This document shows, piece after piece, positions 1 to 64,000 of a DNA stretch of 64,000 nucleotides. The stretch is from Polytrichum commune (taxonomy: Eukaryota > Streptophyta > Polytrichopsida > Polytrichales > Polytrichaceae). The number at the start of each line of letters is the position of its first letter. The stretch's first letter is position 1. The notes below the pieces were generated by a model that was not told the DNA's origin, did not search any database, and saw only the letters and a list, made by a program, of their open reading frames with translations. Where the stretch lies: positions 3,162,001 through 3,226,000 of the forward strand of contig OX485804.1 in the NCBI GenBank assembly GCA_950295325.1, read 5' to 3'. A program made the position numbers and the translations under genes.

Positions 1-63
1 AATCCCCACACAAAGAAGACAGATGAACAACATTGCATCGCTTTGCTGAGATGATGAATTTAC

Positions 64-125
64 CTCGGCGTCTCCGACACACCCGGGAATAACTTAGTCC
101 GCAGCATCCGAACGAGATCATCGTG
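64..125 (-). CDS. Candidate internal exon, unrecognised gene
   Basis: A 62-nt segment on the minus strand is bounded by a plausible acceptor (TTTCCAG) and donor (GTAAAT). It reads HDDLVRMLRTKLFPGVSE and then TPR. The pattern of a hydrophobic helix followed by a K-L-F-P-G turn is loosely like the stretch after the RING finger in DRIP or Polycomb RING proteins, but that is only an impression. It could belong to the same minus-strand gene as the exon at 2,699-2,785 or to another gene. The neighbouring sequence to 240 shows no further clear coding. Confidence 0.25.
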
Positions 126-239
126 CTGGAAACATCAACAACCAAGTCGTCGCAGGGATCAATTCACCACAGAACGACCATTAGCACCCTCTCAACCCCT
201 ACCCTTATAGCAATCCAATAACTGCTTAGGTAAGATTTT

Positions 240-1795
240 GCCCATAAAGATTTTGCCCATAAATTTCGATTTATGTGTATGTGGAACCTCCAATGTCTTC
301 ACATTTTAGACTTGGTAGCTGAGAATCAACCCCGCAAGATGAAATTTGACAGCCCATAAAATATCATCAGCTCTCTGACAAAATCACCAGGGAGTTTTTA
401 GAATATTAAATCACGTCTATGTAGCTCACTATTTGGCTATCTTTGCTCTGAAGTGTTAGTCCAGTCTTCATGTGCAACGAAGGGTAGAATCTATGCATTA
501 AAACCTTCCTTGTCGCAAAAAGTGTAGGAGTGGAGGTCCATATTCTTGTTTTATGCATTTCGGTTACTCAAGGCGAATCAAAGTATCGCTTTAACTTTAT
601 GATCGCAAACTCATGTTTGCTCTGATCGTTTGCAGCACACCTCCACTACTCTTGAAACGGTAGACTCACGAGGGCTAAGATTGCGAGCAAGGTTCCCGAC
701 AATGCCTCTTCAATTACCAAAAAGATCATCACAGGTTTAAGGAAGGCATCGAACATTTACACAGGGCACCTGCGTTTGCATTACCAGCTCCAGAAAACAA
801 CTCCGATCCCAACCCAAATTCCAAGAGCTGCACGGCGATGCTTGTGTAGTAGCTACACACTAATGCAACCTGAAGAAACGGACCTACTATAATCTCTCCT
901 TCCAGATCGACTCTTAAAAAAATTTACGCTACTCAAATTCATCCTATGTCCTCTACAACCTCCAAATCAATGCTGCACCGCAGACTTTGATGCCCCTGTA
1001 ATCCACCACAACTCGGTCCCCGATACACTGCCGGGCCGGAATGATGTGGTTTCTTCAATTTCGCCACATACTGCAAAATTGTCCTCAAGCTATGGCCTCT
1101 CCTCTCATTCACTAGGTACCACTACTTCCAAACCTTCATATGCGTTTCAATCTGCAATCGACATCTATAGAATTTGTAAAGTTCTCTACTCACAATTCTT
1201 TCCTCAACAAAGAGTGGACACATGCGAAGTAAGACCTAACAGAAACACCTACCATACAAGATTACCGATGCTTACAACTCTAATAGATCAATCTCTAAGC
1301 AAGATTCAGCAGGTGTACATCTCGAAACTTTTAAGCAATGCTTCAACCATAATTTAAGTGACATGAATTGGCCAGAACACTAGTTCCTGCAATTCTCATT
1401 AGGACCGCTCCAACTTTAGCCATTGTGGAAGTGATTCAACCTACCCTCCCGCGCACCTTACTTCCACCACCTTGATGATGAATTCGACACAAAAAATCCA
1501 AGAATGACCAGTTGCAAGCCAAGTCACCACGGTCTAGGACATCTCACAGCTGAAGCTTTGCACTCAACGGTCACAACAATTTACACAGTGCGATGAATCT
1601 ACAGGTGAAGTAGCAAGCTCGATTAGAGTCAGGAAGATATTAGGAGTCAAGCAAGAATTTGTTTCTTGTCTCTTGTCCTCAACTGAACACCAGAACACAG
1701 GGTATTTGGATGCCCCTTAACAAAAAGAAAAAGGCATGGTGCAATTACTAAGTCCTCGGTGGTCAATGTATGCTTCCTGTTGTTGCCTACGGAAG
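240..1795. other. No clear gene; possible intron sequence
   Basis: No convincing open frame, codon bias or splice-consistent exon is visible. If the exons at 64-125 and 2,699-2,785 belong to one minus-strand gene, this stretch is intron. Short chance frames occur on both strands. Confidence 0.4.
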
Positions 1796-2575
1796 TGCTA
1801 ATTCAACGCAATCTGGAAGAGTAGGAGAGAAACAATTCGCCAAGCAGTAACGAGCAAATATACTGTCGATTACGAAACCTATGGATAGAATGATGAAGCT
1901 TTATTTTTCTTCACTGCAAACTGTCTCTTATTGCACGAAGGCCGACGTGTAACGGTGATAGACCTAACAAGAAATAGGAATATAAAAGGAGCACATATTC
2001 ACCAAATGTAGCCGCGAGGAAAAGCCAGTTATATTATACTGTAGTTGTTGCACGTTGGATCACCTTAAAGATGATTTGAAACACGATGTAACAGCATCTT
2101 CCTGCTCAAAGCAACAAGAATTTCTGTCCTTTATTGAATCTCTCCGGAATACAAGCCAATTTTCCGCAAGCAATGGCCTGCGGGCGAAGGTACTCTATTG
2201 TCCCTCGCTACTTTCCTCACTAGGTTGAAATGAAAGGGCGGATATCTCGCAATCAGTAACAAGCTCATCTGTTGTCAATTACGAAACCAAAGGCAAGAAT
2301 AATGAAGATTTATCATAATGAAGACTATCTCTTATTGCACACAGGCCGATGTGCAAAGGTGATATAGGCCTACCAAGGAGGAATAAGAAGGAGCACATAT
2401 TCAACGAATGCAGTCGCGAGGAATCCGTGAGGCTGAATACAGGACTTACATTTTAGTCGCTGCAAGTTGGATCACCTTGAAAAAGATTTAAAATTGCAAC
2501 ACGATGTAAGAGGATCTGCCTGCTGAAAGGAGAGGAGGAATTTCTGTCCTTGTTGAACCTCTACGGAAACACATC
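1795..2575. repeat. Diverged tandem duplication, about 405-415 bp period
   Basis: Two head-to-tail copies run at about 1,795-2,160 and 2,225-2,575. Matching landmarks include TCTCTTATTGCAC at 1,924 and 2,328, TTGGATCACCTT near 2,053 and 2,468, and ATTTCTGTCCTT near 2,129 and 2,540. Copies differ by many substitutions and small indels, so the duplication is old. It lies just downstream of the candidate first exon of a minus-strand gene and may sit in its first intron. Confidence 0.8.
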
Positions 2576-2698
2576 CGCCCTCTTTCTCTTCACTTCAAGA
2601 AAGAGAACGTGGCCTTGCCACAATCAATACCAACACCAATACCGAAACGAATTTCAAACTCATGACCACCCGGCCAACAAGAAAGATGCAGAAAGTAC

Positions 2699-2785
2699 CT
2701 TCACACCCGCAGTTCGAATGTTGTGCTCCGCACACAACTGCTTCAGCTCCTTCCGTGTCTTCTCGTGCAGATTATCAGCCTCCAT
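2699..2785 (-). CDS. Candidate first coding exon, SAP-domain-like protein
   Basis: The minus strand carries an ATG at 2,785-2,783 followed by 29 codons and then a donor GTACTT. The peptide begins MEADNLHEKTRKELKQL and continues CAEHNIRTAGVK. The pattern L-x-x-K-T-x-K-E-L-K-x-L-C-x-x-x-x-I-x-x-x-G-x-K is what the first two helices of a SAP domain (DNA/RNA-binding helix-turn-helix) look like, so a nucleic-acid-binding protein is possible. The upstream leader contains a CT-rich microsatellite and a CAT repeat, as expected of a 5' UTR or promoter. The rest of the gene would lie to the left and I could not assemble it. Start choice rests on the ATG and the clean exon end. Confidence 0.45.
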
Positions 2786-2926
2786 CTTTACCGCTCACCT
2801 CCCTTCCTCCTCAACAAGAATCCCGCCACTAGAAGAAGATTTCGAACTTGCTCCTGGCTCACGAGAATTCAACAGCAACAACAGAATCAGCCATCTCCAG
2901 GTTTACAGTTGATTCAAACTCGTAAA

Positions 2927-2957
<31 letters not shown>

Positions 2958-3062
2958 AGTTGAATCTGTCGATCCTCTCCTGATCCCTTGCTTGCCTCCC
3001 CCGGCAATCTAATCAATCTCTAAGCTATGTTACACCATCATCATCATCATCATCATCATCAT
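2927..3062. repeat. CT microsatellite and CAT microsatellite
   Basis: A CT-dinucleotide tract spans about 2,927-2,959 and a CAT-trinucleotide tract of about ten units spans 3,034-3,062. Both lie upstream of the candidate minus-strand first exon at 2,785. GA/CT tracts are common in plant 5' UTRs and core promoters, so they may mark this gene's leader. Confidence 0.8.
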
Positions 3063-3383
3063 GGGGATTTCTTCGAAACCAGGCAATAAAGAGGACGAGG
3101 AGGTTCATCTATGAAGATGATATGTTGATGATGGAAAAACCTGAGGGTTGAAGGTGTGGCGAAGGCTCCGCTGGACACCTCCGCTTCTCCCTCGCTCGCA
3201 TGTTGTTTCGTCGTTTGGCTCATCAAAGCCCTTCGTCTTCTTCTTCTTCCTCTAATAAGTTAGTTCAGTGCAAGGCTTCTCCTTCCTTTCTTCTTTGAGG
3301 AAGGCCGCCATGATCATCGACACGAAGGAGCTTCATCCAGCTCACTGGGTGCGGATGGATGAATCTCAATGTGTTGGATGAAC

Positions 3384-3545
3384 ACACTGAATACTGTATT
3401 TAGTGTCACTTCCTATTTGGAATTATGCAATGCTATGTTTATTTATTGTACAATATATCTCACATTTGACCAAAAAATGTGAGATTGGTTGTCAAATTAG
3501 GTGTCAATTTTTTTATTAGGTGACACTAAATACAATACTCAATGT
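3384..3545. mobile_element. Short MITE with about 28-bp inverted ends
   Basis: The left end (from 3,384) and the reverse complement of the right end (to 3,545) share the core TGTATTTAGTGTCAC and flanking bases. The inside is short, AT-rich and non-coding, with a second internal palindrome around 3,450-3,490. No clear target duplication was found. Related ends occur at 5,190, 5,576, 8,303, 11,847 and 53,831. Confidence 0.65.
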
Positions 3546-5189
3546 ACTAAGGCATATATGTGTTATTCGGTTGCTTATCTTAATTGGACTTTTAAATTTG
3601 ACTGGTGTGTGATCAGGTAAGGACAAACAACAACCACCATAAAGACACATGTTTAATAGAGGTTGAACTATGTTTCTACATTCTATTATCAGCTCAATGA
3701 TGAACACAATCGGGAGGACTTATGTATACAGTTAAGGAATCAACATATTTGCACTTCCGATAACCATCACTAAATCATCATAGATCCGATTTTTAATCCC
3801 GTTCATGTTGATGCTTCATCATACATTTGCTAATGCAACAAAAGCTTTTGTTGTGTACATCTAGTCGGTAGAAGTTGGAGAACATGAAAAACGAGTTCCG
3901 AATAATACTCATACACTTTAGTACATATGTACCTCAAGTTTATGTTTGACCAAATATTTAACAAGAACGATGGCTTTGATGTTGTCATTGGTATCAGTTA
4001 TGGTGTTGCTTCATCATCAAGTTGTTCGATATCTACATGTAATCGCGAAATGGGCATCACAAGGATTAAAGGGTCTCTTAAGACTACCTCCTTTCAACAG
4101 TGAAACACCTTGAGCTTAGACAAGCTAGCTTGCATTTATCTTCCCCCAAGGGTAAGTGCCACATGGTTGGTTGAAAATATCCAGTTCACTTGGATACCTC
4201 CACTATGGTTGGGTGTGCACCCGAGGTCAGCTCCAAAAATCAAACCCAACACAAGTTACAACAAGTACAATCACCATGCCCTCACAACACCAACTCTCGA
4301 GATAAACCCGGTGGTACACCGGGAAAACTCATATACCAATATAAACATGCCAACAAACCAACAGATAGGCCCAAATTGCCTCCTCTCGTCTTTGGTTACC
4401 CCTAATTAAGGATCACCTCCAATAGAAAGACAATAGCACTTGTCCCATAAAGCTGCATAGTAAACTTGACTTGGGTTCACATACGAGCAAGGTGAAGCTT
4501 CTCTCATTCACACCAACACTAGAGGTTGGCATAGTCTCTCACTCTAAGTTGGATGTTATTGAGCCTTCTTTCCTTCTTCAAGGATGACCACCATCGTCAC
4601 GGCAACTTCATCCGAATTATTGGAGTGGATGAATTTGAATGTATTGGATGAACAACTAGCGAGCGGTTGATGATTCTAGTGTAATTAATGTTGCACACTA
4701 TAGTAATGCAAAGGATAGGTCAAACAATACAAATATCCACCATAATCAATGTAGTCACCACGATATTTAAATGGGAATACTAGTAGACGTGGAGAAAAAT
4801 AGAATAATTCAAAGTTGAAGAAAATCTCATATTGCACTTTGGGTTGTTTAAGCATGTGAACCACTACGGTAAGGAACCATTGCTTGCATGCGAACTTCAA
4901 CCAACGTGTGGATAGTTGCTTGTAGCGTGTAGGGAAATGATTCCCAATTTTGATAGGTCAGTATCACAACACTTAGATGCTTGAGAAGTGAAAGGTGATT
5001 GGATGTACACCTGTAAATAAGCAACCTTCTTCAAGAAGACTTATCCTTTGCACTTGTGCAGTCACGAGTATGCACTCATTCCCATGTGGCATGGAAGAAC
5101 TTCAACTTTGTCAAGATATACATCCTTTTGTTATTTGTTTGTTTCATTTGGCCACATCATTATGGCAAGGAGGAAGAGTACACTAGTGG
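3546..5189. other. Intergenic, no gene seen
   Basis: This is AT-rich sequence with no exon-like segment. Two overlapping frames at 4,110-4,409 are open but show no coding character and no recognisable domain. Confidence 0.5.
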
Positions 5190-5576
5190 TACTACACTAA
5201 ATATTGTATTTAGCGTCATAAGGAATTTTGTTTTAATGCGGTAACTTTTCTACTGACACTTCTCATGGATAAGTTGACAAGACTTAATATCGACCTGATT
5301 TACATTTAGATCATCTAGTTTTGGTATATTATGCATGCTAACACATATGTAATGAAACATTGTCATGGATGAATGAAATTTAGATGAAAATCACTTAGTA
5401 CGCAACAATGTTTGCAACATTGTAAATCTACAATGCCCCAATCTTTTTACAAGGAATGACAAACAATGTTAGGTTTACATTGAGTGCCCATGACACTACA
5501 CGGGCGGTTTACAATGACCATTGAGCCAAGACAATTGGAATTGGTGACACCAAAATACAATTTTTTGGGTGTAGTG
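5190..5576. mobile_element. MITE of the same family, about 387 bp
   Basis: The left terminus reads TACTACACTAAATATTGTAT. The reverse complement of the right terminus begins CACTACACCC and then matches the same TTGTATTT core. The interior has no coding capacity. The ends resemble those of the 3,384-3,545 element, and a CACTA-type start is visible at the right terminus. Target duplications were not clear. Confidence 0.55.
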
Positions 5577-6650
5577 TTTATGAGTTAGGTTTCAGTAAGG
5601 GATCATAACAACCATATACAATAGAATATTTATTTTATTTTTCATGGATGAAATTGCCATATCTATCTCAGTAGAAGGTAAGATAACCACGTTTTGAATG
5701 AACATGCAAATATATGGATGTCTATACAATTTCTTTTTTATGATATACATTCTGAAGATGCAGTTGACCTTTTCACTCCAAATCTTATAACAAAGAAAGT
5801 TGCATTGGGTTGCATTTCGCGCACAACTTGCAAGGAAGCTTTGGTGGACCACAACACAATGTTTTGAGTCTTGACATGTCTCTAAAACGTTGGTCCATGC
5901 CATTTCCCAAAATTGACTTCCCAAATTCAAGCCTAAACTCTTGAACTTTAAAAAGGAGGAACCAAAGCTTCATCATTGTAGGAAACTCAAGCTATAAGTG
6001 ATCGGCCCTACACTTGTTGGAGATCTAACATACCTTTGGGCTTAGGACCATTAAACGCCTTCCTTCAATGTCTCCTACGCCAACTCCCTAATCAGCTAGC
6101 ATGACCCTTTCAAATACTTTAAAAGAGAAGAAGGAACATCAATGTTTCAATCCCATTATCATTCCCACGCTAGTAGAAATTGTGATCCCAAACAACAAGG
6201 TTCCATACATTAACTTTGTTGAATTGACATGTTCAAACCTAGACCACATATAAATTGATTGTGTCAATATTTACAAGCATGGTGTTTCGAACCTTAACAT
6301 TAATAAGATGTGAACATGTGTTATTTTTCTAATATTGGGAAGAAGTAAACGTCGAAGGCCAACTCAAGCTATTGGTTAATTTCAAAACCATTAGTGTCGG
6401 GACACTTGCCATTGGTGATGTCTCACAATATACCCAAATTCAAGTTGAATCTACATGTGAGGGGCATTCCAAGAGCTTTATTCATGATACATTTCATGGG
6501 GATCCCTACACAAGCGGGGAGCTAGTATGTGTTACGGACCATGTTTTCAAGAATGAAATGAAATTGACTTTAAAGTTCATGAAGCAGAGTAACAACTTAT
6601 GGAACTAGAGCACTACAGATATGATGTCAAGAAGGGTAATTCCTTAGAAT
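5577..6650. other. Intergenic; weak retroelement-like traces
   Basis: Minus-strand frames between 5,592 and 5,976 have a faint look of the degraded C-terminal zinc-binding part of a LINE reverse transcriptase, but no motif is intact. A 78-residue plus-strand frame at 6,372-6,608 is unrecognised and probably chance. Confidence 0.3.
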
Positions 6651-6689
6651 AACGTAATGCAATGGCCTCCTTGAGATAGTAACTAATGG

Positions 6690-7880
6690 TCAATTCACAC
6701 ACGACATTGAAGGCGTGCGACCATTGCATTCTAAGATCTCTCACTGGTCGAAATGACCCGAGATTGTTCAAGTTCACTTCACACTAGAAGGTGAAGGCCT
6801 AAGGACCCATTATCATGGATGAAAAGTCTACATGTATTCTTACATGAAAGAGTATAAGATGTGTTTCATGGTTTTAGGCCCGACGCAAATTCCAGCAGAC
6901 TATGCCAGTGGTATATATGGCCTTTAGATGAGAACCAAAGACCCTCACAATGACATTGTTACGGCCCTTGACTCGTGTGTGAAGTGGCCCTCATATCAAC
7001 TTAATAGTACAATTAGAGGAAACACTTGAAATTGCCGAATACCACTAACACTGTAAAATAGGAAAAGAAACCTCTATCTAATGGAGTTGTAGAGGGGAGA
7101 CTCCATAATGGTGCACCAAATGTCCGGATGAATGTGAGCTAATGGATGAACGGTCACGGAAACTGGTTTAATTATAATTTACCCCCGTTGTGAAAGTCCA
7201 GGTTTGATTGGGTCGTGCCTTGAGCTTCAAGAATGGGCCTCCCCTTTTCGGCTTCTATCCACCCTGGCATGGTCGAATCCATTCTAAAAATACAGTCTCC
7301 GAGTTCCATATGGGGATATTGTAAATATCGACGAAAGACCGAAACAATACTACACGGTTTAGAGTATTCAGGGCCACTTCAAACACGAGACTGAGAGCCC
7401 GTGACCATTGCACTTCAAGCACTCTCGTTGGTGGAAAAGGCGGAGCCGGTCCAAGTTCGCTTCACACAACGCTTGAGGGACCAATGGAGTATGTGAATGC
7501 AAGATGGATGTCAAGTCCACATGGATTCCTACATGGCATCGAATAAATCATGTTTCATGGTCACTTGGACTATTTTCAAAAACCACCTCTTGGAGGTAGG
7601 CCTAACACAAAACCGGGAGATCACGGCACTTTGAACGTTCACAACCGTTGGTTTATTCTATTTTATCATGTGTGAGGACCCGCATGGATAAAAATTCATT
7701 GAAATTGCATTTGGTTGAGTGGCTGGTCACATATGACTTCACACTACACTTGAGGATCCGTGACCACACTACATGATTTTGGAGGTCTGTTGGGACGGCC
7801 TTTGGACACTTTCATTTGGGCTCTCACAATTTCATGGTCACAACTCTTGGCTCGTGTGTGAAGTGGACCTAAACTAGATG
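6690..7880 (+). repeat. Array of strongly diverged direct repeats
   Basis: Similar phrases recur on the plus strand. GTGACCATTGCA-type segments occur near 6,720 and 7,400. TTTCATGG preceded by an ACATG-rich stretch occurs near 6,860 and 7,550. CTCGTGTGTGAAGTGG occurs near 6,970 and 7,850, with a weaker form near 7,640. Spacing is uneven (about 690-880 bp), so this is an old, eroded repeat cluster. No coding frame runs through it. Confidence 0.5.
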
Positions 7881-8264
7881 CCTAGAGGTCTCAAAGTGTC
7901 ACATCTGCTAATTGCCAATATGATACTATTCGTGAACATAAGTTTCTTTTTCAATGAAAGAGTATTTTCATTTTGACAATTCGTGTAGCACAATGGGATA
8001 TTTGAGATGATAGTTTTGCATTTTAGTATGCAAAAGGAAGATATTACTGAGCATCCTAATGCCAAGTATCATTTGTGTACACTTTAGTCAACTTGTAGAC
8101 CATTGTGTAACATAGGCATACATCTCATAATATTAATGAACATACTCATGCCAAAATATTAGTAAGCACACTTCATCACCAAGTGTCGTGGCATGACACT
8201 AATTGTCAAGTTGTTGGTCATTAATGTAACCTAGCATACACCTCATAATAGGGTAAGTGATAGT

Positions 8265-8303
8265 ATTACACTTGTGACACTAAATACCATAATTGGTGTA
8301 GTC
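8265..8303. repeat. Single MITE end
   Basis: Read on the minus strand the segment gives CTACACCAATTATGGTATTT followed by AGTGTCAC. This matches the terminal core of the elements at 3,384 and 5,190. The opposite end was not found. Confidence 0.5.
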
Positions 8304-11300
8304 GTTCTAGCATCATGGAGGGTGATATAAAACACATCCGACAATTTGATTGTGTCATACTTGGCATGAAAATACCAAGGACGGTTGAAATAGTGTGGAC
8401 ATATTGGTAGGAAATTAATGCGGTTACCAAGCTACCAAGTTGCATCTAATTGAGTGAAGTTATCATGTTTCATTTGAGATCAACATTAGATGCAATATTA
8501 CAACTAAAAGGTTACAATAATTACATCAAACTTATCTATGTGGTGGATATTGGGGGGGGGGGGGGTATTTAGACATGTGGATATCTATAGTTTTAATTGC
8601 ATGTTAACAAGGTTGATGACGCCCACAACATGTAAATAGTCCAATACAAAAGGAAATCATTAATCTTACCAACGGAAATGAAAGAATAAGTTGTGAAGGA
8701 ACACATATCATCATGTTATGGACCATTTTCATACATTAGTTCTCTTGTGTAAGTGACTCTTATAATCATACGTTCCCATGGCATTCAAAACACAATGCGA
8801 AAGATTTATTACATGTGAGTGTACTTCTCATCCATCTAAGATAAAAGTTTGACCCTATCAATATGTGGCCAATTCATCTTGAATGAAATAGATTTTGAAT
8901 TTTGAATTTTGAATGGCTAATTCTAGTGTCAAATAAACCACCTAATAAAGTAACCTCGGGTTGTATCCTATGCTAGGGCTTCTACATTGGATGAATGAGA
9001 GGTATGCCCCATGCCATATTCCCCTCTTGCCACTACCTAAGTATCATCCAATCCTCTCAAATTCACACTTAGATCAAGCATTTTTACTTCTAAGGAACTC
9101 TACCCAAATTCCACACGTCCCTTAATCCAATTTGAATTCCAATAAACTCGTGAAGGTTCATTGGATTGATGCATTCAAATGTCAAGATTTGAAATCAACA
9201 AGACTAAACCCCTTCTCACCAACTACCATAGAAGTGCAACCGTTTTGACAATGTCAATGCCAAAATAAGTGCAGTTGAACCGAGTTCGTCAACAAATCAC
9301 ATTTAAAAACATGCACGCCAAATCTCGGAGCCATGATGAAGGAATTTGAGAAAATCAAACCTTTGACCTAGGAGCAATAGACTAACTTCCATGTCATCGC
9401 TATCTCCATCATTCTTATAGGACGTAGTCTATTTCAATTTATTTTTGAACCAATGATGAATTATTTAAGATTTTAAAATAAGCCTACAAAAAATGATTTA
9501 TCCAAATAGATATACGCTTTTTTATTCTAGTGACGAAACTCGATGGCACCTAGAGAGAGAGAGACTCATCTAATATGAAAGTTTTCAAATAGTGCAATCT
9601 TGGATTTTACTATATTTATTTTACTCATTTCAAAATTAGCTTTAGAAACTCAAATTACTCTAGTCCAAGTCATTAGAGATGAATCAACCACCAATCCATA
9701 GGGGATCAAGTTTTAATGTTGGATGAACCAAAGAGATACATACGTATTAAATGATTCTCTTTCTAGTTGGGAGGCCTAAGGAGGTTAATGTACATAACCT
9801 TTGTCCACCTACCAATTAAAAGTGTTTGATCACTAAAATCAATGTCCATCCATAAAGGACATGAAGAAAGAAGGTTTTGGATGTTGCTACTTTTATGGGA
9901 CAATGTCATAGCAATGGGACAAGACCACTTTATTGCAAACAAGGCAACATAGAGTTGAGGATAGGTTTCTAACCCATGCATATCCTTTTGGATGAGTAAG
10001 GGCATGCATACCTCAAGTTTTTCGATAAGGTTTAGGGTTTAGGGTAAATGGCTTGAATGACATCATGAATGAAAAAACACAAGTCTAATCACAACAATTC
10101 TAAGTTTCCATACACATGTATTCCATACAAGTACATCATTCAATCCAAAATATCTTAATATGGTATGGCACCATTTTACGTTATTAATAACAAGATACTA
10201 TGTATAATATTCTTATTGATAGGCATTGATATTGATATTTTAGCATCAAATTAATGTGGTGTAGTGTTATTTTGATAAAGTTTAGTAGTTGTAGTCTTGT
10301 TGAACTCAAACATGTACTCATGCATACTTCAAATACATTGCATGCATCACATGTGTTTGCTTACCTAGCAACAGTTTGATATATTGGGTCTGGAAGAGTA
10401 ATCATAAAATAAAGGCAGAAGATGTGAAAATAAAGTGTTATGATTTGACTCATCTTTTGGAAACAACTTGATCTCTATCCGAAGGCATGAAGTTTGACGC
10501 CGTCCGAGCCCATGCCTCAACCACAGCTTTGATTAGACCAAGAAAGTGCTCAAAACTACCTTTTTTGGATCAAAGGTAGTTGGCACATTAGAGGACTACA
10601 AGAATTTTGAAGGGTGGAACCCGTTCCCCACAAGCACGGCACAAAGCATGTTTGAGAAATGTGCTTTGACATAGCCTTCAGATATCATTCAACAGCCTTC
10701 AAAACAATAGAATTTTTTTGATTTTCCAAGACAACTCAACCTCTACGTTTTGTAACATACCGACAGGTGTTTCTTTGGATCTTTGGATGCCCAAATAGTC
10801 CACATCTATGAACAGTTCAAACATCATCTCTCTAGACTCTCTTCCCATCTAACATTGACTCTGTCTACTAATCATGTCAATGAGAAGAATCTTACTTGAG
10901 TTGCACTGGGGCCCCTAAACTGTATAAAATTTGTTTTACTTCATCTGTGATTGTTGCCAAGTCCAATCTACATCCAGCTCTGGTGTCCCATATCTAGTTT
11001 ATCATTTCTTATATCAGATTTCTTGGGTGACCAGAGAAAAAAGTGGACACTTTCCAAGCCGTTGACCACATTGTCCAGTAGTCAGAAATACATGACAAAA
11101 CAGGAAGCAAGTAATCATTAGGCTGCAATCTCTCAACTTCATTGGCAAGCTAAGGATGTGGGAAGTTTGGGGAACATTAAGTTATCCATAAGGATTTGGA
11201 AACCTGGACCATTGGTTGCCCTAATTAACAAAACAAAATGAAACACAAAGTATTTGGAAGGTTAGGCAGGTGTCAAGGCCACCAAGATCAATTTCCCAAA

Positions 11301-13119
11301 CCATGTGCAGAGGTGGCTTTTCAACTAGACATTTGTGCCACTCTTTAAAGCTTTCGAGTTTTCCAATTCGGTGACATTTTGAGCAAAACATCTTTGTGAG
11401 AACTGCAGTTATATGCAAGATGTTTTAAACTATTTTAGTAAATAGAAATATGCATCTTCGGTCATCATACCTAAATTGCAGGCGTCGCAGGACAAAATTG
11501 GTCCAAGCTCAAGCTTGACAAATTCAAAACTGTATTCTGCACCGAGATATGTACATGGTCTTTCAGTACTTTGATTCATGCAGTGACTCTAAAAATCAGG
11601 ATAGTCTTGAAATTTGAGTACAAGACGCTTCTAAGTGGAACCCACAGTAGTACATGTACCAACAAAAATCTGATGGGAAATTGTAATTGAAATTTGGCCA
11701 TAAGCCTCACTATCTTGAGCTTTTTCACTTTACATGTCAATAGCAGTGTGGAGAGCTCCAGCTTTCAGGACCCACAGAGAAGGTAAAGCTCAAGATCAAG
11801 AGAAAGCCGAGCACTTTGTAACTGATAGCTTTGCTCAGAAAGATACACTACACCAAAATATGCTTAGGTGCAGTTGACTGTGTCAAAGGACAGTGGGCCA
11901 CAACCTTCAAGCCACCTCTCCTGAAGCCCTGTTTTCAAGACAGTCTAGAAATGGAAAGATTGTGAGTAGACATTAGATTTATCCTGTTAACTCATTGGGT
12001 CCCCATGACTTCCCATTCATTGTTCGCATGCCAAATCAATAACTCCTTTCCACTTGTTGTGCAATTTGAATGAAGAGTAATCAATTTCAGTTCATTGAGT
12101 GCCAAACTTATTTTAGCACCTCTTGGCATGTCAAAATGACTGACACTCCAAAATGAACCGAAATATTCTTTGTTCGGACCTCCACTACCTCCAAACATCA
12201 CCACAAACTTACTGAACATGGACGATGTTGCATGCAGAGCAATGAACTCCCAACCAAAAGCCATGTTAAGTCAAAGCATACTCTAACATCACATGAGCAT
12301 TTTACATATCGCTCAGAGAACGATAAATGATAAGATGGCAGGATTGCCTGGAGAAACCTTGACAGCCCAGCTGCAGGATGAGACCACACCCCAAGTGTCA
12401 GGCACATCATCCCAATGGGATTCCATAATCCATTAAATTAAAACAGGGGCCATGGTGCTAAATATAGCATTATCCAAACTAGGAGAATCTGCAGCTCATT
12501 GCTTCTGCAAATATTTTCATTATTTCCTGCAAAATGCCCCTTCAAAACAAGTGCCAATTGGTAAAATCAGAATTTAGGACGATGCAAACTAAGCTTTGTC
12601 TTGCAGGACGGTGTTGAGTATACCTCATTCTGGCCGCAAAGTCGAGAAAGTGACCTCACTTTGGAGCCCCACCACATGACCATCTTCTGACAAAGTCTTA
12701 GTTGCATGGACGTTTGGTGAGCTAAAATGACACCCTACCGTAAGGCAGATACACGTGTAAACTCGGATCACTGTGCTCAAGACACCATCTCTAGTGTAAA
12801 AACATTTAATGTGGCCCACTCGTAACTCCTAGAAGAATTGCACAACTCAGTAATGCTTTTGACTAAGTCTCCAATTACTTATATTCTTGCACGTTGAGAT
12901 GAAAAATAAGGATTCAGTTGGTACCTGCAAGAACCACTATTGCGAGATTTTGAACTCACCTTTCGTGAAGAAATGTGTCATAACACATTTGTGCTCCTCA
13001 AATTTACTGCCAATTGATAATCCCATTAATAATGAACTATCTGTCTGCAGCCACAGCACCCTTGTATGCACCCACAAAATCTCGTGGAAAATGCCCTATA
13101 ATTAAAGGTTAAAGTGAAC
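8304..13119. other. Intergenic stretch with a possible gene relic
   Basis: No complete gene is visible. A run of 14 G lies at 8,552-8,565 and a triple TTTTGAA repeat near 8,900. Another MITE-like terminus (CACTACACCAAAATATGC) starts near 11,847. Some minus-strand stretches downstream of POLA2 (10,400-10,660 and 11,990-12,264) contain peptide runs that look once coding, for example FVVMFGGSGGPNKEYFGSFW, reminiscent of a Kelch blade. Frames are broken and the start and end are not definable. Confidence 0.35.
11992..12264 (-). pseudogene. Possible relic of a Kelch-like coding segment
   Basis: A 90-codon minus-strand frame opens MAFGWEFIALHATSSMFSKF and continues VVMFGGSGGPNKEYFGSFWS. The hydrophobic run followed by GGSGG and aromatic residues resembles one Kelch repeat blade. 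No second blade, no splice-consistent neighbour and no domain partner were found. It may equally be a chance frame in intergenic DNA. Confidence 0.2.
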
Positions 13120-16100
13120 TTAAATACGTATTACTTTGACATTTGTCCTGGATTGTAAAGGATTGTATCCATTCTTTGAATCATTAGGTAATAAAAGTAT
13201 CTCACTGAAAGTACCACCAGATATACCCCTCGCGGCATAACCTGGATTGATGCACACACAGTTGATGGTGGGTGCTTTGCATAAGCCTTCTGCATCCTTC
13301 TCATTTAGCTCAGCATTCAAAGGCAGAGTCACAGCCTGCAAATGATTGATGAAATATTAATTACTATCTCATGTTTCTTCCCTTAGAAAACAACGGATTA
13401 GAATTGACAAGAATCTTTCAGCTTGAATATTTGTTGTCTATACTTGCACTGTACCTTGGGACTCTAAGGCTACTCATGACCTGACAACCCACAAACAACC
13501 CAATTTCAATTCTTTAACTTAACACACATAGAACACAGTCTCTTCAGAGATGGAGATTCCAATGTATTAGCAGAATTCAATGGACACTTTGCTTGCACCA
13601 ACGTCACATTCAACTAAAGAAACTAAACTTATTGTGTATATAGCAAACTACATAATGTTCAGATCTGATTTGTGAAACCATTCTTAGCACTATCTTTCAA
13701 TCAATTACATTGGCTAAGTCAAAGTGTCTCATGGAAATCTTCCTCTATTAGCTACATATGATAATTGCGTCCAGAACACCAAACTTGTGAAGAAATTCAA
13801 CTGGAAACCAATATAGGAGATATCATACCTTCACAAAGGGAGCAAGATTGGAGGGCAGTAACAATAAATCTGGTGTAGACGGTACATCCAGTGCTCTAGG
13901 AGCAACTGACAAGTCAAGAGGCACACCTTGTGCTGGTGGAAATAATGGGTAGAAACTGCACCAGTGAAATTGCATTCAGTACTTGCATGAATCACACATG
14001 TCCCAAGGCACAAAGAACTATAAACAAGGTCCCACTTATGCTGCAATGACTAGATGGCATGTGTATTATAAGGTAGGGGGCATAACCTGCGTTGGGCAAG
14101 GAGATGTGAGGCAAGTCGAGTTATTCGATCACTTGGAACCTCAGACGGTGTTCGAGACACCTCTTCACTACTGAGGTGTCTCAACACATCCGCAGTGCAG
14201 CATCCAAAAGTTATCTGCATGCACAAGCTGAGCCTCAAAGAAATGTCCCTACAAGTCATACATCCCTATCTGTTTGAGACCCAATAGCATGTATGAACTA
14301 AATGGTAAGAGACAAGCACATCATCTTTGATCAAATTAAATTGACCTGAATTTTTTACTCTAAGAAATTGTTCCAGAAAGGTTACCATTGCATGAGTAGG
14401 GCATGCAGAGTGACACCCAACATCAGGCTACTTTACTTTTCAGTAGTAAACCTTCCTCACTGATAACTTGTCAGCCAATGAGCTACAGAAAAACACTATC
14501 AGTTGCCTAATTTATACTGGCATCAAGTCACATCACTATCTAGTTATGTTTAGTATCGTTGATTACTCATTTAGTTTGCCAGGATTACCTCATCAATCTT
14601 CAAAACTCCTGGGTTCGAAAGAAATGTTATCTGTGTACACATCAAAGAAGGATAAACAATATTACAGATACAAATTTACACCATATCAAACAGGTGAGGA
14701 GCTACCGGATATACAATCCTGGCACATTTAAGTAACTAGTGTGTATATACCTTAAAATCAAAGTTCAATAAAAAAAACTAAATTACATTGCTGAACACTC
14801 TTGGGCTCTGGAAAGTACTAATATCCTGCAAGTGCATTAACATAGCTGACATTGGTATTCAGACTTCCAAGTCCAAAGTGTGGTTCCCAGAGCACCAACA
14901 TCTAGAATACTGGAGAAAACATGAACTATCTGACATAAAACCAATGCCACAACAGATTTGATACCTGGTCGCTTGGATCCTCAAAATCATCAGCATCTAA
15001 AGGGGGCTGCATACACAGATTATAGGTAAAAGTCATGTTGAATTCACATGTGACGGCTAGACAAACGCATAGATTGCAATAAACACCAAAAGCTACAACA
15101 GCATAGCAGTGATTCACACATTTTGAAGTGACTACCAAATTGAAGAGAAACAAATCTAGATAATATGCTCAGAAGTATAAGTCTCCAGCAAACAAATAGA
15201 AGGTGATACAGCAATCAATATGCTACCTGTGGAAAAACTTGGTCATGATGTGCATCACGATAGGATGGAACTAGAATAACACGACAACTGTCGCACATTT
15301 CTTCACAGTACTCCTCTACCTATAAAAAAAGTATATTGATTACTTCGTTGTAACTTTTGGTCAGATGGAAAATAGCATATACTTCACAAATTCCTATAAG
15401 CATTTACTTCCAGGGTGTGACTTAGACACAACCAGTGGGGAATCCAGGCAATAAGTGCCAATTCCACAACATAAGGTAGTGTTCACGTCAAGGGGAACAA
15501 TGTGTAATAACTCGCATTGCACCCAAGCACACTAAACCAGAGTGCTCAGTTGTATGGTGAGGCCTATACTGGCATTACACCAACTAGAAGAGGTGCAAGC
15601 TGCAGCATATAAAACCAGAGAAATACCTACAGATTTTAAGAAGAACTCTGCAGTCTGAAGGTAGATTAATTGAGGACACCCAACTTGTCAAGTCGGCTAT
15701 TTGTGACAACCTACTTATCAGCTATACCATGTGATTTACTACATAAATCCTCTGTAAGAATTGTGTACTGCCAACCTTACAAAATCCATTCCTCAGAGTC
15801 ATTCTAATCCTCTTATTCTCTTATTTCCTTCATACTCCTCTCATGCGTGTGCAATGTATGAGGACATTAGGCCATATACCAATTTAGTGCATGACTACAT
15901 TGCCCTGTGACTTACTTCAGGTGAGGCTAAGTAAACATATCAAGGTGCGTAGCAGTCAGTCATTACCCGCATTCTAACTTCTTCCTGAAAAATGTGGGAA
16001 AATAGCTTGTTGATGGTCCCTTGCTTAATTTGTGGATGCTCTGAATCCACAAATGGACCCATCTGCATACACCACATCATGTTGTGAGATGCACAGTATA

Positions 16101-19100
16101 ACTTAAAGTAACTCAAAGTCAGTCACCACAAAGCATTCACCATCATTCTTCTAATTCATCAGACTGATTATATATATATTCCAAAGTGAAGGAGCTTGAC
16201 CATCCACTCAGATAAATACCAGGATGAGGACATTAGGTCGTATTTTCCTCGCATATGCAAGAAGCTCCACAAGTGGTTCGTATGCTAGATTGTCGTTAGT
16301 TGTAAATGGACCTGCTGCTGCCACCTATCCAGCAAGACAAGCAGAGTTGTCATATTCTCTTCCATGAAATGAACTGCTAAAAGTACGACTGCAAAGAAAG
16401 AGGCGAACAACTCATATCTCTGCAAATTCTTTATGAAGGTCGTAATATTCATTAACCAGGGGAATACTATTACAGCAATCCGGAAAAGTGATTTCAAGCT
16501 AATTGAGTGGGTAGACATACAATACGAATTGCTTGAGTCATTTCAGGATCCTTGATTTCTTCAATGGAGGTCCGACGTTTTGCTGGTGGTTCCTGATCAT
16601 CTATGACAGCAGATGAAGCAGGAGGACTCCAATCATAGATGCATGAAGCCATGAGACAATGTCCACTTGGGTTGTGCCCTTCAACTCCAAGAACCTGGAT
16701 GCTCAAAACATATCAATACAGGAACACTTAGAGCAACCAGGAAATGTATACTTGCTGATGGCCAGAACAAAAGTTAAACTGCCATTAGCTTCTTATTACT
16801 TATGGGCATCAGGAGAAAGTATCAGCAAAAGCTGGAAACAACATGCTGAAGATTTGCACGTGAAATCCTCACCTGGCCTGGAAAGAAGGAAAATTGAGGA
16901 ACATTACGAAGATCAAGGCGTACACGCTGCCCATTTGAGTGTTCTACACTGCATATGTTACAGACCACCAGGTGTTGTGACATGAATGAATATGCTAGAA
17001 CAAACAACAGAGAAAGTTCACATATCTTGATTTGAGTCAAAGCAATCCACACACATAACTGAAACTAGAATCTAGAGAATAGGAAAAGGAAGTTATCAAC
17101 ATACTCACCTTCCTTCAAGAAGCACAGAATTTTCATTGAGATGCCCCTCCCCTTCACAACAAACCCTACCTACAACCATCACTCTTTCCTGTGCTCCATG
17201 TCCAGCACAAGAATTTTGATGAGAATTTTCGTCATCAAAATAAAAACTAAATAACTTTAAGCTTAAACTTTGAAAATTAAAGACAGGGATTGAACCAGTC
17301 AAGCCCATTCCATTTGAAACATATTACCTGAGAGGCCACAGCAACATGATTATCCACCTTGCGATGAAGCCTATCCTCAAGTCCTTTTGCAAATTTTTGG
17401 ATTCGCTTATCCACTGCACTAAACTGGTAGAACCACCAAGCATTAGTTCACACTTTCTAGATGAATCAAGAACAAGAAAGATTGACACAAGACTTCCCAA
17501 TGTATCAAGACTTTTTAACACATACCCTGGCTGGCAGATTGCTTGACATGCTCAGATAATATCAATGAAAATTGTAATAGTTTCAGATTTCAGGAAACCA
17601 CATTACATAATATACTGGCAGTACCTGTCACAAGACTTCAATATTTCTAGATTTGCAAAGGGCTCATGCACCAAGAATAACAGAGCATACAAGAACTCTA
17701 AGAATTCTATCTAATATGTATCTGCAATTACTTACTCTATTCTCTGAGTGATCAAACATGTATCGGCTCCCTGTCTCATTTCTCACAACATCAATTTCAC
17801 AACGTCGAACTGGCTTCAACCGCTTCACAACATCATCATCCCCATCTGCACTAGAGGCAATGCGTTCGCTAGACTCTAATTGCAGATGCTCATTGAAGGT
17901 GAACTGAACATTAAACTTGTTCAAACGGCGCCCAAATGGAGTATCTGAGGGTTTGAGAGAAACATCTGCAGGAGTATTCGGTGCGTAACCACGGTTCCTT
18001 GAAGCCAATGGTGGAGGAGTCAACTCTGAAGGGTCGACATAAGATGCCGGAGTGCTGCCTTTCTTTGATGCAGAAACAGGTGTCATTGGCAAAGGTTTGT
18101 CCTCCCACTGAGTTTCCTCATTCTCATCAAGCAACCTGGTTTCCAAATTAGACAATGTCTCAACATTTAAGCTTGAAGAAACTTAATTGAACCAAGCACA
18201 CCTATATTATAACATGTAGAGCCAAATTAGATTACATGAACAGAAAGAGATGAAATGACAAAACATGAACGCTATATTATAATCTACCAGACATACATGT
18301 CAATGTCATCTTTGGTGTAGAAGTGCAAGCCAGTCTGTTTTTTCCTGAACTGTTCTCGCTTCTCCTTTTCCAGAAACTGCTTAAAACTGTCTAAGTCGGC
18401 CTTGAGAACCAGTCCGTCCATTTGCCTGCACCTCAAGTTGACGATATCATCAGTCTAGACTTGGTGCATTTTCACAGGTATGTGCCTTATATAACATATA
18501 ATTGGAGGCCAGTGCAATAATGCAATTTCCTCGAGTATAAATTACGAAATGTATTAAGGATTGCAGTTGTATCCAGCAAGCTACTTAATGGGTAAGCTCC
18601 TGTCAACTCTGCAGAAGTAAGGCTGATATCTGATCAATTGGCCTTACTTGTGAGCACAAGTCCGGATAGCAATTTGAACCGGAAGCGATGAATAAGAGGC
18701 CATGAACCTTCCTTGTCAGTCTCACCACTGTTCTCAAATTCTTCCTGAAATTAACCAAAACGATGTCCTAATTAAATAAGTTTCAGTATGACCATTTGCC
18801 CTCAGATGTGAGCACAATCCTGAATGAGAATTCGTACTTCATCACTTCTTATCGGGAAGTGATGAAGTCAGCGGCCAGTGGTCACTGCTCCATGACAAAA
18901 AGCTCAAGATCAGCTTCCTGGTGTAAAATATTCTGGATGCCCATAACCGAAGTATGATTGCATTCTGTAAATGTCATCTTGGTCAAAATAGATGAGACTT
19001 CTTTCTGCTCATTTCTTCTTCCTGTGTCACCTGCACTACTCTCAAGTATTCAAAAAGATCACCCAGAATACTGTCCTCTTCTGGGTAGGTTGTGTTATGA

Positions 19101-20122
19101 TCATTTGCCCTGAACTGTAAGCACAATCTCGGATAGATAGCAATTTGCACTTTTTACCGGGCAGTTGTATAGTTAGAGGGGAGTGATAACACCTGTGAAA
19201 ACCACTCAAATGAACCTCCTAGTGCCGTACATTGTAATTGGAATCACAAAGGTATCTGCACTGCACTACTCGAATGTCACCTTCATCATAATTCACGAAA
19301 AACCATTCTGCTCAATTCCATACTTCTCTTCTTGATTTCTTCCCGAGAATAACCTAGAACCGTGTCCCTCTCCGCATACAAAGAGATTGAAGAATATTGA
19401 TGACGTACAGAATAAGGTAGCAATTTCTTGTTATTTCCGGAAGGTAATGTAGTTAGAGGGGAGTGATGGCACTCGTGACAACCACTGGAATGAGCCTCTT
19501 AGTGCAATACATCGTGACTGAATGCGTTGCAATTCTCGAATACCACCTTCATCATAATGCACAAAACCTCATTCTGCTCAATTCCACAACTACTCTTACT
19601 GAATTCTTCCTAGGAATAACCTAGAAGCGTGTCCTCCTCCGCATAAAAAGAGTGAAAAATGTTGATGACTTACAGATTAGCATTACACTACTCAAATGCC
19701 ACCTTCGTCATAATTCACGAGAACTCATTCTGCTGAGTTCCACAACTACTCTTATTGGTTTCATCCCGAGAATACCTATAACCGTACCCTCCTCCGCCTA
19801 AAAGAGAGTGAAGAATGTTGACGACTTACAGATTAAGGTAGAAGAGCTCCCATTTCGACACAAAGTCATTCGGCGTCATGCCTAAGCTGTTACACAGAGA
19901 CGCATCTGTGCTCCGGATATCACAGTCACACAATCAAAGCAAAATAAAGCGTCAGTAATCGGATCCTTTACATCTTATCGCGCAACGCACCTCAATCTTT
20001 CATTAGTGACGTTGCTTCGAGCTCCAAAGGGGCTAGGAAATGTGCTTACATTTCTCCAATGTCTCGTCATCCTCGAGAGTGAAATTGTAATTGAGAAACT
20101 CCTGCCGTAACTGGTCCTCCAT
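13120..20122 (-). CDS. POLA2: DNA polymerase alpha subunit B (primase-polymerase B subunit)
   Basis: This is the regulatory B subunit of the nuclear polymerase alpha-primase complex, which tethers primase and polymerase for initiation of Okazaki fragments. Sixteen exons (minus strand): 20122-20050, 19905-19830, 18425-18297, 18135-17736, 17423-17328, 17188-17109, 16948-16873, 16694-16521, 16324-16220, 16062-15967, 15319-15227, 15006-14965, 14630-14589, 14214-14087, 13955-13829, 13335-13120. Lengths sum to 1,953 nt, giving 650 aa plus stop, with every phase closing on canonical GT-AG borders. Residues 1-93 form the N-terminal helical domain. A TP/SP-rich linker follows (TPVSASK, TPPP, TPFG), where cyclin-kinase sites are usual. 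The OB-fold region contains VGRVCCEGEGHLNENSVLLE. The inactive phosphoesterase domain begins near MGPFVDSEH (residue 404) and carries ITFGCCTADVLRHLSSEE. The C-terminus INPGYAARGISGGTF...VKVIRI matches the family end. It looks intact. Identity is certain by family motifs. Confidence 0.96.
18620..19829 (-). repeat. Tandem repeat array inside POLA2 intron 2
   Basis: Intron 2 (18,426-19,829) consists largely of diverged repeat units. CACCTTC(A/G)TCATAAT recurs at 19,278, 19,544 and 19,700, with a weaker copy near 18,975. TAGTTAGAGGGGAGTGAT recurs at 19,171 and 19,449. A segment containing TGAGCACAA and GGATAG recurs near 18,650, 18,790 and 19,100. The unit edge coincides with the exon 2 donor: the real junction lies at 19,830/19,829, and copies of exon end plus donor lie at 19,674/19,673 and 19,409/19,408 (spacings 156 and 265). 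Confidence 0.75.
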
Positions 20123-22313
20123 GGCCAAATGCGGCGATGGCTCCGATTCTTTCTTCCCACAACGCTGGTAAGAGAGAGGAGGTTCTTAAAACGCCATAGC
20201 CAGCGAGCTTCGCGAAATGAGCAATAGTCTCCCGCGCTTTTCTGGATGAATGATTGGTGGATGAAGCTATGTGGATGAAACATTTGAAAGAATGTGCCAA
20301 TGTTCGACGGATTGGGCTTCGAGGCATCCATGTAAACTCGTAAAGAGGCCGTCGCCCCGCCGTTCCCAACCGTTCTAAAAAAGTGACGGGTAAAGTTTAT
20401 GTTGTTATGCATGGATGCAAAGGGTCAGGATTGTATGGGTCCATACTAGTTTGTAAACAACGGTGGTGGTGATGATGGTAGTGGTGGTCATCCCATTGAT
20501 CTTCATTGTTTTTGCAAATGTTTCCAAAAATTATGCTGGATTTATTAAATTTTAAACTTTAAAAAGTGAGGAGGGTGCAAATGGTCAGGTAGAGCAGGCA
20601 AGGGTGCCACTTGCCAACATTGTCATGTGTATTTGATTGGGGTGGTGGGTACATAGGAGTTTCTATTTCTAGGTATATGTCTTGGTGTGGGGGTCAAGTG
20701 ATGCATGTCAGGCTACATAGGGGGGGTGGGCTTAGTGATGGCCTGATAGATATGGTCCATGATGGGGCATGGTGGAGACAATCATGGGTATGGACTAAGT
20801 ATACCTATTGATGCAGTGTGTGAGTTGGAAACATGGTATGGACAATGGGTGGAGGTTATAGGTTATAGGTTACGGGAAAGCATGCACCATATAGTAGATG
20901 ATGGTAAGTGACCAACACCCCACCCAAAATCTACACTCAAAAATCTTGCACAATAAATATATGTATATATGTATATACATTTATATACTTATTTCTATTT
21001 TGAGAATGTCCACCATCTTACTAGCAAGCTCCCTTGGTAGTTTTGGGTCCATTGCCAATAAAATTTAAAACTTTGAACTTCAGAGCTTAGAGGGTTTAGG
21101 GATTAGGAGGAAAAAGAAGGAGAAAAATGAAAAGCAACAAACACACAAGGCATTGTTTTAAATACATATGCACGTGTGCTATAAGGGGGGTGGTGTGGGG
21201 TGGTGTAGGACACTAATTCATTTGCATGGGTGCAATGGACCGGGACATCTTGGATCCAAACTAATTGGGTGGGGGGGAGCTCAAAGGCAGATTTAGGGTA
21301 GATCCCTTTCCACAGTTCATGATTCATGCATACAAGTGCTACTTGACAATCTGATGTTCTTAAGTTATTGGAAAGGGGTGAATGGCAAGGGAGCATTAAT
21401 GCAGTTGCCATTCCAAAGTTCCAAATGGCCAGCCATTGATAAATGTCTATGATTCCTGGCAAAGCTTGGTTAGCTTACAACATGTTTGAGTTTCCCTCTA
21501 TGGATTGAATGTTGATTGATGATAGAATACTTTACATACACACACACACACACACAACGTCTTCCTTGACTATATTATTTTGCGTCAGTCTGACTGACCA
21601 GCATTATGGTTCAAGACAACAGCTAGCATCTATATTCTGTATGCCCAAACCTATGTTGCAAAAATGACCAGTCTTCTGTGTGAGGAAGAAAACAACTTAT
21701 GTATACATCCTTCTCTCTACAGGGGTGACACTTATGTGAGACTACCATGCATGATCTTATGTATGTAGCAATTATGGAAAACAATGTTGCAAGTACAAAT
21801 GGAACTGCATCCTAATCTAACAGATACGAGTTTATGGCAACAATATCTGCCAGCAATTTCATCTTTATTCCGCATGTATCTCATGTCCAGGAGAAGAATC
21901 AAAACTATTTGCTCACAACGTACACACATCAATTTTTGAAGGTGAGTCATCACTCAGCTATTCTTCTGGTGTTGAAAAGCCCCTAGTGTGATGTAAGAAT
22001 GTACTAAAGCCATCAATAACGGATAGCCTCATAATAAATGAGGTATCTTGCTGTGAGACCGTTCAGGAGCACATCCTAGATCACACCTCACCCAAATCTG
22101 ATTTTCATCATACTTTCTCGCAGAAAGTCAAGAAATCTCAAGCACATGCACACCATCATGTGCTTTGGGTTCTTGAAAGGTTGATTCAGTTTATAAAAAG
22201 TAGCTGACTTTGCAAATAGATTGCAAAGTTTTTGAGTGTGACTGCACAAGGGTGTGATATAACTAATCATAGAATCAGGTTGCATAACCTTATACTGAAT
22301 GCACAAACCATGC
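20123..22313. other. Intergenic between POLA2 and bL27m
   Basis: The two minus-strand genes are separated by 2.2 kb without a credible gene. It holds a GGT/GAT-rich tract near 20,462-20,490, TA-rich palindromic sequence near 20,950-20,990 and a CA dinucleotide repeat at about 21,536-21,557. The POLA2 promoter should lie just above 20,122, but no diagnostic TATA box was assigned. Confidence 0.5.
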
Positions 22314-24754
22314 TTATCGGTAAGGATAGCCTGTCTTTTTTGGCTTTCTAGGAGCTTCTGCAGCCACAACATTCTCCACAGTATTTTCCAAATCCTTGGG
22401 GACAAGATGGCTGTAGGCAGGATGAACAGGAGGACCACCTGTAGGTTCCACATGCACCCACTTGCGACCCGTTAACATATCCTTCTCAAACTTGACCTGT
22501 CCACCTGCGAGTGCAAAGAGGGTATGGTCCCGCCCCATACCCACAAAATCTCCTGGGTGAAATCGTGTCCCCCTCTGCCGCACAATAATATTCCCAGGAA
22601 TCACCCTCTGCAGGGACAACCGAGACCACATATTAGGACCGCAACAAACAAGACAAATATCTTAACACTTACTCAAGAAAATGCTTATCTTGGCTGATGA
22701 AAAGATTTGCAAATAAAAAGCAAGGATAAACTAAACCAAGCGAAACTAAAATTCAAATTGGGAAAAACCCAAATAATTTGCAGGTCAGGAACTGTGCACC
22801 CATAAGTACCAATCACCTGAGCATGAGCATACTAGTGGGGTGAAACCAAACCAGAATCAACAAATAAGAGCAGCATCGTAATCTTATGATCTTCAATACA
22901 AATGACCACACTGAATGTAGCTCTACATAGATTGACAACAACAATATCCTTGTAATGATTGTGGAAGCAAAACTTATGAATGATGGTAACCAGGGAAAGA
23001 AAAATGCACAGTATTGATATCCATTCCAGGGACCAGATTCAAAACTCAAGACATAAAGCTGGCGTAAAAATTGGGAAGGGAAGGTTGTAAAAGCCTTGAC
23101 CAAGAGGCGTTAACACAATCAGAGATAGAACGAAACCTACTTGTAGAATTAAGAGAAAGCATGGATTGCTAAGAACAAGCTCATTGCAGATTAGAAAAAG
23201 CGACCAGAAGGGTATCCTCTACCAAAATTGCTACTGTGGACCTCCCAAGGGAGCCTGTAAGAAATGGCAGATGTAAATGATGTGACAAAATTGCATGGCT
23301 GAACTTCAAGTTGACAGAGCACATGTACCGGCATGAGAATGAGAATTTAAAACACTTCCAAAGATCCATCATTGCCATTCGTTTCTTTCAACTAATTTGC
23401 ACTTCTAGACGAGTTAATTACAGCCAGGCGGGTCACAGTGGGACTTCAAGGGACCAATTGGCATCATCTTGACAACTAAAGTGCTATTTGGGGAACTTTA
23501 ACAAAGGTCACGAACCTGTCCTCCGTACTTCTTCACGCCAAGATTTTTTGGAAGAGAATCACGGCCATTTTGCGTAGAACCTCCGGCTTTTTTTGTTGCC
23601 CACCGCCTGAACAACAGCGTCAGACCTCCACCGCCTTCACTTCCTGCCACATCTGCTCCCACATCTCACAAAATAAGCTTATACCCTTTCTTGCTCCACT
23701 CTCAAAATCCGTTGTGCATTTAAAAGCCACACCTTGGAAAACCTAGTCAACATCTTGTGGAATGGAGGAGAAAGGACAAACCACATGCCACATCTGCTCT
23801 TGCATTTACAAAATAAACGGAAGGATTTCTTGCTCCATTTTGACAGTCCACCATGACATTGGTACCCTTTGCAACCCATCGTGCATTTAAACCTCCACCC
23901 TCTGAAAAACCTACTGAACATCTTGTGGAATACACGAGAAAGACTAACCAAATGCCACATCTGCTCCCATAATCAAAAGATAAGATTAGAAAAATTCTAA
24001 TTGCTCCAATTTTCAATAAATTCATGGTGAATTTAGTACTCTTTCCAACTCATCGTGCATTTAGTAATCATTATCATAATCCATCGTGCATTTAGTACCT
24101 ACCCTTTGGAACCCATCGTGCATTAAAAACCCCTCACACCGTAAACCCTACTCAAAACCTTGTGGAATGCAAGAGAGAAGACACATTAAATGCCACATCT
24201 GCTCCCACATTCACGCAGAAAAGGTAAGAATTTCTTGCTCCATTTTCAAATTCCATTGTGCATTTAGTACCCTTTGCATTTAACGCTCTCCTTCTGAGAA
24301 ACCTACTCAACATTTTGTGGAATGCAGGAGAAAAGACGAACTAAATGCCAAATCTGCTCCCGCATTCACAACATCAGCGTAAGAATCTCTTGCGCAATTT
24401 TCAGAATCTAGCATGCATTTTGTGCCCTCCTTTTGCAAATATCCATCCCTCTGAGAACCTACTCAAAACCTTGTGGAACGCAGGAGAAAAGATGAACCAA
24501 ATGCCATATCAGCTCCCGCATTGACACAAAAAGAGGTAAAAATTTCCTGCTCCTCATTCATAATCCATCGTGGATCGAGTACCCTTCGCAACCCATCGCG
24601 CATTTACAACCCTCATTTGGTACAACCTACTCCAAATTTTGATGAGTGCAGGAAGAAAACACGAACCGCAAGCGCAGCTGGTTGGCAGCAACGACGCAGC
24701 TCCCGAGAGCCGTTGCGCGAGGCCGACGAGGTTGCGCTCTGCCACTCTGGCCAT
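22314..24754 (-). CDS. MRPL27: Mitochondrial large-subunit ribosomal protein bL27m
   Basis: This is ribosomal protein L27 of the mitochondrial large subunit, whose N-terminal extension reaches the peptidyl-transferase centre. Three exons (minus strand): 24754-24667, 23652-23516, 22607-22314. These total 519 nt, 172 aa plus stop, with phases closing at both introns. Exon 1 starts [16 protein letters not shown] and is Arg/Leu/Ser-rich without acidic clusters, apart from one Glu, as expected of a mitochondrial presequence. Exon 2 gives [20 protein letters not shown], the plant mitochondrial L27 signature. Exon 3 gives the L27 core [20 protein letters not shown], then [12 protein letters not shown] and [10 protein letters not shown]. 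Plant mitochondrial homologues also have an acidic-glycine stretch (DVSGEG; here [10 protein letters not shown]) before FRRWATKK, which supports the exon 1-2 junction. The start codon is the only in-frame ATG giving a presequence. The gene looks intact. Confidence 0.92.
23646..24660 (-). repeat. Tandem repeats filling bL27m intron 1, splice sites included
   Basis: Six copies of a unit of about 141-167 bp (one interval is 238) are marked by GCCA(C/A/T)ATC(T/A)GCTC at 23,646, 23,787, 23,954, 24,192, 24,347 and 24,503 on the plus strand. Read in the gene's direction, each mark is a copy of the exon 2 acceptor (GAGCAG then ATGTGGCA). A few bases on comes a copy of the exon 1 donor (G then GTTCGTC or similar). 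The first copy is the true acceptor of exon 2. The true donor is at 24,667/24,666. The copies are diverged, so the expansion is not recent. Confidence 0.85.
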
Positions 24755-25139
24755 TTTAAGTTAGAGAGGAAGAGAAAGCTTGAGCTGTTGCTGCGAGCAA
24801 GCAGTCATCCTAAACCCTACAATGACACAAGGAAACTTGGAAGCCCGCTGGCGCAGGATTTTGGAGCAGAAGCTGACTCTCTAGGATCTACAAATGCTGT
24901 AGATTTCAACCGCTCCCTTGGCCATGGGCACGACAATGATAGATAGATATGAACACCTGCCCTTTTTTAAAGGGGCCGGCGTGAATTGAGTGTCTGTTCG
25001 TCTCGACAATGAGCCAGAGCCCACAGGACAATGGACCATTGTTTCAAGACTACTCTTCCCTTTCGGAAATAGACACTTTAGTAACTCAAGATAAATACTA
25101 GTACCTCGGGAGGTGTAGGTAAGTCAGATGGGTATGTAT

Positions 25140-25388
25140 TGGTGTGGTCTTTGTTTGGGGACGCCAAGTCATGGTTCCAGGGTTGGTTGGAACGTTTGTG
25201 CTACCATTGAATGGTCTGGGTTCGATTCCCATTGTGTTCGTTTGAGCGTTTATAATGGTATACATGACTTGGTGTTGCTAGTGATTTTATCATAGGCAGG
25301 AAAGTTTGTTGAGAACCAACCGGCACTATCCCTTCTTCCTGAGACAAGTGTTTGTATTGAGCTAGATATGTATAAATAAAGTTTTTTT
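25140..25388 (+). mobile_element. SINE-like unit with tRNA-type B box and T-rich tail
   Basis: The plus strand carries GGTTCGATTCC at about 25,219-25,229, an exact tRNA B-box consensus. About 45 bp upstream is an imperfect A-box-like TGGTTCCAGGG. The unit ends in AATAAAGTTTTTTT near 25,388; some plant SINEs such as Au end in a T run. CCAAGTCATG near 25,166 and CATGACTTGG near 25,262 form an inverted pair that encloses the promoter. The 5' limit and target duplications are not established. It abuts the 3' tail of the minus-strand LINE. Confidence 0.45.
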
Positions 25389-25629
25389 AATAATATTTAT
25401 TTATTTATTTATTTGTGCTACATATTTATGATATTTATAGTATTTATTTAGTTGTATTTATTGGTTTAGGGGTACAGGTTGGTTATTTTCTATTTTTCTT
25501 TTGTGTAAAATAATTGATCCGGCGTGTTGTATGGCGATGGTGTTGATTTCTTTAAATGTGTGTTTAATGGTAGTTTTCGGTATTTTGAGTTTTGTTTCAA
25601 GGAGTTCCATTGAAGGGGTGTGCGTTGTT

Positions 25630-26126
25630 CCTCTAACTCATGTTGTGATGACTATGAGTGGGTCTGCTTTCCAACCTAAGTCTATGATGTTATTTATTAG
25701 GGGTTGGTATTTTTGGATTTTGTTTTCAATTGTTTCTTGTGGAAATCTGTCATTACAATATGTAAATTCAATGAATTGTATAGTGAGGTTGTCTGATGGG
25801 TTTGATGGTGGGTCGCTATTGTATGGGTGGCCTTTTATACATAGAATATCTGGTTTGAATCTGGCATTGCATTGGCATCGTTGTTGTCCACATGAACATG
25901 TTACTAGCCATGGGGGTACAGTGTTTTCTTGGGGGTTGTTATTGTATGTTCTTGTGTTCATGAGGGTATAACATCTTGATTCTTGTGATGATAAGATTAA
26001 TTTTCTTAGTTCCCATACTGCTTTGTTATGTCTTTTAACTCTTATGGCATGGATATGGTGATGGTTGCATTTCAGCAGTACGTGAAGCCAAGTGTCCGCA
26101 TCTGTGGAGTTACATATAGAGCATGT
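25630..26126 (-). CDS. LINE ORF2 tail: CCHC knuckle and PD...E nuclease-like domain
   Basis: Just after RNase H, and in a frame shifted from it, the minus strand reads CSICNSTDADTWLHVLLKC, which is CX2CX9HX4C. There follows a basic helix (RVKRHNKAVWELRKL), a Cys cluster (CSCGQQRCQC) and then NARFKPDILCIKG, a spacer and IQFIEFTYCNDRF. A CCHC knuckle followed by PD and a later acidic residue on a beta-strand is the layout of the restriction-like endonuclease of R2-type LINEs. The PD lies near 25,855 and the Glu near 25,768. The spacing between PD and Glu (about 24 residues) is longer than in R2, so catalytic status is inferred, not shown. A divergent zinc-binding tail is the alternative. Confidence 0.55.
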
Positions 26127-26960
26127 TATTGAGGGGAATCTTTCTCTACGTAAAATAGTTGTTTCCTTGCATTACCCATGTATTGGCCGGTGCGGAATTT
26201 TAGTATGTTGGTTTTTTGGGCATCTGTGATCATGGGGTTATGCCAAAAATTATTGGATAGTTCATTGTCGATGTTTGGGTTATTGGTCCATTTGTTGATG
26301 TTAGGGAATAGGTTTGTCATGATTGCAATATTTTTTTCTTGGTCGTGTTTGGTGAGATATGTTTGTAGGCATCTAACAGGACCTTTATCTGGTCGTTTTA
26401 TAGGACCCACCCAGATGTCTTTTTGGAAGTAGAAAGGTGTGGTGTGTGCATGCTCGTATGGTTTTGAAGCAATGGAGTATCTTTTTCTAGCTCCTATTTT
26501 TGCGAGTTTGTCTGCTTGTTCATTTCCTTCAATGTTAATATGTGCTTTGACTTTGTAGAATGTAGTGGGTTGAGTTCTTGTTTTTAATATATCTACCATG
26601 CTTGTTAGTATTGTTTTGTCAGCACGATTGTTATATGTGCTAGGATGTTTGATGTGTGTGTTTAGATTGTATAGGCAGTTGAGGCAATCTATGAATATGT
26701 ATGCGGGTTCGTTAGGGTATTTTTTAGATATTAGTTTGAGTGTTTTATGGATGGCCATTAATTCTGCTCAGAAGCATGTTTATAATCCTGGTAGTCTTTT
26801 CGAGATTTGCATGTCTATTTTGGTTGAGTTGTATATTCCGTATCCGGCTTTCTCTTTTTTCCAGTGTCCATTAGTTTTTTTGGTGGGGGGTATGAAGGAA
26901 CCATCAGTATAGTAGCTGTGTTGTGGTTTGAATTTGGGTGTAGTATTTGTTGTAAAGTTT
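26126..26960 (-). CDS. LINE ORF2: RNase H domain
   Basis: The cellular-type RNase H fold is recognisable: YYTDGSFIPP (first Asp) near 26,918, AEMMAIHKTL-like sequence (Glu) near 26,765, IFIDCLNCLYNL (second Asp) near 26,690 and KAHINIEGNEQADKLAK (last Asp) near 26,500. It would degrade the RNA strand during target-primed synthesis, a function only some LINE clades carry. The frame is broken by stops around 26,770-26,783, between the first and second motifs, so the copy is inactive. Confidence 0.85.
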
Positions 26961-28930
26961 GGGAGTGTTGGTATGTTAAGTGTGGTCTGGTAGATTGCAG
27001 GCGGGTATATGAGTTTGTTCCATTTTTTGCATTTATTGACTGGCGTGTTGGGTGGGGTGGGTAAGGCGTGGTGGATGTAGTATTGTGGGATTTGTAGGTT
27101 TTCGAGTATTATTTTGAATGTGTTTATTTGGTGAGGAGTGCCAATGTTGTGATTTTTATGGTGTATACATAGTATTCGTATTGCAAGTGGTTCTGTTTTA
27201 GTTATTTGTCTTTCTTGGGGGATTGTTGGTTCTTCATATGTAATTGTGTCTGCAGCAAATTGGGTGATGACGTGTGTGTCTGGGAAGGGTCCAGTATAAG
27301 GGGAAGGGTCATGGTACCAGTTTTTGTTTGGTATTACTACTATAGTGATGGTATTTGGGTCATTTTTGGCTCCTAGTCTTGCCCAATGGATTGCTTGTTG
27401 GATTGCTTCTTCGTTGTCTGGATGCGCGTAGCCTGTACCCTCCCATTTATATTGGAAGGCGGTTCCTAATGCTCCAAAGACTTTGTCTCTTACGTGAAGC
27501 GAGTAGAATTTTGAGATTTTTGTTGAGCACGATACTGGCGAGGAAAAATATGAGTGTGAGATATCAAAGACAGTGATCAGAGAATCTATTATGTTTGTTG
27601 GTAGGGTGTGTAGTGTTGTTTTTGTTGAGGTATTTTTGGGAATTTTTCTTTTGTACCTTTGATAAAGCCATACTACTTCTTTTTCGAATGTTTGTGTTTG
27701 TGGTGCTAGCCCATGTGTGTTATGTCTTGCTTTATTGTATTGTTGCCATAGCCATTTTAGTCTGGTTGTTGATATGGAGGTAAGGTGTTTACCAATTTCT
27801 TCATATATGTGGGTTATCTCATTAACTATGTGTATAGTATCTTTGTTGGTAAGGATATCTTTTTCTGGGTTACATTCGGTAATAAGTATTTGTGTGAGTG
27901 GGATATTTGTGGATGGAGGGATGAATCTTGTATCTCTGTTTTGTTCAGAAGTGAAGTGTGTGTTAAGAATTTTCTTATAATGTTTGTGTTGTAGTATCGT
28001 GTAGTATTCTGTTAGTAGTGTAATGTTATGTGTGATAACTGTTGGGTGGTTAAGGGGGAAGAGTTCCATTTGTGGCATCCATTTATTATATATATTATTA
28101 TTTTGGAGGGTCCATTGGCACAAATATGTGTTAAATTTCTTTGTTATTTTGTATTTGTCTTTTATGGTTTTTGTTTTGTGGTCTAGTATTTTGTTGATGG
28201 CAAATCTTATGGGGTTGTTTATGACATTGAGGGGTGGGTTTGGGTGAAGCTGTTGTTGTGGGATTAGGGGTTGGGATGGGTTATTCGGTGTTCTTGGAAT
28301 TAGGTCTTGATTGTTTGATATGTATCTTGGTTTAAGGGTACGGGCGGGTAGGTGTCTCGTACAAGAGTTTGGGCAGTTTGGTGTACAACTTGGGTAGCAA
28401 AATAGTTGTTCAGCTATTTGGAGTGCCGTTTTTTCTAGTTTGGATGGTGTTTTATGATAAATTTTGAAGTCGTCTGACGTCATAAGGTTTGTTCCGTTAG
28501 GGAGGGTGATGTGTTGTATTTTGTATATGTTGTGAATTAATAATTTATGTAGGAGTTTGAGTGATAGATCGGGGTTGAGGTGTGGGAGTTCGTTAATAGC
28601 TTGTGTACGCCATTCTTGTTCCAGTTCTGTCATATGTAGTTGGAAATTTTCTTTTGTGCTTTTAAGGTGAATTCCTCCTTCCTTTTTTAGAAGAAATAGT
28701 ATGCGTATGGTTGGTGATCTAATGCAATCATGTTGTGTTATTCTTGGGATGTTTTCTGCGCCGCCATATTTGGCTAGTATGTGGTGTATGAGTCCTTTGT
28801 ATATTATACCTAGTTTACCTTGGTCGCTAAGTGCATTTCTTAGTTGTTCGCCAATGCATCGTAAGTATGCATTTTTAGTGAAAAGGCCTCAAGGCCAAAG
28901 AGTTCGTGGGGTAGTTGGGTTATTACGTTT
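26780..28930 (-). CDS. LINE ORF2: region between reverse transcriptase and RNase H
   Basis: This is a long minus-strand stretch of about 620 codons from MTELEQEWRTQ, extending upstream to the CACTA insertion point at 28,930. There VITQLPHELFGLEAFSLK continues the thumb and connection part of the reverse transcriptase. A lone-base loss in an A run near 28,875 shifts the frame. The region carries C-x3-C-x2-C-x3-C-like clusters (CYPSCTPNCPNSC), a possible zinc site, then Asn/Pro/Thr-rich linkers before the RNase H. No other domain was recognised. Confidence 0.8.
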
Positions 28931-28960
28931 CACTATAAGAAAATCTTGTTTTTTGTGACG

Positions 28961-29480
28961 TCAAAAAAAACGGAAGTGCGCGTTCACTTTGACATGGAGG
29001 TTCTTATCTTGGACGTCACCTAAAATCCGTCATGTCAGACAGGAGAAAAACGCGTCGTGGACATGCGAAAACATGGGGAATTTAAGCACGTTTTTATGTG
29101 ACGTCACATAAAACATGGTGTTCCATAGTGTCCACGTGAAGACACGTGGACGCCACCGGCATGCCACGCAAGCATGTTTTTTGTGGGCAGTGCCACATCG
29201 GCACGTTTTTTTTTCCGCCCCCTCGGTGACGTGGATGACCTCGTGGACCCTCTTGAGATGACGTGGAATGCGATTAAAAACTGATGTGGCATTCGTTGTT
29301 GCTGACGTGGACATTGCATTACGTGGCGATGTGTGCTGTTACCGACGTCCTCTGCGACACGAAAATGTCACATGAGACATTTTCCTCGACGTATGCATGT
29401 ATTTTTTGGGTGTTTTCGGGGTGATTTTTAGTTTTCTTGGACATCATTTTTGACAGTGGGATGTTATGTGTGACATCAAA
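28961..29480. repeat. Left subterminal repeat zone of the CACTA
   Basis: Within about 500 bp occur many short direct and inverted copies of a GACGTC / GACGTGG / GACATC core, for example near 28,968, 29,012, 29,101, 29,230, 29,300, 29,344, 29,390 and 29,440. A matching but shorter zone lies at about 39,060-39,260. These are likely transposase-accessory binding sites. The mix of CG and CA/TG versions fits decay of methylated cytosines. Confidence 0.7.
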
Positions 29481-30056
29481 TGGGGCATTACAAATTATGG
29501 GGATGTCCTCTGGCCAAAACCACAGCTTATTTGGGAGTGATGATGCCGTTTTCAAGCTTAGCCCGCCTTGACGTGGTTGATTGCCTCAAATTCTCAAACA
29601 CATTACTGACATCAAGTTGTTTGGCTATTAGCAGGACCAAATGTCAGATGCACGTCACTTATGCCATCTACGAGAATAAACACCGACGTCAACTGTTTCA
29701 CCAGACAGTCGGAACAGACACAAAGAACGCGTGGAACAAATGTACACCAATGCTTTCCAATTCCGTAAATGCAACGTTTTCATTGATACAACATATTGCA
29801 ACCAAGAGGCTGCATTTACACATCAATCGCTAGTTGCCCAAAAACTTAAACATTGTCCATGATCGAGGCATCCATGTCTATAGTCGCGAGTCTACACCTC
29901 CACGACTAAGTGGATAATTCATGAGCACTCGAATGGAGAGCCGCGTCGTTATTGAGAACGTCCACTCATTTCTTCTTTTGTGTCTGTGCCTTCGTACTAG
30001 TCCCCACCTGCCCCATTCCACCACCATTCACAAAACCGTATGAATTACATTAGTGG

Positions 30057-33000
30057 TCATCCGAACATGAAATGGACTAACACGAACGACGTGACTATAT
30101 TCGAGTGCTCCACATTCCTCCTGCAATCATGCAAGCAATGTAGGCATGCAAACACTAGTTCCCTCACCTTCGCAAGATTTTGGGGAGGTTTAGGCAAACC
30201 AACCGCTTTTGGTGCACCGAGTTTGGCCATTGAGGATTTCGCTTGTGCGCTTCTACCCGCACGGCGGGGTCGGCCACCTGACTCCTCCGGTACGGGCACC
30301 TCATCCTGTAATAGCATTCCGCATTAGTACTCAGAGGTTTCAAATTATGGTCGTTCTGTTCTGCGATAATTCAAACTGTCAAGGCAAACGTCCAGCCTAA
30401 TGTACATGTTGACATCCTCAATGGCACCACGAAGAACATGCCAGACAAATACATGAAGGTATAATTTTTTAAACGACGATGAGAGGGTTTCCAGTATGTC
30501 TAATATGGGTGGGTGTTACTTGATGTTACCTGATCCAGAGATGCAATCTCTTCAGGCACGTCCGCATTGCCGGATATCTCAGGGTGTCCTTCCTCGACGT
30601 CTTCCATAGCTTGCACTGGCACTTCCTCGTTGGTGGGTTCTACAGGGTCATCAATTACAGGTGTCTGTGTCGTTTTTTTCGGCACTTCGAGAATGTCCTC
30701 AATTATAGACGCAATAATGGTTTCAGAGCTGGGAGGCACTGCTTCTACGTCTGTGACTGCATCAGTCGCAACATCCTCGGAGACGTCGCTCGGGACAGGA
30801 ATCGCGGACGCCACACGCATGTCCACACCGCCCACCGCGCTGATAATTGGGGTGGGAGCTTGTTTCTGTGCCACCATCACCAGATCCTCCGTCGTTGACG
30901 TCAATGCCGAAATATCGAGCATCTTCGCAGACGATGAAGGCTCCGTCATGCTATCAATGTTAGTCGGATGTTTCTGACTCTGATTCTTAAGAATCATTTG
31001 CATCATGTCCTCCATGCGCTTGTTTGAGGCTGCCACATTCTCTCCAAGGCGTGTGACGCTGCCCTCCAAATCCGTCACTCGAGTGCGCATCAACTCCATT
31101 TCCGAGCCATGATCGGGACGTGCTCGGCGTTTTTCCTCCTGTATGCGTTGGTACTCTTTGGCAACCTCGGCGTCAACCTCCGCATCGTACGGTGCCCTGT
31201 TCTTCAACATCGCCTGCATGACACATTAAAGTCATTACGGATGAAAGGGGACGTCGACAACAATGCGTTCCAACAGGTGTAGGTCCCGTGACGCCTTTGG
31301 AAGTGCCATGATTAACATCGAACATCAACTCAAACAACTAGAGTTACATTGCCGGCTCATCGGACGTCTAAGTAAACGTGTTGGATGACATCTGTTGTCG
31401 ACATTGACATTGTAGGGGATAAGGGCCATCACAGATTTATAAAGAGAATTGCAACATTGTCAACCATGTCAACATAGACATAGTGACACTCTTACCAAAC
31501 GGGAGACGACCTCCCTTTCAATAGCTTTCAGTTGAGCTGTGGTCGATCCTTTCCCTTTTGAAATTGAGCGCATATGCTGAGACTTCAAATGCGCAGCCTC
31601 GGTGGCGCGCATACCTACAAGTGTTTTCCAATGCTCTGCATCCACATCGGCTGGTTTACCCGCATTGTTGTCTATGAGCTGGTTTAACCTCCACCGGGTG
31701 TTGATGAGTACCATTGTTATAATAGGCCGCATCCACTTCTCGCACACTTTGTCACAATGCCCGCACATCTCCCAGTCTGCGTGCCGGACACACACGTCAA
31801 TGCCATCACATTCACTTTACAAACGACCAACACTGGGTGCCCACACTACACCCACGTTAGAAAGGGTACAAACCAGTATGTCACCACAAGAGAGAAAATT
31901 GATATCATCGACGTCCCTATGGACGTCGATAGCGATTGTCGAGCGTTTCAGTACACATGTCCACAAAAACGCACGGACGTCCTGTTCGGCATCCACTCAC
32001 AGATTGTCAGCATGACACTCTGTGCTAAATACATGTCCACCCTGACGTCAGCGAGAATGTCATGCCTGCCTACATAGACATACACCCTGTTGCTCATGTC
32101 CAGAATGATGTTTGGTTGCACTTAAAATGTCAGATTCGGGTTTCACATCGCAAATTAACGCGACACATGCATGCCAAAAAATTGATGTGCAAACCTTATT
32201 TGTGTATAGGCGTTTGAATAATCGCTTCCTCTCGTGCCGTGGCTGGCCTTCCCATCCCGTCGTGGGATCCAGGTCCTTTGCATACTTCTTGATGTCGGCG
32301 CACAGGACAGCCTTCATGGCGCCAAAAGGCTGCCCTTGCGCATCCAGCTCCACACGTTTCTTCAAGGCAGTGCTCCCCCCTCCCTTACGTGTTGGTAGTG
32401 GATGTGATGTTTCAATCCCATCACTATTCTCCTGATCGCCGTCTGATTCCGTGCCCGAGTTGGTTGCGTATCCTCGGCTACAACAACCACATTCCACAAT
32501 CAAGGAATCTCCAGGTGCACACATATGCGACTACCCACTGAGCTTGAGCAGCCACATTGCTGAAATGGGTTCTTAAAGACTGCAGATTTGTTTTCTTGGT
32601 TTTCCAGCTGCAATTTCAAGACTTTGGGGGCATGTTATATACTGCTGGAAAGATATTTTCAATACCTTTCCAACGGTATATAACATGCCCCCAAATTCTT
32701 AAAATTTCAGCTGTAAAACCCACAAAATAAATCTGCAGTCTTTTATTGACTGCAGATCAGGGTGGTCAAAAGCTCATGGTCCCATAACCGTTGTCAAAAC
32801 CCCAAGTTGCAGGTATAAAGGAAAAAATTCATGGAGCTCCAGGGAGCTGGAGCGTGGCGTGGTCTGTGTCTGTGCCATTGTCGGAGTTCGGCCGCATAGC
32901 AAAATTTGAACTTGACCGTGACCTAAATTGTGATGCATGCATATGAGATGGAAGATTTACCTGTTTTGGAACTGGGTTGATAGCGATGCTCGATGACTCA

Positions 33001-33257
33001 GTGGGTGTTGTGAAATTTTCACTCCCAAAGAAGTTGAGCAAGCGTGAGCGGCGGCGACGGTGTGCACGTTGGGTTCTTTCAATTGTGTTGGGTTTTTGGG
33101 ATGGCATCATTGCATTCTTCTCTTCGCATTCAAACACCAAAGTGGACAACACTGCAGCAGCCTCGGAGTCATCCGCATCCACCCTTTGCGGATGTTGTGA
33201 TGTGTCTATAAAACGGACAACCCTACCAGGCTTTCGTGCTGAACGCGACACCGCCAT
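30057..33257 (-). CDS. TNPA-like accessory protein of the CACTA (Transposase_24 type)
   Basis: This minus-strand split gene diverges from the transposase. Supported pieces: exon 33257-32961 (MAVSRSARKPGRVV..., donor GTAAAT), coding around 32,465-32,210, around 31,795-31,496 (donor GTAAGA), 31214-30530 (acceptor TGCAG, donor GTAACA) and 30305-30057. The third piece has WKTLVGMRATEAAHLKSQHM, the W...L...K-S-x-x-x layout seen in plant En/Spm Transposase_24 proteins. The fourth begins with a charged coiled coil (RVTDLEGSVTRLGENV) and ends acidic. The last holds GRPRRAGR, an AT-hook-like element. In En/Spm the accessory protein binds subterminal repeats and brings the ends together. Exact joins of the middle exons are not settled, and intron 1 contains a MITE. 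Confidence 0.7.
32576..32742. mobile_element. 167-bp hairpin MITE nested in the CACTA
   Basis: The unit starts AAGACTGCAGATTT and ends with its inverse AAATCTGCAGTCTT, flanked on both sides by TTA (32,573-32,575 and 32,743-32,745). Nearly the whole unit is one inverted repeat: GGGGGCATGTTATA near 32,626 pairs with TATAACATGCCCCC near 32,679. A 3-bp T-A-rich target duplication points to the PIF/Harbinger group, though the termini are not its classic ones. It sits in an intron of the TNPA-like gene. Confidence 0.8.
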
Positions 33258-33975
33258 GCTGCTAAGGGATGTTCAAGCAATGAGCGTACAAAGGTGAAGC
33301 CGCAACACTTAGGGTTTAGAGAATGTCGGCGAGCCTTCTCAGGGTCATCTGGGGCATCCACTGCCTGGAATACCCTCTGGGACACGTGGGAAAAGGTCAG
33401 TTACATTATTTTTTTACTGGCGTCGTAGATACCAGTGTTTTCTTGGACGTCATGTAAGACACCCAATGCGACATGTGCTTAATTCGAACACTGTGCGCTC
33501 CCCATTGTGTGCGGGAATGAAAGATCCAGGTCATCGACGTGACCATTGTGGTTTCGATGTTCTGCAGCAGTCAAATCCCTCACGTGGGTGTGTATGGAAC
33601 ACACTGCCGTGTAGTGTGTGACCTTCATTTTGGTGTCCAGGAAGATGTCACAATTGACGCCGACAGATCAACAGCAATGTCCCCATAGACATTCTCAGTG
33701 ACATCCACCCTGGAAGAGACACTCCGCATAGTGTCAACGAATGGTGTCCAGGAAGATGTCACAATTGACGCCGACAGATCAACAGCAATGTCCCCATGGA
33801 CATTCTCAGTGACATCCACCCTGGAAGAGACACTCCGCATAGTGTCAACGAATGGTGTCCTCTGTTTATATCAATGCTCATGCGCAACACGACCACGCGG
33901 AGACCTTGCGGAAGCACTGCAGGGTGTGTAACATCGGCCCAGTGAGGTAACATCTTCCAATTCGGGACACGCAAC
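33258..33975. promoter_or_regulatory. Divergent intergenic promoter region of the CACTA
   Basis: About 720 bp separate the starts of the TNPA-like gene (minus) and TNP2 (plus). It contains 2.07 copies of a 111-bp tandem repeat from 33,631 to 33,860, and more GACATC/GATGTC-type motifs like those in the subterminal zones. This suggests that the accessory protein could bind here and autoregulate, as TNPA does in En/Spm. Confidence 0.55.
33631..33860 (+). repeat. 111-bp tandem repeat, two copies plus a stub
   Basis: TGGTGTCCAG begins at 33,631 and 33,742, and TGGTGTCC again at 33,853. The copies are almost identical (one A/G difference in the CCCCAT(A/G)GAC segment), so the duplication is recent. 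Each contains AGATGTCAC, CAGTGACATCC and GCATAGTGTC. Confidence 0.95.
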
Positions 33976-36900
33976 ATGGGTTCGGCTGTGCGTCGTGGTG
34001 CAACCATTCGTTTGACGGACGATGGACGCACACTTCGTCACATGCCAATAGGGGATTTGATATTTCACACGGAGCTCCACGTGGCGACAGAGAACAATGT
34101 GCACACATTTAGATGTCCTTGCAAAGACTGCAAGGGTAGACGCAGAAAAACCATACAAGTTATACGGCAACACAACGCGGCAGTTGGCCGTGATCCATTT
34201 CTAACCAAGTCTTTACTAGGCGATGACCCCGTCGATGGATACCCACCGTCTGGAATGTGGGTGGAGGACGTCTGTTGGTACAACGACGTTGTAGAAGACA
34301 TCCCTTCGAACACATTACCTGAACCCGTGGACGCCGACAACGGGGCACTTCCCCCACCCCTCCTGGATGAATTCCATGAAGTTGAACGTCAGGTGCTGGA
34401 GGCACTGGGCAGAGGGGATGCACTCCACGAAGAGGCCGTAGCTGAAGAACGTTTGCATATGGAGAACGAGGAAGACGGCGACATCGAAGATGAATTGGAT
34501 GGTTTGTATACGGAAGCCACGACTCTAGTGTACCCGGGTTCAAAAATGAGTGTTGTGTCCGCCACGATCATCATAATGAACATGTGCTCGGTGTTCCGTG
34601 TGAGCAATACATTTACCGATGAGTTGTTCCGATTTTTGTCTGGAGACTTGTTACCAATGCCCAACAAGTTGCCCAAAACTCATTATGCGGCTCGGAAGAG
34701 CATCCGTCGACTTGGATTGACCTACAACAATATCCATGCATGTCCCAATGGTTGTATTCCATATGACGAATAATATGCAAATCATGATTTATGTCCCAAG
34801 TGCATGGCGCGACGATGGCTGGATGGCAGCAACAACATTCCCGTAAGAGTAATCCGTCACTTTCCCCTATTTCCTAGGTTGAAACGGATGTGGCGCTTGT
34901 CTGAGATAGCGCGTCTATTGACAGGTCATACCAAACACGTCAGCAATGATGACATTATGTGTTCTGTGGTTGACAGCCCTGCATGGAAGCACATCAACAA
35001 TGACGTCGCGTTTGGCAACTTTGAGCTTGACGATAGGAACATGAGACTGGCTCTCGCTTTGGACGGAGTGAATCCTTTTAAACTAAACAACATCAACTGG
35101 TCGACGTGGCCGGTATTGATTTTGAATTACAATTTCGAGCCATGGTTGGTGACCAAAAAGTTTTTTATCTCGTTGTGTATATTGATTTCCGGGAAGAAGT
35201 CGCCGTCCTCTTCAAACATTGATGTGTTTATACGACCGCTTTTGAAGGAGCTACAAGAGCTTTGGCATGGTGTTGAGGCTTTAGATTTCTCCCAACCACA
35301 AGGGAGTCGCATTTTCACTTTGCGTGCCATACTTATGTGGACCATTTCCGATTTTCCCGCTTTCGGCCTCATTTCTGGTCTTACTTGTAAGGGCTACAAG
35401 GGGTGCCCTTGTTGTGGACCAAACACCGATGCGAGTATGGCAAAAACCGGAGACATGCTTCCAAATCGGAGCATTAGGGGCACCAAAATTGTTTACGGCG
35501 GCATTCGTCGTTATTTACCCCGTCACCACCCGTATCGCCGGAATAGGAGATTCAATGGGGAGGAAGAGGAACGTCCTAGGCCAAAACCGATGTCGGGGGA
35601 TGATATCATTCGATACGCAGTTTGGCGCGATTCATACCTACAGATGGGCGGGAGAGAGAACGGACCCAACGATCCTGTGCATGTCACAGGCGTCAAAAGA
35701 CTTAGTGCGTTGTTCGAGCTGGAATACTGGCAGGTGATTCCCGTATAACAATTAATGTTTGCACATCTTATTCATAGATGTTGAAGTGGACATCGCGACA
35801 TCCGTCTCAGTCACGTAGTTTGTAATGATGTCCACCAAGACATCTGGTCTGACGCTTCAGGTCATGATGATTACCAGCTTTGCTCATACGGATAGACGAG
35901 GCATGCATGTGTCCATGAAAGTGCTGGCAATGTGTCTGAAATTGCCCATGTGTCTTGTGCAGCACCTGCTAGAGCGTCACATCTTCGATGTTATGCATTG
36001 TGAGAAGAATTTGTGCGAGAACTTGTTGAAGACATTGTTTGGAATGAATGATAGTCCTGGAAGCAGAGTCGACGCGGAGGACCTGGGAATACGCGAAGAG
36101 ATATGGTTGCAACCCCCACGGCGGCCACAGGATGGGTACTATATGCCGCACGCTCCCTATGTTTTTAGGCCACATGAACGCGCGGAGTTTGTTGGAATCG
36201 TCTCCAATATTCGCACCCCCACAAACTACGTGGGTAGCATTCACAAGCGCCTAGCGGATGGGAAATTGCAGTACATGAAAACGCACGACTACCATGTTCT
36301 CATGCAACAGGCAAGTCAAGAAGGACACCCTCGGGGATGTCAATGTTGTAATACAATGTATCAATGTGTCATAGGAGTATAGGCACACACCGCATGATGT
36401 CTACTGAGACCTCATTCCAAACATGGTTGACGCGTCAACATCCTGGGGGACGTTATCCTCAAACTGTTCTCGCACTCCATGTTCTTCATGATGCTCCTAG
36501 ATGTTCTGTCTGATGTCCAGGGGGGCGCGACACAATCGTTCTCTGACTTTCTAAATACATGTCTTCCAGATTCTTCCAGTGGCTATACGCAACCTATTGG
36601 ATGAAAGCGTGCGCGTAGCTATTATCAAACTGAGTAGAGTGTTTCAGAGACTATGCGCCAAGGAGGTGAAGAGAGGCGACAAGGAGGGCACAATGTTGGA
36701 TGTGGTGATGGCGATGTGCGTCATGGAGAAGGAGTTCCCTCCCACATTTATGAATGTCATGACGCATATTCCCGTCCATTTGGTGGAGCAGTTGTACACG
36801 TGCGGTAGTGCATTGTCGATGGATGTATCCCATAGAACGGTACATGAAAACGTTGAAAGATTACGTTCGAACATTTGCACATCCGGAGGGTAGCATAGCG

Positions 36901-38229
36901 GAAGGTTATCAAATGGACGACACCCTTGGTTTTTGCACGGAGTACATGCATCAGTACAGTGGAACTACACATCGTGTATGGGATGCTGAAGAGGATGCAA
37001 CCATGAACGATGAGATTCTCCGTTGCAACTCACAACAAAAGCGAAAGATGTCCGACGAATTCCGCAACTATGCGCACGCTTTTGTTTTGGACAATGCGTC
37101 GTCATTGGAGCGTTGCAGAGAGTTAGTGGAACCCATACTTACTTTACTTCAAGCCTCGATGATATATACTGTCACCCAATGCAAAATACATGTGTCATAT
37201 CAACTGTGACATGCAGTAGTGCATGAGGATGTGTTGGACATGATATCCCAAATGACATTCTTTCTGAGATATACGCGTCACATGTGATATTGCAGATGAT
37301 GGCCATCACACTTTTGCATCACCTTTATATACATGCAAGGGCCATTTCTAACCACAATTTAATGGCACACAACCTTGTGCAGGGAGTTTATGGCAGCTAG
37401 AGTTTCGCGTTGGAAAGAGAGGGAGGCCTTTCGGAAAATGTGTCGCCGCCGCCATCCAACTTTGGTAGTGCGGTATCCGTTGGAACTACACGATCTTCCT
37501 CCCTTTGCAACATGGTTGACGTCGCGTCTGTCACGTCAGCGTTTCTCCGGCGAAGTTGTGGACGTCGATGTTGCGCAATACACGCAACCTCCCGAGCGAT
37601 ATGCAATCTCACACCGGAAAATGTATGCGTTTGGCATGCACTTCCGAGTACGAGGTGCTGAGGGTGGCCTCGTCACGCGCGATTCATGTGTGGTGGCCTC
37701 ATTTACACGACAAATACCATGGGGCTTGAGAAATGGGCGACCCATAGAGACAACCGAGGAGTATGTGGGCTACATCGAAGAGATCTTGGAGCTAGACTAC
37801 CGAAATCATTGCACCACTGTGCTAGTGTGCGATTGGGTTCGCCCAAGTGCAGATCCTCGACACCCTAACATCACACGGGATCAATATGGTTTCACCGTTG
37901 CGAACTTCAACCGCATGGATGGCAAAGTGCACTCAAATTCTTTTGCATTTCCATTGCATTGTCAACAAGTTTTTTTCTCCAATGACCCGACGAGGCCAGG
38001 ATGGAAGGTTGTATGTCGCACGGACGTGAGGGGTAGACGTGGGCAACTACAAACCAACCAGACCTTACCGCGCATAATTGATGTCGGCCACGATGCTAAC
38101 TTTGTGGGTTTACAACCACAAATGCAAGATGTAGAGCCCACTAGAGAGCTCGCAACGGACGGCGGCATGCACATCCCAGCCTCGTTGGATGTTCGTGGGG
38201 AAGAAGAAAACGAAGGAACACAGTATTAG
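33976..38229 (+). CDS. CACTA transposase TNP2 (with DUF4218- and DUF4216-type regions)
   Basis: This split plus-strand gene encodes the DDE-type transposase of CACTA elements. Exon 1 runs from 33,976 to 35,733 and includes the zinc-binding transposase-associated module (CPCKDCKGRRRK). Then come RLALALDGVNPF (likely catalytic Asp), DFPAFGLISGLTCKGYKGCP and the GDD-containing region. Exon 2 (35963-36310) has HIFDVMHCEKNLCENLLKT. Exon 3 (from 36,570) has ILPVAIRNLLDESVR and the DUF4218-like YPIERYMKTLKDYVR. The last part (about 37,385-38,229) matches DUF4216: VASFTRQIPWGLRNGRPIE and VCRTDVRGRRGQL. The intron after 36,310 has a GC donor. A TAA lies in frame at 34,771-34,773 and a one-base frameshift lies near 36,793, so this copy is probably not autonomous. 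The true start may lie slightly upstream. Confidence 0.9.
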
Positions 38230-39059
38230 TGGTTACAACCCAAAGCACCTACAGCAACGTCACATCACACATGGCATGCAATGTATAAGGTTGCGTCACA
38301 AGGGACGCCTTGCTGGAGAGGAACCGACTGTCAAGGCTGATGTCTACTCGGGTGTCCGCGGAGACGTCCTTTGTGTTCAAACAGACGGATGGTCATAATT
38401 TTCTAGGCACTAAGATTTTCCAGTAGCAGTTGCTCGTCTATATGTGGAATGTGGCCATGAGATCCAACGTGGGCACTCCCACGTTTGGCGCATGTATTTT
38501 TGGAATTGTGAGAGCAATGAAGTGCCATATTTTGCTTGCAAAAGTCTTCCCTTGATTTCCTCGTGTCTAAATGTACAAATATATAACCTTTGAAATCAAA
38601 ATCAACATATGACAAACTAAATTATAAACAAGTGAATGAGAAAACATTCCTTTTGTAGCAAAACTTGAAATTTCATAATTTTTCTATTTTAATCCAAAGG
38701 GCATTTTTCCACTTTAATTAATTATTCGGCTAACATGTGTTGAACCAGCTATATATGAACCTACGGTATGCAATTGTGGTCCCGCATGTCTACCTTATGG
38801 CAATTAGAGAATGACTCAACCACCCCCGTGTTTTTTGGCTCATCCGCTACAAATATTTGAACGGAATTCAGGAGAATAACATGCATGCCAAGAACCATAT
38901 TGATGCACCGTGAGAAATTTATGTGGCATTCCCTCAAATTTTTGGGAACAAGTTTGTCTTTTATAGCCAACCACACATAGTTGAACATTCTCCAACTTTT
39001 TTTTCCCGAGCAGCACTTTAAGTCTGCCCGCCGCAACTTTATACATGCTGTGGATAGAC

Positions 39060-39260
39060 CTGTGGGGATGACGTGGCGTTAGCGGCCTTACAAACGGCCC
39101 GACGCAGGACGTCAACATGTTTTAAATGACATCCACAAGAACATGGCTATCCTTCCTGACATCGCCATGTCCTGGCCCATGATCTGTCATGTTTCACGCA
39201 ACGTCCAATAAAATCTGCAATTCTGTGGGCGTTTATTGCCGAACATAGTGACATCTCGGA
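39060..39260. repeat. Right subterminal repeat zone of the CACTA
   Basis: Several GACGTC, GACGTGG and GACATC/GATGTC motifs occur in about 200 bp next to the right inverted end, for example near 39,069, 39,107, 39,126, 39,158 and 39,250. This mirrors the left zone at 28,961-29,480. Confidence 0.65.
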
Positions 39261-39316
39261 AGACATCACTCGTTTCCCCAAAACGACCCCAAAAATGCGG
39301 GTTTCTTATAGTGTTT

Positions 39317-41274
39317 GCTGTGCATTTTGGTAGTCCACATATTGTTTTTTGGATTCCTACAATTTTTTTGTTTAGTCTTTTTATAGTCGGGAGTGAATAT
39401 GGTACTGCGTAGAAACTGTATGCTATGCCTGCTCTGATGACTGTGTCAACCATACTGATTTTTTGTTTGATTGTGGCAGGGCATTTGGCTAGCTATTTGC
39501 ATTGGTATTTTATTTTATTTGTGGTGATATGTGTTTGAAGTTTCCATTTTAGTGAGGGTACTAGCTGAATTCCTAGATATACATATGGTTCGTTTTGGTG
39601 TAGGACGGGAATTAGTTGGTTTCTGTACGATATGTTGTGATCTTGTATTTGGGTTTTTAATTTTTGGGGGTTTAGTTTCAGTTTGTTGGGGCAACCTGTG
39701 ATAGTACATTTTTGTACACCTAGATCCATTCCAGCCCATTCGCAAAATTTATCTAATTTGTTTAGTTGTGTTTGTATTGATTGGAGATTGTTTGTTATTG
39801 TGGCGAGGTCATCTGCGTATGCTGCGGAACTAATGGTTAGGTTTGATGTGCCAAATGTATATCCGTTTTTGCCCCTTTGGAGCCATCTGAGTAGTGGTTC
39901 TAAGAATATTAGAAATAAATATGGGCTTAAGGTGTCACCTTGGATGGTGCCTCTTTGAATAGATATTGGTTTTGTTTTTCCGAAATGTTCGCCGGTAAAT
40001 GTGGTGGTAGAGTCTGCGTAAATATTACCTATTAGTGTTACTGCATCTGTTAGATATCCCAGGTCTTTCATTACAGCTAAGAGTCTAGCATGGTCAAGGG
40101 AGCCGAATGCATTTTTAAAGTCTATGTATAGTAGATATATGTTTTGGTTTGTAAATCTAGCATCTTCTAAGGCTGCTATGAATAGTTGTAGTTGTCTAGA
40201 TGTGCTTCTTTCTGCTCTGAATCCTTCTTTATTGTCGTGTAGTATTTGGTGTTTCTCCCCGTATGCTGATAGTATTAGTGTCAGTGTACTAGTAAATAAT
40301 TTGTAGATTGTGTTTGCAAGTGCTATGGGCCTGTGATTTGTTAATATTGATGGGTCTCATTTTTTGTACAAGAGTATGGTTAGACTTGTTTTCCATGATG
40401 CTGGGATTTTTTTTTGTTTATAGCAGTATGTGAAAAAAAGGAGTAGCATTTTATGAAAGTTGTCAGGCATATTTTTTAGTATTGAATTTGGAATTTTGTC
40501 TGGGCCTGGTGTTTTGTTATTGGACAGGTGTTTTAGGCATAGGTCATATATTTCTTGGTCAAAATATTTATGTAGTGGTGTTTGTGGGTCTCCTCTTGTA
40601 TCTATTATAAATCCATCAAGGTCGTGCCATGGGTATTGTTTGACACCACATGTGCAGTTGTTTGTGTGTTCTGGTTGGTAATAACATGTTGGTACAGTTG
40701 GTTTATTGCTAATTGATTGTTGTATATGAATTTCATTTGCTATGTCTTCTGGGCTGGTTAAGATATTGTTGTTTATATCTGTAATGCAGTCTAATGGCGG
40801 TGTGTCTTGGTTTTTAAAGACTTTGTTATTTATTTTTTTGGGGGTTTTTTTCATATAGTTGTCTGTATTTCGTGATGGTTTTTTTAACGCATCTTGGGTG
40901 TATTTAGTGGTAATTTTTCGTGTTTGTTTGTTTGTGGTTTTGGCTAGTTCTGCTATTAACTTAATCCATTTTTGTGGGTTTGTATCTGGGTGAGGTGGTG
41001 GGGGGATGATGGTGTGGTTGTGATTATTTAGTTCTTCTATTACTGGGTGGTTTTGCCAGAGTGGTATGGTTTTCGAAATGTAAATTGCTTTTCTTATTAG
41101 GTGGTATGTAGATAAGTGTTTTTTCCATTGTTTTTGTAGTTTTCTTGGTAAGAAGCCTCCTTGCTGAGCTGTGCGGTGTGTTAGTGTGGGTAGTGGGAGG
41201 GCGCTGCAAGTTTCTTGGGTTTTTCTGATATTTGTTGTGTTAAATAGTGTAATTTGGTGCAAGATGCTTGTCAT
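39317..41274 (-). CDS. LINE ORF2: reverse transcriptase
   Basis: The minus strand gives a classic non-LTR reverse transcriptase. NNKTPGPDKIPNSILKNMP is followed by NHRPIALANTIYKLF. Motif A is YIDFKNAFGSLDHARLL near 40,110. Motif B contains RGTIQGDTLSPYLFLIFLEP. Motif C is SAAYADDLATI near 39,815 (YADD). The region ends QKTICGLPKCTAN at the CACTA junction. A TGA follows LLYKK near 40,356; otherwise the frame is mostly open. Preceding residues (from 41,274) form the N-terminal linker with GGFLPRKLQKQWKKHLSTY. The enzyme would copy element RNA at a nicked target. Confidence 0.95.
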
Positions 41275-41439
41275 TGGTCGGTTGTTAAGTGCTCATTCAT
41301 CAAAATTGTGGTGAGTTCGTTTATTTGAAGGGAGTTTTCTTCGTTAAATAGTATTTTGAGTTTTTCAATGTTGTCTTGTGGGATGGGTTTTAGAATCCTT
41401 GGTGGTTTGTTTATTTTAGGTTATATGGGGCGGGCTAGG

Positions 41440-42220
41440 AGTGTGTTGGGTGGTATTTGTAGTATGACTGGTGAGTGATCTGAGTTCATATTATAGTCGT
41501 GGTTTGTAGTTGAGGTATATAGGGTGTTATTGGGCGTTTGGATATAGTACCCATCGATTAAGCTTGTTTGAGTGTAGTTTTATCCACCTTGTCTGGTAAA
41601 TGTGCTATTTGTTGGGATGTAAGTTAGATTTAGAGTGTCTGTGAATGTGCGCCATTCTATGTCTTCTGTTTGTGGGGGTGTTATGTTGAATTCGTTTTGT
41701 CTCCCTATAAGGGCTATGTCTCTGTTAGAGTCTCCGCATAGTATGTGGGAGTGGTTTGGATGTGCCATGATTTGCTGAGTTATTTGTTGTTGGATTGTTG
41801 GGATGTATTGGATGTCTTTTAAGTGAGATGGCATATACATGTGTAGGATTAGCCATTGTTGTAGTGGTGTGTTTTGTATTTGTATAATTTGTAAATATGG
41901 TGAGATCTCAGCTGGGATAGGTATTTTGGTGATGTTCCCTGGATATGCATATTTGTTATTTATTAGAGTGAGGAGTCCTCCTCTTGCTGGGGTATATGGC
42001 ATTCTTTGTTGTATACATCTTGTTAGAGCATGTGTGTTGTTAAAAATTAGCTTGTATTCTGGAAATAGGTTTTGTATATATTTTGTTGATTTTGTTGCAG
42101 TTAATTTGGTTTCTTGTATGGTGATGATTGCCGGGTTTGTTGTGGTATTTACGATTATGTTGTGTATGTTTGGTAGAGCTGTGTTTAGAGATGAGGCATT
42201 CCATGTGATGATGTAAGTGT
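41440..42220 (-). CDS. LINE ORF2: AP-type (APE) endonuclease
   Basis: Exonuclease-endonuclease-phosphatase motifs appear in order on the minus strand: IITWNASSLNTALPN near 42,205 (Asn), IITIQETKLTA near 42,115 (Glu), RGGLLTLINNKYAYPG near 41,975, WLILHMYMPSH near 41,850, ILCGDSNRDIALIGRQNE near 41,725 (Asp; the usual GDFNRD has Ser here) and MNSDHSPVILQIP near 41,480 (SDH). This domain nicks genomic DNA to prime reverse transcription. Small frame breaks occur at both ends of the clean stretch 42,002-41,580. Confidence 0.9.
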
Positions 42221-42611
42221 TGAGGCTGGTTGTTTATATCTCTTGACTTTGCGGGAGTGGTGTATTGGTTTGTGGGGGTGGGTGTGAGTATTCTGGTAAG
42301 GGTTCGTAGCATTTGAAAGATTCTATTAGTAAATTTTCGGGTAAAAAAAGGAATTTGTTTGTTAGTATTTGGAGGTTTGGTGGATTATTGTTTTGTTTTA
42401 TAAAATCATATAGGTGTTTGTGAATGGTGTTAGGTGGGTTGATTAGGCTTTGGTTGGTGGTTATGAATTCTGTGTATGGGTGTTTTTTTTGGATGTGTCT
42501 CTCTGGGGGGTTTTGAAGAAGTGCTATTTTTTCAAGGAGTGTTGTTGTCCAGTCTGGGTTTGATATGTGTGTTAGTTGGTGATTGTGTGAACCCTTTGAA
42601 TGGTCCACCAC
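42221..42611 (-). CDS. LINE ORF2: segment upstream of the endonuclease
   Basis: A minus-strand open stretch reads DHSKGSHNHQLTHISNPDWT and continues through FLPENLLIESFKCYEPLPEY to a stop just before the endonuclease start. Composition (Asn, Pro, His, Thr) is that of the LINE. It links the 2A-containing N-terminus, on the far side of the 2.8-kb insertion, to the APE domain. No domain was recognised. Confidence 0.65.
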
Positions 42612-42774
42612 TCTGCGGGATCACTTTTAGTTAGAATGTTAGCATTAAAAGTTAGAATTGATAGGGAATTTAGGGAAAATTAGTTCATTTAGTATTTAGC
42701 CTAGAAGAAGGAAGGTCAAAATGAAACTAAGTAGTGCTAGAAGATAGCAAAGTAGAAAAAATGTGCTAGCTAGT

Positions 42775-42885
42775 AAAAACAACTAGCTAAGCAAATATTA
42801 GTAGATGCTAGTTATTAAGCAAATATTAGTAGATGCTAGTTATTAAGCAAATGTTAGTAGATGCTAGCTAAGCAAGTGTTAGTTT
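42775..42885 (+). repeat. Short tandem repeat inside the insertion
   Basis: Three to four units of about 28-30 bp contain AGCAAAT(A/G)TTAGTAGATGCT and TAGTTATTA. They lie within the 2.8-kb insertion. Confidence 0.8.
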
Positions 42886-43639
42886 ATTAGTTAGTGTGAG
42901 GCACACAAGACTATTGGAGGTGTTTTACATAAGAAGATAAAATCGGCGTGAAGAATTTTGAAGAAAAAAAGAAAGAGAGCAAGGGGGATACTTGCCCACT
43001 TGCCCCCTTGCCAACTCGATGGCGGAAAAATTAGAAAGATTTCTAAAGGTTTTTTGTCGGAGCCACCTCGGCGAGAGGATGGCAACCTCAACCGGGAAAA
43101 CCCCCGAGCTAAAATTTCGGGAAAGGGTTTGAAAAATGGATCCGGTGGAGGAGGGGTCCAACCCTTTTGTGAGAGGGTTTAAAAACCCCTCCTTCCACCT
43201 TGTAGCTCTCTCTCTCTTTCTCTAGTTTTTGGGCGAAGCCCTGCTTCAATGTAGTTAGGAAAAAATCCTTTAGCATGTATTCTCAATGGTCTAAAAGAAA
43301 GGCTTGAGAACCTCCTCTACTCTCTCTCTCCTAGTTAGGTTGTGTGTTTATTAACACACCAACAAAATTATTCCTTCTTTTGTAGAGGTAGGTTGGATGG
43401 TAGAGTTTTGAGTAGAGGCATTATAGACCTCATCTGCCAATGCCCTGAAGGCTTAGTTTAAAAGCTAGAACAAGATACTTATCATTTTTCTCTTAGAGAG
43501 ATTTCATATAGCTATCCATAGCCGTTTCCCATTTGTGATTTGGTTGAGATGACAATTAGTTATGGATTTTCAAAGATGGAGTAGAAAAACTGGGTGGTCT
43601 TGTGGGTAGCGGCTGCTGGATCAGACCTGCGAGCCCAAT

Positions 43640-44060
43640 AGGAATTTTAATTCCAAGAAATTATATTTTTCCCAAGTAGAACTTTTGTGTAGCTTTCCAA
43701 AATGGCTTAGAACATTTGATTTGAGCATGATTTGAATTAGATATGAATTGTGCAAGATGGGACACATAGTTTGAGAACTTTTGGTTGACTGCTGCATTAC
43801 AGAGGACCTGCTGGGTTCACTTCGGCTTACCTTTCTAATCACATATTTTTATCAAATACATCTTTTTAATATCTCTCCAGGGTCATATAGAACGTTTGAT
43901 TTGACTAAGATTTGAATTAGATATGAATGGTTGAAGGCGAGATACATAGTTTAAGCCTTCTTGATTGACTGCTGTGTTACAAGGAGTCCGCTGAATTTCT
44001 ATTAGCTTAACCTGCTGATGTCATAATTTTTTCTAGTTAGAGCTTGTTCATAGCTTTCCA
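43640..44060 (+). repeat. Diverged direct repeats, about 185-bp period
   Basis: The phrase GATTTGAATTAGATATGAAT recurs near 43,729 and 43,909, followed in both copies by ACATAGTTT and TTGACTGCTG. A weaker third copy with TAGCTTTCCAA follows near 44,050. This is internal structure of the 2.8-kb insertion. Confidence 0.7.
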
Positions 44061-45449
44061 ATGGTATAAGGAAAGCCTAGATCCAAGTAGTAAGGAATGT
44101 GCTATGAATTTTTGAAGTTAGAAGGTAGATAGGTGGGTTGGAAGGGTCGGTTGAATCGACCTCACACTTCCAACCCTCATAACTTTTGCATTTCTTATCC
44201 GATTAGAGTGATTTTTAGATCATTGGAAAGATAATTTGGTGCACTAAGTATAAATATTATGCTTAGGATTAAATTACAGGGCAGAATAACAGTTTATATT
44301 TTAATTGTTAACTAAGGTACGCTTACTACCAAACTAGTTACAAAGAAGGAGGCAAGGTCGACGCTCGGAAAGTGGAGCAAGGAAGGAGGTAGCGGCTTGG
44401 CCTACATCAAGCCCAAATCAACCGAGGAAAATTGAGGTAAATTAACTAACCTTAAGCCTTCCATTTAGGATTGGAGGGAGCACGGCTAAGGTACGCATCT
44501 ATAAACCCATTCACCTATCTCGTAAGGTCAAGTGGCTTGACCACTTGACCGCCAAGGGAGTACCCAATTCCATTGTTTTCGGGGCCCTTGGTATGTTTTG
44601 TGGTAGTAGCTTCATTTATTAGCAAGTTTCGTGTGTGGTAAGTCGGATTAATCACCGACACGACCACTCTGAATGTTGTTGGTGGAAAGGTGGGGTTAAT
44701 GACCCGCGAATCCACTATTATGTTGTTGGCCCCATAGATTGGGAGTAATGGCCCCAATTTATGAAGATTGCGCAACAGGTTGAACCTACAGGTCGCCCGT
44801 CACCCTGGTCCCATTGAGTTGCATTTCGTGGTCTATCCAGTGTAAACACATTTAACAATCAAAACATACCAAATAAATCGTAAACCCTTGTTGGCAAGAG
44901 ACCCGAGGTAAGGGGTGATGCCTAATATGTTAATGTAGTAAGTTAGGACGTGCAAACAAAAGTAAGTAATTAAGAAGGAATTTGTGTGAAGGGTGGGACT
45001 TAGGCCAAGTTCCCCCGCTTAGAAAACTAAATAGAACTAAATAAAGAAATAGGAAGAATTGAATGGTCCATCAAATTGTCGTTATTCCGTTCGTTGAGTT
45101 AGGGTGGTATGAGTCACACCCGGTTGGGTGTATCAGAACCATCCCAATTCACAAATTAGGATTGCCTTGGTTTCAAGGCTGGTGCGTCTGCGCGTAGAAT
45201 AGGTTGTAGGTTAAGGTTAGAACTAGATATGAAATTGGTTAGTGGAGTTTAAAGCCACACTAGTAAAAAACTAAGGCCTAACCTCCGGAGGTACTACGAC
45301 GCATATTTAATCTCCCTTAAAAATCTAACTACTCACGTTATACACCTATCATCCGGGTTCGGCTTGGGCGCCTGCAAATGCAGGCCACCTTCACCGAAGG
45401 GCTTGTGTGATACTTTTAGGCTCCCTCGAAAGGGGGTGGCCCAAAAGTA

Positions 45450-45776
45450 CCACAGATTGCATGTTTCTAGCAATGGGCTTATCGTGATGATGAGTGCATA
45501 TAGTATTCGTTGTGGTGGGTGATGTTGGTTTTCTTGTATGTATCTTGCTAGGTGTGGGTGTTCTATAGATGTGGCCATATGGTTTGGATGTGTTGCTTTT
45601 AGACATGCGGCAAATTGTTTTGCTAAATGTTGGTATTCTGGGTGTAGTTTTATTGTGCAGGGTATAAAATATATTTTATTCCTACTTCTGTGTGATGGTG
45701 GATGCGTTTTAAGTATGTTTGGCATTGGTCCCGGGTTGGTTTCGATGTCTCCACAGAGGAGTATTAGGAGTTTCAT
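45450..45776 (-). CDS. LINE ORF2: N-terminal segment after the 2A peptide
   Basis: After the 2A motif the frame continues MPNILKTHPPSHRSRNKIYF and on to ILYALIITISPLLETCNLW, 109 residues in all, until the 2.8-kb insertion begins. The segment has no recognised domain. In composition and position it belongs to the N-terminus of the LINE polyprotein, ahead of the endonuclease. Confidence 0.7.
45726..45776 (-). other. 2A-like ribosome-skipping peptide at the LINE ORF2 start
   Basis: The minus strand encodes MKLLILLCGDIETNPGP, and the next codon is ATG. The 2A consensus is D(V/I)ExNPG|P preceded by a hydrophobic, Leu-rich helix. All conserved positions are present: D at residue 10, E at 12 and NPGP at 14-17. 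In 2A peptides the ribosome fails to join the last Gly-Pro bond, so upstream and downstream proteins are released separately. 2A sequences at LINE ORF2 N-termini are known from trypanosomes, sea urchins and other animals. Function here is inferred. Confidence 0.75.
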
Positions 45777-45899
45777 GAAGTGGTTGTTTAAGTAGTTTGG
45801 TATGTTGGCGGTGTTGTGTTTGTTAGTATGGTGTTTTTGTCTATTGGTTTTTTTGAGGAATTTAGTGGATTTGTGACTAGTGTAGTTTTGGTGTTGTGG

Positions 45900-47811
45900 G
45901 TTTTTGTGTTTTTGATGGGTTTTGGATGGTGTGTATGTTATTGTGGTTTTAGTGTTTTTATGGGGTGGTATAATTTTGTATGTTTATTGTGGCGATGCAT
46001 TTGGTGTGGAATTTGCTTGTGTATTGTTGGGTCCTTAATGGCGTGTTGTTATTGCTTTTATTAGTGTTGTTAGCTAGTCTAGAGTTTTTGTGTGTTGGTC
46101 TAGAGCGTGTATGTTTGTTGTTTGTGTGAGGTGTAGTGAACGCATGTTTTTTTTGGCCTGGGGTGGTAGTACTATGCCATTTGGGTTTTGTTAGGTGTGT
46201 TGCTAGTGTGTTTGGTATAGGTCTTGGGTTGGCTACGGATTTACTGCCTAAGTGAAAGGGGTACAGTTGGGTTAGATATTTTTTTTTTAGCATTTTTTGT
46301 TTATGTGAGTTTTGATATTTAGATTGGCTTTGTAATTGTGTTGGTTTATTGATTTGTTTGGTGGTTTTGATTTTGGTGTTATGCGAGCTGTTTTTGTTTG
46401 TTTTGTGGTATTCTATATATTTAGGTTTTTGTGTATTGATTTTCTTATGTTGTGTTTTTGTATTATGTCTTTTTTTTGGTGTGTTGTACGATTTGTGTAA
46501 TGTTTTGAGTTGTTGGTAAGTTTGTGTTGTGTTATTCTTTATTTTACTTGTATCTTTTTCTTTTTTCTTTTTTCTTTTTTTGGCGAGGCCGGTAGGCCGA
46601 TCCTGGTTATGTTTGTTAGTATGGTCTTTTAGATATTGTGACTTGTTTTTGTGGTGTGTTTTGCCATTGCTTTTTTTGGTTTGTGGTGTTGTTATTATTT
46701 TGGGTTTTCTAAGGTAGATTGTGGTCTTTGTATCCCTTAGTAGATGTGTTATTGTTGTTGTTTATTTATTTATTTATTGTCGTGGTGCTATGTGATTCAT
46801 TTAGTCTGTTGGGTAGTTTGTATGGGTTTATTAGTTTGTATTTGTGTGAGTGGTAGGGTTTGTTTTTGGTTTTTTGGCTGTTAGTTTTTTTGGTAGTTTG
46901 GATCTTTTTGTTGTTATGAGGGATGCTTATCTCGGGGGTTTTATTGGGTTTTGTTATGTGTTTGGGTTGTTGAGTTTGTTTTGTGTTGCTTATTATTATG
47001 TAATTGTATTTGTTTAATGTGATGAGTGGTTGGGGATTTTTTCTTCTTTTTGTTTCTTTTATTTTTTCTTATTATTATTATTATTATTTTGGCAGGGTGG
47101 TTAGGCTTAACTTGCTTTAGTGTGGTAATGTTCATGTTTAGCATTTGGGTATCAGTTTTGTAGTATGTTTTTCCATTCTTCTTTTTGGTGTGTGGGTTTA
47201 TTGTTAATTTGGTTTTGGAGTATATTATGTTGTATGTGGCTGTTAGTAGATGTAAGTTTTTTTATTGCTATTATGTTGTGTAGCCATTTCGGTTTGTTGT
47301 GTGATTGGGTTGGGTTTCTTATTGTCTTATCTATCTGTGGGTGGAGTGATTTGTTTTTGTTTTGTAAATATTTTGGTTTGTTGGTAGCTTTATTGTTGTT
47401 GTGGGGGGTGCTTAGAGTGGGGGTTACTTTGTTTTTGGCTTTTGTTACTTGTGTAAGTTGTTTGATTGCTTTGTATGTGATTTGTGTAGGTGTGTGTTTG
47501 TTTTTTGTTTTTGTTGGGTTTTGGTAGTTTGGGTTTGGGGGATTTGTGAGGGTGGTTTGTTTTGTTGTTGTTGTTTTTCTTTTCTCTCTTCTTCTTCTCT
47601 TTTTCTTTTTTTTGGCGAGGCCGGTAGGCCGAGGCCGTTTTGGTTTATTTTTGTTTTTATTTGGTAGTTGTGTTATTGTTTTATAGTGTTGTTTGACACT
47701 TTTTATTTGAGTAGGTGGATTTGTTTTTCTTTTGGGGTTTTTCGTATATATTAGAGTATCTATAGATACTAGTAGGTATGATGATGATTTATTATTATTA
47801 TTAGTTTTCAC
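45900..47811 (-). other. LINE spacer with three Lys/Asn-rich modules
   Basis: Between ORF1 and the 2A peptide, the minus strand shows three related modules about 510-520 bp apart. Each starts with an A-rich Lys/Arg run next to RPTGLAKK-like sequence (coding from 47,632, about 47,108 as a worn copy, and 46,600). Translation gives very basic, Asn/Thr/Lys/His-rich peptides, plausible RNA-binding filler, but frames are interrupted. It could be a degenerate extra ORF or an untranslated spacer. TGGCGAGGCCGGTAGGCCGA is shared exactly at 46,581 and 47,613. Confidence 0.55.
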
Positions 47812-47831
47812 CGTGGCGTTGTTTGACCGAG

Positions 47832-49466
47832 CTAGTTTGTCGTGTCCATATTACCTTCAATGGCCGAGGAGCTAGCCATCTCTAGTGCTTGCATGGTTGT
47901 GGCTAGTTGTCTTTTGAGGAGGGTCATTTGTGTGTAAAGGGTAGATGTGGATTTTTCCACAGCTTTTTCCGCAATTTGTTGTTGCTCACTTCGTAATTCT
48001 TCTTTCATTGTGGTAATTTCCTCTCTTATTCCTACTATCTCATTCATGAGATCTTTGTGTAGGTTGACTTTTGCGGGAATATTCTCAAGTGTCTCAATGG
48101 TGCTTGCTAGGGCAGTGTTCACATCACTAAACCCTAGCCTAGTGAGTTCACTTGCACTAGGTGCATTAGCCCCGTCAAGGCTCCTAGGGTGGGGGGTAAA
48201 CTCGACGTATTTACCGAGTAGTTTTAACGTTTTTTTTCCAAATTTCTTGTAGACCATAGCATGTAGGCATTGAATATTGCATGAGCCTAGGTGCTTACCG
48301 TTTTTTTCGTCTCGCTTGAAAAAGAAGTTGAGCACATTCTTAGGTCCCATATGCTCTTCGATGCTTTTCTCGATTTCTACTACGCTTTTGGCTTTGTTGA
48401 GATTTTTGGCGATGAGTATGAGGGCGTTCTTCCTTGCAATGTCGTCCTTGGATGCGAGTGATCGGTCTGCGAGCTTTCCATCCAAGATTTCGTTGTTGTA
48501 GGTTAGTTGTTGTTCTTTCATCCGCTGTGCTTGTTCCGGGGAAGAGGCTACGACCCATGCGAAAAGGTTTTCCTTCTTTTTTTGGATATTGGTGATCTCA
48601 TATTCCGTGCCCCTATGGAATCTCTCTTCTATTATTTTTTCAAACATTTCGTACTACTCCTTGGATGCTAGCCCCTCGCTTGTGATTTTAACCGACAAAA
48701 GGTTATTCAAAGCTAGGGAGTCATATGTTTTGCATATTTTCCCCCTTTTGAATTTATCTTCGTCTAGTTTGAGAATGAAGGGGCGGAGTCCTTGAAGGAG
48801 CCCCACCCCATCAATCTCGGGTGTTTTTAGGTGAAGTTTAATTACCCCACTCCACTTTGTGGACTTGTGGTAACACATGAGGGCGATAGGCTCTCCTATT
48901 ATATCCCCAAGTTCTATATTCATCTCCTTGAGCCTAGATTCTACTAAAGGCATGATCGAATCCTTTTCCCACTCGATTTCACCCATCTCGAAAAATATTG
49001 CTATTTGATAGTCAAATGAGAAGCCAAACTTATCAACCTCCACATCCGATGGGATTTGTGTGAGGTTGAAGTGTTGGCCACTCTTACCATCCTCTCTTGA
49101 GTTTGGCCATTCCTCTTGAATGACAAAAGGAAAGGAGGGGATGGTGGATTGGCACTCTCTAGCCTCTTTTTCCCTCATCCCATTTTTTACTAGTGTAGCG
49201 ATTGGGACATGGTTATCCTTTGGAAGGCCTTTGCCTCTATTTGTCCAATTCATGGCTTGAAACCCGAGCCAAAAGGGGGGACGTGTTGATCCGGTGTTGG
49301 GTTTACTTTTAGCCTTCTTTTGGGTTAGGGTAGCTTGAGAAGAAGAGGAGGTGCGCTTTTGGGTAACAAACATATCTGTATCGGGGTCATTCTCTAAGGC
49401 TAGTAGTTTTTCTTTATATCTTTGTGAGGAGTTTGAATTCGTGGCGCGTTGAGACATTCTGAGCAT
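47832..49466 (-). CDS. LINE ORF1 protein, with one in-frame amber codon
   Basis: Two minus-strand stretches, 49,466-48,654 (270 aa) and 48,647-47,832 (271 aa), are in the same frame and separated by one TAG at 48,656-48,654, followed by TAC GAA and then the ATG at 48,647. The first part has a Ser/Thr/Lys-rich N-terminus, then PPFWLGFQAMNWTNRGKG and an alpha/beta region (IGEPIALMCYHKSTKWSGVI, LRPFILKLDEDKFKRG). The second part has KKENLFAWVVASSPEQ and ends in a coiled coil (IREEITTMKEELRSEQQQIA, LLKRQLATTMQALEM). A fold plus C-terminal coiled coil suits an ORF1 nucleic-acid chaperone that forms oligomers. Composition is less biased than in ORF2. No named family was recognised. The TAG is either decay (CAG to TAG) or a read-through site. 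Confidence 0.65.
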
Positions 49467-49519
49467 AGCAACAATTTGTGTTAAGATTCTAGTGGTTTTT
49501 AATATTGTGGAATTTCTTC

Positions 49520-50620
49520 TTACATTCCCATGATGATTTTTTTTCCCCTTCCTACCTTAGTTTGTGGGGTTAGGTGGGGGGTGAAGAGTGGGAGTTGTAT
49601 TTTATGACTAGGGATGCCTATGGTATACGTGAGAGGAGAGATGTGTTGGTACCCGAATCTATGGGTTTTTAAGTATTTATTGAGATGGGTGATAGCTTTA
49701 GTGGTTTTGTAGTAAGAGGTTTTTTGGTTTTTATTGTGTGTCCAAGTATTTATTTGAGAGGATATGTATTGTGCATACATATTAAGTGGTTGCATATAGG
49801 TAGGGTTTATATAACTTTTATTGTGATTGTATTGGGGACCGGGTTTTTTTATGAGGTTTTTATATGATCTATTCCATTTAACTCTTTTATGAGTGGGCAT
49901 GCATTTGTGTATATAAGCTTTATTCATTTTTATGTGTGAGTCAATGTTGTGTTTTTGTAAGGTAAGTGTTTGATTGTTTAGACTAGAAGTGTTTTTTGTA
50001 AGTTTGAGTGAGATGTTTTGAAGTAGATGATTTCCCCTTATGGTCTCTAGGTCTTCTCCTCCCCACAACTTAATTTGTGGGGCCGAGTGGAGCATGACCG
50101 TTGAGAAGGGAAGTTTAGTGTTGTGCTGATTTAACTCTAGGGTGTTATGAATTATTGCTACGGTGCTAGTGGTCCATATTTTGGGACAGCTAAGAACTAT
50201 ATTTTTCATTTTGTTATGGGGAAAGGCGTTGGTATTGATTTTAATTTCAAAGCAATGTTTTTTAACTTTGCTAATGTTTGTGTGTCTAGCATCTAACCTG
50301 GATTCGGCTACTGAGATGACTAAAGAAGTTGTGTGATAAGTAGTGCAGACATAAGCTGGGCCTGGGCCCTCAAGCAATTGTGAGGTGTTACATTGCACTA
50401 TGCTTACAAAATAAGCTTTGGTGTGAAGGGTGATATATCTAGGTGTAGAATGTAGTTTGGTAAAACCTGGCCGGGGGGTGACTGTGACGATGGGTAGGAG
50501 CCGTTGGTTTGCAGGGTCGCGGTTTGAGGTTGCAGCTCGGCTGCTGCTCCCTCGCAATCCCTCTTCCCGCCGTCTCGCTTTTGATGCTCCCCTCCTCGCT
50601 CCGGCTGCTCTCCGTCGCAC
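49520..50620 (-). CDS. Unrecognised open frame in the LINE 5' region (366 codons)
   Basis: A long minus-strand frame has an Arg/Ala-rich beginning (GC-rich DNA near 50,500-50,700 with CAGCTGC-type repeats) and an Asn/Lys/His/Thr-rich remainder, for example RVKWNRSYKNLIKKPGPQYN. No domain was recognised. Composition matches the LINE. It may be untranslated leader that happens to be open, or an extra ORF. Confidence 0.3.
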   Translation of the reverse strand: MRRRAAGARRGASKARRREEGLRGSSSRAATSNRDPANQRLLPIVTVTPRPGFTKLHSTPRYITLHTKAYFVSIVQCNTSQLLEGPGPAYVCTTYHTTSLVISVAESRLDARHTNISKVKKHCFEIKINTNAFPHNKMKNIVLSCPKIWTTSTVAIIHNTLELNQHNTKLPFSTVMLHSAPQIKLWGGEDLETIRGNHLLQNISLKLTKNTSSLNNQTLTLQKHNIDSHIKMNKAYIHKCMPTHKRVKWNRSYKNLIKKPGPQYNHNKSYINPTYMQPLNMYAQYISSQINTWTHNKNQKTSYYKTTKAITHLNKYLKTHRFGYQHISPLTYTIGIPSHKIQLPLFTPHLTPQTKVGRGKKIIMGM

Positions 50621-50809
50621 TCCAGCTGCTCACTGTCTCACTCCAGCTGCTCGCACTCCCGCTCTCTCGTTGCTCGTTGGTCTTGCTCCTCGAAAGTATG
50701 TTGTTTCTACTTCTGAGTCTAGATTCTACTGCTACAATTTCTAACACTGTCCTATTTCTCTTTCTACCTGCTCTCGAAGCTATGCTAATCTGCTGCAGGT
50801 TTGAGAGGG

Positions 50810-52279
50810 TTAATTTTTTGTACTGGGGGGGGGGTATGCTGGGGTTATCTGAGTTGATGTTGTTGGGTACTGGGAGGGGGTGTGGATTTCTGGACTAGTG
50901 CTAACAATCACTGGTGTGTTGTGCTGAGAGTGAGGGTTGGGGGGGGAGAGGAGAGAGATAGCAATGCTTGTGATGGGGTGGGGAGGTGAGAGAGTTTTGG
51001 GGAGAGAGTGATGGTTTGAGTTGTAGGGCCAGGCTCTTTTATACTTGGAGCAAAGTTGGGTTTGGAGGCAGTTCTTGTCTTTCGGGGTTGTCATTGGCGT
51101 CTTGTCAATGCCAGTGTTGGAGTGATTTCTCTGTATTTGGTGGTTGCCAGGACATTTTTTCCATAGTTGGTCTTTGGTTTTTGAAGTTTTGTGAATGTGG
51201 GCGTTGAGCTGGCTTTTCCTCGGCTGCGAGGGTGTTTTTGGAGGGGTTACAGGTGGTATTGGTGGCTGATGCCACCTTTGGGGGTTTCTGAGTGGCCGTA
51301 GGCCACTGTTTCGGCCAATTTTGTGTTCGGATAAGTAGTGCCTATGGTGTAGATCTCTGCTGGGTGGGTTTATATTGATTGTGAAGCTCTCAGCTTCTTT
51401 GGTTGTGACGGGTTGGTGTTGGCTCTGGTTTTCGGTGTTGGCTGAGTTAGCCGATCTTTGGGTGCGGTCTGTGATTTCTGCAGGCTTGCAGACTCGGTGT
51501 GTTGACATGCTTCGGGGCTTCTTTGTGTGGGGCTGAGGCTTGCTGTCGGCTTGCTGGGGGTTTTTTTTCTTGGCCGCTACAATCTGCATCTTAGTTGGCG
51601 CCCTACTGTTGTGTAGGCAGGCGGCTGGTCTCCATGGCCGCTCTTTTTTCCTGCAAAGGTGGTTAGGTTCTTGAGGGCTGTAGTAGTGTAGATGTGGGAT
51701 TAGAAATACCTGATTGTGTTGCACAATCGATTGGTACGTGTTTGGGCTGGTGGTCGTTTGTTGGGGTTTGTAGGTCCTCGTTCCGTGGTCGCTGCTGTTT
51801 CGGAGGTTCCTGGTGCGGGCATGTGTTGGCTGTTGTTCTAAATCTGCAGGGTTAGTGTTTTGTGTAGCCAGATTTGAGTGCACATATTTGTTAGCATGGA
51901 AATATACATACAGGTAAAGTACTAGGATGGTTTTTGGGAGAGATGTGAACTTGTGTAGATGTTGGTGTTGTCTCATTTGTTTCTTCTGTGCTGTGGTGGG
52001 GGGTGTTCGAGGTTGGTGGAGACATTCTTGTGTGTGCAGATCTTGGTGTGTGTGGGCGTGCTTTTCTGGATGTGTGTTCTTCGCAGTATGCACTTGTCCC
52101 CGGGAGCCCAGCCTGCTCCTTGCAACACATGTAATAGGGTGTTGTGCCAACTCACAATCCCACCATATGTTTGAGATCTGAGCCAACTTCTCCAGATATG
52201 GGGAAGAGTATGTTGTCAACAATGCAGCCCAGCCTACATGGTGTTTACGTGCAATCAACATATCTCCTTTGTAATACAA
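50810..52279 (-). CDS. Unrecognised 489-codon open frame upstream of the LINE
   Basis: The minus-strand frame stays open for 1,470 nt, longer than expected by chance, but its protein is low-complexity (Pro, Thr, His, Gln, Ser). The first 60 residues are more protein-like (VGWAALLTTYSSPYLEKLAQ, then SNIWWDCELAQHPITCVARS). Low stop density may just reflect C-rich, T-poor coding-strand composition. It could be LINE leader, another element or a lone host exon at its start. Confidence 0.3.
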   Translation of the reverse strand: MYYKGDMLIARKHHVGWAALLTTYSSPYLEKLAQISNIWWDCELAQHPITCVARSRLGSRGQVHTAKNTHPEKHAHTHQDLHTQECLHQPRTPPTTAQKKQMRQHQHLHKFTSLPKTILVLYLYVYFHANKYVHSNLATQNTNPADLEQQPTHARTRNLRNSSDHGTRTYKPQQTTTSPNTYQSIVQHNQVFLIPHLHYYSPQEPNHLCRKKERPWRPAACLHNSRAPTKMQIVAAKKKNPQQADSKPQPHTKKPRSMSTHRVCKPAEITDRTQRSANSANTENQSQHQPVTTKEAESFTININPPSRDLHHRHYLSEHKIGRNSGLRPLRNPQRWHQPPIPPVTPPKTPSQPRKSQLNAHIHKTSKTKDQLWKKCPGNHQIQRNHSNTGIDKTPMTTPKDKNCLQTQLCSKYKRAWPYNSNHHSLPKTLSPPHPITSIAISLLSPPNPHSQHNTPVIVSTSPEIHTPSQYPTTSTQITPAYPPPSTKN

Positions 52280-53830
52280 GACATATAATCAAAGAACCAC
52301 ACATACACATCATTATGTCCTCATACACTGGACCTTCGATCTGCACACAAAGGATCGTCACCCCCGTAGCAACGTCGTTTGTTGCGACTTGCTTTCGGCC
52401 AACCTCCAGACTCTCCCCTCACCGCATTGTGCGGAGCTCAGCCTTTCTCCCCCATTCCGTTATCCGCGCTTGAAGACCCCCAAACCATACGCACGACAAT
52501 GACTCTAATTAGTTCCGTGCACCCTGGCGACCTTCACTAAATTAGTGTGGATGGAAAATTAGCCTGGAACTAATTACTGTGGGCCACTCTAGTTGTCTAG
52601 TTTTAATTGGAGTGGAAATGATCTTGGGTATTCTCCTTGGTTTTCCTTGAGACATCTTATCAATATGTTACATAAAATAAAATGATCACCTTACACCAAA
52701 AATCATAACATACAATAAATTATTCATCCACATCAAAAGTTATAACATGCAATGACCCATGCACTCATAATAATTTCCTATAAAGGTAATGTATGTGCCC
52801 CACACTCATATTAAACTAGAGATTTGGTATGGGTTGAAAAATGAATATGGGTTCTAGAGAATTTATTGTGACCCACATCAATAGGACTATTTAGTATGGT
52901 TACTCATTAATATACATGAAACCACTATATATAATTTATGCATTTTGTATATTTGATATTTGTAATTTTATGATTGCATTTACAAAATAAAAGGTAGAAT
53001 AAGATCCACAAAAAGAAATTTATACACAACATGTGTACAAATCTTGTTTTTTGGGGAATAAAATATGCTTAGAAAAATGTCAATGCATTGGATATTGTAA
53101 AGGGATGGAAAGAAGAACAACATACAATCTAATCCTCGTTGATACGACACTCATTTACATGACACCCTCGATATTACAACACATTTTTGCGAGACCAAAC
53201 TTTTTAGTTCAAAACTCCCTCTTTTATATGACTATGACACTCGATAATGCAACATTTAGAATCTCCATTTTGTCATATCAAAGAGGTAGCTAATGTTGAA
53301 ATTCCTTTCGTCTATGTTATGTACATCTAAAATACATTCATTTTCACTTGGGAACTACTTGGGAACTTCACTTATCATTGGGAACTTAATGATAATCAGG
53401 GTTACTAGTGTAGAATGGACATGGTTAGGGTTAGAGTGGCCTTCAAATGGATCTTGGTGGACAACATCTAATGACAAGTTGGGTTTGGCAAAGGACGGTT
53501 CTACACTCAATAACCCCTAAAAGTTGGTCTCAATTTTTAGGTGAGTGTGAGTAGGTTCCTCCAAAATGTTGAGATCTTCGAGCTCTTCTACATTATCCTC
53601 AACTATATTCTCATTTACGAAGACATCGTACTCTATGTCAATATCCTCGTTGTCAAGGGTATCATCCTCAATTATATGGTTCATTCTATTCCTATGTCTT
53701 CAACTACATTGTAAGTTATTTTTGTATACCCACAATGATGTAATAGTGTTCCAATTTATTGATTTTTCTTTGGCTGGTAAGAACTCTTGCACTCCAATCT
53801 CGTACCCAATACACACTTTTGTCTTTCTAT
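52280..53830. other. Intergenic, no gene seen
   Basis: AT-rich sequence with only short chance frames. A small cluster of TTGGGAACT repeats lies near 53,350-53,390. Confidence 0.5.
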
Positions 53831-53990
53831 ACTACATCATGTACAATATTTAGTGTCACTTACTATTCGGAGTTACACAATGTTAAAACATTATAAGTAA
53901 AATATAAGTTATTACCAAGCACAATTTTTTTAATTCCTATAACTTGTCCAATCTATCTTGTGTAGCTTTGTTGGTTACAAATGGGCACTA
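53831..53990 (+). repeat. MITE copy, right flank of the window
   Basis: From 53,831 the sequence runs ACTACATCATGTACAATATT and then TAGTGTCACTTACTATTCGG. It closely matches the left end of the 3,384 element through GGA(A/G)TTA...CAATG. The right end was not located. Confidence 0.6.
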
Positions 53991-54060
53991 TAGTAAAAAG
54001 TTATAGTATTGAATAATTCCAAATAACTTAATATGTGATTAAGATACCATACACGTGTAC

Positions 54061-54343
54061 TCCCGCCAGCTCCTGTGGGCCCCAAGTTTCATCCCGGGTC
54101 CAGTCGAGGCACCCGCGCCCAGCTTCGCGCGCAAGCTTCTTCGCATTCCTGTAGTTTGCTTCCGGACCTTCAATCGATTGAAGGGCTTCAACAATTTGGT
54201 CCATCTGCAAAAAAAATTATGGATTTGAACAGATTCTTCACTTCTTGCATCATTACCTTCTTTCTTAAAGAAATTCTAGCAGCCTGAAGAGCCTGTCCAC
54301 AGTGTCAAGCGGGGGTCACTGCTGGAGCGATTGAAGAAGCCAT
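54061..54343 (-). pseudogene. Unrecognised exon-like segments head to head with Ku80
   Basis: On the minus strand, segment 54,204-54,061 follows a TTTTTTTTGCAG acceptor and encodes MDQIVEALQSIEGPEANYRN and then AKKLAREAGRGCLDWTRDET, a protein-like sequence ending at a GTACAC donor. Upstream, the segment ending at 54,257 encodes GQALQAARISLRKK and precedes a GTAATG donor, leaving an intron of only 52 nt. Its ATG at 54,343-54,341 overlaps the Ku80 start codon in a CCATGG palindrome, but a TGA follows twelve codons later. This looks like a remnant or a small divergent gene. No family recognised. Confidence 0.3.
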
Positions 54344-57300
54344 GGCAAGAAACAAGGCACGTACAGCTTAACCTTTCTTAACATATTCTATCTGCCAATC
54401 CAATCTCGTCTTCCTGCTAGACGTCTTTGAATTTCGAGGATGAGAACGCAAATGGTCGATTGCGGAGTCAAACGTATACTCGTCTGAGACAAACATATGA
54501 TTTATTCATTGTGGCAGCAATGTGATGTTTGCGTGTGTTCGGAGAATTTTTTACTTTACATCTTTCATTGTACTTTAGAATGCTTGGTACTTTAGATTGC
54601 ATGGTTCTATATCACCTGATTTAATCTGAGACTTTAGAAAGTCTCGGTCTACCCACTACGATGTTTTAGTTGTTCATGTGTCAGTTCGAGTTATAATGCA
54701 ATAACGAGCTTTCGAATTTTCATTGCCTTGCATGTCGGAGGCGGTGGTGTGGAATTTTGTAATTTGAAGCCCGGTAGTGAGTAAAATCGGTACCTAATGT
54801 GTTTTACTAGGGTTTACCTGCAATTGTGGAAGCTATTCACGTGGTTTTCCTTCTGTGTTTTGACCTTGTTTCTTCACTGGAGCAATGTAATATGCGATCC
54901 ACGTGGTCTGCTCTGTTTTCTTCATTTTTTCTTTTTTATTTATTTTGATTTTGGGTGAATCTAATGAATGAGCACGCAATCGGTCTCTTTCAGTAGGTTC
55001 GACGCATTGAGATTTTCACTGTCGACAACTAGTTGTTCATATGTTAATTTGAGTTTTAATCCAAAATTGAACTTTGCTCAAGCTTTCAAAATTTCCATTA
55101 ATGCATGTCGGAGGCGATGGTACGGATTTGTAGTTTCAGATCAAGTAGTGAGTAAATCGGTACCAAATGTTTTCTTACTACGGTTTACCTGCAATCTTGG
55201 AAGCTGCTCACGTGGTTTCCCTCTATGTTTTGACCTTGTTTCTTTACTAGAGCAATGCACTGTGTGACCCATGTGGTCTCCTCTGTTTTTGTTGTTTCAC
55301 TGCAACTTCACGCCAAGAGCTCTAGTTTGTGGGTTTAATATGGTAAACCTCATGTTAGATGTCCTGATGCATTTTCTTGCCTTTAAATTTCACCATACCT
55401 CAGAGGACCTATTTATGACAGCAGAAGTTGAGTATAACTGTATTTTCTTTAAGATGCGGAAGGTCTTCAATTCATAATTCACTTCAAGTACAGCAATTCA
55501 TAATTATATTTGGTACATAAGGTATTCTTACATCTCCAATCGTTTCTGGATGGTTTTGATGAAATGTGCCCGTGGTATGACAGGAGACACTGGTGGTGCT
55601 ACTGGACGTGAGCCCTAGCATGCACCCTTACCTTCACATTGCATCAAAGTGCATAGCTACTATGGTGCAGAGAAAGGTAGGTGCTCCCACATATGAGCAC
55701 ATATGGATCTTCTCTTTGACATACATTAGCATGTTATTTTATTTGTTGCCTATGTTTTCTGATATCATTGTGCTACCATTGAACATTTGAGTGTCCAATA
55801 CTCATGCTGATCAGGTCAAGGATTTGTTTGTGTAGTTAATGCAAAGCAAGAACGATGAGCTGGGAATTGTTTATTTTGGTGCCACTGGTAAGTTCTTTTA
55901 TGGAAAGTACTGCGAGACTTAGTGTGCTCGTTTTGCTTATTTGCAAGTGTTTAAATCATAATGGCTACAAGTTGGACCAAAATCGCCAGTATGCACCTAA
56001 ATTTTGCTACTTTCATTCCTCGTGAAATGTTTATGGGGATCACAATTCTTCTTCTACATATATCTATGTTCACATAAGACTTTAATTACAATGTCCAAGT
56101 AGTCACCAAGTGGTGTGCTAAAGGATTTCAATTATATAGGAATGTAGTAGTTTCTGCAGCATTTCCCACTTAGTGTTGTGCTTCTATGAAATCACTTCTC
56201 AAAGGAAGCTGAAATTGGCTAGATCTAGAGTGATTTGACCTACTTCATGATCATTACTGGATCTTGTAGCTATCTGTATTATGTGTAAGTCTAAGCATGC
56301 TACGTTTCTGTCATCCATTATCTGAGAGTACGTTGGGATTTATTTGCAACAGAAACGGACAATGAGTTGAACACGGAGCTTGGGGGTTACAAGAATATTG
56401 TAGTTGCACAGCCCATTGCTGTTGTATCTGAGGGCCTTACAAGTTGCTTGGACAGTGTTCCACATGGCTCTGGTGAAAGTGATTGTATCCTTTGTTGTGA
56501 TGGTTATACTTAGCCAAAATGCAAGGGATGTGGATAAGTATGAACTGTTTGAGATGTGCAAGACTTGGATGTTCTAGGTGAATCAGAAACTCCCTTAACA
56601 AATTGCATCAGTTCTGGATGCCATCGTGGTGGGCTGTGACATGTTGGTAAAGAAACTTGGAGAAGGAAAAAAGGGAAATAAGCGTGTGTGTTTGATCACG
56701 GATGCCCAATCTAGCATTCGAGAGTCAGCTCAAGGAACAGTAGAACAACAAGTGGATCAGATAGCAGGACGAATGGGAGAACAAGGTATCAAGTTGGATG
56801 CTGTTGTGGTCCAGATTGGCAACCACTTTCTTACAAACTCCACTGCTCTTCATGAAAATGAGGGCTATTTAGAACGGTTCAAAATGCATACTCAGGGAGA
56901 AGTGGGCTTCGCAAAAACTGCAACATCAATGCTAGGAATTATCAGGAACCGCACAGTTTCTCCCACAACGCTGTATCGTGGGGATCTTGAGCTAACACCA
57001 AGCATGAGTGTGAAGGTTGGAATTAACACTTTGCAAGTTATTGTAATTGATGTGATGAAATATCAAGGTTTCTTGTCAGTGGTGTCTTTGAGTTTTGTGG
57101 TTTTTAGGATGGACCAAAAGATTATAAGATGCTCTGTTATTTTACCTCACACATTGGTTTATACTTGCACTGCAACCCTTCAGCGGTGGGTTCTATATTA
57201 GTTGATGCCAATAATCAACTTGAAATTTGTCATCTCTTTTCTGATTGAGGTTGTATTTTGGCCGAAAGCTTTTGATGAGTCTATTTGCCATGTCAAGAGT

Positions 57301-60300
57301 TTTTGTGTATGTCAGATAGTATAAATATAACTTGAAAATCTGTTTATTTGATTGATATGATATGTAAGTGGATATTGGTTGGTATCTTGATTAATGACAA
57401 TTTCTATGTATTACGGTTGCAGTGTTAAGTTTAATTGAACACCCAAGTGAAGATATAGGCTGTGTGTGCAGGTGTGGGTGTACAAGAAGACTTCTCAAGA
57501 AAAGTTTCCATCTTTGAAAAAGTACTCAGACATGGCCCCCCTCACTGACTCTCATGCCACTCGGGAAGTCAAAATAGATACAGAGTATAAAAGCATAGAG
57601 AATCCAGATCTTTCTATTCCCCCCGAGCAACGGACTAAAGCATACAAGTATGGGAAAAATTACATCCCTATTTCTGGAGCAGTGGAGGACGCTTTTAAGT
57701 TCAAAACTGAGAAGGGCATCAAGGTTTTGGGCTTTGCTCACAGCGCTGATATTCCTCGGTGCGCATGATTTCCAAATTCTTTTCATTGTACACATGATAT
57801 TTGTCGTTGTGTTGTATCTCTCTGCCCTTCTGAATGCTTGCATGGATGTGACAAACATACTCCACGTGAAAGACCTAATACTTTTACAAAGTATTGCACT
57901 TGTCTGATGACATACCTGGATGAATGTGATGCAGACATTATTACTTGAAGGAATCTAATATCTTTGTGGCAGAGCCTAGCCACGAAAAGTCAATCCTAGC
58001 AGTATCAGCTCTTGCCCGTGCTCTGAAAGAAACTGATTATGTGGCAGTAGTTCGTTGTGTATGGAGACAAGGACAAACCAATGTCGTGATGGGCGCTCTT
58101 GTCCCATTCCTCTCAACTCAAGAGAATGTGGTGGGTCATGTTATGAGCTCTGGCATGTTTGTATTTCTGTGTAGGAAGAAGTTTTATCCAGGGCTGAATA
58201 GATGACCAGCAAAGTGAGCTGGTCATATGAAATGTGTTCAAACTTCAGATTTTGTAGGAGTCACTGCTTCTAACAGTCCAGCTCAATGCATCTGTAAAAC
58301 CTAGAAAGTCTCAAAATTTATATATCTGCTACAAGACTGAATGGTGTCCTCCAACACACAATTCATAGAATGTCTTCTTAATTTTATGCTTCATTTTGCT
58401 AAGTCTCCAGTTCTCTAGGTATCAAAATCTGCAAGTGTTTGTCTAGAACATGATACTTACAAGTATATGTTTATCCCTGCCAGGCAGATGGTTTCTACTT
58501 CAACGTGATACCCTTTGCAGATGACATGCGTGAGTTCTACTTTGATTCTTTCACTTCTGCTCCAGATGCCTTGCAACCAAGTGAGGCACAGCAAGAAGCT
58601 GCTGATAACCTTGTTCGCATGCTTGACCTATCACCCGAGGGGGGTGACGAATTGTTACAGCCAGAACACACTATCAACCCTGTCCTGCAGGTTAACATCA
58701 TTCCTTACATCCAATTCACAATGAAAATCAGCACTCTTCTCAGAACAATTTCTGGTCAACTTCTGCTTTCTTTTTTACATGAAGTCTTGGTTCGAGCTAT
58801 CTTGAAAGGAGAACAATGTCATACACTTCCAATCACCACTGTTGTAGCAAATGTCTGTCAGGTGGCTTTATATTGACTGGAAAGATGAAGACCTTTTCTT
58901 ATATGTTTGTAAGACTTGAGCAATGGCATCTAATAAGGTTACCTGATCTGATGAATAATTTGCATGGAAGATGCAACAACAGAGGTTCTATTATTTCCTC
59001 CATGCAAGAGCTCTAAACCCTGAGGCTGAGGTGCCTCCAGTCGACGAAGCTTTGCAATGCATAGTGCAGCCTGACCCTGAGGTTCTAGCTGAAAATAAAT
59101 ATTCAATTCAACAGTTTTGCAATCTGCTTCCTCTCATGCCAAATATTCAGGTTTGCCAATACCTCCCCTCTTTTTGAACTGACCCGATTTGACATGTACT
59201 ACTGAAATCGGGTTCTATTAGTAATTGGTCATTCATCTTTTAGAAAAAGGAAGTCACACCAGATGGCAGATTAAACTGGTGAAAGGCATGCTCACAAATT
59301 TGTATTCCTAACAATTGCAGGTTGAGACTGCTTTCACCATGATATGAAGGGTATTATGAGTTCTATTGAAAAAAATCATACTTTACCAAAAATTAGAATT
59401 TCAATGATCTTGACATATGCTGTTGCTCATATTGACAGCATTTATTGTAAATGTACTCTTTAAACCATGTTCTGGTATCCTTTGTGCACAAGCACCATTT
59501 TCTCAAAAACTCCTTTGCCAAGTTCAAGGAATCTGGGACTTGGTTGTTGGATACATGATATTCTAAGTATATCCCGGTCTTTTGATTCCCTGTTGGTTGA
59601 ATTGGATGTTCATTTGGTATCAGAAGGAGAAGGGAAAGAGGTCATTCTGGAGAGACAAACTGAAGGATGGGGAACCACTTCAAATCAAAGATGAGGAGGC
59701 TGCTATGGATGTGGATTCTACAGGTGGTCCTATATCATTCAGCAAGCTTGCACCTATGCAGGTTGATAAAATTCGCACTGCAGATCCCGTGAAAGATTTT
59801 GAGACGCTCCTCGCACGCCGTGATAGTCCTGAGTGGGTGGGCAAGGCAATACAAGGCATGAAGACGATGATTGTTGAGCTTTTGGAATCTTCCTACAATG
59901 GCAACACTTATGAGAAGGCACTTGCATGTTTGGTTGCTCTTCGCTCAGGCTGTGTAGTCCAAGAGGTATATAATCACATTCCATACATGAATCCTTGCAG
60001 TTGTCTATGCAGTCTATTTTGAAAGATAGTGCTCTGGTGGATAATAAATCAAGTCGCCAATGAGTGAATGGGCGCCTACAAAACCTGGGCAATCTTCTTC
60101 TTATTGCGGATTTGTGTTTGAGAACAATCTGTTTGCAGTGTTTACACCTAAGGAGGAATTTCTGAAGTCTAGGGATGGGTTGGAAATTTACATGGAATGA
60201 ATTTCTGAAGTTCCTTTTTATTAACTTGAATAATGAATCATGTTATAGCTGCAAACTAAGTTTTGTGTGTTATTGTACAAAACAAATTACCGATTGCAGC

Positions 60301-60840
60301 TGCCACCTCCCTGTTGCCTTTTATCCATAATTCTGTAAGGTCTGGTGTTTCATACAGGAGCCATTGGAGTTCAACAATTTCTTGCGTGATTTAGCAACGA
60401 AGTGCAGAGGGAAGAGGCTAAATGATTTCTGGCAGAGAGTTATGAACAAGGAAATCACTCTCATTTCAAAGGACGAGGCACCCGATAGGTATGAATCCCT
60501 GGTTTTCAAAGGGTGAGGAGCTCTGCATTTTGTGTACAGGCAGAAGAAATCTTTAGCATTTGCTTACTGCTTCACCTGGTAGCCATGAGGTCCTGGTTGT
60601 ATTGATTGAATATCCACTTCTCTTTCCACATTGTTCTGGAGGAAATGCGACCAGTCAAAATAGAATTCAGAATTGTTTTTATCTAACTTGATGAGGCTGT
60701 TGTGGGAAAACAGTGATGTAGGAGCAGTTGAAGCTGCAGCATTTTTGAAGGACCAGAGAGAAGTGGTTCAAGCTCCAAAGAAGGAAGAACCTGTAGATGA
60801 GCTTGATGAAATGGAAGCTCTTCTTGAAGAGGCCATGTGA
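54342..60840 (+). CDS. KU80: Ku80, subunit of the Ku DNA-end-binding heterodimer
   Basis: With Ku70, Ku80 threads onto double-strand breaks for non-homologous end joining and protects telomeres. Twelve exons: 54342-54356, 55584-55676, 55836-55887, 56353-56484, 56612-57015, 57472-57758, 57935-58130, 58484-58690, 58983-59150, 59624-59965, 60358-60488, 60714-60840. These total 2,154 nt, 717 aa plus stop, and phases close throughout. Residues 6-230 form the vWA-like domain (ETLVVLLDVSPSMH, FLDAIVVGCDMLVKKLGEGK, VCLITDAQSS). The Ku core barrel follows, with TLYRGDLELTPSM, YKYGKNYIPIS and IFVAEPSHEKSILAVSALAR, then VIPFADDMREF. The C-terminal domain has DPVKDFETLLARRDSPEWVG, and the end is acidic (DELDEMEALLEEAM). 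Exon 1 codes only MARNK and has a GC donor. Exon 7 could end at 58,127 or 58,130. Looks intact. Confidence 0.95.
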
Positions 60841-62911
60841 TTACTTATGTTGACGATGTGATTTGGATTTCCAGTCTTTGATGAACTTATACTTGGACCC
60901 TCCTAGATGAATGCGGTTAGGTGCTAGCTCTTGGCACCCATGAAAAGGAGTAGAGTAGTTGATGGATGAGGGTGATAGGAGCAATGCATTCATGTGCCAC
61001 TTGTACAGTTTTACATTGACCACAGGCATAGTAACTAACATTTTGCATTCTAGAGTCTGAAGGACGAGCTTCACACTTTTTGAGTTCTTTTGAGAGTTCC
61101 ACTGGAAGGAGATGAAGGTAGATGGGTCTTTTTCCGACTAGCCCACTTTCGAACGATGTGCAACATGTGATTTATTAGAGATGGTTAGCAAATCCAAATC
61201 GAGGCCATAGCCACTTTCCTCATAATTTTCCAAGCTCATATAAATATCATACAAGATTCTTGTACTCTAATTGTCATATGGGTCCCTCAATTATGTTGAC
61301 TAGGGAACTTAGAATGGTTATCATATTTTGAGCATGCAGTCCAATCTCTTTTGAACACATGACTTTTTGGTATTTGTTCTTGGAGACGAGTAACTCAAGT
61401 AGGCACATTATTGTTACTCCTCCTCTTTGACTTCTGGGTATAATGAGATCATAGGAGGTACTCAGTATATACATTGCAGTAATGATGAAATTGCAAGCTT
61501 GAGAAGTTGCTGCCTACTGTCTGCAAAAAGTTAGTCCCAGATTAAATAATTCCAAAGTTAATTGTACTAAGTTTTGGAAAATATTCTTCTCTCCAATTTA
61601 GTTTTATTTCCCTTCCACAGGTGCCGACGAAAGGCAGATGCTTCACAAGACTGAGCTGTGCTGGTAGTTAATTATATGACATTATGAGGAAAGAGGTTCA
61701 CCTAATATTGAAGGTCAATTTAACGTATCACAATGAATACTGGTTAATAAGAAATTCCAGGACTATGTACTAAGAATTTGGTCTACGTTCAACAAATTTT
61801 CGGATCTCAATCCCACAGAGAAGATGAACTTATTTGGAATTGTGTCCAATCAAGAAAAAGTTGGGAAATGTAACAAAGGACCACCTTCAAAACGAATTTT
61901 TGTGGACTGAAGATGTTTTTGCTATAGTTATGATCAAATTCCAGCAACCATTCTCAAGAGGGATCGGAGGATTGATGAAAAAATATGTGTTATGAAAAGT
62001 TTTTTGGAACTAGATTCTGCAAAGAACATTTTTTTTTGGGTTATGTTCAACTGAGGGAAACTTGGTCAATCACATATAATACCACCTTTCAACAAGAATT
62101 TTAGTATTTGAAGTTGTTATGCAAAACATATGAACAAATTTCAGCAAGCTTTCCCAAGAGAAAAATTTTCAAGGTTTGTGCAAAGTAGGATTTTCTTGGA
62201 GTTGTATTCAACTAAGAAATCTTAGACTATCAAATATAGTACCACCTCTACAAGACATTCGTTGCTGCTCCTCTCCAGTTCCGTCATGATATCCAATATG
62301 GAGTCTATATACACGCGAGTCGGTACTTGCAGCAGGTCATTTTGAAGCCTTAAACTTAGATTTAGAACATGAACTCTTCATGTTGGTCCAACACCTGGTC
62401 CTATATCTCACCTTGGCTTTCTAGCAGACTTTCATTTCAAACGAATTATTTCAGCTCCATAGCAAACATCAATCAAGGACACTAGTTGTGCTACGGTATA
62501 CATGTATCAGAAAGAGCAAAGCATGGCAGTACTGTCAATTCAAAATTTCCTAGTACGCTTATGGCATACTTATCCAGAAGAGGCCTTCATGAGGCACATA
62601 ATATTAAACAATCTGGAATATACATTCTCATGTTAGGATTTGTACAGGCTCACAAGCCCAGAATTACAAGTGCAGGATTCAGCACTTCCATACCTATACG
62701 AGATAGGTCGAAGACAGCCCAGTGCAAGTGCAATGGCTCTTCACAAGGGCCAGTGAGGACAAAAGAGACCACCAACGAAGGGTTGGCATTCTCGTCTGTT
62801 AGCCACGGAGACGGGGCTGGCATTTGGCAGGACTGAATCTAATGAAACAATTGAGAGTTTCATGGTCCAATTCAGAGAAGAGAGAATAATCTGTAGGAAT
62901 ATGGAACTGGT
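60841..62911. other. Intergenic between Ku80 and the coiled-coil gene
   Basis: The two genes converge here. The Ku80 3' UTR should occupy the first few hundred bases. No further gene is visible. A diverged repeat cluster occupies about 61,835-62,270. Confidence 0.5.
61835..62270 (+). repeat. Diverged tandem repeats, about 170-190 bp period
   Basis: Three related segments start near 61,838, 62,038 and 62,196. They share TGT(C/T)CAA(T/C)(T/C)(A/G)AG-like openings, AC(C)ACCTT(C/T)(A/C)A and CAAAT(T/C)(C/T)CAGCAA(C/G)C. The third is truncated. No coding frame runs through them. Confidence 0.5.
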
Positions 62912-64000
62912 CTATCTGCATTTCCTGGACATAGAGAGGGGAACAGGACTGCGAGGACCACTTGCAAGTGCATTAGAATTCTTGTCAACCTCTTCCAAAA
63001 TTTTACAGTTGGTGTCGTTGGAGTAGACCCGGATGGAAGACTTGACTTGCAAGGGAGAAGCCGTGTTGCGTTTCCTCATCAAGGAGGAACCGCTCCTGGG
63101 GCTCGGCAGTGGAGCCTGAGATGTTGGGTTTCCTGTGCTTCGAGGCGGAGATCCTGGAGCCAGTAAATCCACCTGCTGAAGCTTTACCGATCCATTCCTG
63201 CAAAACCCAGCAACCATTTTAGAGCTTGGTCAAGCATTGTTGTCAACAGTCAACTTGTCTCTGAGCATGAAGTGACAGCACAGAGGGTGTAGATTCCCAA
63301 GGTTTAGTGGAGATTCAATACCGGCAATGTGCTCCCTCCATTCCATCGTCTGCCTGGTCTCTGGAACGTGCTGCGTTGACCTCTTGCAATAATTCCTCAA
63401 CATTGCCATTTTTGTACCCCAGCTGCTTCAACACCAATCTCAGCTTGGACACTTCGCAGTGAAGCTCACTCAATGCAGAGTTTTTGACTGAAAGTTCATT
63501 CAGAGCAGCATCAAGATCTGTTTTAAGGCGATGGAAATCATGTTGGGACTCCAGAGCTCTCTCTCGTAGCAGAGCAGCTTCTTCTTCCAGACTTTTATTC
63601 TCCATTACTCGGCCGCTGGAATTCCCCAGCTGTGGGTGATACCTTTGGACCTGCCCTCAGTCAGTGGGCAGTCATCAGGGAAAATATGAAACAACCATGG
63701 TGTCCCCATCACAAGTTGCACATAATGGTCATTCATGATAATGACATGAATAGCAAACAAAGAAGATCTCAAGGTGGTTTCCAGGATAAGATGTTGAACA
63801 AATGTAAGCAGTAGTTAAGGAAAGAACATAAACATCTGCGAATGTAGATTTCGTCTCCTCTATCAATCATCCTTTTCACAGCAAGGGAGTGTTTGATGAT
63901 TGCCCTTGCATACCATATTCTTAAGTAGAATTTCCGCATCCTTTTGCTCTGCCATACTGCACATTGCAGCCACAAGTGCATCATCATCGAGAAGTTGCTT
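62912..64000 (-). CDS. 3' end of an unrecognised coiled-coil protein gene (partial)
   Basis: Three minus-strand exons in consistent phase: 64000-63914 (continues past the edge; LVAAMCSMAEQKDAEILLKN), 63629-63322 and 63197-62912, with GTATGC and GTATTG donors and CACAG and TTGCAG acceptors. The middle exon is almost entirely a charged coiled coil (SLEEEAALLRERALESQHDF, ALNELSVKNSALSELHCEVS). The last exon is Ser/Pro/Arg-rich and disordered (APGSPPRSTGNP, LQVKSSIRVYSNDTN), ending SPVPLSMSRKCR and a TAG at 62,914-62,912. This layout suits a cytoskeletal or scaffold protein such as a kinesin tail, but I did not recognise the family. It converges on Ku80. Confidence 0.75.

Follow-up and report, generated by a model that had tools for sequence, protein, structure and literature searches.

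The window, the whole 64,000-nucleotide stretch of DNA analyzed here, contains a LINE copy on the minus strand (Table 1). This copy is a dead element, interrupted by a CACTA transposon and by a second insertion. A preliminary description had read a 2A motif, APE motifs, a YADD reverse transcriptase (RT), RNase H motifs, a CX2CX9HX4C finger and a PD...E nuclease tail in one minus-strand element with two insertions, spanning 25389 to 50700. All of these parts are present where it placed them and both insertions are real; the location of the span holds, while its 3′ end is slightly off, since the element closes with a (TATC)n tail that ends at or near 24938. The 5′ edge lies at 50,128 at least. 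The ORF that carries the APE motifs in the window runs from 41580 to 42233, the PD and E residues of the tail lie near 25850 and 25768, and an ORF1 profile weakly matches nucleolin as its best entry in the PDB (E 0.017). The PCIF1-like domain, the hairpins and the stop-free linker seen in relatives are additional features, absent from that description.

Table 1. Parts of the interrupted LINE copy, in window coordinates.
Feature	Position	Strand	Basis
Whole LINE copy, dead	24938..50128	-	blastn with c10 as query, matches between 50128 and 24940; 5′ end is the higher coordinate, 5′ boundary approximate
ORF1, stop-broken, weak RRM-like similarity, ending ...NMDTTN-stop	47835..49457	-	tblastn with c10 and c3 ORF1; alignment of five relatives
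Inter-ORF linker, decayed in the window	45750..47831	-	ORF2-frame stop counts; frame-opening scan
Conserved hairpin copy 1, close variant	47614..47635	-	linker hairpin search
Conserved hairpin copy 2, close variant	46582..46603	-	linker hairpin search
2A core DIETNPGP, head of ORF2 protein, then MPNIL	45726..45749	-	sequence reading
Second insertion	about 42584..45459, ends approximate		blastn of c10 against the window
APE endonuclease, approximate	41470..42205	-	Pfam, below cut-off in the window; c2 above cut-off
Reverse transcriptase core with YADD	39493..40356	-	Pfam RVT_1 1.4e-27; PDB search with c2 RT
CACTA transposon within the LINE	28931..39313		ends CACTATAAGAAA / TTTCTTATAGTG, TTT duplication
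PCIF1-like methyltransferase domain, HPDN in place of NPPF	27329..27721	-	Pfam PF12237 37.1 bits, cut-off 31.1; alignment
RNase H, approximate	26489..26915	-	Pfam, window and c1, c2
CCHC finger and restriction-like endonuclease, stop-shortened	25641..26171	-	alignment; AF2 model of c2 tail and Foldseek

Elsewhere in the same genome, 135 more RT matches were scored, and some of these lie in open frames of up to 2,924 codons. The many related copies (designated c1, L112 and so on) retain both the 2A and the PD...E tail. In these relatives, ORF1 is followed by an ORF2 containing the 2A, APE, RT, PCIF1-like domain, RNase H, CCHC finger and an R2-type restriction-like endonuclease (RLE). The family is abundant and has been active recently, with linker identity of 99% or more between c1 and c6 and among c3, c5 and L112. 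Flanks differ from copy to copy, and a target duplication of about 10 bp was read by eye at c5. Comparison of c1 with c3 gives a dN/dS of 0.06–0.14 in each of nine ORF2 segments, and by this measure ORF2 is under purifying selection in every one of them. Long open frames were the reason for choosing most of the ten long copies, so the sampling is tilted towards open linkers, and some sampled copies are near duplicates (e.g. L060, L061 and L063).

LEAFY genes are found in the host genome, as is rbcL, on a contig of 146,561 bases. To our knowledge LEAFY is confined to streptophytes; the host is therefore a streptophyte, as had been proposed, and most likely a land plant. No relatives were confirmed in collections of viral contigs and genome contigs. 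At the 3′ end of the element, Rfam returned one sub-threshold match over four loci, which was treated as chance, and ARAGORN detected no tRNA-like stretch at six loci.

The enzymatic domains of ORF2 vary in how readily they are recognized. The APE domain is reported by Pfam above its cut-offs in c2 (29.7 and 26.9 bits) and below them in the window (19.8 and 14.3 bits), while c1 shows the motifs only, with no Pfam report at E up to 0.5. RNase H is found in all three (window, 1.8e-6; c2, 2.2e-15; c1, 1.7e-12). In a comparison made through PDB and blastp scores, the c2 RT is best matched by three R2 entries (1.8e-28 to 1.1e-25), which stand above the L1 entries (1.5e-13 to 2.8e-13). Two other R2 entries, presumably silkworm-type, score level with L1 (5.3e-15 and 9.3e-14), and a match at 7.7e-14 is one that we take to be L1. 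The L1-type LINEs of the same genome give 71 bits or less by blastp.

The 2A of the window reads GDIETNPGP, and the D(V/I)ExNPGP core, in which position 3 is variable (E, K, H or Q), recurs throughout the family. It occurs in 9 of 10 long copies as well as in the window, and is intact at 34 of the 37 sites recovered from 40 sampled; two of the others read NLGP and one NPGS, and three were not recovered. In c8, NLGP replaces NPGP. Tandem 2As occur in one subfamily: c9 carries three, and L062 and L068 carry two each, although in L062 a stop separates them. The search for loss of the motif among related copies has thus left the claim of a 2A in this LINE standing. The ORF2 protein seems to be freed by virus-like 2A ribosome skipping. 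A 2A from sea urchin is functional in N. benthamiana (PMC4981915).

The region between the two ORFs has an unusual reading frame structure. From the ORF1 stop to the 2A, the ORF2 frame of c1, c2, c3 and c8 runs for 0.8–2.7 kb without a stop. The linkers of these copies and of c9 each have 0 stops in the ORF2 frame and 11–59 in the other frames. Base composition was considered as the cause of the open linkers and rejected: dinucleotide shuffles of these five independent copies lead one to expect about 10–44 stops, and 0 of 300 shuffles for each reach the observed stop-freeness. Wherever ORF1 was mapped, the stop-free ORF2 frame starts within the end of ORF1, and in 8 of 9 copies a frame of at least 232 codons opens 13–88 nt ahead of the ORF1 end. 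Linker dN/dS is about equal across all three frames, and the amino acids look unconstrained, with no constraint detectable at this level. Of six other linkers, five are broken (c10, L113, L114, L115 and L116), and the one that is open belongs to L112, a near copy of c3; the unconstrained linkers of L114 and L115 could be decay, because both copies are broken.

The way out of ORF1 differs between copies. The frame step is +1 in c1 and c6, c8 has a different ORF1 ending, and c2 and c3 carry ACAAAC-stop at the ORF1 end, a sequence that departs from the canonical tandem-slip heptamer. In the window, a −1 frame of 232 codons opens 16 nt ahead of the ORF1 end, and the 2A now lies in ORF1’s own frame. 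The 2A of c10, which belongs to the same subfamily, also lies in the ORF1 frame; since the net step there is 0 and the opened −1 frame stops short of the 2A, the recoding model is not carried by this subfamily. In the copies with an open linker, a stop-free frame that begins inside the ORF1 end suggests recoding out of ORF1 via a disposable linker, which would be removed by the 2A. The "added translational tricks" of the preliminary description are borne out and extended by the stop-free linker and the tandem 2As.

ORF2 might instead be started independently at an AUG close to the 2A, whether by internal initiation or on a transcript of its own, with the linker serving as an untranslated spacer that holds ribosome-recruiting hairpins. 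An AUG that begins MKNP lies about 27 codons upstream of the 2A in some copies, and in segments adjoining the 2A dN/dS drops from 0.4–1.8 to about 0.1–0.3 across the last ~30 codons, near this AUG (c1, c3 and c8 comparisons). The linker also contains a GC-rich conserved hairpin, and the 2A frame of c10 and the window is unconnected to the frame that opens at the ORF1 end. Rfam gave no match up to E 1 on six upstream loci. However, an untranslated spacer does not account for the ORF2 frame being free of stops in c1, c2, c3 and c8, even ahead of the first ATG, which follows the ORF1 stop after 36, 42 and 197 codons in c2, c3 and c8. In addition, upstream tandem 2As are meaningful only when translated. 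The MKNP AUG is moreover missing from the window’s subfamily, and it is rejected as the only start for that reason. An independent start is thus considered unlikely.

The PCIF1-like domain sits between the RT and RNase H. PF12237 scores above the Pfam cut-off at 150 of 150 scored places, and PCIF1 is the only match in the PDB, though a weak one (E 0.17 and 0.30); Foldseek with a poor AF2 model of the domain (mean pLDDT 39.9) was uninformative. The catalytic NPPF was absent from 20 sampled copies and from the window. In each of these 20 copies His takes the place of the catalytic Asn, the motif reading AHP[HP][NT] where the window has HPDN; the copies were drawn from PF12237 matches, so the recovery of all 20 is by construction. 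The domain is probably degenerate and its methylation activity lost, and a role as an RNA binder, holding for example a capped 5′ end, appears more likely. Preservation of YAHP in 20 of 20 sampled copies and a dN/dS of 0.13 could also be expected of a methyltransferase that remains active with a changed motif, HP[HPD][NT], and acts on the element’s RNA or DNA, but with the catalytic Asn replaced in every sampled copy and the second Pro mostly lost, this is improbable.

At the C terminus, the CCHC, RHN, PD and E residues were found in all 18 tails that were recovered (20 were sampled, one of them c2 itself, and two gave nothing), and in the alignment they are invariant in all rows that reach them. 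Because residues were collected from the different frames of a strand, copies with frameshifts are included among those recovered. Foldseek with an AF2 model of the c2 tail places R2Tg first (E 1.1e-3, probability 0.99), followed mostly by PD-(D/E)XK cap-snatching nucleases; the model is poor (mean pLDDT 49.8, confident in only part of residues 120–190), and the R2Tg match has a query TM-score of 0.29 and an rmsd of 9.3. A CCHC finger followed by PD...E in a predicted nuclease fold corresponds to an R2-type RLE, and the nuclease tail proposed earlier withstands comparison across copies. That the tail is an unrelated zinc-binding domain with a coincidental PD...E is very improbable: the window tail has no Pfam match, phmmer and hmmsearch with the tail return no R2 from PDB sequences, and the model has low confidence and a low TM-score, but the order CCHC-RHN-PD-E is preserved in all recovered copies, R2Tg leads the Foldseek matches and the tail dN/dS is 0.08.

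The reading that we favor, with a probability of about 0.65, is of a LINE that would couple ORF1 to ORF2 by recoding through an expendable linker, with 2A release, target-primed reverse transcription and a PCIF1-like RNA binder. Ribosomes ending ORF1 would pass partly into the ORF2 frame, by a −1 shift close to ACAAAC-stop in c2 and c3 and perhaps by a restart at an AUG overlapping the ORF1 stop in c1. They would then cross the linker to the 2A, where one peptide bond would be skipped, so that the ORF2 protein is freed carrying an N-terminus of its own (P-MPNIL...). This protein may use target-primed reverse transcription to copy its own RNA into nicked DNA, and insertion would leave a short target duplication and the (TATC)n end. 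A two-step form of recoding, with ORF1 exit at the stop, a length-variable linker kept open just for crossing and one to three StopGo cuts, plus a captured PCIF1 domain that has lost catalysis and keeps hold of the element’s own RNA by its capped 5′ end, is offered tentatively. Removal of the linker as an intron or otherwise, joining ORF1 and ORF2 in RNA, would fit its variable length and apparently free amino acids but has no direct support, and it is highly unlikely given a long stop-free frame with 2A motifs inside and a linker retained in inserted copies, though these derive from the element’s own RNA.

According to a 2026 survey, there is no evidence that plant viruses use StopGo naturally, although the mechanism is functional in plants (PMC12846837). 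Here, a plant’s own mobile element conserves a 2A motif at 34 of 37 recovered sites; if the two-step form of recoding is true, this would be a natural use of StopGo in a plant, and LINE ORFs would be coupled in a new manner. A linker that lacks stops while its amino acids are free is an unusual and directly testable sign of recoding, and the PCIF1-like domain points to a possible connection between cap recognition and retrotransposition. In addition, copies with intact frames open the dual-endonuclease question (which nuclease, which strand, why both) to experiment in a plant.

Several known systems share parts of this element. PCIF1, a cap-adjacent m6Am methyltransferase, has in common with it PF12237 above the cut-off and the weak PCIF1-only PDB matches; in the element, the domain lies within a LINE, NPPF has become HP[HPD][NT] and no separate WW family is among the Pfam matches. 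Titles and abstract openings in a literature search revealed no PCIF1 domain in a LINE and no plant LINE with a 2A. The 2A motif has been described in the reading frames of LINEs that are cited as APE-type (PMC4981915). The present element shares a 2A in its reading frame with such LINEs and differs in its plant host, its RLE, a 2A that seemingly trims a long linker, and tandem 2As in one subfamily. They include L1Tc of trypanosomes and APE-type LINEs of sea urchin and others, the latter reportedly treated by Odon in 2013. R2, which has one ORF and is not known to carry APE, RNase H or 2A, provides the best RT matches among solved structures and has a similar CCHC and RLE tail, but the presumably silkworm-type R2 entries score level with L1 and the flanks of the element vary between copies. 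Dualen/RandI LINEs of green algae, reportedly described by Kojima and Fujiwara in 2005, are said in the 2005 abstract to have a cysteine protease, which is possibly not defining; no protease is among the Pfam matches of the scanned ORF1 and ORF2 pieces (window, c1 and c2). Dualen/RandI combines APE and RLE in one element (PMC3636483, PMC4640811) and has RNase H (PMC4640811). The element likewise contains an RT, APE together with RLE (APE by Pfam in c2, no match in c1) and RNase H, and its domain content is Dualen-like; the suggested relation to the dual-endonuclease group is upheld at the level of domain content. It differs from Dualen/RandI in its plant host with LEAFY, its 2A, its PCIF1-like domain and its stop-free linker.

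The window holds a single LINE copy, on the minus strand, interrupted by a CACTA transposon, a second insert and point damage. The domains proposed in the preliminary description (2A, APE, RT, RNase H, CCHC and PD...E) were all found in this copy, as were its two insertions, the CACTA element with its target duplication and the second insert. The CACTA transposon carries plus-strand ORFs that look transposase-like by eye.

Features of the insertions in the window's LINE copy
Feature	Window position	Description
CACTA transposon	28931-39313	termini CACTATAAGAAA/TTTCTTATAGTG, TTT duplication; ~10.4 kb; inside the LINE
Inverted repeat inside CACTA	32575-32743	83 nt, 88% complementary, 3-nt spacer
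Tandem duplication inside CACTA	33631-33852	111 nt
Second insertion in the LINE	~42584-45459	2.9 kb

The surrounding genome comprises 408 Mb in 64 contigs, with rbcL on a contig of 146,561 bases. It has four LEAFY-domain matches; in PDB searches with the best of these, the N-terminal part matches only Ginkgo LFY, and the C-terminal part only LFY-type chains, led by 4bhk (Physcomitrium). Together with rbcL, this indicates a streptophyte host, most likely a land plant and perhaps a bryophyte. An RT query scored at least 136 places including the window, a lower bound, from 1,802 first-look candidates, with identities of 74–100%.

Ten long copies (c1–c10) were analysed in their natural genomic form. 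ORF2 encodes, in order, 2A, APE, RT, a PCIF1-like domain, RNase H, CCHC and the restriction-like endonuclease (RLE). Pfam detected the APE in c2 and reported none in c1. For ORF1, a Pfam scan gave nothing over cut-off, and a profile search of the PDB gave nucleolin as a weak best match (E 0.017). Between c1 and c3, dN/dS is 0.06–0.14 in each of nine ORF2 segments (PCIF1-like 0.13, RLE 0.08), and because it is low throughout, all nine, PCIF1-like and RLE included, look needed. The ORF2 proteins of these copies (L009 and L013) are near-identical (dN 0.049), whereas their ORF1 proteins are just 27% identical, suggesting a swap of ORF1 modules between families.

The 3′ ends carry TATC-type repeats in seven of the eight found and CTT repeats in c9. 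A target duplication of ~10 bp is visible by eye in c5. Flanking sequence differs among copies, so the family does not insert at a single fixed site. A tRNA B-box-like stretch (sense-strand form GAATCGAACC or similar) lies antisense in the 3′ UTR of c3 (L014), c2 (L012), c10 (L028) and the window copy near 25180; ARAGORN found no tRNA in six 3′ loci.

The 2A was sampled in 40 of the 136 RT copies, 20 ranked high and 20 ranked low. The site was obtained in 37 of 40, with NPGP intact in 34, NLGP in two and NPGS in one, so the motif is kept in related copies. One subfamily has extra in-frame 2As within the linker that separates the ORF1 stop from the 2A : c9 has three, and L062 and L068 have a pair each, separated in L062 by a stop. 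In comparisons of c1, c3 and c8, dN/dS falls from 0.4–1.8 to ~0.1–0.3 across about 30 codons 5′ of the 2A, and 2A activity needs upstream context of about that length. Odon and colleagues reportedly described 2A in LINEs in 2013.

The linker measures 1651 (c1), 1646 (c2), 809 (c3) and 2684 nt (c8). In these four the ORF2 frame has no stops, against 19–59 in the other frames and a shuffle expectation of 16–44; zero was reached by none of 300 shuffles. The c9 linker, taken as the 831 nt counted from its hairpin, lacks stops in the ORF2 frame, versus 21 and 11 in the other frames. Since c4 and c5 nearly duplicate c3, and c6 (one stop) nearly duplicates c1, this amounts to about five independent cases. 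Most long copies were picked for long frames, a bias that alone cannot account for stop counts such as these. Of the remaining linkers, that of L112, which nearly duplicates c3, is open; those of L113–L116 and c10 are broken. Linker dN/dS is alike in all three frames (0.79, 1.0 and 0.73 for c2–L114; 0.71, 0.62 and 0.88 for c8–L115), a result to be taken with care because L114 and L115 are broken copies. A disposable bridge to the 2A, read yet free in sequence, would look like this.

In eight of nine copies a long frame starts 13–88 nt 5′ of the ORF1 end; the step is −1 in seven of them and +1 in c1, and no such frame is seen in L115. In c10 and the window copy, both decayed, the 2A shares its frame with ORF1, and the opened −1 frame fails to reach it. 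Ribosomes might enter the ORF2 frame by a frameshift near the ACAAAC-stop, by restart (c1 has a candidate AUG 5 nt before the ORF1 stop) or by another route. A second CAAAC, with AAC in the −1 frame, lies ~10 nt past the ACAAAC-stop in c3, c10 and the window copy (L013, L027); hopping of ribosomes from one to the other is conceivable.

The linker also contains a hairpin, GGCTCGGCCTACCGGCCTCGCC or close variants, whose frame differs from copy to copy. Its 20-nt core occurs 275 times genome-wide (reversed control, 0). Of the 68 core sites on contig 1, 48 are followed downstream by an RT or PCIF1-like match on the same strand; with strands flipped the number is 0. Four variants folded alone give −9.4 to −12.1 kcal/mol (z −1.5 to −2.8); a ribosome-directed role would be a guess. 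The linkers of c3, c8, c10 and the window each hold a pair of hairpins 300 nt to ~1 kb apart, as if linkers had grown by duplication.

The PCIF1-like family PF12237 scores 37.1 bits in the window (cut-off 31.1) and exceeds cut-off at all 150 scored places from 697 candidates. A PDB search returned only PCIF1 chains at E up to 1, weakly (0.17, 0.30). All 20 places sampled from the 150 have AHP[HP][NT] instead of the catalytic NPPF, and the window copy has HPDN. We read the domain as a fold retained with methylation lost; its AF2 model is too poor to bear on this reading.

In the A1 alignment of CCHC/RLE tails from relatives, C, C, H, C, R, H, N, P, D and E are all invariant. Tails were obtained from 18 of 20 copies (19 low-ranked RT copies plus c2), and CCHC, RHN, PD and E are retained in every one. 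Sequence-profile search with the tail did not reach R2. AF2 modelled the c2 tail with low overall confidence (mean pLDDT 49.8; blocks of ten residues reach 50–79 between 121 and 190), yet the model's first Foldseek match is R2Tg (E 1.1e-3, probability 0.99, TM 0.29), followed mostly by viral PD-(D/E)XK nucleases. Among solved structures, the c2 RT matches three R2 entries at 1.8e-28 to 1.1e-25, while two other R2 sequences (5.3e-15, 9.3e-14) are on par with L1 (7.7e-14, an entry presumed to be L1, to 2.8e-13). In blastp, L1-type LINEs of the same genome score at most 71 bits.

In the parts of the literature consulted, 2A in LINEs is described from trypanosomes and sea urchin (PMC4981915), and plant viruses are almost without StopGo, with a wrongly assigned host suspected in each of the six cases found (PMC12846837). 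A search mostly outside subscription papers gave no pointer to either a 2A-bearing plant LINE or a LINE carrying a PCIF1 domain. Dualen/RandI elements are described as combining both endonucleases (PMC3636483, PMC4640811), and Dualen LINEs as present in Chlamydomonas relatives (PMC8226300). The likeness to them is one of domain content, both endonucleases in one element; the proposed kinship of a streptophyte lineage holds to that extent only. The anticipated translational tricks took the form of stop-free linkers and tandem 2As. The original observation is confirmed and its interpretation stands in substance: by domain content, this family is a Dualen-like LINE with new translational and domain features.
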